Positions 1-64,000 of a stretch of 64,000 nt of DNA are shown here, piece after piece (position 1 is the stretch's first letter; every line of letters starts with the position of its first letter). The stretch lies in NCBI GenBank assembly GCA_013368325.1, contig JAACJK010000060.1, positions 124,001-188,000 of the forward strand, read 5' to 3'. The stretch is from Ephemerocybe angulata. Its lineage: Eukaryota; Basidiomycota; Agaricomycetes; Agaricales; Psathyrellaceae. The notes below the pieces were generated by a model. That model was not told where the DNA came from. It made no database searches and worked only from the letters and a program-made list of their open reading frames with translations. A program made the position numbers and the translations under genes.

Positions 1-360
1 TGCCGATGGTCCACACGGTGCTCTGGAAGGTTGAGAGCCATCTTTTGCAATTTCCGCAGTACCACCCGTATTTTATGTCCCGCTGCTCGAGGCGCTCGCT
101 GAGCGTGTCGATGAGGTCTCTCGTCGAGAGGCTGGCTATGATATCTCGTCGTTCGAGGGCCGAGTCGTCTTGGAAGCTGCGGCGCGCATGGATCTCTCGC
201 GCGTCAACCTGAAGGAAATGTCAGTAAGACTGAAAAGTGTAGTTATGCATTCTGGCGCGGAGACGCGTATCGTACGTACGTCGTCGGTGAAGTGAGCGTT
301 TGCAAGAGACGCGAGTGTGCCAAGGGCGACGGGGAGGAGGGCGAGGAGGGGGACGCGCAT
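1..360 (-). CDS. Secreted STREL/zinc-finger-like peptide, member 1 (3' end cut by window edge)
   Basis: First of eleven family loci. Exon 1 (360-280) encodes a signal peptide starting MRVPLLALLPVALG and ending ANA-HFTDD. The intron (279-209, 71 nt) runs GTACGT to CAG with a CTGAC branch-like site. Exon 2 (208 downward) carries the helix LSTRDLIDTLSERLEQR and then WYCGNC, the first two ligands of the finger-like module. A donor GTGTGG after C-x10 is possible near position 14; the third exon lies outside the window. The start was chosen because it opens a signal peptide and splices in frame. Lost relative to relatives: the dibasic site is Gln-Arg here. Upstream DNA is homologous to the promoter of the 43.9-kb member. 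Confidence 0.8.
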
Positions 361-439
361 TATTCTCTTTTTGTTCCTGCTGCGTGTGGGAATAATCAAG
401 GGAAAAGGCGGGGGTGGGATGGGTAGAATATGGTATGGA

Positions 440-985
440 GCCGGGAAAGCGGGGAACTATATATGCTACGGGATATGGCACGGGCTGATATAGCCGTTCA
501 AGTTGACATGGGTATCAGAGATCACTCCATCCGCGCTCTCGGTAGCGCATGGATTATTTCTCCAAATCGGACCCTTGATGAGAAGATTGACCTGGTTGCA
601 GTTCTTGGATTCTTACAGGGTGGAGTCTGGACATCTTTGCCCAGGGCATATATATGTAACCTCGGCAAGATTCAAATTGACACGGATATCAGAGTTCACT
701 CCATCCAGCTCCATCCGCGCTCTGGGTAGCGGATGGGAGCGCATGGCTTATTTCTTCGAGTGGGACGCGATTGGGACGCGACGTTCCGTTGTATGCGATG
801 CCCAAGGTGCATTTGATGTCGAGTTGGCTATGTACCCATGCGCAAGAGCGGCACGGTCTCTGTGATTGGCAATCCGATCGCATACGGGTATCGGCGCATG
901 CGCCAATCACTGTTGAAAGATGTGAGGTCACCCTGGAAACGAAATTTCCGGGATTTCCGCCGGATGAGCTGGATAAAACTCAGGT
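440..985. repeat. Duplicated promoter block, related to 43.38-43.85 kb
   Basis: In reverse complement this block matches the DNA just upstream of the 43,875 start: shared stretches include the run around 'cgcggatggagtga' and the later 'ggatttccgggattt'-like segment. One subunit occurs twice inside the block (about 490-560 and 665-735). Open frames exist in both copies, but differences between copies are almost all non-synonymous, so I read it as non-coding regulatory DNA duplicated along with the gene. A TATATA sits at 463-468, about 100 bp from the start at 360. Confidence 0.6.
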
Positions 986-1050
986 ATGGATATAATCTAA
1001 GCCGAAAGTCCTGGTGCCAACTTGCTCTCCCAGAAACACATACTGCTGAC
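975..1050 (+). promoter_or_regulatory. Orphan peptide-gene promoter relic
   Basis: The segment with 'actcaggtatggatataa' followed by 'gtcctggtgccaactt' and 'cccagaaacacat' closely matches 53,925-53,985, the TATA box and 5' leader of the 54.0-kb peptide gene. No signal peptide or STREL frame follows here, so the promoter has outlived its gene. The rest of 1,050-1,940 holds no gene I can support. Confidence 0.5.
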
Positions 1051-1943
1051 CTTTACCCATGGTGACTAGATTGGGTTGGAGAAAGTTAAGCATGCCCGGG
1101 TGATATGGTAAGTAAGAAGAAGTTCTACTCGACACGCGAATGCCGCTGACACAGAGAACCTGCCACGGGCGCCTATTTCATATGATCGAAGATATGAGCA
1201 GCGGCGATATATTATAGATATATTGCTGAGGTCCTCTGAAGAGCTGTAATCGAATAGATACGAGCAACATCACTTGAATGGGTGGAGCTCCATCGGGGCG
1301 TATGAGTTCGGGCGGTGTTCGTATTGCAACACAGGGGACCATCTCATCGAAATCGTCTCTGGGATTAATCATTAGGGTGATCGATCCCGCTCCTGCAATG
1401 ATATCGGTTTATTGTCCAATGTTCATCGTGATTGTAGGGAGCCCATAACCATGAGAAACGCTGAGGAAGGGAGGAGCGTATTCGAGCAAGGGATGGAGAC
1501 ACCGGGATCCCCTCCAGCCTTTCCCTTGATTGTAAAGCGTGTAATTTATCCGCGATTTGCACTGGAGGCTAGGCGCATTATGTGAGGCTTAGACTGGCTT
1601 AGAGGACCTCAATTATTCCCTCTGGAAGTCTTGACAATCCTAAATATCTAACCCTGTTGTCCAATTCGCAGCGAGGCGCTCGAGAACCTGGGAATGTGGA
1701 CCACGAGACGGCATAGGGGCCGCGATCAATCAATTTACCATGTTCATCAATGGCCTGCCTTTCTCCCGACGTCGACCTTGCGCCGACCCCACCCAACGCA
1801 CATCCTTCTTCTGCCCATGCGCCGAGTCTACACCTCATCTCTGGGCTCGTACCACCTACCGATGAGAGGACGATGCGACACAATCGGTCTCCGTTGACTC
1901 CACCGTTGACTCCAGGCGCGCGGAAGAACACGGCGATGGACGG

Positions 1944-3441
1944 TTGAGCGTCCTCAGCAAGGACATCGGCATCCTCGCCCGCGATATCCACTCGGAAAGC
2001 GTGAAGAACTTTGCTCCGGAATGTTATCCCATGAACCTCCCCGCCACTCGCAGGTTACTCAGTCAGCATGCAACGACTATCACCACCACAGCGGAGATTA
2101 GCCAGTTCAGCTATCTTCATGAACAGCAGTACCCGCGTTGGAACCCTTATGCTGCAGGTGGTAGAAAGGGTTAGGAAGGAGGGCGATATCACAGGGAAGG
2201 AAGCTAGAAGAATGAGGATGGGATTGGGACCACGGAGGATGTGCGGTTCGACCGGTGAGCACTTGTTTTGTACTTCACCCCCATCCTATCTGGTCTCGTC
2301 TATTCCATCCTTATTCGAGGCACGCTTCGTCGTTAACAGACCTTTTTCTCCTACTCGACACCTCGCCAAGGCGAATGAATGTTCTCGTCCGCGCACTTGA
2401 CTCCGCATGTTCTCCCTCCTCTCGTTCGTTCGATCCATCCCTCCACAGCGTACTGACTCCTCCCTCCAGCGGCTTCATCTCCCCATACCTTGTCGCGTAC
2501 GTCAAGGTGTCGAGGGTCGAGTTCGAGAAACTCCTCAACCTCGAAGGTCTCGCTCCTTCAAGACATCGTCCCCGCGCTCGTTGTACGACACGCCCCTCCG
2601 CAGCATCCTTGAGGAGGTCAATGGCGCCGGGCGAAGGCTTCTAATCTCAACAAGCTGCGCGTTCATTGAAGCCCACGATCCTTACTGGTGGATCTTCACA
2701 GATGAGCTGGAGGTGAACCTCGAGAAGGCAATGGCCGACCGCCTCAGTTCCACTGGCTCTGTGCCGATCAAGAAACGAAGGACGGCACGATCCGCTCACT
2801 CGTCGCCGACTCGACGTGCTCAGATTACGATCGCTCGAAGCTCCAGGAACTCCTTGCGAAGCTTAGCGGGGGTGTCGCCGTCATCAAGGTCGGAGGTGCG
2901 AGTGAAGTCGAGGTTGGGGAGAAGAAGGATCGGTTTGATGACGCACTCGACGCTACGCGTGCGGCGGTGGAGGAGGGCATTCTGCCTGGAGGAGGTGTGG
3001 CGCTTCTCAAAGCGAGTTTGCAGTTGGCTACGACGAGTGCGGGGAATGCGAGTACGCCTGCTGCGAAGGACGCTGCGCGCGACTACGAACTTCGACCAGG
3101 AGCTCGGCGTCGCTATCATCCGTCGGGCCATCACGAACCCCGCGCGCACGATATACAAGAACGCCGGCGAAGAGACCTCCGTCATCGTGGGGAGGATCCT
3201 CAGTGAGTATGGAGTGGAGGGGAAGTTCAATTGGGAGTATGATGCGGGTAAGGGCGAGTATGTGGATATGGTGGAGAGGGGGGTCGTGGATCCGTTGAAG
3301 GTTGTGCGGACGGCGCTTGTGGGTGCGGCGGGCGTGGCGAGTCTTTTGACTACTAGTGAGGCATCCGTTGTGGAGGCGGCTGAGGAGGAGGGTGCGAAAG
3401 GGCCGGCGGGGATGGGAGGGTGGGAGGGTTTTGAGGGGTGA
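1944..3441 (+). pseudogene. Broken mitochondrial HSP60 chaperonin copy 1
   Basis: Several frames in succession give pieces of a group I chaperonin: LARDIHSESVKN and HATTITTTAEI (about 1,970-2,105), STRVGTL then VVERV.KEG (2,125-2,185), VRFDR just before an intron, [13 protein letters not shown] after it (about 2,470), [12 protein letters not shown] (2,695), [20 protein letters not shown] (2,860-2,920), [15 protein letters not shown] (2,970), [20 protein letters not shown] (3,105-3,165) and a long C-terminus [20 protein letters not shown] to a stop at 3,441. Frame changes separate these blocks and the N-terminal third is missing. Active HSP60 folds proteins in the mitochondrial matrix; this copy cannot encode it. 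It lies tail to tail with copy 2. Confidence 0.85.
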
Positions 3442-3444
3442 ATG

Positions 3445-5980
3445 AGTAAGGGGTTGTTGTGGGGTGGATATAGGGAGGGGTGTTAGCTCGTTCGTTCGTT
3501 CGTTTGCTCCGCTTCGTCCACTTGCGCTTTCGACTTTGACCCTTGACCTTGAACTTTAGTGTAAAAGTACCATCTTGGCTGCTCGTCGTAATCCTGCACA
3601 TTTCCATCTCGTTCTCATTCGCTGCATACATACATGCATCGCCTTATCGGTTCCTCTGACTCCATTGTATCATGTAGACTTAATTCGTTCGGTATAATAC
3701 ATCCCCACTCTGATTTGATTCGTGATGTTTGAGGTGTGAGGTGTGAGGGGTCGAAGTTGACTTGAGGCTGTTGAGCTGCCTTGAGGTGATGTGAAGGTAT
3801 GAGAGGGTTGGGTTGGCGATTGCGAGCGAGCGAGCGAGGGATCCGGAGGATGTGGAGGTTTGTTTACTCGAGTGGTTAGATGTATCTGGGCGTTAGGAAG
3901 CAGTGTGTGATTGGGGGATATTATGGTTGGGTGGTGAGGGTCGGGAATCGTGCCAACACAGTCTCTTAGCTCTCAGATAGCGCCCAAAGTGCTACGAACA
4001 CAACCGGCGTCCTGTGACAAGTGCCCGAGGACTTCAAAAAGGCCCTCGGTGATCGGCGACCCCGTTGCACAGTTGCGTACTATCGGCGCTTGCGCCGATC
4101 CTTGTTGAAAAATTGGATGTGATGATTGGCAGTACCATATGATATAGGGCCGTATCCCACATCCCGCGTATGTGCTTTATTTCAACCTGCTGGCATACCT
4201 GATAGTCCCAATTCAGTATGAGGATCGGGTACGTCATATCGCTTTGTATTACATACCTATTCCAGTCTATTCTCGGTTGTGAGCCCTCCGCTTCGTATGG
4301 GCCTGTCAGCATCGGAGGAAGAGCGGAGACCGACGGTAGCGCCTAATTTAGCGCCCAACATACCTAAAAATGTTAATGACCTAGTGCAGCTGCGTCTGTG
4401 GAAGCATACTTCCAGAGTTTGAGAAATGCATTTTTCAAAGGATATTCCGCTGGTCGAAATCCAGAACCCTCGCCAATATACCTATTTACAGTCACAGTAC
4501 GGTTGATTGATGAACTATTTTTGGCGGGTAACTCAAGGGGTAACGACGACCACCCTGGAGCGAAGTGTCTATTCTGATGTATTTATGGCAGTGGTACTAC
4601 ACAATTTGTCCATCTTGCCCAATGGACTCGTTTCTGAAATATTTCAATTACTAGCCCCCTTACGTGACCTTGCTGTGCTTGTTGGCAATGGCATCCGGAT
4701 CGAACGCTTGGGTTTGGGACCCTCAGATTTTTCCTATGCACTCTCATGCGGAGCAGGTTCATATTTCATTCAGATTAGTAGTCGAAAATAGCATGAACGA
4801 AGGCGGTATTGGAGAACGCCTATGATCGACTATGGAAGGTACTGCTAGAAATAACTGATTTATTCTTGATTTCGAGCATAGCTCGGGGGGTACGCGGTGC
4901 CCTCCCCCTGTGTTTGTGGAAAATAGCCGCCACCACAGAGCTACCCACTTCCTATCGAGAGGTTCCCACCAAGCCGTCATCCATGAGCCCCTATTCACCC
5001 CCATCGCGACTAGCCAGCCTCGAGTCCAAACAGAGCCAACATCTGTTCAAGCGCATTGTTGGATCTCGTCTTTACCCCACACTCGATACCGCACATGTTC
5101 ATGTTCCTCTCGAATCTTCTACGCTCAGGGAATTATCACCACATCCGGGTGACCAATACGGCTGTGGCTGCGTACCGCAGCCCTCTCTACGCAGCCACTG
5201 GCCTCTCTACCCTGTCGGACCGATCTTCATGCTACCGACATTCCTACACCTCGGAACTCCCAGCCCCAACCTCCCCTTGAAAACGTCGAACGCCATCCAA
5301 CCCTTCAGAACCGACGAGAAACATACTTACCGATCGCCATCCCACATATCGCTCATCCCCGGTAACTCAAGAACCTTAAGTATTGGGAATCTTTGCGACA
5401 GGTATAACCAAGGTCGAATTGGATGAACATACTCGACAGCACGGGGAGGGTTCGCCTTAACCTTTCCCTGTGAACCTATCGTTGATTTCAAATTCAAGTC
5501 GTAGCTGAGTCATGCTCGGGTAGTAAAATTAGATGGGAGCTCGCAAGACGTTACGCAGTTCAAGTTTGGTGCCATGCTTCAGTCTACAAAGTATAGGTTC
5601 TTGCTCTCTATGTACCCACGTACCTTGGAGGGGCCAATCAGAAACGCAAACTTGTCCAAACTTCATCGGAACCCGACTTTAATTAGTTCGAATGAGTGCG
5701 AACTTGGTGCGAACCCGGCGTGTCAGCATCATGAATCATGATGTGCCGGTGCCCATACCATGCCAGCTGTCATTGGGCTGTCCAAACTCTATATGTACCT
5801 CCTTAGTACCATGAGCGGCTATTCATTTGTCGTCCCTGCTCTGATATGAGGCGTCATCGGCACGAACCGAATGGTCTATGGCGTCGAGTCGCGGCCTGCT
5901 CCTTCCCAACTCCCTCCCACTCCCCACTTCCCCCGCCAGGCCAGTTTTGAACCTCTCAACCATCCAAACCACCACTCGTC
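3445..5980. other. Gene-poor intergenic region with diverged repeats
   Basis: No gene supported. About 3,990-4,150 is a diverged relative of 23,870-24,010 (shared 'acaaccggcg'-like and 'tatcggcgcttg' stretches), and about 4,960-5,110 is a diverged relative of 27,830-27,990 (shared 'gaggttccc', 'gcccctattcaccc' and 'ccccacactcgatac'-type stretches). The 205-residue open frame at 4,809-5,426 overlaps the second repeat and shows no recognisable domain. Confidence 0.5.
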
Positions 5981-6004
5981 TAGTCCTTGCTTTCTGGATG
6001 GCCC

Positions 6005-7570
6005 ATGGTTAGCCGTAACGACACCGCGAACAAGGATCGGGCGGAGCAGTACTACGCTCTGCTCGGGTTCTGGCTTGGGGTGAGTCCTCGCTCTGTGTTG
6101 GGTAAAGCGCTGTATGTCCTCAGCGATGATTCAGGGATTGGTGTATGGTACGTCTTCCTCTCCAGGTGCTCTCTTTGCTATGGATGAACGCGTGCTCTAC
6201 TGCAGGGCTGTATTGCATCCTCTTCTTGCTTTGTGTTAAAGTCATGGTGCAAAAGGGGTCACATTGGACATGGTCAGCGAGGGTGCGTCTCTGGTGGGGT
6301 TCCTTTGATCCATCTATTATGATACTGACTCTCGTTCCACATCCTTTCATTCAACAGGTTTTCTCCGCTGCAACATATCTCATATTCATCCTCACAACGG
6401 TTTACATGGGTATGTCTCTCTGCTTCATATCCCACACCTTCGCATCGCTGCCTTTGCTCATAAGACAGGGATTGACGCCTCCCGGGTTCTCTACGCCTTC
6501 AGCCCAGAATGGACAGAGGATTCTAACGGACAGCTTCCAATATACTACCTGCGCGAGCACACCTCCAGCCGAAACTTCGCTATAATAATTCTTACGGCTG
6601 TTCTGGTATGGTTGGGCGATGTTTTAGCGGTGAGTGCCTTTCCGCTTCCTCTCAGCACCATCGCTCTAGGGACTAAGCTCACAGCCGCAGATATTCCGGT
6701 GTTTCATCATCTGGGATAAAAACTGGTGCATCGTACTCGCCCCAATCGCCTTACTATCCCTAAGTGTTGGTATGTCATCATCTACCTCTGTCCTTCCAGT
6801 ATCGGACTCCTACCTGACAAAGTTACCTTTCAGTCAACGCCGCTATCGTCACCATGGCGCTTAGGCACCCAGGCGTAGTCCCTCCCCGGTTTTTCCAGTT
6901 GTTAATCAACATCATCTTCCCGATCAATATTGCGCAAATCTGTCTTACAACAGGCCTCATCGCCTTCAAGATATGGTACCAGTATCGTGTCTCTCGCGCA
7001 GCCGGACTGCGCATGCATGGTCGAGGTGTCGGCCTGCTCACGATTATAAGGATCGTCGTGGAGAGCCCGATGATATTTACCGTCCAGCAAGTGGTTCTTG
7101 GCGTCGTCGTCTACATGCGCAGTCCCTTGTACCATATCTTCAACTCGATGCTTTCCCCGAGCATAGGTGCGTCACATTTTGCTGTCATGAGGTTAACATT
7201 TTGACGATGGACCTTTCGATTCACCGTGACCGCAGGCGGAATATTCGCGCTTATTACGATTCGCGTAGACGAAGCAAAGAAAGACCCAATATCACAGTTC
7301 ACACTTCCCCACATAGACACCAATCCACGGAGCCGGTCAGGTATTGCGGACAATGTCGATTTGAACGATCCTGCTGGCGGACGGAAGCAAGGAAGTGCTG
7401 CGACCGAAGAGCCCATCGTTTCTCGGTCGATAGCGTCTTCAGGCCACCACGACTGTGGCCCACCTATGTCGCTGGGTTCTTCCACGAACGAGGGTGTCGA
7501 CCTTGAAAAAGGGACTCAGGATTCTGAGGATCGAGCTCAAGACGACATCCTAATTGCGAAGGGCACGTGA
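6005..7570 (+). CDS. Multi-TM integral membrane protein of an expanded Agaricomycete family
   Basis: Eight exons: 6005-6079, 6135-6147, 6206-6282, 6358-6409, 6469-6629, 6691-6769, 6834-7166, 7236-7570, all with GT-AG introns and matching phases, giving 374 residues. Hydrophobic helices include GLVYGLYCILFLLCVKVMV, FSAATYLIFILTTVYM, FAIIILTAVLVWLGDVLA, WCIVLAPIALLSLSV, the stretch around FPINIAQICLTTGLIAF, a segment near TVQQVVLGVVVYM and GGIFALITIRV, so about seven TM segments, then a hydrophilic Ser/Asp/Glu-rich tail of roughly 100 residues. Layout and motifs (RCFIIW..NW, TTGLIAFKIW, RIVVESPMIFTVQ) fit a receptor-like family common in mushroom genomes whose function I do not know. Exon 2 is a 13-nt micro-exon needed for frame and could be an assembly choice. 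The gene lies between two inverted HSP60 pseudogenes. Confidence 0.8.
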
Positions 7571-7944
7571 AACATGTAATAGCTTCCCCATCTCGATCCC
7601 TAATCTGTCGTCGTATTTTACCTCTGTCAATACTCAATAATACCTCTCTGCCTTGCTCTGTTTGATCAGGATGCGAGAGTTGTTCTTTTCCCTTAGCCCT
7701 TCCGCTAGTGGTACTGGATTTTCGAACATTCAATCGACATACTAAAAGAAACAGAGTGGGGGTGTATCACTACTAGCATGAAAGCGAAGTTGTACGAACG
7801 GAATGCGCAAATTACGCCCAACTGAAGCTAGTGGTACGTTTACTCTATGAGGCAGGCACGTTGCAGAGGCCCGTCCAATAAACGGATCGCGAACGTTCGA
7901 GCGAGCGGGCCAGACCACGTCTCACATACCTAATACCCACCCAT
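7571..7944. other. 3' flank of membrane-protein gene
   Basis: Short intergenic stretch with no coding signal, between the membrane-protein stop codon and the 3' end of the inverted HSP60 relic. Confidence 0.5.
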
Positions 7945-9665
7945 CCCTCCCATACCCCCATCCCCGCAAGCCCCTTCGCACCCCCTCAAAACACACGCCT
8001 CACTCGTCATCAACAAGCTCGCAGACCCGCCGCATCCACAAGCGCTGCCCTCACCACCTTGAGCGGATCCACAGTCCCCGCAGCGACCCTATCGACCTAC
8101 TCTCCCTTCCCCGCATCATACCGCCAATTAAACGTGCCCTCCACCCCGTACTCGCAGTATGAGCTCGAGGACGACGCTCCATTCTTCCTCGGCATTCTTG
8201 TACATCGTGCGCCTGGGGTTCGTAATGGCGCGACGGATGATGGCGACGCCGAGCTCCTAATCGAAGTTCGTTGGGATAGGCGTAGCGTCCACAGCGAGAG
8301 GCACCGAAGCGTTCCCAGCGTTCGTTGCAGGGCTTGTAGTCGCCAGTTGGCGCCTTCAACGACCCCACCTCCTGCAAGGACCCCGATCCGCAACGAGCGA
8401 GCGGATCTGTTCCCCCCACGCCTGGATATCACGTCGAGTCCGTCCTTCTTGCTCTCGCCGTCCAGATTGATGAATCGCCCCGGAGCCAGTCGAGCTGAGG
8501 AGGTCGACCGTCGCCGTCTCGAGCCTCGCCTCGAGCTCATCCGTGAGGACCGTTCGCCCTTGAGGCTGGACCTTGACGTCCGCGACGAAATAGGGAGAGA
8601 TGAAGCCACTGTAGAGAGAGTCAGAATGTGGTCGAGAGTGAATGGAGGGAGGAACGACAGATGACAGCAGACTGCGGCGGTCTACGGGCCATCGACGAAC
8701 ACGAAATGCGAAAGCGCGAAAGGGCGGTATACCCCAGCTGCCGAAGTGATGGGCGGAATGGAAGAACGAAATCGTATCGACGCCTAACGCGGTACGGCTC
8801 AACGAGGGGTAGGCGATGTGCAGGACATGAGCCAACGGCTCGTGTCATCGGCCCTTCCGGAAGCCGAGAAACGAAAACAAGCGATGGGTACGCGCTCGAT
8901 AGGTGAGATGAGATAACAGCAGGATGGAAGGCATCGATAATCATCATTCACCAGCAATTCTCTTCGGGGACGATGTGTCGTTCCCTCACGAGCGAGCTTC
9001 ACGTCGAAAAAGGAAGACACAAACAAAAGCGAAGAGTAGAGAGCGTGCAGTGCGAATCGACTGATGACGAATCGACTCGCCGGTGAATGGGGTGCGGATA
9101 GAGAAAGTGGAACACCACGAGCGAAAAGAGGAGAACTAGAACGAGCAAACGAAGGTGAAGGGATGAGGGGTACTCACCTGAGGTTGAGGTGCATGCCCCC
9201 CGATGACCTCTATATCGTCCTCAATCGTGCGCCGCTCCATCAACATAGTCACACCCTTCTTCCAGGCCTTCTCCGTCGCCTGCGCAATGAGGTTCACGAC
9301 ATTGGTATCGCCGTTCTCCTAGATGCCTAGGAGTAGGTGGCGCAGGCGACGACGGCGGCGAGTATCCTGCAATCTCCGGCGATCCCGTTCGCCTTGGCGG
9401 CGGTATCCTGGATGAGGTGCACGCCAAGGTTCTCGAACCTGGCTTTGAGCGTGATACTCTTTGCGACCATGAGACCGACTGTGAAAGAGCGAGGGTGAAG
9501 TGCAATACGCGTGTATACAGGGAACACGACGTACCTTTGGTGACCTTGTGAGGCAGAACGACTGCTCGATGATAACGTTGCGTCCTACAGAGCAGGTCAG
9601 TACGCTAGAATAGAGTAAGAAACAGTGCTACACGTACCTTTGGGGCCGAGGGTATCAGCCCGCTA
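7945..9665 (-). pseudogene. Broken mitochondrial HSP60 chaperonin copy 2
   Basis: On the minus strand the order is N to C: TLGPKG just before an intron (about 9,650), GRNVIIEQ (9,590), VAKSITLKARFENLGVHLIQD (9,480-9,415, 21 residues in the frame), a GD-rich loop remnant (9,370), NLIAQATEKAWKKGV (9,290) and RRTIEDDIEV (9,225), an intron, GFISPYFVADVKV (8,600), LTDELEARLETA (8,540), YGVEGTFNWRYDAGKGE (8,150-8,100), and DPLKVVRAALVDAAG (8,070) with stops after it. A Gly-Met-rich tail like that of HSP60 is visible to about 7,945. Frameshifts are numerous. The 5' end stops abruptly at about 9,665. It keeps more of the N-terminus than copy 1, so the two are separate decayed copies and not halves of one gene. 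Confidence 0.8.
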
Positions 9666-10029
9666 GACAGGCGAAAGAAAAGATGTAGTGCGCGCGCTCT
9701 TGGGCCTAAGTGCATCAGCAAAAGGGTGAATACAATACTGGGACCCGTAATGTTGTAAATGTCAGATTGAGAATACAAAGAAGCGCCGATGAATACAATT
9801 ATTGGCCCAATGAATACAATCGTACCCAGAGATTTGTGTTCCCCACAAAATTGCATGATCATATTCAATGAAAGTATTGATACCTGGCTTCACCGTATTG
9901 TGACGCCCAACCCCGTATTCATGTCCAAGTCTTGAAAAGATTCTGGTAATCGGTAAAAAGGATTTCTGGCATATGAATGATCAATGCCGTAAGGATTAGT
10001 GAATATACTATTGTTTACTATGCTTCAGG
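9666..10029. other. AT-rich spacer, no gene
   Basis: AT-rich DNA with repeated 'gaatacaa' words (for example near 9,730, 9,770, 9,790 and 9,815). It truncates the HSP60 relic and may be the remains of an insertion; no coding signal. Confidence 0.4.
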
Positions 10030-11101
10030 CCCAGTGAGAACCCACCTTCGGCCAGGTGCGGTGAGTATCGTCCCAGCTCGGGATTTTCAGCATCTGATAT
10101 CCTGAGACTGGACAAGCTGGAACGGAACCTGCCGTCAGATTGAGACAGTATTTCTCGTCTTATCTCACTGTATTCTGGCCAATCTCGGCGGCTCAGGCGA
10201 CCGAGATGGACCGAGATTCTTTAACCAATGATTTATTGCATTTTTGGGGGCCCCAGGCCTGCTCCTCCTGGCACGGTTTGATAGCAGAATGGGTCTATTC
10301 CGAGCGATTCTAGTGACGGTACAGGGAGAAATAACGACGGAGTCTAAGGTACATGTTACATGAGGATGCGGTGCCGGCACAGGCGCAGGAAACGGGGAGA
10401 ATGGCAGAGGCGCGAGAACTGAAAACACGCTCGTTGGGCAGCGGGTGGAGCATGGCAAGAATTTCGAATGGGAAACACTGAGGTGTAGAACCGGCTGCGT
10501 TGAAAGCTGGACTGAGTGAATTGGTTAAAACAGAATCACAATAGGCCGGGAATGATAAAGGGAGTGTACATACCAACTCCTCCTCCTCCCCTCCTCCCTT
10601 TGCCTGCATGGCTAGGCCTCCTCGCCTGCGAGGTCAGATGAGAGCAATTACGCCAGGAGCTACCATGCACTCACCGCCAACATCATTTCTTAGATCTGAT
10701 GCAAACACGCCTTGTCGAATCTGGCCGCTACGTGGGCGGGGACATCTCGGAAAGGGGGCTGGGCGGAGGAGATGGTGGTGGCAAGAAGTGAAGATTGGCG
10801 TGACTTTGGGCAGAGTGGATTCGACTTTTGACTGTCTATTAAGTCAGCGAATATTACGGAAATTACTGCTATAATATGATTTGAATATGATCATATCCAT
10901 GCAGGATTGGCGCAGGGTTGCCAGAGTACTATAGTAGATTATGAATAACATTAGTTTATCTATCTAGTGCCTGAGTAAAGCTGTGGTTTTCCGAGATTGA
11001 GAATAAGGCTGCCGTGATTAACCACAACTGACCGAAGTCCCATCTCGGCGCCGCGATTTGACGACATTCACCGCACCTGGCCGAAGGTGGGTTCTCACTG
11101 G
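10030..11101. mobile_element. Non-autonomous hAT-like DNA transposon
   Basis: A 1.07-kb segment bounded by inverted repeats that match for about 35 bp (reading inward from CCAGTGAGAACCCACCTTCG) and continue with weaker similarity for another 15 bp. It is flanked by a perfect 8-bp direct repeat, GCTTCAGG at 10,022-10,029 and 11,102-11,109. An 8-bp target duplication and short CAGTG-type ends are the signature of hAT elements. Inside there is no transposase frame, only short unrelated frames, so movement would need an enzyme supplied in trans. The left end has one extra C relative to the right. Confidence 0.75.
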
Positions 11102-11294
11102 GCTTCAGGGACCATAGATATGGTATGAGAATGACCGCGGCGGCGGGCGCGTGCATAGTAGGGAAGACACGAAACACGGCTTCAGAGAGAATGACTGCGG
11201 CACGCGGATATGGACAACACGAAACATGGGCTAGGGCGGAAAACAGCATGATGGTGATATAGCAAAAGTGACGATGTAGTACAGGTTTTCGTAT

Positions 11295-13359
11295 CTATGA
11301 AGCAACATAGCGACCGCTGTTCTGAGTCATGTTAGCCTGAGAAAGCGCCTCCAAGTCTTCCTCCGAGTCGTCGCTGTCCGTTGTAGGCTGGGTACTTGGC
11401 GGTTGGGAAGGCTGTGATTCTTGAGTAGGCTCGGGAATGGCACTCCTGTGGCATCGTCATCAGCAAGGGTGTGTTCTAACCGCCGTAATATGACATACCC
11501 TTCCCTGGCCCTAGCAAGCTCTGCCTCCCTGATGTTTCGTGCTATCTTTTCTTTTCGTTGCCGTTGGATGATTTCGAATGTGTCGGATTCTTCTGGTTCA
11601 ACGTAGTCAATCTCCTCTGAGGGTTCCTTCGAAAAGACGGTCCTAAAATGTACGTCAGTAGGCGGTCATTAAAGAGATAAGCAAGACACACATATTCCAG
11701 ATATCGAGAGTATTAACCATCCACGAATCGTCACAGGGAGAATCCGGACCAGCGTACGTCGTATTGAAAAGGCTGCGTATCATCATATAAAAGGCATCGG
11801 GGTCGAACTCGGATTTCGTCCTCCAATCAGAAATATCTAAAATAGTCCAATAAAGCTGCAAGCAGATCAGTACGAGGGTGAGCTAGATTAAAAAGTTTAC
11901 ATACTAAGATTGCTGCGTATGCGATGGAGCCTGGAGTAACAGATGCCATAGCGTTCAGCTTTGCTTGCCCGCGCTTCGTCTTGTACCGCTTCCCATCCAC
12001 GACAGTGGATTTAGGACCTTGAAAGATATGTTTCCAGAACTATAGGGAATCAATATCGGAATACACTCGTTCATCGGAGAGCACAAACCTTGATCAGAAG
12101 TTCATTTAGAGTCAGGCCGTGTTCCACATCGTCGGGGTCGTACTCAAAGTCCCTGTACAGGACAAGCGGAAGGACCCTTCCCGTGAGGCGAACTTTGCCA
12201 TTGCTGATGAGATCACGCAGACTGAATGTAATGAGCAAAAGTCTGACAATTATAGAGGGAACGTACACGGTAAACTCTGCAGCCCAGTTCTCGTTGAAAT
12301 ACTTTTCAGACAAGCTATGGGTGAGCATAAGCAGGAGGGTAACGGGGTGACGATGTCTACGAGCAATTTCTTTTGACGCCGTTTCGTCCAAAATCGGTAA
12401 AGGTGTCTTCCACTTTGCCCCATACTTTTCGTCAACTGCCCGAATAGCGTAAAGAATACCTTGGGTTTTGAGGCTTTCGATATCGGCACTTCGAGCCTGG
12501 CTTGCAGCATAGTTCATCTGAGCAGGTAGGTCAGTCGAGTGGTTGATGATGAAGAGAATAGCGTACTGCAGCAGCAAGCTTATAAAAGAGAGCCGCACTC
12601 CCGACATCTTCCACATCGTCCTCAAAGTCTTCAACACGGGATTGGAGAACTTCAAGGGCAGAAATCTCCTCATGGTACAACTTGCGAAACCTAGAGTATG
12701 TCGGTAAGTACTAAGTGCATCTAGGTAGGGGTAAAGTAGCATACTTCTCTTCCGAGAGCTTTTTCCTCGTTTCAATGTCCCCAAACTTCCGCTTTTTCAA
12801 GCGAAGCATGACAGTGAAGACGGTGGGCCAGTGGATGCACATATTGTGAGCACGAAGGACCCATTCTGCTGCGCGCTTGTATGGGGTGAAAGGGCCTCCG
12901 GACCTGTGGACATCAGATGATGGAGAGCGCCTGTACTAAAACACTCACCGACACTTCCCAGGCCGCAGCAGCCAGTCTCTGAGGCTAGGTAAGTCGTCCT
13001 CAGAGTCATATTCCTCTTCATCGTCTTTGCAGCCCTCCCCGTCCTCTTCGTCCTCTGATTCTGATTCCGTCTCCTCGGGCTCCTCAACCTTCCTAAGGAT
13101 TCCATCAGCATATATGCGCATATAATTAGAGATATCGCTCACGCTTTCTTACTAGGCTTCTGGGATGAGCCGGATGCCTTACGTTTACCATTTTCGTTTG
13201 TAGTAGTAGCACTTTTGGAGCTAGGACTACGCCAGTTAGTGTTAACGATTTGTCGGCGGATTGCAGATAATATGCGCACCTTTTCCCGTGTGTCTTCTCC
13301 TTCTTCCCTTTCTCTTTACGGTTGGAGGAGCCAGCCTTGTTCTTGTGAGCGCCAGCCAT
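11295..13359 (-). CDS. DUF6698-like protein, 11 exons
   Basis: Exons (minus order): 13359-13280, 13226-13143, 13092-12949, 12903-12745, 12690-12567, 12517-12267, 12221-12089, 12039-11905, 11855-11692, 11642-11499, 11445-11295. Phases agree throughout and give 522 residues without a stop. The N-terminus is Lys-rich (KEKGKKEKTHGK), then an acidic stretch (EESESEDEEDGEG-like, about residues 60-85), then a globular core containing WKHIFQGPKS, AKLNAMASVTPGSIAYAAIL and DPDAFYMMIRSLFN; the last 50 residues are Ser/Thr/Pro-Gln rich. The core resembles the Agaricomycete family listed as DUF6698 (from memory, not searched). Such proteins are often numerous and sit near transposons; their role is unknown. 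It is divergent to the gene at 14,003, sharing a 640-bp upstream region. Confidence 0.75.
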
Positions 13360-14002
13360 AGTGCGAGAGGGAGTGGAAGGAGGAATGGGGAAGCAGGGGA
13401 TTGGGAATTTGAGAGACGCGACAGGCTCGCGTGACCGCTTCTGAGCACGTGGATATAGAGAGGGACCCCAGTTTGCGCAGAGCAGCTAGCACAGAGAAGT
13501 TGACCCAGAAGACGACAGTATATTTTGACAGAGTATACATGGAGCAGAACTAGAAGGTATGGTGTTTGAGGGTTGTGGCGAAGAGACCAAAGGTTTAGAC
13601 TATCTGTACACCCTGAGTTGGGAAGTTGGGTGTAAGCACGGGGCTGGAAATACAGTGCTGGAAATACAGTTGTCAGGTTTTCAGGGAGGGATTCCAACGA
13701 TAATAAAGGTTTTTACGCACCATTTGAACCGATGCCAAATCAGCCCCAGTCACGGCCATGACCCTGTTCTCCTGAACTCACACTTGGCACCATCAATTCC
13801 CTTCCTAACTACTCCAGTCTTCCTGGAACCCACAGACAGAATAACAGAATGATAGAGGGAAGGAGAGCAGGCATGATGGTGGTCAGGAGCAAGCGGCGAT
13901 GGGTTGAATTCGGCTAGGAATGCCACCGTGATCCGTTCTCACGCCGGAGGATCAGACGCGCAGAACGCGTACTCGACGCGAATTGCCTCTCGGCTATTCA
14001 CA
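13360..14002. other. Divergent promoter region
   Basis: Spacer between two divergent genes. No gene supported. It must hold both start regions; I see no convincing TATA box. Confidence 0.4.
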
Positions 14003-14752
14003 ATGGCTGAAATCAATGCTCCTGAGACTCATTCTCAGTACCAGAGACGGTGTGATCCAGCTGTATAACAACTTACTATACTCACTGTTGAAATCTATTG
14101 ACTTTTTAGATTTAGGACCCAGATTACGACGTGCTCAACGACCCCACCTGGAAGGAGGATTCTCAAGGGAACATATTCCACGATACTGAGACCATGAGGG
14201 TCTTGGATTACTATGGAAAGCATGGGTGAGTTAGCCTTTTAATTTCATAAGCACCTCATGATTCATCCGGGAAAAAAGCCGCTGCCCCTCACCCCAGCTG
14301 GGCGTTAGTCCCGAGCCAGTGGAGGAGTATATCGAGGCTGAAGCCAGAGACGAAGACACACTGGTGGACAGCGAGGATATGGCGGCAGAGCCCAGGTACT
14401 CGGACAGAGAGTATGAGTCGGATAGTGAGATAAAGGTGCGTGCTTGTGCCCCCTCATCCTTCCGGATCTAATTTGCACGTAGACTGCCATAAGATCCATC
14501 TTCGACCGAAAGCGCAAACTGTGCTGCCCCATCGTGCGCCCCAAGAAACGCCGGCTGAACCTCACATTCGCCTACTATTTCAGAAGGGAAGTGCTGCGCA
14601 CAAAGGCCCTCGTCGCGTACCACAAGGCAATCGAACACTCGAAGAGAGTAACACTGCAACTTGAAAAAGACTTGGAGACGAACCGGCTCCAGCACCAGAA
14701 GCACTTGAATCGGATTGATGCCTATATAGATAGGCATGAACTCTGGCTTTGA
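14003..14752 (+). CDS. Hypothetical acidic-then-basic coiled-coil protein
   Basis: Four exons, 14003-14062, 14116-14225, 14309-14435, 14483-14752, phases consistent, 188 residues. The start MAEINAPETHSQYQRR was chosen because it is the only ATG that splices in frame to DPDYDVLNDPTWKEDSQGNI. The middle is acidic (EEYIEAEARDEDTLVDSED). The last exon is basic with RPKKRRLNLTFAYYFRREVL and a predicted coiled coil rich in Glu, Lys, Leu and His ending HELWL. I do not recognise the family. It is head to head with the DUF6698-like gene, so the two may be co-expressed or may both belong to a lost mobile element. Confidence 0.6.
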
Positions 14753-15980
14753 AGCTAAAGCAAAGAAATGAATGTATTATTATTGTTGTACAATACAGAC
14801 CCCTGTGTCCCATACGGTCAAACGGCACCCAGAGCGAGTTCTCCCCGAATGCCATCCTCTCTGCTACCGTCTTCAATACTCCCCGAAATTGCTACCGGGC
14901 GGGTTTGCGGCAATCGCTGCATCGTTGAGACCAGGGCTGAGTCGAGCACAGGCTGCCGACGGCGTCGGTCTTGGCTGGTCGGAATCTCGTGGCGACACTT
15001 GCTGGGAACGCGCCGAATGGGTAAGTGACCTGCAGAGTATATGGCAGAGATCGTCAACGCACCTTTACAAATTCGTCGTCACCAAATCGGCGCGACGCTG
15101 GCGCTGAGATTTGGGTGTTGGCTCATCGTCGCCATGGCCGAAAGTTCGTCGTCGTCGCCTGCACACCGTGAAATCGGCCATCATCGCTGCGCTGCGACCC
15201 TCCTCGCTGTCGTCGATGTCGGGTGTCTGTCATCACGAAGGTGAGCAAACACACGGTAGATAGCCGTGACTGCGACTCACCATATTGTACAGGCGCAGAG
15301 CGCACGTTTCTATCCGTCCCCCACGAGCCCTACATTCACCATGACCGCTTCAGGCCACCGAGCTCGGTGTCGATGCCCTCCTCGCTGAGGCGTGTCGATT
15401 CTTGCGCCGCGACGAAGGTGTGCTGACATTCTCCGAGTGAGCAAACACACACTGCATAGCCGTGACTTTGACTCACCAAATCGTACAGACCCAAACCCCG
15501 CAGTGCTATGCTGCATCCACCATGACGACCTCGTTCACTGAGGTCCGTGTTGATGCCCTTGCCGCGGTGTGTCGCTGACTACCGCAGTGGAGGCGGATGC
15601 GAAGGGTGCTGCGTCCGAAGCGCCCGGCGTCGGACGTAAAGGAGATCGTCCTCGTCCTCGTCATCCTCGTTCTCGTCGTTCCCAAGCTCGCACGCCGGCC
15701 CCTGGTGTGGAGCCCAGACGGTTAAGCCCAGATTGGGCGCTCCTGCGAATGTTTGCTGGCGGGTTGGGGGTCTTCGACGAGTGGGAGATCAGGGGGCGCG
15801 GTGGAGGGCTGTCGTTGGACGCGAGAGAGACTTGGTGGGTTGGCGCGAGAGATTCGCTGGCGCTGCAACGCGGTCTGCGCAGTGCGGTACCGTGACAAAG
15901 AGACTGAGAGGAAAACGCCAAGCAACGGGCAATGGGGAGAAACAGGTCGTGGACATGCGCGCGTTCGAGAAGTAGGCGTA
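14753..15980. repeat. Duplicated segment with intron-like units
   Basis: Two similar pieces, about 15,235-15,300 and 15,428-15,492, each run from GTGAGCAAACACAC to GTACAG and look like copies of one intron; each is followed within about 60 bases by a similar 'caccatgac...gtgt[ct]gatgccct' stretch. This suggests a tandemly duplicated exon-intron unit in a dead gene. A GC-rich word 'cccaagctcgc[ag]cgccggcccctggtg' occurs near 15,684 and again near 16,303. I cannot assemble an open gene. Confidence 0.4.
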
Positions 15981-15984
15981 GGAG

Positions 15985-16275
15985 GTTGGACGCGAGGGAG
16001 ACGTGGTGGGGGTTGTTAGGAAGTCTTCGGCGTCGTTGGACGCGAGGGAGGCGTAGTGGGAGGCAGTGGGAGGTGTTAGGAGGCCTTCGGCGTCGTTGGA
16101 CGCGAGGGAGGGGTGGTGGGAGGCAGTGGGAAGTCTTCGGCGTCGTTGGACGCGAGGGAGGGGTGGTGGGAGGCAGTGGGAGGTGTTAGAAGGTCTTCGG
16201 CGTCATTGGACGCGAAAGAGACGTGGCAAGAGGCAGAGGGAGGTCTTCGGCGTCGTTGGACGCGAGGGAGGCGTG
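15985..16275 (+). repeat. Minisatellite with alternating 60/50-bp units
   Basis: The core CTTCGGCGTCGTTGGACGCG recurs at about 16,027, 16,087, 16,137, 16,197 and 16,247, giving spacings of 60, 50, 60 and 50 bp. The longer unit has an extra GGAGGTGTTAG-type insert. Frames through it are open only because of the repeat. Confidence 0.8.
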
Positions 16276-16920
16276 AAGTTCTTGCCGTCTTCGGTAGCCC
16301 GTCCCAAGCTCGCGCGCCGGCCCCTGGTGGACGTGGCGGCGGGCACTGCAACGCGGTCAGTATTGCGGTATACGCTAGAGCGGTTCTGCTTCGTGCGGGC
16401 GACGCGCGTGCAGCAGTGCAAGTGGCTCCGCACCGCGCTTCGCGTCGCCTGTTCCCCAGCTGCACTCACCTCAGAGGGCCCCTAAGGAAACCCGTTGGGC
16501 CAAAGACGGTGTTGCGGCCAAGAGGAGACGTGGTGGCGGATTTGTGAGAACAGTTGGGTGAAGAAACCGAAACAGTAGAGAAGGGAGCCGGGGTAGGACG
16601 ACTGGCCCAAGCCACTCCAAATCTGCCCCATTTTCAGCTGCAATACGCGGTATAATGGCAAGCCGAGTATAGCGCGCGAGGCGCTATTGGAGCAGCAGTG
16701 GACCAGCCAGGAGTGCATGGGCGCTTGTGTGAGCTGGCGTAGGGCGCATCCGAATTCAAGCAAGTCCGTTTAAACTCCGCGAGGCGTTTAAACAACAAGA
16801 CCAAACATGGTCATTGCCGCGCCCGAGAATTTAGAAAGGAGCCCGGGCAACTGCCTTGTACGACCACGACCACTCTCAATGAAAGCACTGTGGCTTTTAT
16901 TTCTCGGTATTCTCCTTCTC

Positions 16921-19900
16921 ATGACCCTCAAATGCCCCTCTTCAAAATGCTCAAAGACGTACCCGACTCAACAAGGCCTAAATGGGCACGTTGGGAAATG
17001 CCAGGCGTATCGGAGGGAGATGCAGCGTCTGCTGAAGAGGAAACCACGAGAGGTGCGTAGCTATATTCTGGGTGTCATACACATCTAATAGACTATAGGT
17101 GCCTGCCCCAGTTCAAGTTGAAGAAGCGATGGAGGTCGATGGGGACCGGTGGGAGGATGTCCGCAATCCGGCTGTAGGACGAAACCTGGAGCCAACTCGA
17201 AGAGGTCGGAAACGTAAAGCCCCGGCCAAGTTCAACGACTTACCTCCACCTCCACCTCCTCTGCATCCCCCTGCTGGTTCTGCTACTGTAACAACTGCTG
17301 CTCCGACGGCCCATCCCCCCAAAGTCAAGATGAAGAAGACGTCCACTAATGGGTTTGGGATATTTAGGCTTTGGAAAACGCATCCAGGGGCTACTGAGCC
17401 AAGGGATGACGACGGGAGGATCGGCGATGTACCAACATTTGCAAAGTCATCGGTTGGGAAGCTTTCCAGTTGGTGGAGGGGATTTGGGAGGTTACGAGAT
17501 GGACTGGTAGAAGGAAATTTGCCGAGCTGTGCCCCGTTCGCCAACACCACTGTCTTTCACCTCGTGCGCCATTACTATTCCACCTTCCAGAACGCCTCCG
17601 TTACTGGCTTCAATTCATTTGTTCGGAATGTTCTCAAGTCCCCCGATTTCAATATCGACGACATCCCCAACAACTTTGACCTCAAGAAAGAGATGAACAA
17701 GCTCGACTCCATCGACAAGGAGGTTAACCCCTTTTCCCAATCCGGCGTATGGCACGAAGGCTCGGTCAACATTCCCCTTCCTGCAGAAAAGGTGAAACAC
17801 CGCTCCGAAGGACATGCTCCAACGCTCACTGTTGCCGGAATCCTCCATCGCAAGCTGATAGAGGTCATTACATCTGCGTTCAGCGGCCCAGAGTCTATTT
17901 CCTATCACTACACTCCAGAGCAGGCGTTTTGGCAACCCAACGGAAGTGACCAACCCCCCGAGCGAATCTATTCTGAAGTGTATAATTCTGACGCCTACTG
18001 GATGGAATACAAATCTCTAATGGAATCCCAGCCACCGCCTGCACCAAATGTCACCAACCCCATGCCCGTCGCCATTGCTGCGATCATGCTTTACTCTGAC
18101 GCGACCCACCTTGCAAACTTTGGCTCTGCTTCCCTCTGGCCTATCTATCTGTACTTCGGCAACCAATCCAAGTACGAGCGTGGAAAGCCCAGTGAATTTG
18201 CAGCCCACCATTTGGCGTACATTCAGAAAGTGAGTACTGATTTGGGCTTCGAGAACCAGTCCTCTGACCATGTCAAATAGCTGCCTGCAAACCTTCAAGA
18301 GGAGTACGAGAAGGCACACGGCCTCCCCGCGAGTGCCAAGACCATCACCCACCTCAAGAAAGAACTCGTTCACGCCATCTGGCAAATGCTTCTCGATAAG
18401 GATTTCATGAAAGCGTACGAGGAGGGGATCGTCGTTCGCTGCTCCGACGGCATCACCAGGCGAATCTTCCCCCGGTTTTTCACCTACTCCGCAGATTATC
18501 CTGAAAAGGTCGCCCTTACAAGTATCAAGTTTCTTGCTGCACATGGGTGTCCGGACTGCTTCGTCGAGAAGGACAAGTTTGACAAGATGGGCACCGTGAA
18601 CGACTTCAAGAATCGGAGCGAGAGACGCGTCGACAACGTAGCCTATCGCGAGAGGATTGAAAAAGCAAGGAAGCGGATCTTCGAAGAGGGCGCTGGGGTA
18701 GGGAGTACTCGTGTTGAGAATCTCCTCAATCCGAGATCAGAAGTGCCAATCAGGGTAAGCTACATGTATCTACCCACCCTTAATCTTACTAACACTTTGC
18801 AGAACGCTTTCTCTTCTGCGCTTTCTTCCTTCCAATTCAACTTTTTCTCAATGTTTGTCCCAGACTTGCTTCATGAGTTTGAGCTTGGTGTGTGGAAGGC
18901 CCTTTTCACACACCTCATGCGAATCCTCCACACCGCACCTGGAGACATTGTGCAAAAGCTCAACCAACGTTACCGCCAGGTGCCAACGTTCGGGCGTGGA
19001 ACCATCAGAAAGTTTACGGAAAATGCATCTGCGATGAAGAAACTGGCCGCTAGAGATTTTGAGGATCTACTGCAGGTAGCTATACCAGATGCACTCTTAT
19101 CGATACACGCTAATCCTAGACATAGTGCTCACTTCCCGTCTTTGAAGCCCTCCTCCCTGACGAGCATGACAGAGTTGTGCTTGATCTCCTCTTCGCTCTA
19201 TGCTGCTGGCATGCTTACGCCAAGCTTCGCATTCACACTACCCGCTCAATTGCAACTTTGAAAGAAGTAACGCGGGGAGTCGGAATGCATGCTCGAAAGT
19301 TTCGATCGAAAGTATGCACCAAGTACGCCACCAAAGACCTCCCCAGTGAGGAAGCTGCACGCTACCGTCAGAAAGCACGCCAAGCTGCTGCGAAAGGGCA
19401 GCCAGCTCCGTCAAAGGATGTAAAGGGCAAGGGCAAGAGCCAAGGCCGCAAACTCAACCTCAACACCTACAAGTTCCATGCGCTAGGGAGCTACCCTTCG
19501 ATCATTCCCATCTTTGGCTCAACAGACAATTTTTCTACGCAGATGGTATGTAGCCTCCCATTTCTCTGTTCCTCTGCTGATGGCTTTTTAGGGTGAGCAA
19601 GAACATCGCCGCGTAAAGCGCTTCTATGTCCGCACAAACAAGATGCGTGCCTTTGGGCGACAGATAGCACGCCACTATCGCCGCCAACGGCTCATCCAGG
19701 TGATCACTCAGCATTACGAGCTAGGCAAGCTCGCCAACACGAATAAAGAAGAAGCTTCTGTATCCTCACCCGAGCAGGAGTCTCTTCCTCCCACGTCACC
19801 CAGCGTACGCTACCATATGTCCACCTCTAACGCATTCCCAGTTCATCTCCGTGCATGGCTGGCAAGACACACTGATGATCCAGCTACCAAGGTAAGGTGA

Positions 19901-21027
19901 ACAAATATTCCCTTCGGCATTTGCTCACAGCGTTCATAGAACTTTCAAGCTGATCTCAATCACCACATTCTTGCCCGCCTAACTTTGGACCATAGTGCGC
20001 GGGCAGATGCCGAGTTCAGCGATGACGATCTCTCTCGGGTTGTTATTGAGCGGCATACTATCTACCGCCATAAGGTTCTTCGTATCAACTACACGACATA
20101 CGATATGCGCCGAGAGCAGGATTCAATCAACCCCCGGACGACACACTGCGACATCATGACCTTGGCCCCGCCTGAAACGGATGAACCTCATGCAAGGCCA
20201 CACCCGTACTGGTATGGCCGCGTTGTTGGGATCTATCATGCAGATGTTACGTTATTGGATGATAAGGGAAAGTTTGCTTCATCTCACCGAGTGGACTTTC
20301 TTTGGGTTCGCTGGTTTGGTCGTTCTCTCTACTATTCAGGCACAAAGCGGCTCCGACCTGGGCTTGAGCGTGGACGCCTTCAGCGCTGTGGCTTTATTGA
20401 TACCGATATCGAGGACTCGGGCGCTTTCGGATTCGTCGACCCTGCAGACGTGATTCGTTCAGTCCATATGGTTCCAGTCTTTGCTGAGGGGCGCACAGAT
20501 GAGTACATGCCCAAATCAATGGCAAGGCACCCAAGGGAGAATGATGAAGACTGGGTATACTACGATGTCAACGTGTAAGTTTATTTCTACACTATTACTT
20601 CATTTACTGATATTTTCCTAGCTTTGCGGATCGAGACATGTTCTCGCGCTTTACTGGGGGAGGTCCTGGCCATGGCACCCCCCTCCCCTACTATCCCCTC
20701 AACCCATCCTCTCTTTATGCCAAAAAGGACCGAAAAGCGCCCATGCCCGAATCCGATTTTGAAGTTAGCGATGCCGACTCTGAAGAATTCGCTGATGATC
20801 CTGACCCAGACGACCCCGCACTGGACTCTGAAGAAGAGAATGAGAGGATTATGGAAGAAGCACGGACGTATGGGTATGAACGTGATATGCCGTCTGATGA
20901 AGATGAGGAGGAGGGCGTCGAAGAAGAGACAGGAGATGCCGAGGATGATCTGGGGCCTGAGGGATTTGAAGATGAGGGCCTGGAGGAGTCGGAAGTTGGC
21001 GCTTTGGGCTTTGGAGAGTTCAACTAG
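16921..21027 (+). mobile_element. Plavaka/KDZ-type transposase gene, apparently intact
   Basis: Eight exons: 16921-17052, 17099-18229, 18281-18754, 18803-19075, 19126-19555, 19592-19891, 19940-20574, 20622-21027, giving about 1,260 residues with no stop or phase clash. The N-terminus has a zinc-finger-like motif C-x4-C-x11-H-x3-C (CPSSKC..GLNGHVGKC), as usual for this family. The hallmark FVPDLLHEFELGVWKALF occurs in exon 4; exon 6 begins GEQEHRRVKRFYVRTNK. The end is strongly acidic. These enzymes move CACTA-like elements in Agaricomycetes. An upstream in-frame ATG at 16,807 exists; 16,921 was preferred because it opens directly at the finger. I could not define terminal repeats: GTTTAAAC occurs inverted at 16,766-16,793 but is only 8 bp. 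Confidence 0.85.
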
Positions 21028-22436
21028 ATTATCTTAGCTATTAGAAAATGCCACCCATTTCACCCAACTTGATCAGCCTGCCTACTATGTGCCACAGGTC
21101 TTGGACACGACCATCAGACGCCAGCCACAGGCAACGCCACATTACGGTGACCCGAAATCATATAATTTTTTATCTTGCAATTGTATGGTTCGCCAACCTA
21201 ACCTTTTTGCGCAGGAATATGGTGAGGGAATATGACTTACGATGAATACGGGGAAGTCGTAGTGAATACGGTGATACCAGAATGACTTATATACAAATAC
21301 AATTATACTGGCTTCCTTACGATCATTGATGTACACCCCGCGCAAAGGTAAAGTTGCCAGCTTCCTTACGATTACAACCCACTTCATATTTGGATCCACT
21401 TGTAACTTTTCATAAAAGTATTCTGTCTTTTTTACCAGTTTTGATAACACTGTTTTGCTGATGTGTGACGGAGACGGCGTTGGGGCGTACGTCGTCGCCC
21501 TCGAGGATGTTCACCCGCCCATCGTGCGAGAACCTGATGCTCAGAGGCCTGAATGTGCCATGGCATACTCTTATTGCGAAACAGAACTGGAGTTCGGATG
21601 CCAGCCTATGAGTCGCAATGGGCATAGTGGAGACATGACGATGGTGGTCACAGAGCGATGCATCGGATATGCCCACCTCCGAAAATAATAATGATGGGTG
21701 CCGTAATGCCGCCATGCCGTCCCTCCACGATTCCCCCCAGTCGAACTCGTTGCTGCAATCCGCCAGAGTTGCCCTCGAGGCTTGGCAGAGCCTGGCACCC
21801 CACTCACTGTACAACCAGGTCGCACAGCCCTCTCGTTGGCTAACTCAATGGAAACTGAGAGATCACATTAAGTATATGTATACTCTGGCGGCTGCATAGT
21901 CAATCGTGATACATTCTTCGTCAAATTGCTCCTGTACATCGGCCCGCAGACGTATGCAAATCTCCGTTTTCCACACACATGTACTCAGCTTACATGCTCT
22001 ACTCCAACTCCAACTTCATCGAGTCTATTTCTCGAACAGCGTTCGAGGCTATTCCGTCGCACAATTGCCCAACGGCTAGACCAAGGTGTGTATCTGGGAG
22101 GGGGTAATTCTTTCGCCAACTTGATCGAACGTCCGCGAGGGAATGTGTGGACTTGGGATACCTATGCGTTGGATGATCCACCCAACTGAGATGATCACAC
22201 CGACTTCTGTTACATTAATACACTCAGTCACAAAGCTCATTTGCGTTTTACAACCTCTTTAAATCCTGAGGCTTTTCTGGAGAGGCCGAGCAGGCCTGAG
22301 AATATAAAGTCAGGTATATGGTGACATCGATACGAAAGCCCAAGGCGCTTAGCACATCGACGAGCAGTGAGTGTATGGGGTAACTACAGGGGGTCTATAG
22401 AGTGCCGCACAGCTCCAGCGGAAGTCACGCAAACAT
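21028..22436. other. Intergenic region downstream of transposase
   Basis: No gene supported. AT-rich words such as 'tgaatacgg' repeat at 21,242 and 21,263 and may be sub-terminal sequences of the Plavaka element. Confidence 0.4.
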
Positions 22437-22896
22437 TCAACGGCGCCCAGGCTTGGGTCCTGGTGCGCCATGCGCCACCCTCCTATGCACGGTGACCTAT
22501 TGCGACAGAGATAATGTTAGTGGATTGGGTTACGGCTCTCATAACAGTACAACGACTCACATCGTAGGGGAGGTTACCGACAAAATTACAGCCGGCAACG
22601 GTACATAAGAACCGTCCTCTGCGCGCCAGGCGGTCTTCGAGCTCATCGAGAAGGTCCCGGGTCGCGATGTCTTCTAGTACCTCGCGACGCTCAAGCGTAT
22701 AATCGTCGAATCCTCGGGAGCTGAGATCGTCGACATATTCCCTAGCCTCATTCGTGTGCTGAAGGGGATTTTGGAGGGAGGTGATCAGTATAAGGGGCGG
22801 GGCTAGTCACAGGGAGCTGCGTACGTCGTGGTGGGCACTGGCGAAGGATGCCAGGGAGAGTGCGATGGGGAGAAGGGTAATGAAGGAAAGACGCAT
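22437..22896 (-). CDS. Secreted peptide with near-canonical C2H2 finger, STREL family member 2
   Basis: Exons 22896-22825, 22758-22561, 22496-22437; both introns phase 0; 109 residues. Signal peptide MRLSFITLLPIALSL..ASA followed by HHD at the exon end. Exon 2: HTNEAREYVDDL, a charged segment with LERREVLEDI, then ATRDLLDELEDRLARR and FLCTVAGC. Exon 3 opens VTVHRRVAH and ends PGPKPGRR. Together the ligands are C-x4-C-x12-H-x4-H, exactly C2H2 spacing, with the intron inside the finger. The Leu-Ala-Arg-Arg before the finger would suit Kex2 cleavage. A canonical finger on a secreted protein is unusual, since C2H2 fingers normally act in nuclei. Function unknown. Confidence 0.85.
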
Positions 22897-25235
22897 ATTG
22901 TGTGTGGTTTATGGGAGCTGTGGAATGGAGAAAAGTGGGCGTGGAGATATTGTTCTGCTGATTATTTGGTAGCAATTTATACAGATCACTCATTTATGTC
23001 CATCAGACAGTAAAGACCATTCAGCTAGTAGCCATTGGCAGCATGTCTGTCCTTAGGAAGGGCTTTTTCGGATGTACAAAGACACTGCGGATATTCGTAC
23101 CTTTTCTAGTCTGACACACGGCGATTTCGTGAGACTGGGATATATGTGCCCCGAAACAAAGGCATCTAACCACAGGTAATCCAGACTTGCCATTTCTTCC
23201 CTCTTTGTCGCTTTGATAAAGAGACCAGCCCCCGCAGTGAGAGAACCGGACAGCCTAATTCAGTCAGGCTTCAAACATTACACATGAGGATCCCACAAAA
23301 CGTAGATCGTGTACAACTATCAATTCGCTCACAGTCGTCAGTGGTTCTCTGATCTCAGCTGGACTATAACTTATCAACTGCTGCTGCGTGCGTTGCGTAA
23401 TTACATCATGCAGATTCCGTCCAACAGAGATATCCACGTACTTCGCTACACTCTACCTGGGCCCGGCTCAAATCCATTATCCAATCGGTTTGAATTGAGC
23501 TCATGGTGTGGTAGCATAGAACGTGCCAAGCTTAATGTGGAATATTCTCGTCGATTCTACACCGCACACCTGACCCTACTTCGTTTTTAATACGGGATTA
23601 TCCTCCAAAAGATTATGGCTAGATATATCCTCCACAAACTTACCCAGGGCTGACTGTGCAATAGCCATAAATTGTGACTAAATATCAGATAGCCATCACA
23701 TCATCACATCAGATATGGGCGCATCTTTCAAAATATGTAACCCATGGCGCGCTTACGTTCTCAAGGAGCCGCAGATCCCGACTGGGTGTGCACCTACGCC
23801 TGTACCCAGCCTCGTCGTCCCCCCAACTGCTAACAGAATATGACATTCAGCCCAAATAGTCATCCCACGACCCAACCGGCGTGCTGTGTTAGGTGTCCTG
23901 GTCCCCAATAAGCCTCTCGGGCCTCGGCGAACGGCGATCCGACCGCATGGTTGCGTATCGGCGCTTGGATCGCTGTTGACTGATTTGATGTGATGGCTAC
24001 CAGTATACAATGTCGAATTTCTTCAGGGGTTTCGCGTACCTCTACCAGTGCCACTTTGGCACTTTCAGTTCCAATTAATACTGTACTCGAACACAGTATA
24101 TAGCTTCAACTATACCTGGTGGTGATAAATTTACCCTGGAGCTGGCATGGCACGATAGGGCTGCCGTCTCGTTCTTCACACTCGGAGAATTGGATTTGAA
24201 CTCTGAGTAGTGGGATCAGGGAAGCTATGATCGTAGTACCCATCCTCGAACTGTGAAACCCGACATATACGTACGGTCCATACAAAGTTCGGGGCCGGGG
24301 GTTCTTATTCGCTTTTGTCTCCGCCTCAGATTAGAATCTTGCGAGCGCTACATTATTGTCTACCGGCCGTGCGCCGTCGGTGTGAGTCGCATGGTACATA
24401 TCAGGTATTTAATACCCTGACTCCCGATCCTTAACATTCACTATGGTACGTGTGGAGCCGGGGAACTGATATCAAGTCTGGCCTCGCCCATTTTCCTGCC
24501 GGGTTCGGCTTTTACCTAAGCTCGACATCGGTGGATATGTATGGGTATGAAGGCTGAACCCCTTCCCCTTCCGGTCGCCTATGTAAATCGCTGAGGATGT
24601 GCATGTACGTGAATGTTCGCTAAGTTAGATGGGCCGATCCAGAAACATGCATCTTCTGACGGGGAACTTACCTCCAGACCATTGTCACGATTCAGATTCT
24701 GAAAATTCCGGCGGAATAGGGAGAAAAGCCCTAGAATATTTGTAAGTCTGCAGCAACCATGCACTCGGGAATAGTGATCAGAGGGAAATTTGTAGCGGGG
24801 TTAGTGCATAGTGATTCTTTAGAATTGGTTCGTTCCACTCTCAATCGTGTTTGACAATTCATATGATAGTTTTATTACATCCAGTCATCTCGGTGTATGT
24901 GACTCCCATACGACCGGTTCATATTATGAAAAAAAAGTGTGACGGAAAGCTGACCAGATTGTCGCTCGATAGAATCTAGAAGAATCGACTGCGCTGGTTC
25001 ATCAATCAGATCACTCACTCAGTACAGTGGACCTTCCGCGATTGAGGGGCACTCCTGTTGGAGTAGATATTTTGCACACGTTCGATCTCAAATTCCCAGG
25101 TGCGATGAATACGAGCCTATGGAAATGAACTGCGTATGGGCTGTAAATGAGTATATAACAAAGCGCATAAAATCGAAGATACAGCAACCCAAGCTCTCAC
25201 CTTCAATTTTCCACTCCTACACTTCAACACCGCCA
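22897..25235. other. Intergenic region, no gene
   Basis: No coding signal that splices or resembles a known family. About 23,870-24,010 is a diverged repeat of 3,990-4,150. Confidence 0.4.
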
Positions 25236-25666
25236 ATGCATTTCCCTACCCTCCACCTTCTCTCTATTGTTGCGTCGCTCGCAGTACTTTCTAGGGCTTA
25301 CTCCGACGTGGGTCTCAGAAATAACCTACCCTTTTGAAGACTCCTCTCTAACACTGTTTCTAGGATGTGTTTGAAGCACGCGATTATCTCGGCGAGCTCA
25401 GCACCCGCACCGACGCGGTCTTGTCCAGCCTCTCCACGCGCGAGCTCATAGCCGAGCTCTCTGAGCGCCTCGATCGCCGCAAGGAGGACAGGAGCACCAA
25501 ATTTGAGTGTACAAAGTGTCTCGCCATAAGCAAGACCGGGGTACGTACATTGAACCATCTTGGTATGGGATATACAATTTATTCACGTATCTGCGCTTAG
25601 GCGAAGTCCAAGACCTGCCCGAAAAGTTCGGATGGTTGGCACAGTTGGGCCAAAACAAGCAAGTAG
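25236..25666 (+). CDS. Secreted STREL/zinc-finger-like peptide, member 3
   Basis: Exons 25236-25307, 25364-25540, 25601-25666; 104 residues; introns of 56 and 60 nt, both phase 0. Signal peptide starts MHFPTLHLLSIVAS and ends SRAYSD, so the usual His after cleavage is Tyr here. Exon 2: DVFEARDYLGELSTR, SSLSTRELIAELSERLDRRK, then FECTKCLAISKTG. Exon 3: AKSKTCPKSSDGWHSWAKTS. Ligand pattern C-x2-C-x12-C-x7-H. Its leader, exon 1 and exon 2 are closely related to the loci at 41.4 and 60.2 kb and it is the intact copy of that subgroup. A TATATAA lies upstream at about 25,151. Confidence 0.85.
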
Positions 25667-26953
25667 AGAACAGGGGTAGTGTACAATTATACCGTCGAAG
25701 GCATTGGTTCGGTGTCCACATGTTCTTAGGCAACTCTGGCGAGTAGTATGTATGGTGCTCAGGTCTATAAAATTGGTATCGGTACCCTGCTTGTAGACGC
25801 GTATGCCTTGGCCATGCTGCCGACAGGATTCAATAACGCAGATACATAGCTTTTGGCTTGATGGGGGCACTTGAATGCTTTGAGGTGGGCTCAGATGCAA
25901 GGGCCCATAGAGTTTCTCTCGTTCAGAGTGGAGGTGTGGGGCTGGTTACACACATCACGGAATGTGGAATCTCACAGATCTCTGGCCAAGATTGTCAATT
26001 CTCCGTTATTTTTGGAAAATTCGCGAAAATATGGTTGGGTCGTGGTCGTGCATCTCGGTATAGAATTGAGTGATTTACTGCATCTTCTCTGTTGTTCATC
26101 ACGCTTACTGGAACTAAGTCAGCATTGGTGTGTTATTGAGCCTGTATCTCTCGTTGTTCTCATGAGTTACTGATGGCGAACTTGTGCCATTGGAGCCGCA
26201 GCGACGCTTCTAGTACGGCACACAAAGAGACAGCTGCGCTCACTGATCAGTAGTTAATCACTAATTGATATGTAGCGGAGGTGACATTCTCCGCCGTTCA
26301 AGCATTAACCGCTTTTATTGAATCTCTCTTCTGGGTTGGATATTACATTCAAGATGGGCGGTGAGTCAGAGACTCGGTCTGCGAGACTGGAGTTCTTTCC
26401 AAATGCAACATACCTTTCAGGGTGTCCTCACGGCTGCTTGGTACGTAATATGTGAGCGCCAGAGACGAACGAGCTCCCCGGGCGTTATGGCCAGATTGCG
26501 CAGTACCGCTGCCATAAATAAATACGTAGGGACACTAAGCACCTGACAAAGCACCTCGGAGTAAGGTATCTTCTCCGAGGGGCTCTTTGCTCTGAGGTGC
26601 TTTGTCAGATGGTGGCTTGGTGGTAGGTGAACGTGGATATACAACGACTCAAAAACCGCGGGGGACTCGAAGACCTGACACGAACTAGTATTGGACCAGT
26701 AGGAACAATAGTTCATTAATGATTGTTGTATATTCAATGAATAGGAGTAGACACCGGCCAGGAGACGTGCTTTGTAAGAGGCCTTGAGGTTCCCGCCGCC
26801 CTACCCGCCCGTGCCAACACTGAGTATCATCACCAAAATGGCATCAAGGCCAATACATTTCTGAAGAGCGCCCAATGTCACAGTCAATGAACACCTGTAG
26901 ATTATACGATTTCTACAATCTGACAATTAACAAACATGAAGTTACGCATACCC
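25667..26953. other. Intergenic region with one hairpin
   Basis: No gene supported. Contains the nested inverted repeat at 26,543-26,608, listed separately. Confidence 0.4.
26543..26608. repeat. Nested inverted repeat (hairpin)
   Basis: Perfect 15-bp outer arms, CTGACAAAGCACCTC at 26,543-26,557 and its complement at 26,594-26,608, enclose a second small stem (CCTCGGAG against CTCCGAGG). Could fold as a branched cruciform or be a tiny foldback element. Confidence 0.7.
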
Positions 26954-26960
26954 TATAAAA
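26954..26960 (+). promoter_or_regulatory. TATA box of cysteine-rich peptide gene A
   Basis: TATAAAA about 135 bp before the start. This box and the following leader (for example 'cctcacttaagcaaatcag') are conserved in the paralogue at 49.6 kb, which supports a real shared promoter. Confidence 0.6.
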
Positions 26961-27093
26961 GCTGAACCAGATGTGGATTCAATCTCCAGAACCCAACGAC
27001 CAGCTCTCAATCCTCACTTAAGCAAATCAGTAACTACCGTCTTCAGTCGCTACCTACAATATCCTCCTCAACATCTAGTCTCACAGTAGTGCC

Positions 27094-27434
27094 ATGCAGC
27101 TCACCTCTATCGTCTCCATTTTCTCCGTTATTCTCGCCTTCGCCGCTACTCAGACAATTGCGGAAAACATCATGGACCTCGGCGACGACGACATCCACGC
27201 TCGTGCCCTCAACCTCGATGAACGCGACCTCATGGAGGACGAGTTCGGCACTCTCTATAGGGTAAGCTGCGCCTCACGGGAAAGGCAGGTTACTAACGAA
27301 TGGGCTTTACCCTTTTTCAGCGCTTCCAGGCTGGCCGTTGCGATGGGCGAAGCGGAAATTGCTTCACGTCCACAGGCGGGAAGTGCTTCTACAAGGGCTG
27401 CAAAGGGGCGCAGGGCTTCCCATGTGCTTGTTAG
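27094..27434 (+). CDS. Kex2-type prepropeptide, six-cysteine peptide A
   Basis: Exons 27094-27261 and 27321-27434, one 59-nt phase-0 intron, 92 residues. Signal peptide starts MQLTSIVSIFSVILAFAATQ; the pro-region is acidic (ENIMDLGDDDIHARAL, RDLMEDEFGTLYR). The last codon of exon 1 and the first of exon 2 are both Arg, making Leu-Tyr-Arg-Arg, a likely Kex2 site. The mature 36-residue peptide would be FQAGRCDGRSGNCF..CAC with cysteines C-x6-C-x7-C-x4-C-x7-C-x-C. The Cys count and terminal C-x-C recall small disulfide-rich antimicrobial or effector peptides, but I cannot assign a fold. Paralogue at 49.3 kb has the same pre-pro part. Confidence 0.85.
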
Positions 27435-29084
27435 ATGCCACATTCAGCTACGGCGATTGATGTACCTTTCAGTAATTTATTGAATGCGTGGTGGTCAGCA
27501 TGTACTGCAAGAGCAGTGGCAGGGTCTTCTATATACCCTGAGCTCAGATGATAGAAAGCAGCATTGAGTGTCAACTACGCCCATATCCTCAAAAGCGGCA
27601 ATGCTCACGCTTTGAAGGTTATACATCACCACTCACTGCGCTGCTCTGGGTCATGTAAGGCCCCGGTTGTGCTGGGCGCTAAATTGTGGGCTAGTGTTGG
27701 CCTCGTTCACGAGTGGCAAGCTGATACGGGATGTACCGTCCGCGATCAGAGGAGGTACACTTATACAGGGGTACGATGTCAAATGATGCGTGATGTATCG
27801 CGAGTCGTCCACATTCCAGTGGGAGGTTCCCGCACACCAAGCCTTTCTCCATGAGCGCCTATTCACCCCATCGGCGCGCCGCATGAAACCAAAGTCCACA
27901 GCCTTGGATCCAAAAAGAGCCAATACTTAGGTGTTCAACGCTTTTCGTCTTAACCCCACGCTCGATACACCGCACGGTCCTGGTCCTCGCACATCATCTA
28001 CCATCAGCTCATAACGCGACATTAGGGTGAAAAATACGCCTGTGGGTGCTTACCCCACATGAGTATGAGGCTGTCCTAGTATCCACTGGCCATTGAATAT
28101 TGAACGACGAGCGCTGCTCAATCGAACTCGCCTCGACGATGGCTTTCCTATTCCAGTACTGCATACAGCTCAACCAGGAACAAACTGAGTGAAAAGAATA
28201 CCGTAGTATGTCGTCCCCTCTCTTCCCTATCGGACTGCCCTTCCAGTTGCACACCTTCCTCCACCCTCCTCTCCCCTCCGCATCAAGAATCTGAGCAGCA
28301 TCCAACTCCACGCAGAACCTGCCTAGCGATCGCCTTGGTACCGTGCACCCATTCATGGCACCCGAAATCTCAGCTGTCGGTACGAGTGAAGCAGGTTGGC
28401 GTTGGGAGAGGCGACTCGCGGCGTCCGCCGCTCCAGTGACGGGTGAGCTCTCTCTCGTTTTCCCGTCTGCCTCGTGATCCAGGAGTGGAGGAATGGTGTT
28501 TCTAAGTCGATATTTGTGCTCACGTTCGTACCTCAGAAGGAGATCAAGGCCACAGTAGCGGAAGGAACGAGGCTAAGATCTGAGATGTTGGTCGCGCGGA
28601 AAGGGCTGGGTGCCCGCCCGTCATTTCCGCTGAGAGTGGCTTCTCAAGTCTATCTACCCAGGAAGCTTACCATGGTACGCTTCCATCGCGTGTCTCTTTT
28701 GAGCTAGCACCCTCCCCCCTCGTCGTGGTACGATCCATTCAATGAACCCCTCCGATTGCCGACCGCTCTCGTCTACCTCCATTCCATGAGCATCGGTGTC
28801 CTGCATACTCCTTCGTCGCACAAGCAATGTACATCCACCAATGCGAGTTCGCTCACGCAGTATACTTCGGGGGGCGGACGAAGCCCATTCACGCGAACAT
28901 TCCTGCGCTCTGCTTTCCGAGATTGTCTACGTTCTTCGAACATCGCTCGTCACTCTTTCCCAGGCGTGTCGGTGGGTAGGACTCCCTGAGAATCTGAACC
29001 TGGGGTACGGCGTTGTGCTGCTCGGTAAGTAAGAGTGATACGTCGCTTGTTATGATTGGGATTCATCTCTAAATATCCGGGGGT
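27435..29084. other. Intergenic region with diverged repeat
   Basis: About 27,830-27,990 is a diverged copy of 4,960-5,110. Several frames from 28,300 to 29,030 are open but show no splice-consistent gene or domain. Confidence 0.4.
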
Positions 29085-32056
29085 TTACCGATCAGCGACG
29101 CGAACAACGGCCTTCGCCTTATTCGTCCCCTTCTGAACAGCGAGGATAGCATCCCCGACTGACGCCAGACCCTCAAAGACATCCTCGCGAACCTTCAGCT
29201 TTCCGGCAGCGATGAGCTCCGGGACTTCCTTGTAGAACTGCTCGCCGTACTTGTGCTCCAAGCGGCCAACGATGAAGCCAAACATGGAAATGGACTTGGA
29301 AACGACGTGTATGATGTTCTATAACATGGAGTGTGAGCAGGAGCGCAACCGACGAGAACGCTATCCATACCTTGATGGGGGCGCCGCCAGTGTTATATCC
29401 GGAGATCATACCACATTCCTAAGTCCACGTTAGTCTCCGCGTACTAGGTCATTAATAACGGGGACCTACGATGAAGCGAGCATTGGTGTTCGCAGCTTCA
29501 AGAGCGGCTTCAAGCGTGGGGCCACCGACATTGTCCCAGTAGATATCGATGGGGCCGTGCTCGTTCAGCACGTCGAGGGTGTTCGAAGTCTTGTAGTTGA
29601 ATGCGACGTCTGCGCCGATGCTCTTCATGAATTCGACCTTCTCATCGGAGCCGGCTGAGGCGATGACCTTGCAGCCGTCGATCTTCGCGAGTTGAATGAC
29701 GAAGCTGTAGAAAACATGAGACGGCGACTCCAACAAGAATATGGTGGACGTACGAGCCAACGGCGCCTGCACCACCGCTAACGAACACAGTTTCACCCTT
29801 CTTCGACGATGAATACTCCTTCCATGCCATGTACGCCGTCTTTCCGGGCATACCGGCCGCGCCTACGTAGTATGACCAGGGGAGCTTCTGCTTGTTGTCG
29901 AGAACGATGAGGCCGGCGCGGTTGGGGTAGACGATGTAGTTCTGATGTTCTGAGGTACAAGTGTCAGTCGCACTTCTGCTAAGCCCAGGATTGAGGGTTC
30001 CGATATACGTACTGAAAAACCCATATACGTGAGCACCCTCCTTGAATTCTGACGACTTGGACTTCAGCACAACCCCAACACCATGGCCGGTGAGGGGCTC
30101 TCCGACGATGAATGGGGGCTGAAAAGGGCATACACTAACTCATCAAAAAGAATGTCCCACGGTTGAAATCTCAACCTTTGGCCCATATCTTTTGTGAGGT
30201 GTCATAGAATGCTTAGATATTTGATATTTCTAGTCGCATATAAACCCTTACAAGTACTGTAGAATATCTAAGAAATACGTTGACTCTCTGGCCCTCGGGA
30301 GGAGGATGTTTGCGATTTTGGCCCAATTAGGCAGTTTGATGGGAAGGCAAATCCGTGAAGCGCCCAACGTCGAAGCTCATATCTCAACAACCACCACACA
30401 GAACGCTCTCAAACTTTCAGGACTTACTCTTCTCTATCTCTTCTTTCTACATGGCTCGCCAGACCACTGCTGCTGAAAAAGCAAAGATATGCACCATGAA
30501 AGCCCTTGGCGCCTCCAACAAGGAAATCCAGGAAGCTCTCCCGGGACGCCAGAACATCTCCAGACGCCAGATCACCCGAATTTATGCGAAATATGGTGAA
30601 AAGGAGAACTATGAAGCTGTTGGGAAATCGACAGGGCGACCCAAGAAGTTGGACAATCGTGACGCCCGTGTTGCACTTCGTGCCCTGCAGACTCAGCAGG
30701 TCGACAACGCCTCCGACCTCCAACGCAACTTCTTCCAGGACGTTTCTGTCCAAACGGTGAAGCGTATGCTTAAGGAGAATGGTCTTTCAGCCCATAAGCG
30801 TGCGCATGTCCCATATATCAATCCCACCAACCTCATAACACGGAAAGATTGGGCGGAAGCACACCTCGATTGGACCGTCGAAAACTGGGAAGCTGTAACC
30901 TTCTCCGACGAGTCTATATTCCGGGTTTTTGGGTCAAATGGGATGGAGTGGTGCTGGAGGAAGACTGGAGAGCGGTTGGATCCACGGTATACGAAGAAGC
31001 GGGTGAAGCACGGTGGGGGAAAAGTTGCTGTCTGGGGGATGATCACGGCGAAGGGTGTTGGTCGCCTGGTGCGCATCGAGGGTAATCTTAATGCGGTGTT
31101 ATACCGAGAGATATTGCAGGATGATGTCTTGGGTACATACCAAGACCTCCAAATTGACCCCAAGGACTATTATTTCCAACAGGATAACGACCCGAAGCAC
31201 ACATCCAAGGTTGCCAGAAACTGGTTCGCCACCAATCACCTCGATGTTCTCCCATGGCCTTCAAGCAGCCCAGATTTGAACATTATAGAGAATCTATGGG
31301 ACAAATTCGACCGACAGATACGTTCTCGGGTGCCTCTACCGACTTCGGAGGAGAGTTTATGGGAGGCGCTGCAGGAGGAGTGGTACCGGATTGACTTGGA
31401 CTATATCAAGTCGTTGTATGCGTCTATGCCCGAGCGCGTGGTGGATGTGTATGTGGCAGAAGGGGGTAATACCAGATTCTAAATTTTGTATGTGTTGCTC
31501 CAGTAATGAGCTCGCAATTTATGTTTCTTTGATGTGGTACGATGAGGCAGATGTCCCAAAATGGGTACTATTTCGAACAATTGATGTCCCGACACCTCAG
31601 TTTTCAAGATATCTCTTAGAAATTTGGTAGACAGTTTACTAAAGCTATTCTATAGCATATATCAAAAAATGAGTACCCCAGGTTTCGCCAAACTGGAGAT
31701 ATTGTCTAAAGACGCCCAGAATGAGCGTGGGACATTCTTTTTGATGAGTTAGTGTAAGTATCAGCTGAGAAGGAAGATAGACGAGTTACGCACCGAGTAG
31801 GACTTTTTGGTGGGTTCACGCATCCGGCCTCGCATGTAGGGATCGACAGAGAGGTAGAGTGTCTTGACGAGGAATCCTCCATCAGGGATAGGCACCGACT
31901 CGAGGTCAATCTGTTCAGAGTTGTCGTAAACCGTAGTCTTTCCCGGCTCGGGGTAGCCTAAAGAGAGTTAAGAACCCTCAATCGTTCTGCGCTGAATATG
32001 TGTTACTCACCCTCGGGGACGGAGTTGAAGATAACCTTTCCGTTGGTAACAGGCAT
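29085..32056 (-). CDS. NADPH-dependent medium-chain oxidoreductase (alkenal/prostaglandin reductase-like), interrupted in an intron by a transposon
   Basis: Exons: 32056-32011, 31957-31794, 30118-30013, 29949-29754, 29704-29470, 29418-29371, 29318-29085; all phases match, 342 residues. N-terminus MPVTNGKVIFNSVPEGYPE, substrate-side DPYMRGRM, nucleotide-binding VSGGAGAVGS, then CKVIASAGSDEKVEFMKSIG and YWDNVGG, all typical of the zinc-free MDR subgroup that reduces activated double bonds of enals or enones with NADPH in the cytosol. Intron 2 is 1,675 nt because a complete Tc1/mariner element sits in it. Removing the element and one TA leaves a 50-nt intron with normal ends, so the gene may still be spliced and active. 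Exact substrate unknown. Confidence 0.85.
30133..31754 (+). mobile_element. Complete Tc1/mariner element inside an intron
   Basis: 1,622 bp, flanked on each side by TA (30,131-30,132 and 31,755-31,756). The terminal inverted repeats are 29 bp, perfect, and begin CACTAACTCATCAAAAAGAA. It carries one full transposase frame and lies antisense to the oxidoreductase gene. Perfect ends plus an intact enzyme point to a recent insertion. Confidence 0.9.
30355..31482 (+). CDS. Tc1/mariner transposase, DD34E, intact
   Basis: 375 residues from the first ATG; a start at 30,451 (MARQTTAAEKAKICTMKALG) fits the family better. N-terminal helix-turn-helix region (AAEKAKICTMKALGASNKEI), GRPKKLDNRDARVALRAL linker, then the catalytic core: first Asp in VTFSDESIFRVFG, second in YYFQQDNDPKHTS, and Glu in SPDLNIIENLWD with exactly 34 residues between second Asp and Glu. 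No stop or frameshift, and no intron. It cuts and pastes the element at TA sites. Confidence 0.92.
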   Translation: MKRPTSKLISQQPPHRTLSNFQDLLFSISSFYMARQTTAAEKAKICTMKALGASNKEIQEALPGRQNISRRQITRIYAKYGEKENYEAVGKSTGRPKKLDNRDARVALRALQTQQVDNASDLQRNFFQDVSVQTVKRMLKENGLSAHKRAHVPYINPTNLITRKDWAEAHLDWTVENWEAVTFSDESIFRVFGSNGMEWCWRKTGERLDPRYTKKRVKHGGGKVAVWGMITAKGVGRLVRIEGNLNAVLYREILQDDVLGTYQDLQIDPKDYYFQQDNDPKHTSKVARNWFATNHLDVLPWPSSSPDLNIIENLWDKFDRQIRSRVPLPTSEESLWEALQEEWYRIDLDYIKSLYASMPERVVDVYVAEGGNTRF

Positions 32057-33704
32057 GACTGGGTAAGTTGGGCAGCCGCCTGGGCGAGAAATGACGTTTT
32101 ATTCCCTGCTGGAATCCGGTTACACCAAACCGGCGAAACGAAAGCCGGAGGCGAACATGGTTTGGCATAAATCTTGGTAAATGGTACTAAATCCGTGCTA
32201 ATAATTCACTGGATCCAGGGCAAATTCTGTCATTGGTAAGCCGATTGGTATGCATGACGTGCTCGCCGATGTGTGTGTACCCCCAGAAGCTTCTGGAATG
32301 CACGACATTCGTCAGTGGAACTTGGATCGCAGTGTGGCTGGTGCGCGTAGTTGTGTCGGGGTGTGGAGGAGATGGGGGAATGAAAACTCGAAACTCGAGG
32401 GTATCCCCGGAATGCCCAGAATACCGGACCTGTGGGGAAGCTCGTACCCGGGGACACCGGAGTCCGAATGTTTCGGCATCACCCGATAAGCGCCCGGGTC
32501 CAGAGTCGAGAGCTTTCTGTTTGCTTTCGAGAGCTCTAGAGGCGGAGACACGGAGAGAAGTGAGTCGGTATCCTACGTGTTCTTTGATCCCCCGATTACT
32601 GCTGTGACTTGTGGGCGGATATTCCACCGATAACTCCGTGGATGTCGATGGCAGCGCAATGCAGTGTTCATGAGCTTTCCATATGAACGGCGTCCCAGCA
32701 AGTAGCTTTCGCCCCAGCAACCACAATGGTTCACACAGAGAAAGACGAGTCGTATTCCAGAGAGCACGCCATTGAGCGCGCGAGCGAACGATATGGCCTA
32801 ACCCTCACTTTAATAAGAAACGCTGGCCGCGGTGCTTCAAATGCGTGTGTAGATCATTTGATGTTTTGTTACACTCGTGTGCCAGATCTTCCAAGGAGTA
32901 AATCCCGGTCTCACACATCTTCTCCGGTGTTACGAGTACCTTGATATCGCTGAAGGATAGAAAAACACATCATTAGTGATGAAGCGCCCTCAACCCGATT
33001 CAAGGCTTCTAGGACCACGGTTTCGATCGTAGCACGAAATAAAGCGAATCGTCATGAGAGAATGCGGAAGCATCGCAAAGTTAAAGGACTGAACCACAGG
33101 CCACCACACGTAAAAAGGGTATGAATTGACTGTCAAAAGCTATCCCCTCCCTCCTCCCCAAGCCGCTCGGCGTCTTCGGCGGCTATGCGCCTGTTGAGCA
33201 TTGTAGTCGATCTCCGAGCGCCAATCGCGCTTGGACAATGACGACACCGCCATCACGCTTACATACTACATAAACACTACGGAACGCCTCTTGCTCCCGA
33301 CTCGGGAGAAGTCCGCATTAGTAGCGGCTGATGGGGGCACAAAGGAGACTACATCTGCAGGTGGAGAAGACGCCGATGATCATCTTCTTTCACAATCGGC
33401 GCTTATGGGTAAATTGGGCAGAACTTAGGGCTCCTCGGGGTGTCTAGTCCCGTCGAGAAAATCGACCCCTGGACGGTTTTGGAGCTGAATGAGAGAGGTC
33501 AGGAGGGCAATTTTGATGACCTTGAGAGCTGGGATTGATCTACGAGGCGCATCATATCATAATCTCCCTGAACACCGTCATTCTTTATCCCACAGTGATT
33601 CGAAGCCACCCTGGATAAGAAAATCAAGGTAGTGGTGATACGAGAGTGTGTATCCTTGTCCTATTTCGCAATCCGTGTCGTGTATTTATCCAAGTTAGAA
33701 ATTC
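32057..33704. other. Intergenic region, no gene
   Basis: The 179-residue minus-strand frame at 32,187-32,726 overlaps plus-strand frames of equal length and has no domain; not supported. Near 33,270 the word 'acgcctcttgctcccgac' also occurs at 34,598 and, changed, at 44,675. Confidence 0.4.
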
Positions 33705-34022
33705 TCAGTAAGCCCCTACGTCGCCGTCCAGACCGCAGGTGACACCTGGAACCGCGTGTGGGAGTTTAGATGCGAAATCGAGATACATGTAGGCCCACAT
33801 ACCAGTGCGGCAAAGCGTGTTTCGCTTGTCGATCGCCTCTACGGTAGAGCTACCGTCGCGAGTCTCGGCGAGTGTGTCCCACATAGTTGTGCCGATTTCT
33901 TCACTTGAGTCGAGATTGGCAATAAGGAATCCGGTCTTGGACCTCGTGGGGAGCGCGCTAGTGAGGGTAGTGCTGAGATAGAAGGCCCCGATGGTAGTCG
34001 TGGCGAGGATATTGAAGCGCAT
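33705..34022 (-). CDS. Small secreted protein, single exon
   Basis: 105 residues. Starts MRFNILATTTIGAFYLSTTL with cleavage expected after TSALP or TSA; the rest is hydrophilic, with DSSEEIGTTMWDTLAETRDG, an EAIDKRNTLC segment holding a Lys-Arg site, and only two cysteines (NTLCRTG and VTCGLDG). A TATAAA lies about 90 bp upstream (minus strand, near 34,110). Not related to the STREL family. I do not recognise it; a secreted effector-like protein is a reasonable guess. Confidence 0.55.
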   Translation of the reverse strand: MRFNILATTTIGAFYLSTTLTSALPTRSKTGFLIANLDSSEEIGTTMWDTLAETRDGSSTVEAIDKRNTLCRTGMWAYMYLDFASKLPHAVPGVTCGLDGDVGAY

Positions 34023-36500
34023 GGTGAGCTATGCGCGTATTATGAGGATACCTCCGAGGAGTCTCTCTCGTCGTTTTGAAGGTATATTCGCGTATGCACT
34101 TGCACCCCCTTTATAGGTGGTTCTCATTGGTTATGGTGAGATGCAGTCTCAGATGGTTGGTATTCTGCACTGCGCTATGATGGCCTGTCCCAGACAATGG
34201 CTTCGGTTATGGATCGCATCAGTATCATCATGATCCCGAGAACTCGCTGCACTCATATCTCTTCTAGTCACAGTATACATCATTTTAGGGTCCCAATGAT
34301 TCTCATGAGAAGCACCAGGTTCGACGGTGTCATTTCAAATCTACGACTCTGAATAGATGCTGGGGACGAGACTCCCGCCGTACCTGGGTCTTCAAGTATC
34401 TACTGGCACACATCCTTCGGTCGAATTTCCTCATATACATGTGCGTCATATGTAGTTATAATGCAGTGGAAAGCCCTATAGGAAAGAGCTAAACATCTGC
34501 CTTATGAGCGAGCGCCTATTGCCCCCTGCGACTATGACGACACCGCCATCAGGCTTACACGCCTTTCCCACAGGCCTCCTCGAAGTTGGATCAACGCCTC
34601 TTGCTCCCGACCCTGACCATCGTCCCGCCAGCGATGCCGATACGTAACCCATCCCTACGCCTGACCGCCCCGCTCTCCCCAACCAACCAAGTCGGAAGGA
34701 CGGACAGCTGAGAGTATGAAACGCCGTTCGACGGTCTGTGCTGGGTCATAGCTGCGATGGGGATGGTGCCAAAGGGAGGACGCAGATCTCATGGCGGGAA
34801 TGGATTGGAGGAATCTTCTTGCTTGGACTGGACACGATCGCTGCCCTCTCCCTCTCTCGTCTGCCCGTCAACTGTGTCGCGAGTTCTGACGCCAATATGA
34901 CAGTTCGACCGACCGACCGACCGCACCGTCCGAGGCACCGTCAACACTGCTGCGATCTCGTCAATCGCCCACCCCACGGCGGCTGGCTGGCTGTGCACGT
35001 CGCGACTGAACGTCACCATCTCAGTGAACCTCGACAGACAGCGCGGTGTACCGACACCCTCCTTGTGGATAGATGGAGGGAAGAGGGCGGGGCCAAGTTA
35101 TGCATAGGAATGCATGCAATTCAACGAGTAAGTGTGTCAATCTTCCGACTCCCTTTCGCTAGCTGGGACATCTTCTCGCCATATCCATCCATCCATCCAC
35201 CCGTCCGTCCACCCGCCGTCCGTCTTCGACCCTCCTCGTCTCCTCGTCCCGATGCGCGTTCAAGTTGTCGGTTGTCGTCGACGACCTCTTCCTCCTCTCC
35301 ATACCGCTCAATCCGTACACTCCGTACTTATCTGCCCTGCCATACGCCTGCCATACTTGTTCTCTCGATTGATGGTCCCACAGTGCACTGACACCCCCAA
35401 CAACCCTCCTTCAAAAGACAACTCCCATCTGGTTGGTGGCGCCTCGACACACGCTAGTAGAGCGTATGTGTGTACGACCCACATAGCCGAGCCAGTTAGC
35501 CATCTCGCCGAGCAATGCTTAGGTGGGTGCACTCTCGCTGCCATCGCTCTCTCTCGCGTTCACCGCGTTCGACTCTGCTCTGCTCCCGTCTGACTCTGCT
35601 CTCTTCTCAACCGCTCGTCTGCCTACCCTGGCCGGCCGGCTTCGAGCCCATCTCGACTATTGACTGGCTGTTTGGTACTCTCAAGCTGGTTCTGGGCGTC
35701 TGTCTGATGGCTATGGGTGAGGTATGGAAGACTCGGTGCTGGCGTCGGTATCGATTCCCTTTTGGCTCTCGGGCCGTACTGTGTGCTTGGCTCTGGTTCG
35801 CGTTTGTTCGTCCAGCTCGTTCGTTCGTGTGTTTGTAAATTCATTTTCTGACTTCGTTCGTTCGTGCTTTTGCTCGTTTGTGCGCTCGTTCGTTCTTTTG
35901 CTCTTTTGCACGCTCGTGCTTTTTGCTCGTTCGTTTGCTCGTTCGTGTGTTCGATTTTCCAACAATTTCGTTCGTTCAGTTCGTTCGGTGGGTCTACACC
36001 CGTATTGAATGGTCGGTCACATTACGCCCTCCCTAGAAAATGTCCTTCTCGTCTCGTCTCGTCTCGTCTTGCTGCTCCTCTTCGTCCGCGCACCGCGGAC
36101 TAATGAAATCCCAACGCTTTGGACCCGTCCGTCATCCCGTGTCTTCCACGACGACTGACTATGCATTGATTCGTTCTGCTCGCGCGCGTTGACTGCGACG
36201 ATGCTTGATTCGCTTCGAGTCTCGACGGAGGACGAAGGACGAAGGATGAGTACTAGTCAGAGTGGGCTGTGGTGGGACGCTGGCACTGCTGTGAGACGGG
36301 CGAGATGCCGTGGGTCGGCGACCTCTTCATGACCATGTACGCCACGCCGGTAAGCCTGCGAGGCCGAGGCTTCGATGCTTCGAGGGTTTGGGGCTTTGCG
36401 TGATACCGATTGTATAGAGCAGCACTCGTGCCACTACTCCTCGCGATCGGTGGGCAAGCGAACGAGTGTGCTTACCGTCGTACATGCTCTGGATGATGAG
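34023..36500. repeat. Repeat-derived DNA related to 44.65-46.3 kb
   Basis: Ordered matches to a second copy: 'ggatcaacgc[cg]tcttgct[cg]' (34,590 / 44,668), '[ac]ctgcgatggggatgg'-type (34,752 / 44,908), 'gtcgcgagttctg[ag]cgcca' (34,877 / 45,037), then pyrimidine-rich DNA ending in CTCGT repeats (36,040 / 46,125). Many frames are open because of composition. From 35,800 to 35,990 the DNA is a degenerate array of TTCGTTCG and TTTGCTCG words. No gene supported. Confidence 0.5.
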
Positions 36501-39197
36501 AATGACGAGGATGCCATGAGAGTGTTGGGAGAGTTGGTTTTTTAGTACTTGGCGTCTCAAGAGGCGTTGGGGGTGGTTTGTACACGCGCACATACTAACT
36601 AACTACTCTTTGGTTTTTTACTTATTCTGGGTCGTTTGGTTGGGCTTGCTCGGACTTCGTCATCGTTTTGGCAGTCTGAGGGTTTAGACAGTGGGGTGTG
36701 GTGAGTGGTGGTGGTGAGGGAGGCTCGTGGGCCCGCGATTCTTCAGGAGACGAACGAACGATAAGGAGATCAGATTGGATTGTTGCTGTCCGACATCGTT
36801 TATCTATGTATCCATCGACGGCTCGCTCTACCTTTTTTGGTGTACGAGTGTACGAGCGTGTAAATTCTCTGTGGTTCGAGAGGTGTGTCTTTCCCCTCTT
36901 TCTCTAACGGGGAAGAGGGATATGGAGATGGAGCGCACGGGATCGTTAAGCGACGGGAAGTTCTGGGGCGTCGGGGGTCGATGGTGGTATGGAGCGGGGT
37001 GGAGATTAAAAATCTGGAAGTAGCAGTAGGAAATTGGGGTGGTTATGGATCGATTTATTGAGTGTGAGGAATGTTTGTATGCGTGGGTCTGTGGAAGTTG
37101 ATATGAGGGTGTGGTGGGTTGCTTATATTTCGTTTGGTATCGGGTGTCTGAGATCTGGGGTGTAGGATTCCGGATTGGCACTTTTCCAGTGCGGTTCGCG
37201 TTGCTCATGTTATGGTGATACAAAGGCCGGCCTCCTTGGGGCGTGTAAACACTACGGCCGAAAATCGCGCAGTGTCTAATCTACATTAATTGTATGCAGT
37301 TTTGGGTCTGGGAGTGTGCGTTGCAGGGCTGGCTTGAACGAGCTACGTTCCACCCGGGTATAGTGGCGGATGTAACCGATGCACCTGACTTTGTTTGTAT
37401 GACTCTAAGTGGCACTCTTACGTATGTCCACATGCATCTCGGCGGGCTTTGTAGGGGCATTCCGGGTGCGCGATTTACTCTTGTATCCAAGTGACATCGT
37501 GAGCCATATCTCATGACATGCTCTCACTACTTAAGTTATACAGGTAGCTGGGTGGTTATCCATCGCTGGAATGCTGGGACCTCAATTAGTGCCTAACATC
37601 TCATCCTGTGGACGTGAATTACTAACACGTCCGCACTTCGAATTTCCGAACAGTATGGTTGCCATAGACAGGACGCGTGAAACGAGGAAAGGATCACACG
37701 AGGCCGCGTGATCCAGTGCGTGATGTATAAAATCCTAACGGCGCTCTTACGAGCACCAGTCCCCGACTCCGAGTGTGTTTGATCGCCCCGTTAAATCTGA
37801 TTATATCATTGCACGCTACAAAACAGGGACAGAGAAGCTTTGTATACATACATGTTTGAAGTCTGTACATTCCAGCACCTTTGTCGGTTGTTTGTCGGTC
37901 GAGTCCTTGTACGCCCAACGATCCAAAACTAAGTGATTGCCGCACGGTATCGGCATTCTCTGGTCGGATAAGTGTCAAACTGTCGGAGAAGTCGGGTAAG
38001 CTGCATATTATAGCAATGTAGGGGGAAGTAGAAACGAGAGCAACGTGAATGGAATGAATTTGATGAAGACCATACACCAGCTGCATTGCTGTGAAGTTCG
38101 CTACTGGACGGGGCTACCAGTAGGTCAACAATGCTTACTTTCAATAAGAACAGGAATTCACAATGACAGTGTGCGATAGATTGAAGATTGCGTACTACAA
38201 GGGTGGTGGAGGAATGTCCCCACGGCTGCTGCAGAGTACGTGATATACCAAGCCGAGTAAATACAACTCACCCTCGACTAACTATTGGAATCTCGAATGG
38301 GTCCCCACTACGTCGAGACGGTCGAGTCGGGGACCAACTCAGTGAGTCTTTCCAAAAATGGCCCGGAAAAAGGCGGTGCTGCATGCTCTTCATGTCCTCA
38401 AAAGTGGCGAGATAGCTTGAGAGACAGGATGGGAGCACTCAAGACTCGGAGGAAGGACTTCGATCTTAGTCGAAGAAGTCGGCCCCAGGTAGCTACGTCA
38501 TATTTCCCGCGCCTGCCATCTCGAACTACAGAGCCAGGTTACGTTTCGTGGCGACAGAACCCTCCTCCAGAAGGAGTCGGGGATAGCTGGAGCCTTGCGT
38601 CGGCCAGTGTAGAGTCTGGTTAGGCCGACGTTTGGGCACCACTGAGGTGCATAGATCATTCTTACTACGATAGTAGAGGAATTGGGGACAGGTACAGTAT
38701 CGTGAATATCGTGCCACCCCTCGGATTTGGGAACGCGAGACGTTTGGTCTCGTGCAAAGATTTATGTGCCTGTTGGATCCAGCTGACTCTGTTAAGGGAT
38801 GATACGTATACTGAGTGAGTGAGGGCCGCATGGGCACATCTGGACTGTTTGGGGGGTACTTCGGGATAGTAAGGTGAATGCATGGATAATTCGACATTCT
38901 GACTAAAGATTGCTAGCGCCCGGCCAACGATGACCTAACTCGGTAATCGAGCCAAATCTGGTTGGTTGGTTGATTGGTTGTTTAGTCGTGGGGCTTTAAG
39001 CCTTAGGGCGCGGATTAGTACCAGCGGGAACGTATCGGCGTTGACAGGACGTGCGGCCCAGATCTAACGTCACCCCATACTCGACCACACCAGCGTATAG
39101 CTACCCCAAGTTAAATGGAAACTGATGAGTCCAATATGGCCTGAGACAGAGCCTTCGTCCAATATGGTTTACTCTATGCTCTATACTAGAGTATATA
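36501..39197. other. Intergenic region, no gene
   Basis: No gene supported. Short frames at 37,294-37,494 and 38,285-38,623 lack neighbours, introns or recognisable domains. Confidence 0.4.
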
Positions 39198-40696
39198 ATG
39201 TCAACCTCGCGTCGACCCCTCGCCCTTCACAATTCTGCCTCTAGTAACAAACCCCGCACGTCGCCCATGGCCGAGATTAATACTGTCGTCGACAACTTTA
39301 CCCTATGTTCCCCTCGACCTTCAGCCCACCTCGACACTCAGGCGCCAAATGCAGCCGAAGTCGACCCGCTAAGCCTTACAGTCGCACACACAACTCTCGA
39401 CATTACCGACATTCCGGAGAACCATGTCCTAATTAAGGTCGATAAATTCGGCTTCTCGACGAATAATATAACCTATCAGGCATTGGGAGAGCACCCTCAC
39501 TTCCGGTGTGTATTACTAGATCACGACCCCCAAAAAATATAAGCTGCAGACTTACAACCAGAAGTTATTTTGACTTCCATGCAGCACCCACTCCTGACCT
39601 TGCGAAGACACACGGCATTATACCTGTCTGGGGATTTGGCACCATCGCCTCCTCCACCCACTCATCAGTCCAGGCGGGGGAACGAGTCTACGGGTACTTT
39701 GCTCCCACGAGATACCTCGTACTCCCTGTCTCAGCATTGGATGAGAATGGCTGTGCCTTCTCCGTTCATCGTCCTCATTTTCCGAGAGGTAATGTTAACA
39801 AATCTTCCACTCTACTATTCCAGTGTTCGTGACTGAGGGAAATGTATTTGAAAATGTTAGATCGACAACCGTACCACCAGGTCATACGGTGCGCCGCCGA
39901 CCCCGGCATGTACGCCCCAACCCCGGAAGGAGAAGACTTCACGATGATCTACCGGCCCCTCTTTTTGACTGCGTTTTGGTGCGAAGATTGGATCACCGGG
40001 AGTTATGGATGTAACAAGGGCAAGAACCTGACCGTCTTAGTCGCCTCGGCTTCGGCGAAGACCGCGGTTTGCTTCATCTACTTAATCCAGAGGCGGATTA
40101 AAACTGGGGAGCTTCCACACGTCTCCGTTGTGGGTCTCACATCGAAGAAGAACCTGGCATTTACCAACAGCCTGGGACTATACAACGACGTCTACACATA
40201 CGACAGCTTTGAACTCGGAGGGAAAATGCAAAACGAAAAGGACCGCCGATGGATATACGTGGACGTCGCTGGCAACGATTCTATCAACACTCGCCTCAGA
40301 ACACACTTCTCCAGTCCCGGCGTCGGACAGGTCATCAAGCATATTGCATTAGGGGTAACGAATCTCGTCCCTTCTACAAGTGCCCAGAGCTGGTCCCACA
40401 TTGCGTCTGCCCCTGATGCACCCGAGGTCGATGGTAGAAGCCCATGGCCTGCGGCTGAGCTCTTCTTTTTACCAGAGTGGCTTCAGGTTCGCCAGCGCCA
40501 GATGTCCATGTCTGGAGTAATGGAGAGGCAGAATGTATCCTGGGAGGAGTGGATGGCGGACTGTTCACGCTGGGTACAACTTGAAAGGGTCTATGGACCT
40601 GGAAACGTCCGCGATGACTATGCTCGCATTGCGAAGGAGGGTCCAGGTCCAACTGTGGGGCTGGTTTGGAGCATGTGGGATGGACCGTCGCCCTAA
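39198..40696 (+). CDS. DUF2855 family protein
   Basis: Exons 39198-39505, 39562-39788, 39861-40696; introns of 56 and 72 nt; 456 residues if the first ATG is used (a second, MAEINTVVDN, is at 39,269). Typical blocks of the family are IPVWGFGTIASSTHS, GERVYGYFAPTRYLVL, YHQVIRCAADPGMYAP and TVLVASASAKTAVCFIYLIQ; the family resembles medium-chain reductases in layout but has no assigned reaction. In intron 2 the acceptor at 39,860 was chosen over 'ttccag' further upstream because only it joins HRPHFPR to DRQPYHQ in frame. The gene looks intact. It precedes the peptide cluster and shows no obvious link to it. Confidence 0.8.
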
Positions 40697-41169
40697 GGAT
40701 AGAATTCTCTATGACACTTCAATTAGCCTATGCACCCTAAGTAAAGCTGGGTGGTCTCGAAGATGGATGCAGACGGCGGCACGCCAGCAAATGAATAATT
40801 ATTATCATCATTGATTCAAGGGGTTTAGAGTTAATATTGATCATGTGCGACGCGTAAACATTGCACGCTGGAACGTACCGACGTACACTCTGCGCATCCC
40901 TGATATCCGTGTGCGCCAGACGGTGTTTGAGGCCAAGATTAAAAAGTGCCGATAAGGCTCAAGAGAAATTTGAAGCTATACACGGCTGAGCCTCGATGAG
41001 GGGACAATCGGCAGGTTTAAACCGCGTCTTACATGCTACTCTAGAGAGGCCCCCCGGTGTTCTCTCCTTTGGCTGCTCATATTTCTCTTCAGCTGTCCAG
41101 ACAGATACGACAAGTATGACTACAGACTCACCACAAGTATGCGAGAGACCCCATAATATCGAATTCCGA
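40697..41169. other. Intergenic region
   Basis: No gene supported, apart from possible upstream starts of the chimeric gene (in-frame ATGs at 40,996 and 41,116). Confidence 0.4.
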
Positions 41170-41755
41170 ATGGCTTTGGGATTCGCCCTCCCTACGCTCC
41201 GCTGGGTCATACACGCATTTTATATCCTGAGATTTTCGAAGCAGAAGAATGAGGTTCACGTCCACATCGCCAAGGGAAATCCTCGTCTCCGTCAGCCTTG
41301 CAGAGCCGAGATCGCTCAACACTTCCAAAGCAGTGGGATCACGATCGAGGATGTCCTTGCTTACTCCAATGTGAGTTTCAAGAACACCTGCCCCAAACTT
41401 TTCAAGACTGTTCCCTAACGCGAATTGCTCCAGGATGCATTTGAAGCACGCAATGATTATATCGACGAGCTCAGCACCCGCACCGACGCGAGCTTATCCA
41501 GCCTCTCCACGCGCGAGATCATAGCCGAGCTCTCTGAGCGCCTCTATCGCCGCAGGTTGGACACCGAGACGAAGTATGAGTGTACAAAGTGTCTCGCCAC
41601 AAGCAAGACTGGAGTACGTACAAGTTACAGTTAACTATCTTGGAACGGGATATATAATTTATTCACAAATATGCATTGGCATCACATAGCCAAAGATCAA
41701 GACCTGCCCGCAAAGTCGAAGTGGGTTCGACAGCTGGGCCGAAAAGAGCAAGTAG
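41170..41755 (+). CDS. STREL family member 4 with a foreign first exon (chimera)
   Basis: Exons 41170-41370, 41434-41613, 41690-41755; phase-0 introns; about 148 residues. Exons 2 and 3 are standard: DAFEARNDYIDELSTR, SLSTREIIAELSERLYRRR, YECTKCLATSKTG, then PKIKTCPQSRSGFDSWAEKS, in which the His ligand is replaced by Asp. Exon 1 matches the family only in its last codons (AYSN); upstream of about 41,357 the usual leader and signal exon are replaced by unrelated DNA. From 41,170 this still encodes a hydrophobic start, MALGFALPTLRWVIHAFYIL, which could act as a signal or anchor. It lies at the left end of the inverted duplication, so the join is probably the duplication breakpoint. Confidence 0.6.
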
Positions 41756-41765
41756 AGAAGATGGG

Positions 41766-42085
41766 TGAAGGGAACGCGATCGGGCTAAAGACCGATCACG
41801 TCACCATCGCGTTTGGGCGCTAGAGAGAGGCTCCCTATCTGTATCCAGTCGGCGTTCCGTTAGGTTCTCCGGACTCTCTAGATAGCGGCTAGCTTTCGAT
41901 TCGATTCTTTAGGTACTTTCCCGCATGTAGCTCACCCTCCATCGTCCCTATTCCCTCTCCTTCGCACAACAAGCCTATGTTACTCGTGGCCCCATATACG
42001 GCGAGCTAATACGTGAGTGATTGAGTTGTGATTGAGGACGGAATTCCGAGTCCCCTTCGCACCTAGACGCATCATTACACCTTCA
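41766..42085 (-). mobile_element. Solo LTR (left arm)
   Basis: On the minus strand begins TGAAGGTGTAATGATGCGTC and ends GCGTTCCCTTCA, so it has TG...CA ends. The same ends occur in the right-arm copy and, more diverged, in the two 276-bp repeats at 46.5 and 47.7 kb. It begins 10 bp after the member-4 stop codon and has no clear target duplication. Confidence 0.6.
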
Positions 42086-42626
42086 TGGTTGGTTTTCAAA
42101 TACACCATAGAAGCCATTAGAGCATCTAGTGGTGGGATGCAAGGAATGTGGGTAGTCATCGGGATACACCCAAGTTATCTAACTCACTGGGTGCGAAGTA
42201 CTGTATCCTACTCACACGTATGATTTATAGGGGCTTTGACTGTAAGCCTCTCCCCGCCGACTTCTAAGCATCGGGCAAAGTGAATTTGATCAATCGTTTC
42301 TCCCAGAATCAGGGTGCGCTGATACGCCGATGTCCGATACAGCGATGAACAGTATATAGCATGTGCAAGGCTACGGGGATCGACCACAGGCTAGACAGAA
42401 AATTATATAAAGTCGGGAATAAGTGGAGTCCTGAGAGAGTGTACAGAAGATAGGCGGATCGGTTGACTATAATAGTTCCCCCATACTACACACAGTCTCA
42501 TAGGCAGCCCCCCGGACTAATGCTTATGCTTTCCGGTCTCAATAGTGTAAGGCCACCAGTTGGAGTCCTGCAAGAGTGCAGTGCAGATCGGTTGTTCCCC
42601 CATGATGATTACAGTCGCAGCCAACA

Positions 42627-43154
42627 CTAATGCCTCCTGTTTCCAACGAGGTTAGGGATCCAGTCGTGCGCCATTCCATCTTTACACGGGTCGGCGCCTG
42701 CGGGCTAAGAAATAAAATAAGGGTTAATTCATCATCATTCGATATGCCACAGTGCGTGGCGGAGGAATGCGGTGGACCCGCGAGCGACGTACCGGTTTGA
42801 TATTCTCGTACCTGCCGCAGTTTTTACATAACCACGCCTTCTGATGGCTGTTCTCCCGCCGCTCGAGACGCTCGGAGAGCTCGGTTATGAGCTCGCGCGT
42901 CGAGAGATCTGCGAGGGCCTCTTGGCGCATGTAGATGTCGAGGATTTCACGAGCAGCGAGGTCTTCTGCCCTGCGAGCGTTGAGGGAGTTCTAAAGGTAG
43001 GATTTTGGAGCGGGACGTGGATTGAGTGAGAATGACCTTCCACAGGATGGATGCATAGCGGAGACACTACACTCACAGTGTGGACGTTGTGACCTTGGAC
43101 CATAGTGGCAAGGAAGAGTGCGGCAGGCGCAAGGGTGAGGTGTGAGAGAAGCAT
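42627..43154 (-). CDS. Secreted STREL/zinc-finger-like peptide, member 5
   Basis: Exons 43154-43077, 42990-42793, 42704-42627; introns 86 and 88 nt, phase 0; 117 residues. Signal peptide MLLSHLTLAPAALFLATMVQ-G, mature start HNVHT. Exon 2: NSLNARRAEDLAAREILDIY, ADLSTRELITELSERLERR, WLCKNCGRYENIKP. Exon 3: PAGADPCKDGMAHDW and a GNRRH end. Ligands C-x2-C-x13-C-x5-H. The acceptor TTCTTAG was chosen over the nearby CCCGCAG because the latter breaks the frame. TATATAA lies about 80 bp upstream. It is divergent to member 6, 720 bp apart, and nearly identical to member 10 in the other arm. Confidence 0.85.
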
Positions 43155-43374
43155 AGCTTGGGCTGTGAGGCTCGGATAGGAGTGGAGTGATAAGTGCAAT
43201 GGCTTTGGACGCTGAAGCTAGGGGCCATTTATATAGCTTGCATCCGGTAGGGAACTTCCCACCCATTTTGATGGGTATTCATATTCAGCGAATGAGGCTG
43301 TAAATTCCCATCGGGGTGCGATAATCGGGAATGCGGTCGTTGAGGAATTGTGGACGTGTCACTGTATCGATCGA

Positions 43375-43850
43375 TCGAGCTCATCCGGTTCATCCGGTGG
43401 AACCAGGAAATCCCGGAAATCCCGTTTCCAGGGTGACCTCACATCTTTCGACAATGATTGCGCCGATACATTGCCAATCAAAGCGGCCGTACCGCTCGTG
43501 CGCGTGGGTAGCCATCTGAGCACTATGATGCCATACGATGAGACGAGGTCGCGAAGGGGTTGTAAACCGTTGTTTAACTCACGCGCAATTGAGTTGAGGA
43601 TTTGCACATACAACTCGACATCAAATGTACCTCGGGCATCGCATACAATGGAACGGGCAAGAATCCAAGAGATGCGACCAGGTCAATCTCCTCATCAGGG
43701 GTCCGATTCGTAGAAACCATCCATGCGCTACCCAAAGCGCGGATGGAGTGAACTCTGATACCCGTGTCAACTTGAATCTTGCCGAGGCTATATAAGCCCT
43801 TGGCTAAAATGGCCACCCTTCCACAACTGACTTCTCCCACACCAACCCAC
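43375..43850 (+). promoter_or_regulatory. Promoter region of member 6, duplicated at 0.44-0.99 kb
   Basis: Contains TATATAAG at 43,789-43,796, about 80 bp before the start, within a block also present upstream of member 1. In the member 1 copy the equivalent TATA reads TATATC. Confidence 0.6.
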
Positions 43851-43874
43851 GCTCTCACTTCCAAACCACCCAAC

Positions 43875-44352
43875 ATGCGCGTGCCTTTATTCACTCTTTT
43901 GTCCTGCGCTCTCTCTTTGGCATCGTATGTCGTTGCCCACGGTGACGTATGTACTATATATGCATGAATAACACTCCTCATATCTAATGGACTCTTATGG
44001 ACGCGTCCAGCACACCTTTGAAGCTAGGGAGGCCATCGACGCGGTCCTCGCCGAGCGTGGACTCTACGAGAACGACCTCAGCGTTCGAGAACTGTTGACC
44101 GACGTCAGCACCCGAGAGCTCCTCGACGCGCTCAGCGATCGGCTGGAAGCTAGGGGTTTCATTTGCCATTTTCCCGGTTGCGAAGGGATAATCTTTCCTA
44201 GCACTCAAGCGGTAAGTTCAAGTTACTCCACGCATCGTAGAAATAGTTATTCGGGAGTACTCACCCCTCGATTATAGCTCTCTGCCCACAGGCGCAGGGC
44301 TCACACCCAGCCCATCCCCACCCCAAAGCCCAAGCCTCGCCCTTACCAGTAG
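43875..44352 (+). CDS. Secreted peptide with canonical C2H2 finger, STREL family member 6
   Basis: Exons 43875-43946, 44011-44211, 44278-44352; introns of 64 and 66 nt, phase 0; 115 residues. Signal MRVPLFTLLSCALSLASYVV-A, then HGD and HTFEAREAIDAV. The helix is DVSTRELLDALSDRLEAR, here lacking the dibasic pair. The finger is FICHFPGCEGIIFPSTQA joined to LSAHRRRAHT: C-x4-C-x4-F-x5-L-x2-H-x4-H, which has the ligands and both core hydrophobic residues of a classical C2H2 finger. The tail is PTPKPKPRPYQ. The acceptor GATTATAG was chosen because the later CCCACAG leads to a long non-matching frame. This member makes the origin of the whole family's C-terminal module clear. Confidence 0.88.
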
Positions 44353-46493
44353 TTCTGCATCACTCGCCACATCTCGGGCGATGCCCATTCGCGCTGGCCT
44401 GGTATTTGACCGTACCCCCTCTCATACGTTGACGATTCCTTTGGTACCCCGAATTATTATCACTTTTGGAATTTGAATGACTGACTGCCGGTCACTTCTT
44501 GGACTGCGGGTGCTGCGAAATGAGAGTGATACTATTTGAGTGCTGTGGCTTGGGGGACGATCCAGAATGCATTTCCAGAATACCTGGGAAGTGGGCTTTC
44601 TCGGGTTCGAAACTTGCCGTGGCCGGACCAGACGAGCGCCTCCCACGCTGATCAACGTTGGATTTGGATCAACGCGTCTTGCTCTCGACCATGACCAGCG
44701 TCACCTGTCCATATCCGTCCCACCCTCCAGTTAGATCCACAGGCTGATTCTCAAGGCCTCAACATCTCCAGACGAGAGCCGATCGATATCCATCGACCCG
44801 CCCACCGACCCACCGACTCTTCGCCCGCGAGGTCGTTCGGCGTGATGTCACCCTCTGTGATGTCTGTGCTGTCAATGGTAGACCAAGTTGGGCGGGATCG
44901 TAATACCTGCGATGGGGACGGGGCCTAGAGTGGGCGTAGGAAGAAGATTGAGGATTCCATGGCAGGCATGAAGGATCTGGCTAGCACTGCGTATAACTAT
45001 GTACAGCCCTCTTTCTCTCATCTAGCCGTCACCTCTGTCGCGAGTTCTGGCGCCATTATGGCGACCGCATCGTCCCCGTCGCTGTCGCCGTCTACACTGC
45101 GCCGCTACGGCTGCACCTCCACTACCTGAACATCACCATCGAATTCAAGCACTGCAATAGAACGGTTTAGCGACAACCTTCTTGCGGTTCGACGAGGAGG
45201 GCGAGGTCGTAGTGGAAGGCGTGCGATTCAACTGGTGAGTAATACTTCAACTTTCCTCCTTTTCGCCGTTACCCTCTTACGTAGAATAGGCCAGGCCCAG
45301 CTCCGCTCGTTTCGACTTCGAAGCTCATCCCTCTGTGCCCCCGTGGCTCCCGCCGGTCATGCCCCGATGCGCCCTCTCGCGCGCTTTCGCCATCCACAAT
45401 CTTCCGTCATCTTCGAGCCTCGTCTCATCGATTCGATCTAGCTGAACAACCTCCTCTCCACGTCGCTCGGGATACTTTGTACATATACAGCGCGACTATA
45501 CTCGTCCTCTATCCCAGGTCCCGCGCACCCTCCACCATGATGCGCTGGGCTCTTCTTCACGTACAGAGCGCCTACTACTCCCAGGTCCGTACGCCCTCCT
45601 TCTCATCTGCTGCGCCCGCCGCTCCCGTGTAATAGCGCACACACTGTTTACTATTCGCGAAGCCATTCTGCCGACACTCGAACCACATCGCCCGGCACGT
45701 ATCTTCTTCTTCCTCTTCCCCGCGCCCCCCTATTCGTCCCTCATCTGCTGTCATCGTTGCTCTCTACTCGCGCTCTACTCGCGCCTACTCCCTACCGGCT
45801 GGAAGTCCGTCTATTCATCTAAGTATCGCTGCTACGGAAATCTCACCTGGCCTGTCGTGCGATTTCATTGTGGCTCCGCCATGCTACCTACGTCTTCTCG
45901 GTTGCTCGTGTGTTTGTTAATTAGAGTGGGTGAGTCAGTTCGTGACGACCTTCCGCTCGTTCTTCGTCTGTGTGGTCGTTCAGGGTCGTTCCGACTTCTT
46001 ATGTTCGATTCCTTGATGTTAACATTCGCTCTGATAACGCCGGTTCAATGCATTCTGTTGATCTTTGCAGATCTTTGTCCAGATTGTGGCGTAGCATTGG
46101 GCCCGCCACAGTACGGATTCATCTCATCTCGTCTCGTCCCATCTTTCCTCGGATCGGCACGTCTCAGCTTGTTTCCTACCCCGATCGCCCACTTCAGCTA
46201 ACTTACACACACACACACATCAGCCCAAGGGTGGAGAACTCAACGTCATTTTCCTCATATCGCAGTGTTTCTGATGTCACTGCGGCGCCGCCCTCGACAG
46301 TCCTACCCCGCCGCATACATCCTCTACGCGCCCCCTCCTGTTTCCCAGCCTACATACCCTACCGTCTTTTATTCATCTATGACGTGAGCTTATCAAGGCT
46401 TATCACCTCTTACCACAGGGAAATTGTGCGAGTGATCCAGGTGGAAGGCATGGATGTTGATATGCTTCGGCAGAAGAGAGGTATGTACATAGC
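44353..46493. repeat. Repeat-derived DNA related to 34.6-36.1 kb
   Basis: Second copy of the repeat listed at 34,023. Pyrimidine-rich, with CTCGT words at about 46,125 and an (AC)7 run at 46,204-46,218. No gene supported. Confidence 0.5.
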
Positions 46494-46495
46494 GT

Positions 46496-47943
46496 TGAAG
46501 GCGCAACGATGCGTCTGAGTGCGAAGGGGGTTCGGGCCTCGTTGTCGACAACTCACGTAGCAAGTAGTGTAGAGAAAATAGATGTATTCTGGCGCAGAGA
46601 GGGAATCGGAAGGAGGGTGGTGAGCTACATGGGGGGAGGAAGCTAAGGAACGAAACGGAACGATCGAGACATAAAAAAACATATCGGAAAGCTCCGAAAC
46701 TCCGACATAGGGGTACCCATGATCTAAATGAGGTGACGTGATCGGCGCGTACGCTGGTCGCGTTCCCTACATCTCCCAGGAACTTCTCGTACTGACCCTA
46801 GGTCAGTGCGACACTTGCGAGTCTTGATAGCGAAGTCGTAGTCGAGTCTTGATCTTCAGCACAAAACCGCCCTATCGATGCGTATCTTCTGACGACTTGA
46901 GGCTACGGCTCGGGGCTTCGAACGAGGATGCGACGCCGATACGCGATGCGACTTGAAGGTGCCCACGGATCGTGGACTAGAGTTGGCGAGGAAATGATGG
47001 ATGCGGGAAAGAGGGATGGAGTCGACGCTGGAACGTGGGGTGACTGCTGGACAATGTCGCTGGGATGGTGCCGTGTTGGAGACCTTGCTGGTCGCAGAAG
47101 CATTCGGAGGACGATGGTAGTGGTAGGCGACGTGGTGTGGAGCGAATAAACAAACGAGACGTGGTACGAATGGTGAACGAGACGAGGATGCAACCCCCAG
47201 GCACACGGGCCCGGTCGTAGGTTGCCGATGACGAGACGAGACGATAGTGCGACCCCCAGGCTCACGGGCTCCGGACGTAGGCCGCCGATAACGAAACGAG
47301 ACGCCGAGTAAACTGAATCCCCATGCCTCAACTGTTGGGCATGGCCGACTACTCCAGGCAGCTACCGTGACTATCAGGGACTCGTAAGTTTGACTAGCCG
47401 GGCAGTACTGAGCTGGGCGCTGAGAATTGAACGTGGTGGAGGTGTGCGGCGAGCGATGCGATGCGATGCGACGAGCGTGATGAGGCTTGAGGCCGGAAGT
47501 GGGAACGGCGAGCGATAGGGGTAGGCAGCGACGGCAATGGTTGGGACTCCAGATCCGGGGTTGCGATAGACGGAGCGGTGAAGGAATGAGTGGGAAGAAG
47601 TACGACGTACGAGCCAGAGGTGAGTGTCTCGAACAAAGGATGGAACCCCCTCGCGGTGGGCTCCAGTTGAAGGCGCAACGATGCGTCTGAGTGCGAAGGG
47701 GGTTCGGGCCTCGTTGTCGACAACTCACGTAGCAAGTAGTGTAGAGAAAATAGATGTATTCTGGCGCAGAGAGGGAATCGGAAGGAGGGTGGTGAGCTAC
47801 ATGGGGGGAGGAAGCTAAGGAACGAAACGGAACGATCGAGACATAAAAAAACATATCGGAAAGCTCCGAAACTCCGACATAGGGGTACCCATGATCTAAA
47901 TGAGGTGACGTGATCGGCGCGTACGCTGGTCGCGTTCCCTACA
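46496..47943. mobile_element. Small LTR element (TRIM-like)
   Basis: Two direct repeats of 276 bp, 46,496-46,771 and 47,668-47,943, appear identical and start TGAAGGCGCAACGATGCG and end TTCCCTACA. The whole is flanked by GCGT on both sides, a possible 4-bp target duplication. Only about 0.9 kb lies between them and holds no gag or pol frame, so this would be a non-autonomous miniature LTR retrotransposon. The 332-residue minus-strand frame across it has no recognisable domain. Identity of the two repeats implies recent insertion. Confidence 0.65.
47185..47310. repeat. Two tandem units of about 65 bp
   Basis: The word CCCCCAGGC[AT]CACGGGC followed by a GTAGG..GCCGAT..CGA.ACGAGACG stretch occurs twice in a row inside the small LTR element. 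Confidence 0.6.
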
Positions 47944-48464
47944 GCGTGCCAGAGAGATGTTGATCTATTCGCGTGGCTCACTCTGATGACATATGGCAAT
48001 CATATGTATACTGGTGATTGAACAGCGTGACATTGATATCGCGGATCAGTCCCCGATAACCATTAGGCGCCGGAGCTCCGTTGCACGGTCTTGGCAGGCC
48101 TCGGACCCATCTCGGTAAGCCAGAGAATGTCAAAGAATCCACCTTCTTGTGTGCAAAGTGCCTCGTTTTGGTGAATGGATGAAGTGGTTTTTTACTCGTA
48201 GGCGATTGCAGATCAAGCCCTTAATTACAGTGATGGAGAGGATACACTCAAGTCAGGACGACTGACTGAGGCATCGGCTCTCCTCATCTCCCATCACCCG
48301 TTAGGGGCCTATCATTGCAGGCAGTGCCGCCCTGGATACCAGTCACAAGGCCTACATATATACAATATACATTCCAACCAAGATATGATAGAGGGAACAT
48401 CCCCCACCCCACCAGATCGCACCCTGAACCTTTGCTCGCGTCCCACCCTCACCACCTTAGCACA
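47944..48464. other. Upstream region of member 7
   Basis: No gene. The weak TATA-like 'acatatatac' at about 48,353 lies some 110 bp before the start. Confidence 0.4.
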
Positions 48465-48971
48465 ATGCGTCTTTCACTTCTTTCTCTGATTCCCATTGCT
48501 GCATCGCTATTCACCTATGTGAGCGCACACTATGACGTACGTGTACGCTCACTGGCCCTCATGCTATTCGAGCTGACACTCAGGCTAGGACTCCTTTGAA
48601 GCCAGGGAGTATGTCGACGAGGTTGTTGTGACACGAAGTTTTGATGATTCCCTGGAACTTCGGGAGGTTCTCTCCGGGATCACCTCCAGGAAACTGCTTG
48701 ATGAGCTCAGCGAGCGGCTGGAGCGTAGGGAGTGGGTTGTATGCCCGGGATGTCAGAAGGTCATCGGAAAGGGGGGTCTATGGTCGCAGACAATGGGGGT
48801 GCGTGTATCACAAGGTTATGGCGTAAATGACTAGCTAATCATGCTCATGCTCTCTAGCGGTATTTTCATAACTTGAAATGCCAACGAATACACGAACTCA
48901 AGGTTGAAATTATCCGCAAAAAATGGGGTACCCCGCTGACTGCCGCTCCCTCTGTCCCGACCAACAAATGA
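48465..48971 (+). CDS. Secreted STREL/zinc-finger-like peptide, member 7
   Basis: Exons 48465-48536, 48589-48798, 48858-48971; introns 52 and 59 nt, phase 0; 131 residues, the longest intact member. Signal MRLSLLSLIPIAASLFTYVS-A, then HYD. Exon 2: DSFEAREYVDEVV, GITSRKLLDELSERLERREW, VVCPGCQKVIGKGGLWSQTM. Exon 3: RYFHNLKCQRIHELKV, a longer tail ending APSVPTNK. Ligands C-x2-C-x22-C-x3-H, with an extra His (FHNL). The Arg-Arg before the finger is kept. The helix motif reads TSRKLL instead of STREL. Confidence 0.85.
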
Positions 48972-49124
48972 CCGGCTATAATTATGAATACTATGAATAT
49001 TCTGGAAATACGCCTATGTATGTACATATACCTGGATTCAGCTTCCGTCCACTTCGTTCCGCGCACAGATTTCTTGCAGTGACGCTTTTGTCGCGGTAGG
49101 TCGAGCTGATGAATCATCCGTGCC

Positions 49125-49496
49125 CTAGGGTGGGCAAGTACATCGGATGCCGTGGTTCCCTAAACAATGCGGGTTCTTGCAAGCCATGCTGCCATGGTCT
49201 GAAAAGCACCAGCCGGTTTTCCCACCACAGTGGGCAATCTCAATCTCCGAGCGCTGAAAAAAGCCCATTCGTCAGTAACCTTCCTTGCCCGTGATACAGA
49301 AACAAAGACCGAGAGGACCGCAGCTTACCCTATAGAGATTGCCGAACTCGTCCTCCATGAGGTCGCGTTGGAGGAGACCGAGGGCACGAGCGTGGATGTC
49401 ATCGTCGCCGAGGTCCATGATGTTTTCTGCTACTGTCTGAGTAGCGGCAAAGGCGAGAATAATGGAGAAGATGGAGGAGATAGAGGTGAGCTGCAT
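49125..49496 (-). CDS. Kex2-type prepropeptide, six-cysteine peptide B
   Basis: Exons 49496-49329 and 49253-49125, one 75-nt phase-0 intron, 98 residues. The pre-pro part is almost the same as in peptide A: MQLTSISSIFSIILAFAATQ, ENIMDLGDDDIHARAL, RDLMEDEFGNLYR, and again Arg-Arg is formed across the splice junction. The mature part is very different, RSEIEIAHCGGKTGWCF onward, ending GIRCTCPP, yet the cysteines stay aligned: C-x6-C-x8-C-x4-C-x7-C-x-C. Promoter, leader and intron are also conserved with A. Such constant pre-pro and variable mature sequence is typical of secreted peptides under diversifying selection. Confidence 0.85.
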
Positions 49497-50194
49497 GGCG
49501 CTACTGTGATGTTGTAGGTGGCGATTGGGAAGGTAGTGGTCGCTGATTTGCTTAAGTGAGGGTTGAGAGCTGGTCCTTGGGTTCTGGAGAGATTGAGTCC
49601 ACCTTTGGTTCAGCTTTATACGCTACGCTAGATTTCCGGATCAGCCCATCCGACCCGAACATTTACGTACATGTACATTCTCAGTGATATACATAGGCGA
49701 CCAGAAGAGCCTTCATACCCGTACATGTCCGATCTACCGAGTAGGGACACGATCCGTCGAGCTTAGGTAAAGGCCGAACCCAACAGGAAAATGTGTGAGG
49801 TCTTGAATACCTGGTATGTACCATGCGACTACACACGTAACGCGCACGGCCGGTATACACGATAAAATAATGAAGCACTCCCAAAATAGAACCCCGAAAT
49901 TTGTATGCTCCGTACGTATTGGTCGGGTTTCATGGTTCGAGGACGGATACTACGATCATAGCTCCCCTGACCTCACTATTCAGAGTTCGAGTTTGGTTCT
50001 CCGAGTGTGAAGAACGAGACGGCAGCCCTATCGTGTCCATGGCGGGTGAGGTCGCCATACTCGGGCTGCTCGGCTGAAACCCCCTTGATAGGCCCCGCAC
50101 AACACATATATGACTATAAACTGGAGGCGCTATAATAGTACAATCCTACTCCCAGAAATACTTCACATTCCCCTCGAACGTTACTATTTACACA
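49497..50194. other. Region between divergent peptide genes
   Basis: Contains the conserved leader and TATAAA (minus strand, about 49,616-49,621) of peptide B and the AT-rich promoter of member 8. No further gene. Confidence 0.45.
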
Positions 50195-50639
50195 ATGCGA
50201 TTGTCGCTTTCCACCCTCCTGACTGTCGCCATCTCTCTGGTGTCGATCGTCAATGCCCATCAGGATGTACGTCCAACTTTTGAGTGAAGCTGGCTCTGAG
50301 CGCTGATTTTTGAACAACATATCTGTGTAGCACACCCTTGATGCTAGGGACTACGTTGACGATCTGATCGCACGCAAAGAGTCATACGATGCTCTGGAGC
50401 GTCGTGAGCTCTTCATCTCAACCCGCGAGCTCTTCGACGAGCTTTCCGACCGCCTCGAGCGCCGTACAAACAAGTGGACGTGCTATTATTGCAAGGGTGG
50501 ATTCGCTAACGAGGTATGTGAAACCATTCATTGCCAGAGAGAATTGCGAACTGACGGAAATTGATACTAGGCAGAAGCAACAAAGACAAGATGTAGGAGC
50601 AGTGATTCCTGGGACCACAAGCATTGGGTGCATTTGTAA
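50195..50639 (+). CDS. Secreted STREL/zinc-finger-like peptide, member 8
   Basis: Exons 50195-50266, 50331-50513, 50571-50639; introns 64 and 57 nt, phase 0; 107 residues. Signal MRLSLSTLLTVAISLVSIVN-A, then HQD. Exon 2: HTLDARDYVDDLIARKESY, ALERRELF, ISTRELFDELSDRLERR, WTCYYCKGGFANE. Exon 3: AEATKTRCRSSDSWDHKHW. The first half keeps the C-x2-C-x3-F of C2H2 fingers; ligands continue C-x14-C with His pairs behind. Two Arg-Arg sites. Sister of member 9, 3.8 kb away in the same orientation, with near-identical signal peptides and similar leaders. Confidence 0.87.
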
Positions 50640-50785
50640 TAATCCATCAGAGCTCATGAGTTACGACGCCGAGCTCACCCAGAACTTGACGTTGCTCGGA
50701 TGTGGGCATGTTCTCAACTAAGGTCCAATTTGATAGGCGCCTCGGGAGTGTAGCAACTAGGCTTAATCCGATAGAGCTGTCGTTA

Positions 50786-50936
50786 GATGGGTAGAGCTCG
50801 ATTTGATAAAAGGCCCCGGAAAAGTACCGTCACGCGTGCATCAGTTCGTTGCTTTCCCGCCGCCTATGCCCGCCCCCTCCATTTACGGTGAGAAGCACCC
50901 GTGACCGGGGCTTTTCCGAATCGAGCTCTACCCATC
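50786..50936. mobile_element. MITE-like element, 151 bp
   Basis: Ends GATGGGTAGAGCTCGATT and its complement; inner parts of the ends (GGCCCCGG / CCGGGGC, then GTCACG / CGTGAC) also pair. No coding capacity. Same ends as the element at 52.7 kb. I see no clear target duplication. Confidence 0.65.
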
Positions 50937-51166
50937 GTATGTAGGCTCTAATCCTATACTATGGGCCGACGTACTTGTGAGCATCACCCTTCACGGTAGC
51001 CCCGCATCCGGTCGCTAGGAGCCACGGTAAGACGACAACGGTAATACATAACCGAAAGGCACTTGCACCGAGAACCAACCGAAATGTATCCCTAAGTACG
51101 CTACAGATATATATATACCTCCCATACCACGACCGCCTCCCCCAGCGCAGAACCCAGTTTCACAGC

Positions 51167-51421
51167 ATGTCGGCCCACCATGCAACACCCTTGACGAGGG
51201 CGGAATTACTCGATGTACCAGGCCTTCGACCTCTAGATAACCTCAACACAACCGGTGCGAGGAGCACCCTCTTCGCCCTCACCGCCATCTCCACGGCGTC
51301 ACCCATGCCGTCCCAGGGAGACTTGAACGAAGGCTACGGAACCCCCCCAACGTCGCCTCCCCAGAGTCCAAGAGGGGTACGAGCGCCAGCTGTCACAACC
51401 GACGCGTTTATGTTATGTTGA
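51167..51421 (+). CDS. Possible short Pro/Ser-rich protein or first exon
   Basis: 84-residue frame MSAHHATPLTRAELLDVPGL onward, ending with a Pro-Ser-rich part (TPPTSPPQSPRG). A TATATATATA at about 51,108 lies 60 bp upstream, as in real genes nearby. The frame may continue through a donor GTACGAG after PRG, but I find no matching next exon. No family recognised; could be a gene cut by later insertions. Confidence 0.3.
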   Translation: MSAHHATPLTRAELLDVPGLRPLDNLNTTGARSTLFALTAISTASPMPSQGDLNEGYGTPPTSPPQSPRGVRAPAVTTDAFMLC

Positions 51422-52703
51422 ATTTCGCATACTTAACGGGATGCGGGGACTTCGCGGACGATAGGACTCGTTTGAATCGGTGGAAGCAGGTGGTAGAATA
51501 TTTACAATTTGCACTAGCCTTATTTAGTGATGTGCTAGATATGTAAATGACGGAGCGAAAGGACCAGGAAGCACCAGGAACCCGAAGTCGGCAGAATTCC
51601 CTGCTGATACTCTAATACAATCCCCTCACACCTCCCAATCGAAAATACCAGCCCTCTACCACCCCTGACTACAGCAGACAGGTGAAATTCCAATGCTTCC
51701 CAGAAACTCTTCCAATCACCAACGCAAGCCCCACACCAGATGAAGATATAGCTGTTTCGCCTGCAGAGATCTGTACATGTCGATGCAGAGGTGTCTATAC
51801 TGACAATTAAACTGTGGAATGATGACATTTAATATTCTCAGAACTGATCCATTGACTATACAACACAGCGTTAAGGTGCGAGGGTGATATTGCATATGGC
51901 GAATATTGTGGGAGGGCCACACTACGACTCTTCCTTTCCCTCGTTTCCAATCGTCTTGGCGGGTATACACCGAGGGCCAGCACAGTAATCTAGACATATG
52001 TAACTTTTAAAACCAGTTCAAGTACTCTGTAATACATGGATTACCCAGGACAATCAGGATAAGGATTCCAGCTCACGGGCGCTTAATTCAGCGAAAATGC
52101 AATATCTCGGCTTTTCGGGATGTTACTTCGGTCGCCGTGCCTGGGATCGACCGGCTCCGAGCCGAGACCTCACACGATATCCTACACTCCGGCAGTCCAT
52201 CCAAAGTCCATCAGTCTCTAAATACATTCTATTTTAAAAAAACTCATTGACATGCAATCGCGGTCGCCACGACCACGGGGGGGACGACGCGCAAGGGGTC
52301 TCCGGACCGGAAATCCCGGACCCCACCTTAGGTAGGTACCCCCTCTCGAGATTTCGGAAAAAAATTCGGAGTACCTGCCTAAAAAGGAAATTTTTCGCAG
52401 AGAATAGTTGGTGATGGTGATAGAAAAGGATTGGTTGAAAAAACTTAAGTGTTTGGGGACATAATTGGTTCAAATCTCATGTTCAAGACATCATATTGGG
52501 AATGGAGGGGTACTGCTAGAGCGAAAAATTGATATTTGTCAGCAGAAATTTCCGTTTTGGGCATTTGGGATTACCTATTTTGGGAAATAGTTCCCACAAT
52601 AGGTAGGTAGGGGTCCCGCTGAGGTCTTAAAAAAATCATCCGACGTATGGTACCGGAATTCCATTTTGGAGACCCCTTGACGACGCGAGTACACGAGCTG
52701 TCG

Positions 52704-53317
52704 TACGATGGGTAGAACTCGATTTGGAATAGACCCCGTAAAAACGCCGTCACGCGTCACAAGGTGAACTCGGTATCAGTCCGGGATGGGCGCATCAAAG
52801 CGCTCCTCCAGCTGGGCGGCGGGCCTTGCCCGCTCCCTACCTCTCCCACCTCTCATTATTGCGGGGATATAGTAAATTGTGTTAAATAAAGTTCATATAT
52901 AGTCTCAACTATTATTAGCTTAGCCTTTCAACTTTCCGGGCCCATCCATCAGATACCTTCTCCCGCCCCCCTTCGTCAATTAAGACCACCGCCATACTAT
53001 GCAGAGCTAGGATCCTTGTTGAGACTTGGGAAGATCCCTCTGTACCAATAATTATATATGATATGCTCTATATTCTCATATATACTGGTCCAGCATGTTC
53101 GCTCTCCCGTGGATTGTGGCACAGGTGATAAGCGCCCATGCCTCAGGTGCCCACCCACCGACTAACCCCTACCCTAGGACTTGCGCATCACGCTACGTTT
53201 GGGCATGCCGGGCGCCCCTTTTCCCATCCGCCCCACCCTGGCGCCATGTTCCGCCTTCATCATGCTGTGATGTGACCGTGACCGGGGTCTGTTCCAAATC
53301 GAGTTCTACCCATCGTA
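52704..53317. mobile_element. MITE-like element, 614 bp
   Basis: Ends pair over about 34 bp, beginning TACGATGGGTAGAACTCGAT, with one mismatch. Related ends occur at 50.8 kb, so both belong to one family, the longer probably nearer the parent element. No transposase frame. Confidence 0.7.
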
Positions 53318-53934
53318 TGTAGACTCGTGCGAAGCTGCCTGCGTCCCCGCGGTTCATCAATGTTTTTCTCATTTTTCTCCGAGAGCGCACGAACCCGACG
53401 GAAAAATTCCCTTAAACGGGATACGCGATTCCCACACATTGGAGGAGAATGTTTGATTTCACCTATGGTCAATCAGGAGTTACTGATGTCTACGCGTTGG
53501 TGGGGTAGGGAGATAGCCAGCGACACAAGGTCTCATCAACCGAGACCGGCAGTACAGACAACCCATGCGCCCAGCCTCGACACGAAGTCCGGCTTCAAAT
53601 GATACATTCCAATTATCATCGACAATATCGACCCTCATATTTCCTTTGGCGTTATTCTACTGTACTGTAGCTTCTTCCATAGCACTCCTTGAAAGACGCG
53701 AGGCCTGTGGTGTGTCAGCGGTTGGCTGGTACTGCGCGTGAGCCGTTGGAGTGGGGCGACTCCGAGATGCTGAGCCCCAGCGAGGTCGTGAACGCACACG
53801 CACCGAAACGGCCACCAATATCGTAAACCGTCGACTTCCTTCCCCCGGTGTACGTAGAACACAGTCCTTGCCTCAGTATCGTCTATTTCTATTCTCCGTT
53901 GGTCGTCGGATACAGACCCTGCACAACTCAGGTA

Positions 53935-53990
53935 TGAATATAAACTGAAGGTCCTGGTGCGAACTTACTCCCAGAAACACATTGACACTT
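53935..53990 (+). promoter_or_regulatory. Promoter and leader of member 9
   Basis: 'gaatataaact' followed by GGTCCTGGTGCGAAC and CCCAGAAACAC; related sequence precedes member 8, and an orphan copy lies at about 1.0 kb. Confidence 0.5.
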
Positions 53991-54030
53991 CCCCCTCCAA
54001 CATCACCTCTACAACCCCTCTACTTACACA

Positions 54031-54547
54031 ATGCGAGTATCTCTCCCCACCCTTCTTTCCGTCGCCATCTCTTTGGTGTCGATCGTCAATGCCCATCAAG
54101 ACGTAAGTCCCACACCTGAGTCAAGCTGGCTCTGAGCGCTGATTCGACACCATCTGTTCTTCAGCACACGCTTGAAGCTAGGGAGTACATCGACGAGCTG
54201 ATCGCACGCGAAGAAGCCTATAATGCTCTCGAGCGCCGTGATCTCTTCGCCGACATCTCAACCCGTGAGCTCATCGACGAGCTCTCCGACCGTTTCGAGC
54301 GCCGTGCAGGCAACAACCTTAAGCTTTACCAATGCGATTACTGCCACCAGTCATTCGATTCAGAGGTAAGTTTACCCACCCCATTCGCAAACTGAAATCA
54401 TTCAGTGCTAAGTAGAGAGAATGGCGAACTGATGTCGGGCATTGATACTAGGAGCATGCGAGAAAGGATGCGAAAAAGTTTCCATGTTCGAACTCGCAGT
54501 CGAAAGATGGGAAGCATAAGGTCAAACCCACCCCAAAGCCTTTCTGA
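54031..54547 (+). CDS. Secreted STREL/zinc-finger-like peptide, member 9
   Basis: Exons 54031-54102, 54165-54365, 54452-54547; introns 62 and 86 nt, phase 0; 122 residues. Signal MRVSLPTLLSVAISLVSIVN-A, then HQD. Exon 2: HTLEAREYIDELIAREEAY, ALERRDLFADI, STRELIDELSDRFERR, YQCDYCHQSFDSE. Exon 3: EHARKDAKKFPCSNSQSKDG and a KPTPKPF end. The segment YQCDYCHQSF is the classical first half of a C2H2 finger; the second half has drifted to Cys plus His (C-x18-C-x10-H). The P-K-P tail matches members 2 and 6. Confidence 0.88.
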
Positions 54548-56340
54548 CCATGAGCAGAGCCACAGCCGAGAGACGCCAGCGTTGGCCTCAGGGGCAGGCA
54601 GAGATAGGCGCGCAAGAGTCGCTGTCACTGCTCGTGGTATTTCCCACATTGAACATGTATATCTGAGTTTATACTACAATCCATATTCCTGCCTCGTTGC
54701 AAAGGCCCTATCCGACAAAACGGCGATGTATTTGCTGTCATGTGTAGTGTCTGGCTGTATCCGCTGTATCCCGTTTGGAACATGGAGCTAAATAGGTTAT
54801 GTCCAGGGAGTATACTTAGTTTCCTCTGCTGTGAACTTGAGTGCGATAGCCTTTAGAGCTGACATAAAGTTAGTAACACTAGGGACCCTGCCGGGAAGCT
54901 CAGAATCGCGCATAGGACTGTGTTAATGAGATGACCTCAAACCCAGTCGCTTAAATGTGATTTCTGGGACTGAATCTGCGGCAATATCGCCAGACCCCGT
55001 GGGGTTCACGATGGCCCCTAAAATTGTAAAAGGAATAATTGGATTCATCCCCAGGTCTAATCTCCAATTGCGCACACTCCGCTCAAATCACAGCGCACGC
55101 AAGTAAGTTGCACTCAGGCCTGTGACCAAATCCTATCAATGGTGTGCAGTGCGTTACCTTGTATGTGTACGTGAAGGGATGCTATTAGTATGGCGACAAT
55201 GTTTAATTCAGAAATTCTATTGGGACATGAATCGATTTCAATCTTGACGTACGTGGAGGGACGGTTAATGATGCCTGAGGGTGCAGCTGGAGTATATACC
55301 CCAGAATGTGATGTCGTTAATTGGGCCGATGAGGGCTCGCTTATGATATGCGTAGGTTCTGTTCGCATATGCCGGGAGGTGGCAGACAGTTGTATCGCTA
55401 ATAGAGCGCACAGGCGGCACTCAGGCCGTGGAAGGGCCGCAGACCTACCCCAGGCCTTCCGTCGGTGGGGACAGTGGAAGATGCGGCCTCTTACACCTGT
55501 CATATCCGACAAACGGCAGAGAAGCGAAGTTGGAAGACTCAGAATCCTAGTCTGAGTTCACGGTTTCACTTGTCGGTAACTACGCTCTCTTGGTGCAATT
55601 AATTCTGCTCACCTCATTCAGAGCAATGATGCAAATTTCTCGAGTTCTGATACACTGACCAGCACGCGAGGTATATAGGAGAAAACTTCAAAGACCACTT
55701 GAAAGGTTCAAGCAAGGTCTTTCCTTGAAGCATCTAAACCGTCAATATAGCTATTGAACTAATCTAAGGTGCTACTCCCCATGGATCTCCTTACTTTACG
55801 GGTGTCCTATATACTATCACTAGCTCCAAAACCTCCAGTTTGCCAGCTGCTACCGAGCCAGAAAGTAGCCGCACACGGACCAGCACTTTACGTCCGCCCC
55901 ATATCTCCCGCCCCGCAGACACACAGTAAAGCTGCTCCCTTGCGGCTTGCGTCGACGCTCAAAGCCTCAAGTATGGCTGACATACTTGTGACTATTGGTG
56001 TGTGGTGGCACGGTTTCAGAGCAAAGCAATAAGGCCTTGAGGAGTCATGCACGGATACGACTACGGCGCGGAAGGGTGAGCGACGAAAATGGGAGGGAGT
56101 TTATTAATGACTTGTACCATATACCCGGCCCATAGCTAGCGTATCTGTAACGGACCTAAAGATCGAGCTTCGAGACCCGTCGGGGGCACGACCAGCAAAG
56201 CCGATTCAGATTGAAGCCGAGGCACGAAAAAGCAAAACAAATTCAAGTCGCCCCGTTCCACGAACCAGAAAGCGGTACATATAATATAAACACAATCTCT
56301 CCACGACCGACCGACCGCAGTCCCCATCCCCCCTGGAAGT
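54548..56340. other. Intergenic region, no supported gene
   Basis: A 121-residue frame at 55,190-55,555 (MATMFNSEILLGHES) is open, but nothing else supports it. Confidence 0.4.
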
Positions 56341-56404
56341 CGAACATCGAGCGGTGATCCTCACAGTCAATGGCGAACACCCGTCTCGTCAGTGTCGCCA
56401 GCCC

Positions 56405-57340
56405 ACCCGGTGGCTAAATCGTCACATTTCAGAATATTTATATCACGAATCGAACTACCATCGTCCGCCGAGCACCGAGCACCGAGCGACGAAACCCACC
56501 TGCGCGACTGAAGGTGGTGCCGAATCAACCAACTCTGAGCATCCTGATTCCTCCTTCCCTCAACGCTGCCCGAGGTCGAGAGTACGAAACACACAGCACC
56601 CGCCTGACATTGGACAATGCCGTGCAGATCGAATTTGAAGAACAGGTTACAGAATTGATTTAGCCCGAGGGATGAACCCGTTCCTCGAGAACCGAGAACT
56701 ACCACAATGGGCGCCGACGTCCAGCCCTTCACTCAGACGAGGCGAAAGGAGTAGTAGACAGACATTCTGATAGTCCGACCGGCGAGCGGTAAGTAGGGAG
56801 TGAGAAAACGGAGAGCGAGTGGCCTAGCCGCCGAGGTCGATCATAGATTAAGCTCGGCGGCCTCGAATATATTGCTACGTCCTCGTCGCCGAGAATCACG
56901 ATTTCACGAGCATAGCAAGCAGCAGAGCTAGTCCAAGCGCAAGATAGACAGACAGACGACCCAGAGGTGGGAGCACGTTGAGTCACACAATTCAGAATAT
57001 CGCGACTCGAATGACCGTCGTCCACCGAGCACCGAGCACCGAGCACCGAAAACAAAGTATGAACGACCAAGACCAACGCAAGGCCAACAGAAGACACCCA
57101 ACAAGCGATCCGATCTGTCGAGAACGGGCATTCACCATATCGTCTGAACACCCTCCTCCCCTCCTCCCCTCCGAAGCTGCAAGTCCCAAGGGCGAGTGCG
57201 AAGCACACTAGAAGAGCGGAATTGATATACATAGCCTTAGAAATGAGCCCAGTCGTCGACAACCATTGTCGTTGGCACCAGCGTTGATACAGCGACGGTA
57301 GTGCAGTCGAATAGGCCGAGTAGTGAGCGGTAAGGAGGAG
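56405..57340 (+). repeat. Diverged direct duplication, period about 565 bp
   Basis: 'ttcagaatat' followed by 'cg[ac][ag]tcgaactaccatcgtc'-type and 'cgagcaccgagcaccgagc' at about 56,427-56,490 recurs at about 56,990-57,050, and 'gagcggtaag' recurs at 56,783 and 57,327. The GAGCACC trimer array expands differently in each copy. No gene. Confidence 0.5.
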
Positions 57341-57577
57341 TGTGGGTGATTGGTCGATCGCAGGGTGCAGCTCGTCGACGACACGGTTGATTGGCGGCGA
57401 CGAGGATCCTCGGGGTCGCGCGAGGGGTCCGGGTAGGCTGTGGTTTAGATTTAGTGAGGTGCAATGGACTCCAGGATAGGCGAAAGCTTTCGCTTCAATG
57501 TAATGCTTGCTGCAGCGCTAAGTCGGTCTACGAGGGCGTCAAGGCGCGAAACACAATCGGGATAGACGTACCCTTAC

Positions 57578-58015
57578 TCAGTGACCTCGTTCCCCGTCTC
57601 GATGGGCCGACGTCGCACCTTCGAGGGGTGACATAAGTGGCTCTGCGAAACACATGTTGCAGACGCACCATGGAGCTCCGAGTCCAGCGTAACCGGGTGC
57701 GGGCCGACGATCGAGGGCGTCGGCGCGGGTGAGGGTGCTGGTCGATACGCGTACCGCAGCGAAACCGAGCCCGAATGCGTGGCGATGTCCCCACGTCTTC
57801 AGATGCGCGACCCCCGTCGTTGCGTCGCGGGAGATTACTTGAAGAGGAGGAGCGGTGAGGGCGACGATGGTCAGGGTGAGGGTCGGGGTCAAGAGCAAGA
57901 GAAGGGCCACGGTGCGCCGAGCAGCCTGGGAGGGCGATGGCTGTGACGTCATGTTCCCAGGGCCGTCCGTTGGCGGGCAGGTCGCCGTCCGTCCAGACGC
58001 AAACCCTTTCGACAC
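57578..58015 (-). CDS. Uncertain membrane-anchored frame
   Basis: 145-residue frame. From an internal start it reads MTSQPSPSQAARRTVALLLL and continues hydrophobic (LTPTLTLTIVALTAPPLQ), a clear signal anchor. The remainder is not clearly coding. The layout recalls the first TM segment of fungal SUR7/PalI-type proteins, which would make this a first exon or fragment, but I cannot find the other three TM segments. Confidence 0.25.
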   Translation of the reverse strand: MSKGFASGRTATCPPTDGPGNMTSQPSPSQAARRTVALLLLLTPTLTLTIVALTAPPLQVISRDATTGVAHLKTWGHRHAFGLGFAAVRVSTSTLTRADALDRRPAPGYAGLGAPWCVCNMCFAEPLMSPLEGATSAHRDGERGH

Positions 58016-58579
58016 AGGTACTGTAGAACAGCATGTCGCGGTTCAAATTCCTCTCAGATACCGACCCTATGCGCCCTTGAGTAACTGTATGACGGATGGT
58101 CGGACAGGTTCGATGATAACCTCTGATCCTGCCGGGCCGTGGGTATGGTATGTGGGAAGTAACCTGGGCGGTAGCACAGTGGCACGCGTGACCGCATTGG
58201 CGCTTCCGCCGATATCACTGCGTATATCAATGCAATGCCAATGCGGCAGAGATGCGAGCTCAGAGGTCCTGTGGTGTAAGTTCCGAATGGAATAGTGACG
58301 CTAGAAAATGAATGATAACAATAATGATAATCCCCAGGGTTGGGGGATTATCGACACTCCGATGGGAATTTGGGAAATATGACATTGTCAGTCCGGGAGT
58401 GAGACCCAATCTAATCTTAGAACAGTGAAGACCGAGCCTCATTCGCCGAATATGAATACCCATTGAAATGGGTGGGAAGTTCCCTACCGGATGCAAGCTA
58501 TATAAATGGCCCCTAGCTTCGTCGTCCAAAGCCATTACACTTATCACCCCACTCCTATCCGAGCCTCACAGCCCAAGCT

Positions 58580-59126
58580 ATGCGTCTCTCACACCTCACC
58601 CTTGCGCCTGCCGCACTCTTCCTTGCCACTTTGGTCCAAGGTCACAACGTCCACACTGTGAGTGTAGTGTCTCCGCTATGCATCCATCCTGTGGAAGGAC
58701 ATTCTCACTCAATCCACGTCCGCTCCAAAATCCTACCTTTAGAACTCCCACAACGCTCGCGGGGCAGAAGACCTCGCTGCTCGTGAAATCCTCGACATCT
58801 ACATGCGCCAAGAGGCCCTCGCAGATCTCTCGACGCGCGAGCTCATAACCGAGCTCTCCGAGCGTCTCGAGCGGCGGAACAACAGCCATCAGATGGCGTG
58901 GTTATGTAAAAACTGCGGCAGGTACGAGAATATCAAACCGGTACGTCGCTCGCCCGTCCACCGCATTCCTCCGGCACGCACTGTGGCACATCGAATGATG
59001 ATGAATCGCGAGTCACGACGGACAGCTAACTCTTATTTTATTTCTTAGCCCGCAGGCGTCGACCCGTGTGTAGATGGAAAGCCGCACGACTGGACCCCTA
59101 ACATCGTTGGAAACAGGAGGCGTTAG
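58580..59126 (+). CDS. Secreted STREL/zinc-finger-like peptide, member 10
   Basis: Exons 58580-58657, 58743-58940, 59049-59126; introns 85 and 108 nt, phase 0; 117 residues. Almost the same as member 5: MRLSHLTLAPAALFLATLVQ-G, HNVHT, AREILDIYMRQEALADLS, STRELITELSERLERR, WLCKNCGRYENIKP, then PAGVDPCVDGKPHDW and a GNRRR end. Ligands C-x2-C-x13-C-x5-H. Several replacements between the two copies lie in exon 3. TATATAAA at 58,498-58,505 is 75-80 bp before the start. It is the right-arm partner of the duplication. Confidence 0.87.
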
Positions 59127-59670
59127 TGTTGGCTGCGACTGTAATCATCATGGGGGAACGACCGATCTGCTCTGCACTCTTGCAGGCCTCCAACTGGTGG
59201 CCTTACACTATTGAGACCGCCGGAAGGCATAGCATTAGTCCGGGGGGCTGGCTGTGAGACTGTGTGTAGTATGGGGGAACTATTATAGTCAACCAATCTG
59301 CCTATGTTCTGTACACTCTCTCAGGACTCCACTTATTCCCGACTTTATATAATTTTCTGTCTAGCCTGTGGTCGATCCCCGTAGCCTTGCACATGCTACA
59401 TACTGTTCATCGCTGTATCGGACATCGGCGTATCAGCCCACCCTGATGCTGGGAGAAACGATTCATCAAATTCACTTTGCCTGATGCTTAGAAGTCGGCG
59501 GGGAGAGGCTTTCAGTCAAACCCCCTATAAATCATACGTGTGAGTAGGATACAGTACTTCGCACCCACTGAGTTAGATAACTTGGGTGTATCCCGATGAC
59601 TACCCAACATTCCTTGCCTCCCACCACTAGATGCTCTAATGGCTTCTATGGCCTATTTGAAAACTAACCA
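59127..59670. other. Spacer inside right arm
   Basis: No gene; matches 42,086-42,626 in reverse. Confidence 0.5.
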
Positions 59671-59979
59671 TGAAGGCGTAATGATGCGTCTAGGTGCGAA
59701 GGGGACTCGGAATTCCGTCCTCAATCACTCACTTATTAGCTCGCCGTAAGTGGGGCCACGAGTAACATAGGCTTGTTGTGCGAAGGAGAGGGAATAGGGA
59801 CGATGGAGGGTGAGCTACATGCGGGAAAGTACCTAAAGAATCGAATCGAAAGCTAGCCGCTATCTAGAGAGTCCGGAGAACCTAACGGAACGCCGACTGG
59901 ATACAGATAGGGAGCCTCTCTCTAGCGCCCAAACGCGATGGTGACGTGATCGGTCTTTAGCCCGATCGCGTTCCCTTCA
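59671..59979 (+). mobile_element. Solo LTR (right arm)
   Basis: Begins TGAAGGCGTAATGATGCGTC and ends GCGTTCCCTTCA. It occupies the same place as the LTR in the left arm, so it was inserted before the duplication. Related to the 276-bp LTRs at 46.5 and 47.7 kb. Confidence 0.6.
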
Positions 59980-59989
59980 CCCATCTTCT

Positions 59990-60436
59990 CTACTTGCTCT
60001 TTTCGGCCCAGCTGTCGAACCCACTTCGACTTTGCGGGCAGGTCTTGATCTTTGGCTATGTGATGCCAATGCATATTTGTGAATAAATTATATATCCTGT
60101 TCCAAGATAGTTAACTGTAACTTGTACGTACTCCAGTCTTGCTTGTGGCGAGACACTTTGTACACTCATACTTCGTCTCGGTGTCCAACTTGCGGCGATA
60201 GAGGCGCTCAGAGAGCTCGGCTATGATCTCGCGCGTGGAGAGGCTGGATAAGCTCGCGTCGGTGCGGGTGCTGAGCTCGTCGATATAATCATTGCGTGTT
60301 TCAAATACATCCTGGAGCAAGTCGCGTTAGGGAACAGTCTTGAAAAGTTCAAGGCAGGTGTTCTTGAAACTCACATTGGAGTAAGCCCTAGATAGTACTG
60401 CAAGGGACGCAACAGTAGAAAGGAGGTGAAATACAT
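59990..60436 (-). pseudogene. STREL family member 11, frameshifted signal exon
   Basis: Exons 60436-60375, 60311-60132, 60055-59990 by alignment to members 3 and 4. Exon 2 is intact (DVFETRNDYIDELSTR, STREIIAELSERLYRRK, YECTKCLATSKTG) and so is exon 3. In exon 1 about ten bases are missing relative to member 3, so the ATG at 60,436 reads out of frame with the conserved VASLAVLSRAYSN end, and no other in-frame ATG is present upstream. It therefore seems unable to make a secreted product unless an unseen upstream exon exists. Confidence 0.75.
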
Positions 60437-60806
60437 TGGGGTTGTTGAAAAGGGAATTCAAGCAGGAGTGGGAAATTCAAGGAAGGTGAGAGCTTGCCTT
60501 CCTGCACATTCGATGGAATGCACTTCTTCTATACGCACACCCCAGACCCCAATGGCTATAATTTACGCACTGTCAGAGCCCCGGGATTCCATGTGGGACT
60601 TTCAAACTTCCAGGGCAACACTGCCTGGATTGATAGACTCACCGGGGATTGCAATAGCCCTACGAGTAAAACGCACTCGATCTACTAACCGAAACGAGGC
60701 ACTTCGCACCGAAGAAAACGGATTCTCTGGCGCACCAAGAGGGGCCCGAGTGCTGCCCAGACCGGCGCAACAGAGCTCCGGGCGACCGTGTATAATTTCG
60801 CTTGGG

Positions 60807-60955
60807 CCAAGTTAACTTGGTCAACTTGGGTCAACTTGCCTCCGCCAAATGGACACAAGTTCGACCCAAGTTGATGCAAGTCGCTTGGCCAACTTGGTCC
60901 CCATCCGGCGTCAATTCCACTTGGGTCGAACTTGGGTATTCGTAAGGCAAGTTGA
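60807..60955. repeat. Cluster of CAACTTGG/CCAAGTTG motifs
   Basis: About ten copies, both orientations, of the core ACTTG with CAACTTGG or GTCGAACTTGGG context in 150 bp, e.g. GGTCAACTTGGGTCAACTTG. Irregular spacing, so not a simple tandem repeat. Could be a decayed foldback element or an array of protein sites. Confidence 0.6.
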
Positions 60956-61244
60956 ATTGTTAAGGGGCAATAGTATGTATGTAATTGGGATGTTATTGTA
61001 TGTATATACAGTGTATGTCATGGGCGCTTGGTGATTCTCAAGTGATTCTGCTCGACTTGCGGTCTGCCGGGCTCACTAATGCTTTGGAAGTCTTATTGAG
61101 GGTGTAAATACTACAATAAAGGTGTACTCTAGTGAATCCAAAGTAGAGTTGTGCTTAGTGAAGTCCAAGAGACTCTGAATATTGGTACTTATCCGTTACG
61201 CTTGTGTGTGGGACTCGGATTCCCGAAATCCAATCCCACGGCGT

Positions 61245-61286
61245 GCGTGACGAAAATCTGTGTAATTACACGGATTTTCGTCACGC
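61245..61286. repeat. Near-perfect 42-bp palindrome
   Basis: Two 21-bp arms meet without a loop at TGTAATTACA; one mismatch. The left arm starts GCGTGACGAAAATC. It can form a cruciform or may be a miniature foldback transposon. Confidence 0.75.
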
Positions 61287-61472
61287 GCCTAACGCGATCG
61301 AGCCTGGCACCGTAGGGGCGCAATTGATCTCGGAGAACAGCTATGTACTTTCCTTCTCACACAGGACTATGTATCCAGGTCTCTGCTATGCTGGGAGCTC
61401 TCACCCGAAGACCTTTGTGATGGCGCCATGATCAATCTCTTTGGAACTTGATGTTGCTCTGCAGAGCGTCGT

Positions 61473-61968
61473 TGTGGTGAAGACACCGGCTGATGTCGGA
61501 CGAGCGACGAGCAGAGAGCAGAGAGCAGAGGAGCAGAGGTCGGACGAGCGATGAGCAGCGATGCAGATACAAGAGCTGTATAGTCAAAGGTAAATAAGAT
61601 ACAGGAAATAGGAGCGAAGCGACTATGTACCTGTATAGTCACAGAGATCAAGTGGGGAATAATGAATAGAATGATCCAAAGAACAATAGAGTCCATATGA
61701 GTCGATATGACTAAAAGGCAGCGCGCAGGCAGTGCGCCTGAGAACAAAGGTGTGAACAAGGTGTGAACGTGCTGTGCACGAGAATAAGAAGCACGAACAT
61801 GCTGTGCATGAAGTGAGGGGAAGGCTCAGAAGAGCGAAGGCAGTATGAAGGTGTGCAAGGGTGTGCAAAGGTGTGCAAGAGTGTGCAGAAATGCGCACAA
61901 ATGAATAGTAAAGGAAGAAATGAAAGGAAAAGAAGAGAAAATAAGTAGGCTGACCGGTGTTCACGACA
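61473..61968 (-). mobile_element. 3' LTR of chromovirus copy
   Basis: On the minus strand starts TGTCGTGAACACCGG directly after a purine-rich tract (AGGAGGGGGGTAA), the expected plus-strand primer, and a fitting end is TCTTCACCACA. Inside are GTGTGCAAGG tandem words (61,845-61,890) and GAGCAGA repeats (61,515-61,560). The outer end is an estimate. Just beyond, a frame MAPSQRSSGE may be unrelated. Confidence 0.55.
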
Positions 61969-61989
61969 TTACCCCCCTCCTACAACTCA

Positions 61990-63216
61990 TCATCCTCGAT
62001 GACTATGGTCGGGGTGCCATGGGGTGTCGAAGGTGGAACTCCGCAACGGCTTCAGCTGCGTTCCCAAGGTTGGTGAGGGTTTCCCAAGAGTTCTCGCTGT
62101 TGTTGTAGCCCTTCCAGCTGATGAGGTATTCGACCCAGCACTTTCATCCGCGCTTGACCTCCCTACTGTCCAGAACGTCCTGGACTTCAAACTCTGTCCC
62201 GTCCTCGAGTTCAACAGGCTCTGGTGGGGAGGTAGGATGCCATTGGTGTCGTTCCCTTTCCAGGGACTAAGCTTATCGACGTGGAAGACAGGATGGAGGC
62301 GGGATAGAGACTGAGGGAGTGCGAGATGGTAGTCAAGATCACCGACCTTCTCAATGACCTTGTAGGGGCCGAGCTGGAAGTCTCCAAGCTTTCGAGTGGG
62401 CACCTTGATGTTGATGTTCTTGGCGCTGAGCCAGACGTAGTCGCCTACGGCGAAGGCGTGTGCTGTCCGCTTCCCAGCTTCGAAGGTTGTCTTCTGGCAG
62501 GCTTTCTCCATCCGTAAGGCTGCTTCAACGTCCTTTCGGGTGTCAAGGAGGTCCCGAATGTGTTCGTCAACACCACGGACACCGGTGGTAGCGCCGATGG
62601 GAATGTTGAAGTGGGGGGAGTAGCCGTAAATGACCTCGAAGGGGGAGCGATTATGAGCAGAGTGAATGCGGGAGTTGATGATGAACTCAGCCATGGGGAG
62701 GTGTTGGTCCCAATCGTCCTGTCGTCGACTGACATAGGAGCGAAGGTGCTTCTCGACTTCCTGGTTTGCTAGCGGCACCCAGGCCGTGTTTGAGACAGAA
62801 GTCGAAGCGAGAGAGGTATAGAGCCCATCTCGCCTGTCGTCGCGCCAGATCTTGGGCAGTGCGCCAATACTTCAGGTTAGCATGATCAGTTACGATCCCG
62901 AAGGTGTCAGGGAGACCTTCCAGGAATGGGCACCAGTCCTTGAGGGCTTCGATGATGGCTAGCATCTCCCAGTCGTAGATCTCATAGTTTCGCTGAGCTG
63001 GGTCAATGGACGCTGATCGGAAGGCGACAGGGTGCCAGGCGCCATCGGCAGCTTGCTGAAGAAGGGCACCTCCAGTGGCAAAGCCAGAGGCGTCGACTTC
63101 GATGCGAGTGGGGCAGTCAGGATCCCAGAGGGCGAGGACAGGGGCAGAGATGAAGGCATCACGGAGGGTTTCGAAGGCTTGCTGACGCTCGTCAGTCCAT
63201 TCGAACAGGGTGTTCT
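61990..63216 (-). pseudogene. Ty3/gypsy chromovirus pol remnant with internal deletion
   Basis: Reads, 5' to 3' on the minus strand: RT/RNase H linker (FEWTDERQQAFETLRDAF), VDASGFATGGALLQQ, RNase H (WEMLAIIEALKDW, TDHANLKYW), then an abrupt change of frame after FDFCLKHG into mid-integrase (QDDWDQHLPMAEFIINSR, SPFEVIYGYSP), the GPY-like end (LGPYKVIEKVGDLDYHLALP, HPVFHVDKLSPW), and a chromodomain (YLISWKGYN, ENSWET) after a frameshift and one stop. Everything between RNase H and mid-integrase, including the first catalytic part of integrase, is missing. The element is dead. Its 5' part is cut at 63,217 by another LTR. Confidence 0.85.
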
Positions 63217-64000
63217 GTTACGACCTGGATGATCTATTTATTCTTTTCCTTTTCTTTTCTTTTCCCTTTATTTCTCGTCTTTCATTTCTCTACTTTTCTA
63301 TTACTTACAAGACGCGTCTCGATCACGTGACACAACACGTATGATCACATGCACAGGTCACCTGCTACATCACGGGACCAGCACAGCATCAGTCAGCGCC
63401 TCAGTCAGCATGACATCATATGTACAGCACTTGCACAGCTCTTCGACTCATACACGGTCATTCCTTACATAGCATTCCATAGCTTCTGCACAGTATGTAC
63501 AGCCTCGTATAGCCATAGTCACATCACGGTCACGAAGCATAGCAGTATATAACCTAGGTAGATCTCACTGTATTTCCCCAGTCTTTAGCTGGTCAATATC
63601 ACGGCCTTGTCTACAAGTCTCTCGCCTTGATTCTCTCGCCTCTTCTCTCTCTCTCTCATCTTCTGTCCTAAGTTAGGGTTAGCAGCGCACCAGACCGGTC
63701 GTTCGCTGACAATAGCTAAAGACTTCCTTCGTCGCCGATCACCTCGATCCTCGACGCCATCACCACTCTCAACAAACCATCAAACCTTGCCCGCGCCTAG
63801 GCGTGTGTTCCCTTATTCCATTTTCACACTATCCTCTTTTATCCCAAGCAACGCCCCTCTGTAGGAGGCAGCACCTTGGAGAGCGCGAGACTTTAGGTCT
63901 TAAGCACGTAGCGTAGAAGCCCCACTGTGAGAGGCCCAGACTTCTGATCTTCCCCGTTCGTTGTGATCTTCGATAACGGGAAGCTAAGAACCTGGTAACC
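63217..64000 (+). mobile_element. Second LTR inserted in the chromovirus copy (runs off window)
   Basis: Homology to pol stops where TGTTACGACCTGG starts. What follows looks like a promoter-bearing LTR: CT-rich block, CACGTGACAC, TATATAA at about 63,546, and CT-rich leader. The window ends at CCTGGTAACC, roughly the inverse of the start, so the LTR end may be only a few bases away. No gag or pol is visible. Confidence 0.5.

Follow-up and report, generated by a model that had tools for sequence, protein, structure and literature searches.

C2H2 zinc fingers are known chiefly from nuclear proteins. Several systems of secreted fungal proteins have been described that come close to the genes analysed here. 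In Magnaporthe oryzae, the effector AVR-Pii has the ZiF ligands Cys51, Cys54, His67 and Cys69 (C-x2-C-x12-H-x1-C), and ZiF-fold effectors make up ten tribes (PMC11213319). MoHTR1 and MoHTR2, secreted products of genes specific to M. oryzae, carry a C2H2 finger with basic flanks, like GAGA (PMC7672089). In mushrooms, cylindracin/PRI3 of Cyclocybe combines a signal peptide, an acidic part ending in Arg and a basic, Cys-rich antifungal C-terminal part (PMC11532979), and the KEX2-processed repeat proteins (KEPs) of Agaricomycetes are secreted precursors cut by Kex2 into peptides (PMC9769878). Here we analyse a window of 64,000 nucleotides from Ephemerocybe angulata, to which all coordinates refer. 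An initial annotation had recognised in it an eleven-locus family of secreted prepropeptides with an intron-split zinc finger.

The common plan is a signal exon, a pro exon that also encodes the first finger half, and a last exon, separated by phase-0 introns. On the forward strand it is found in member 3 (25236..25666; exons 25236-25307, 25364-25540 and 25601-25666), member 6 (43875..44352; exons 43875-43946, 44011-44211 and 44278-44352), member 7 (48465..48971; exons 48465-48536, 48589-48798 and 48858-48971), member 8 (50195..50639; exons 50195-50266, 50331-50513 and 50571-50639) and member 9 (54031..54547; exons 54031-54102, 54165-54365 and 54452-54547). Member 10 (58580..59126; exons 58580-58657, 58743-58940 and 59049-59126) is a near-copy of member 5, and for its last exon the acceptor at 59046-59048, as in member 5, was preferred over the automatic choice. 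Reverse-strand loci are member 5 (42627..43154; exons 43077-43154, 42793-42990 and 42627-42704), member 2 (22437..22896; signal exon 22825-22896, pro exon with finger half 22561-22758, last exon 22437-22496) and member 1 (1..360), whose signal exon spans 280-360 and is followed by an intron at 209-279 and, from position 208 downwards, by the pro exon with the first finger half. The second phase-0 intron is called in ten of the eleven loci; in member 1 its donor is ambiguous and the last exon lies beyond the window. A signal exon, which had been claimed for all eleven, precedes a phase-0 intron in nine, namely members 1 to 3 and 5 to 10. The other two are member 4 (41434..41755, forward; exons 41434-41613 and 41690-41755) and member 11 (59990..60436, reverse; exons 60132-60311 and 59990-60055). 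Both are probably broken copies: member 4 lacks a signal exon where its homologues carry one, and that of member 11, at 60436, is out of frame relative to member 3 as read by eye. An inverted duplication (41359-42025 versus 59720-60386, 98%) begins at the place expected for the signal exon of member 4, and the signal exon proposed there automatically was spurious, so that this model was later dropped.

Ligand spacings in the window, counted by eye, bear out the initial annotation in part. Of the two members credited with full C2H2 spacing, member 2 has it as described (C-x4-C-x12-H-x4-H) and member 6 measures C-x4-C-x13-H-x4-H. Members 8 and 9 do have the C2H2-like first half C-x2-C-x3-F, followed by a C..H ending. 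The C-C-C-H pattern assigned to the remaining members is present in member 3 (C-x2-C-x12-C-x7-H), member 5 (C-x2-C-x14-C-x5-H) and its near-copy; it fails in members 4 and 11, where Asp replaces the last His, and in member 7 it is widely spaced (C-x2-C ... C-x3-H).

The eleven loci are real. All eleven STREL-type exons lie where they had been placed, with variants of the conserved motif in members 1, 2 and 7, and profiles built from the other members, near-copies being excluded, recovered each locus with E values of 2.3e-9 to 7.6e-23. Thirty randomised windows (first-order Markov) yielded nothing below 1e-3 (best E 0.0077). Rfam and tRNA scans gave no match, and NCBIfam gave nothing above cut-off for the three proteins tried. 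As a family size, however, eleven was far too small: in the 58.7-Mb genome a single exon-2 query, which overlooked four of the eleven window loci, scored at least 150 matches, the weakest of those listed having an E value of 0.0017. Of 106 genome places that were read, a subset of these matches picked partly by score, 80 received a complete three-exon model from the automatic caller. Automatic splice scores gave both phase-0 introns in 81 of 108 sequence-distinct rows, a count that includes the spurious signal exon of member 4. Transposon-like reading frames were recognised by eye around the loci.

Gene layout, copy number, charges, cut site and divergence pattern can all be taken from the sequence itself. 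The reading we prefer, with slightly less than half of our confidence behind it, is that of a large family of secreted prepropeptides, each of which would release a peptide that is basic, folds round a metal and diversifies, most probably serving defence or competition. In this scheme, whose splicing, secretion, cleavage, metal binding and role we infer, the signal peptide encoded by exon 1 would direct the precursor to secretion. Exon 2 would add an acidic, probably helical pro-region, typically ending in ..RLERR, that would neutralise the basic C-terminal part until a Kex2-type protease releases the mature peptide, in most cases 25-70 residues long, by cleavage behind the dibasic site. This peptide would fold round a metal ion, with C-x2/4-C contributed by exon 2 and H..H or C..H by the last exon; under the oxidising conditions of the secretory pathway, however, the C-x2-C pair may be disulfide-bonded and not bind zinc. 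Leader and Cys pair would be maintained while mature sequences diversify, and the peptides would most likely act on other organisms in the substrate as chemical defence or in competition.

The precursor plan is the most uniform part of the evidence. Net charge is negative for the pro-region in 78/78 models and positive for the mature part in 75/78, and the two are inversely correlated (rho -0.36, p 0.0014, relatedness among models not removed). The pro-region ends in a dibasic pair in 62 of the 78 models and in a single basic residue in 16; four models whose last exon was uncertain were left out of the charge and cut-site counts and of the pair tests. These counts agree with a pro-antimicrobial-peptide design of acidic pro-region, cut site and basic mature part. 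A series of peptide cores, each set between Kex2 sites, is not the rule here: mostly, one module follows one dibasic site. Two loci, L040 and L027, have two modules each, with Arg-Lys between those of L040 and no dibasic pair in L027 (by eye), and the pro-region of L051 is repeated.

For the finger module, the last-exon ligand pattern is in frame in 59 of 81 models, compared with 8 and 11 when the other two frames are read; 200 residue shuffles gave 28.0 on average and 37 at most. A clear Cys pair is present in 73 models, and 20 of these have a clean H..H: eight combine x12 with H-x4/5-H, three x12 with H-x6-H, and nine have another first gap. C2H2 spacing (C-x2-4-C-x12-H-x3-5-H) is therefore found in a minority of models, other clades being C-C-C-H, the type of 31 of the 56 typed members. 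In 22 of 78 models no four-ligand set was assigned, owing to mistaken exon calls, disrupted genes or genuine loss. Matches to zf-C2H2 (PF00096) were found for L051 (E 3.6e-5, 24.4 bits) and L033 (E 1.1e-4, 22.9 bits), against a Pfam cut-off of 25.2. All 14 distinct proteins searched stayed below the gathering cut-off, their pro-regions matched no Pfam model above cut-off, and members 2 and 6 gave no Pfam family at E<=1. L033 also matches a Miz-1/ZBTB17 chain of known structure (four fingers together give E 1.2e-7, the best single one E 1.8), and in L040 each of two fingers is split by a phase-0 intron. The secreted prepropeptide family with an intron-split finger, as described in the initial annotation, is thus supported, more firmly by L033, L051 and L040 outside the window than by the window members themselves. 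An AlphaFold model of exon 2 alone was weak (pLDDT 58.4, pTM 0.28).

Like secreted C2H2 effectors, the peptides might instead be taken up by foreign cells and work on DNA or RNA, in the nucleus or elsewhere, through one finger flanked by basic residues. We consider this unlikely. The basic tails of some C2H2 clades (L033, L051, L067, L029), the prevalence of basic mature parts and the precedent of MoHTR1/2, which enter rice nuclei (PMC7672089), speak for it. The predominance of C-C-C-H among typed members speaks against it, as do the recognition-helix residues of L033 (N-P-N-N-L-A-A), which are unlike those of a usual DNA reader. The genome also contains GH7 cellobiohydrolase and peroxidase pieces, the GH7 piece matching many cellobiohydrolase chains, as fits a fungus. 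Such genes suit a wood or litter decomposer, in keeping with our preferred reading, and weakly oppose a living plant partner.

Divergence within the family changes at the predicted boundaries. In all 19 clusters, drawn from 81 models after removal of three (that of member 4, one of L051 with a wrong start, and one that was an exact duplicate or lacked the core pattern), it rises sharply at the predicted cut site. The last exon is more variable than intron 2 in 17 of 19 clusters (p 3.6e-4), and intron 2 is better conserved than the first finger half in 14 of 19 (p 0.03). Gene comparisons over 108 pairs, for which nine of the 81 models were removed because they lacked the core pattern, and then one exact duplicate, likewise show a conserved leader and a variable core; synonymous change of the mature part appeared near-saturated in this set, mostly owing to pairs that align poorly, and was set aside. 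In 14 pairs without a common gene, one of which (L036/L071) spans different clades, pN/pS is 0.36 in the leader and 0.83 in the mature part, with a non-synonymous excess in the latter (Fisher p 2e-9, pooled counts) and similar pS (0.19 and 0.22). Only 5 of the 14 pairs have pN>pS. Over 33 overlapping pairs, omega is 0.63 (95% 0.51-0.79) in the mature part; leader omega is 0.32 (95% 0.27-0.38). As pN/pS and omega of the mature part are below 1 overall, relaxed constraint also fits.

Two other sources of variety were considered. Local hypermutation is not supported, since alignable pairs show much the same pS in the leader as in the mature part; the codons of the first two Cys (TGC/TGT) differ in 16 of 88 comparisons (18%), compared with 11% in intron 2 of those pairs and a leader pS of 19%. 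Exchange of last exons between genes is not supported as the main cause, because ligand type follows the leader tree with 8 changes against 18.5 in shuffles (0/500 as low). That tree rests on few columns, with 17 of 73 inner branches starred, and gives no sign whether C2H2 or C-C-C-H arose first, an order that bears on the initial annotation's proposal that a finger may have been captured behind a signal peptide.

A variable core behind a conserved leader, a Kex2-type precursor layout and many copies in one genome would also fit peptides with which the fungus itself signals or recognises its own kind (among hyphae, mates or nuclei) and whose diversity provides specificity. This too seems improbable to us: at least 150 copies are many for a signal, and an acidic pro-region with a basic product is the more usual mark of toxic or defence peptides. 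Extracellular zinc binding, with the peptides as scavengers or buffers, would account for the reappearance of the Cys pair and of two further ligands in clade after clade amid otherwise largely variable positions, but it gives no reason for rapid change at non-ligand residues, sits poorly with the models lacking an assigned ligand set, and is very unlikely. Least probable of all is that short exons were joined by eye into the mostly dead cargo of transposable elements, as the transposon-like surroundings, the apparently broken members 4 and 11 and wrong automatic exons (the signal exon of member 4, the last exon of member 10, probably that of L059) might suggest, given the low leader omega, the in-frame ligands and the steps in conservation at predicted splice and protease sites.

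We return to the defence or competition peptides of our preferred reading. If it holds, a fast-changing secreted finger family would reveal a scaffold not seen before in peptide weapons or signals, and would amount to a large natural collection of single-finger variants whose relatedness is known. From the divergence step at the protease site, predictions on mass spectrometry, metal binding and activity follow directly and at little cost. A bolder proposal, which we advance tentatively and hold to be less probable, is that an intron-split C2H2 finger has become a hypervariable extracellular scaffold. At least 150 acidic-pro/basic-mature precursor copies would then exist in one fungus, ligands would switch between H..H and C..H among clades (with one ZiF-like H-x1-C), finger exons would be duplicable in tandem, and the whole would be an undescribed parallel, folded round metal, to the disulfide-rich peptides of venoms or defence.

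Our literature searches gave no match to such a system, as the initial annotation had supposed, although secreted zinc-finger proteins as such are known (PMC11213319, PMC7672089). ZiF effectors such as AVR-Pii are likewise small, secreted, diversified fungal proteins round one zinc-finger-like site. The exact ZiF spacing, C-x2-C-x12-H-x1-C, occurs here in one model of 78 (L074); in L010, L014 and L071 a Cys directly follows the His, and the remaining 74 also lack that spacing, so that 77 models have H..H, C..H or unassigned ligands; the comparison is one of ligand spacing. The present family further differs in its dibasic pro-region, the intron inside the finger and its 150 or more exon-2 matches. 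MoHTR1 and MoHTR2 share secretion and a C2H2 finger between basic residues, whereas the passages cited describe for them no pro-region, split finger or large family. Classical C2H2 fingers (PF00096; Miz-1/ZBTB17) share spacing and aromatic/hydrophobic positions with L033 and L051; here, in contrast, the finger stands behind a signal peptide, is usually single, has a phase-0 intron between its Cys and His pairs, scores below the Pfam cut-off and has many relatives with other ligands. KEPs contain several peptide cores, in place of a mostly single C-terminal module. Cylindracin/PRI3 has the same acidic-pro/basic-Cys-rich plan, built there on eight conserved Cys and here on a four-ligand finger.

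The window forms part of contig C196 in a genome of 58.67 Mb and 232 contigs, and the family that the initial annotation described there as one of eleven loci is far larger. All eleven STREL-type motif exons (named after the conserved helix motif of exon 2) lie at the positions originally assigned to them, and each member was recovered at E 2.3e-9 to 7.6e-23 by a profile built from other members, with near-copies excluded and the query member left out; as a control, 30 Markov-randomised windows gave nothing below 1e-3 (best E 0.0077). A signal exon had been attributed to every member, and this stands for nine of the eleven, members 4 and 11 having no usable one. Member 4 starts at the boundary of a ~1.95-kb inverted duplication (41359-43299 versus 58435-60386, in pieces of 94-98%) that carries members 4 and 5 and members 10 and 11; the signal exon of member 11 is, judged by eye, out of frame relative to member 3, and both 4 and 11 have Asp where member 3 has its last His. 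Elsewhere in the window are two identical direct repeats of 278 bases (46494-46771 and 47666-47943), 1172 bases apart and resembling transposon terminal repeats, and, at 2401-3482 and 7851-8681, stretches that on visual inspection resemble fragments of a disrupted HSP60/chaperonin gene.

Genome-wide, exon 2 of member 9 gave 231 candidates and at least 150 scored exon-2 matches (weakest listed E 0.0017), and a second query gave 77 matches at E<=1e-5, almost all at places found by the first. As members 1, 3, 4 and 11, four of the eleven in the window, are absent among the 150 matches listed, the true family size is probably higher. In 84 loci plus the window there are 122 exon-2 matches, 108 being sequence-distinct; counted as genome places there are 106 (11 in the window, 95 outside), a subset of the at least 150 matches picked partly by score. 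Gene models were called automatically from splice signals, the lengths of exons and introns and the hydrophobicity of the start. Among the 108 rows the caller placed a signal exon in 98, a last exon in 96 and both with two phase-0 introns in 81 (96, 95 and 80 of the 106 places), although the phase-0 counts are not independent, since intron 1 was searched in phase 0 only and intron 2 received a phase-0 bonus, and at least one automatic signal exon, that of member 4, is spurious.

The predicted exon ends were also assessed by reading frame and by divergence. Of 81 models, 59 carry the last-exon ligand pattern in the predicted frame; the other two frames give 8 and 11, and 200 residue shuffles a mean of 28.0 and a maximum of 37. 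Across 82 pairs with similar pro-regions, grouped into 19 clusters, mean identity is 0.93 over the 36 bases that close the pro-region and 0.73 over the first finger half, a drop seen in every cluster. Conservation of intron 2 exceeds that of the last exon in 17 of the 19 clusters (sign p 3.6e-4) and that of the first finger half in 14 clusters (p 0.03). Individual pairs show this strikingly: for L047/L037, identity is 0.95 in the pro-region, 0.60 in the first finger half (shuffled level 0.58), 0.92 in the intron and 0.77 in the last exon. In many other pairs intron 2, too, is poorly conserved (mean 0.79). Such steps at predicted protease and splice sites would not be expected from wrong exon ends. 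In most close pairs homology stops near the last exon, though leader and introns are alike, and 3' flank identity is near chance (means 0.56-0.59, shuffled 0.52) even in pairs whose intron 2 is well conserved; either the copied segment stops close to the last exon, or the similarity of leader and intron is maintained by gene conversion.

The mature part, downstream of the dibasic site, evolves faster than the leader at the protein level. Fourteen alignable pairs with no gene in common have a pN/pS of 0.36 for the leader and 0.83 for the mature part, a strong contrast on pooled counts (Fisher p 2e-9), with similar pS (0.19 and 0.22); pN exceeds pS in the mature part of only five of these pairs and in the leader of none. 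For 33 overlapping pairs, omega is 0.32 (0.27-0.38) in the leader and 0.63 (0.51-0.79) in the mature part. Pairs entered these comparisons if their mature parts were identical to at least 0.45 or 0.5, a filter biased towards conserved pairs. Overall mature omega is not above 1, and relaxed constraint on the mature part may also explain the contrast.

A clear Cys pair is present in 73 of 78 curated models (C-x2-C in 68, C-x4-C in 5), and intron 2 falls nine residues past the second Cys in 26 models and seven past it in 19. Canonical-looking fingers occur outside the window at L033 (LKCPHCPRQFVNPNN before the intron, LAAHIGEEH after it) and L051 (LQCPHCFRRFVNPNN, then LAAHIQEEH); their PF00096 matches (E 1.1e-4 and 3.6e-5) are below cut-off, and the match of L033 to a Miz-1 chain in the PDB, E 1.2e-7 when summed over four fingers, reaches only E 1.8 for the best single finger. 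Two fingers at L040 and two C-C-C-H modules at L027 are each interrupted by a phase-0 intron. Ligand typing, automatic with nine cases corrected by eye, gave 25 H..H, 31 C..H and 22 unassigned models, the last including L010, L014 and L071, where His directly precedes Cys. That Cys can stand in for His as a ligand would favour metal binding over disulfides, because His cannot form a disulfide.

The pro-region is net negative in all 78 models (mean -4.5) and the mature part net positive in 75 (mean +4.5), and the two charges correlate (rho -0.36, p 0.0014, with no correction for relatedness). The pro-region ends in a dibasic site, of the sort cleaved by Kex2, in 62 models and in a single basic residue in 16. 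AlphaFold, given exon 2 alone, suggests with low confidence that the pro exon may form a long helix (residues 15-43, pLDDT 58.4). At L051 (frame from 914, + strand) the pro-region is tandemly repeated, EEYVDDLSLRETNTDVLADISTRDLISELSERLERR occurring twice. Small precursors that look secreted also make up a second family, MQLTSI..SIFS..LAFAATQT.AENIMDLGDDDIHARAL, with six genome matches, five on the window's contig and two of them in the window (27079-27483, + strand; 49272-49622, - strand); a further small reading frame with a secreted look, MRFNILATTTIGAFYLSTTLTSALPTRS..., lies at 33705-34028 (- strand).

Precursor anatomy is much surer than role. The genome holds nine matches to GH7 cellobiohydrolase pieces and seven to peroxidase pieces of any class, a repertoire that fits a wood or litter decomposer better than a mycorrhizal partner. 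These decomposer-type genes favour, tentatively and at somewhat under even chances, a role of the mature peptides in defence or competition over its rivals: translocated effectors binding nucleic acid and the fungus's own signals both seem unlikely, to a similar degree, and zinc scavenging very improbable.

A literature search covering few subscription journals turned up, among the papers listed, none on such a family, and we do not call it categorically new. Secreted zinc-finger proteins have already been described in Magnaporthe oryzae, namely ZiF/AVR-Pii (PMC11213319) and MoHTR1/2 (PMC7672089), which, as described there, differ from the present family in precursor and gene number. The ligand spacing described for AVR-Pii (PMC11213319) is unlike that of 77 of the 78 models; L074 (frame from 1020, + strand), typed unassigned, has C-x2-C-x12-H-x1-C, the AVR-Pii spacing, in the same intron-split layout. 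The overall plan is matched by cylindracin, a mushroom antifungal protein in which the signal peptide is followed by an acidic stretch (pI 4.0) with Arg at its end and then by a Cys-rich domain of basic charge (PMC11532979): the family precursors share this succession of signal peptide, acidic part and basic Cys-containing part.
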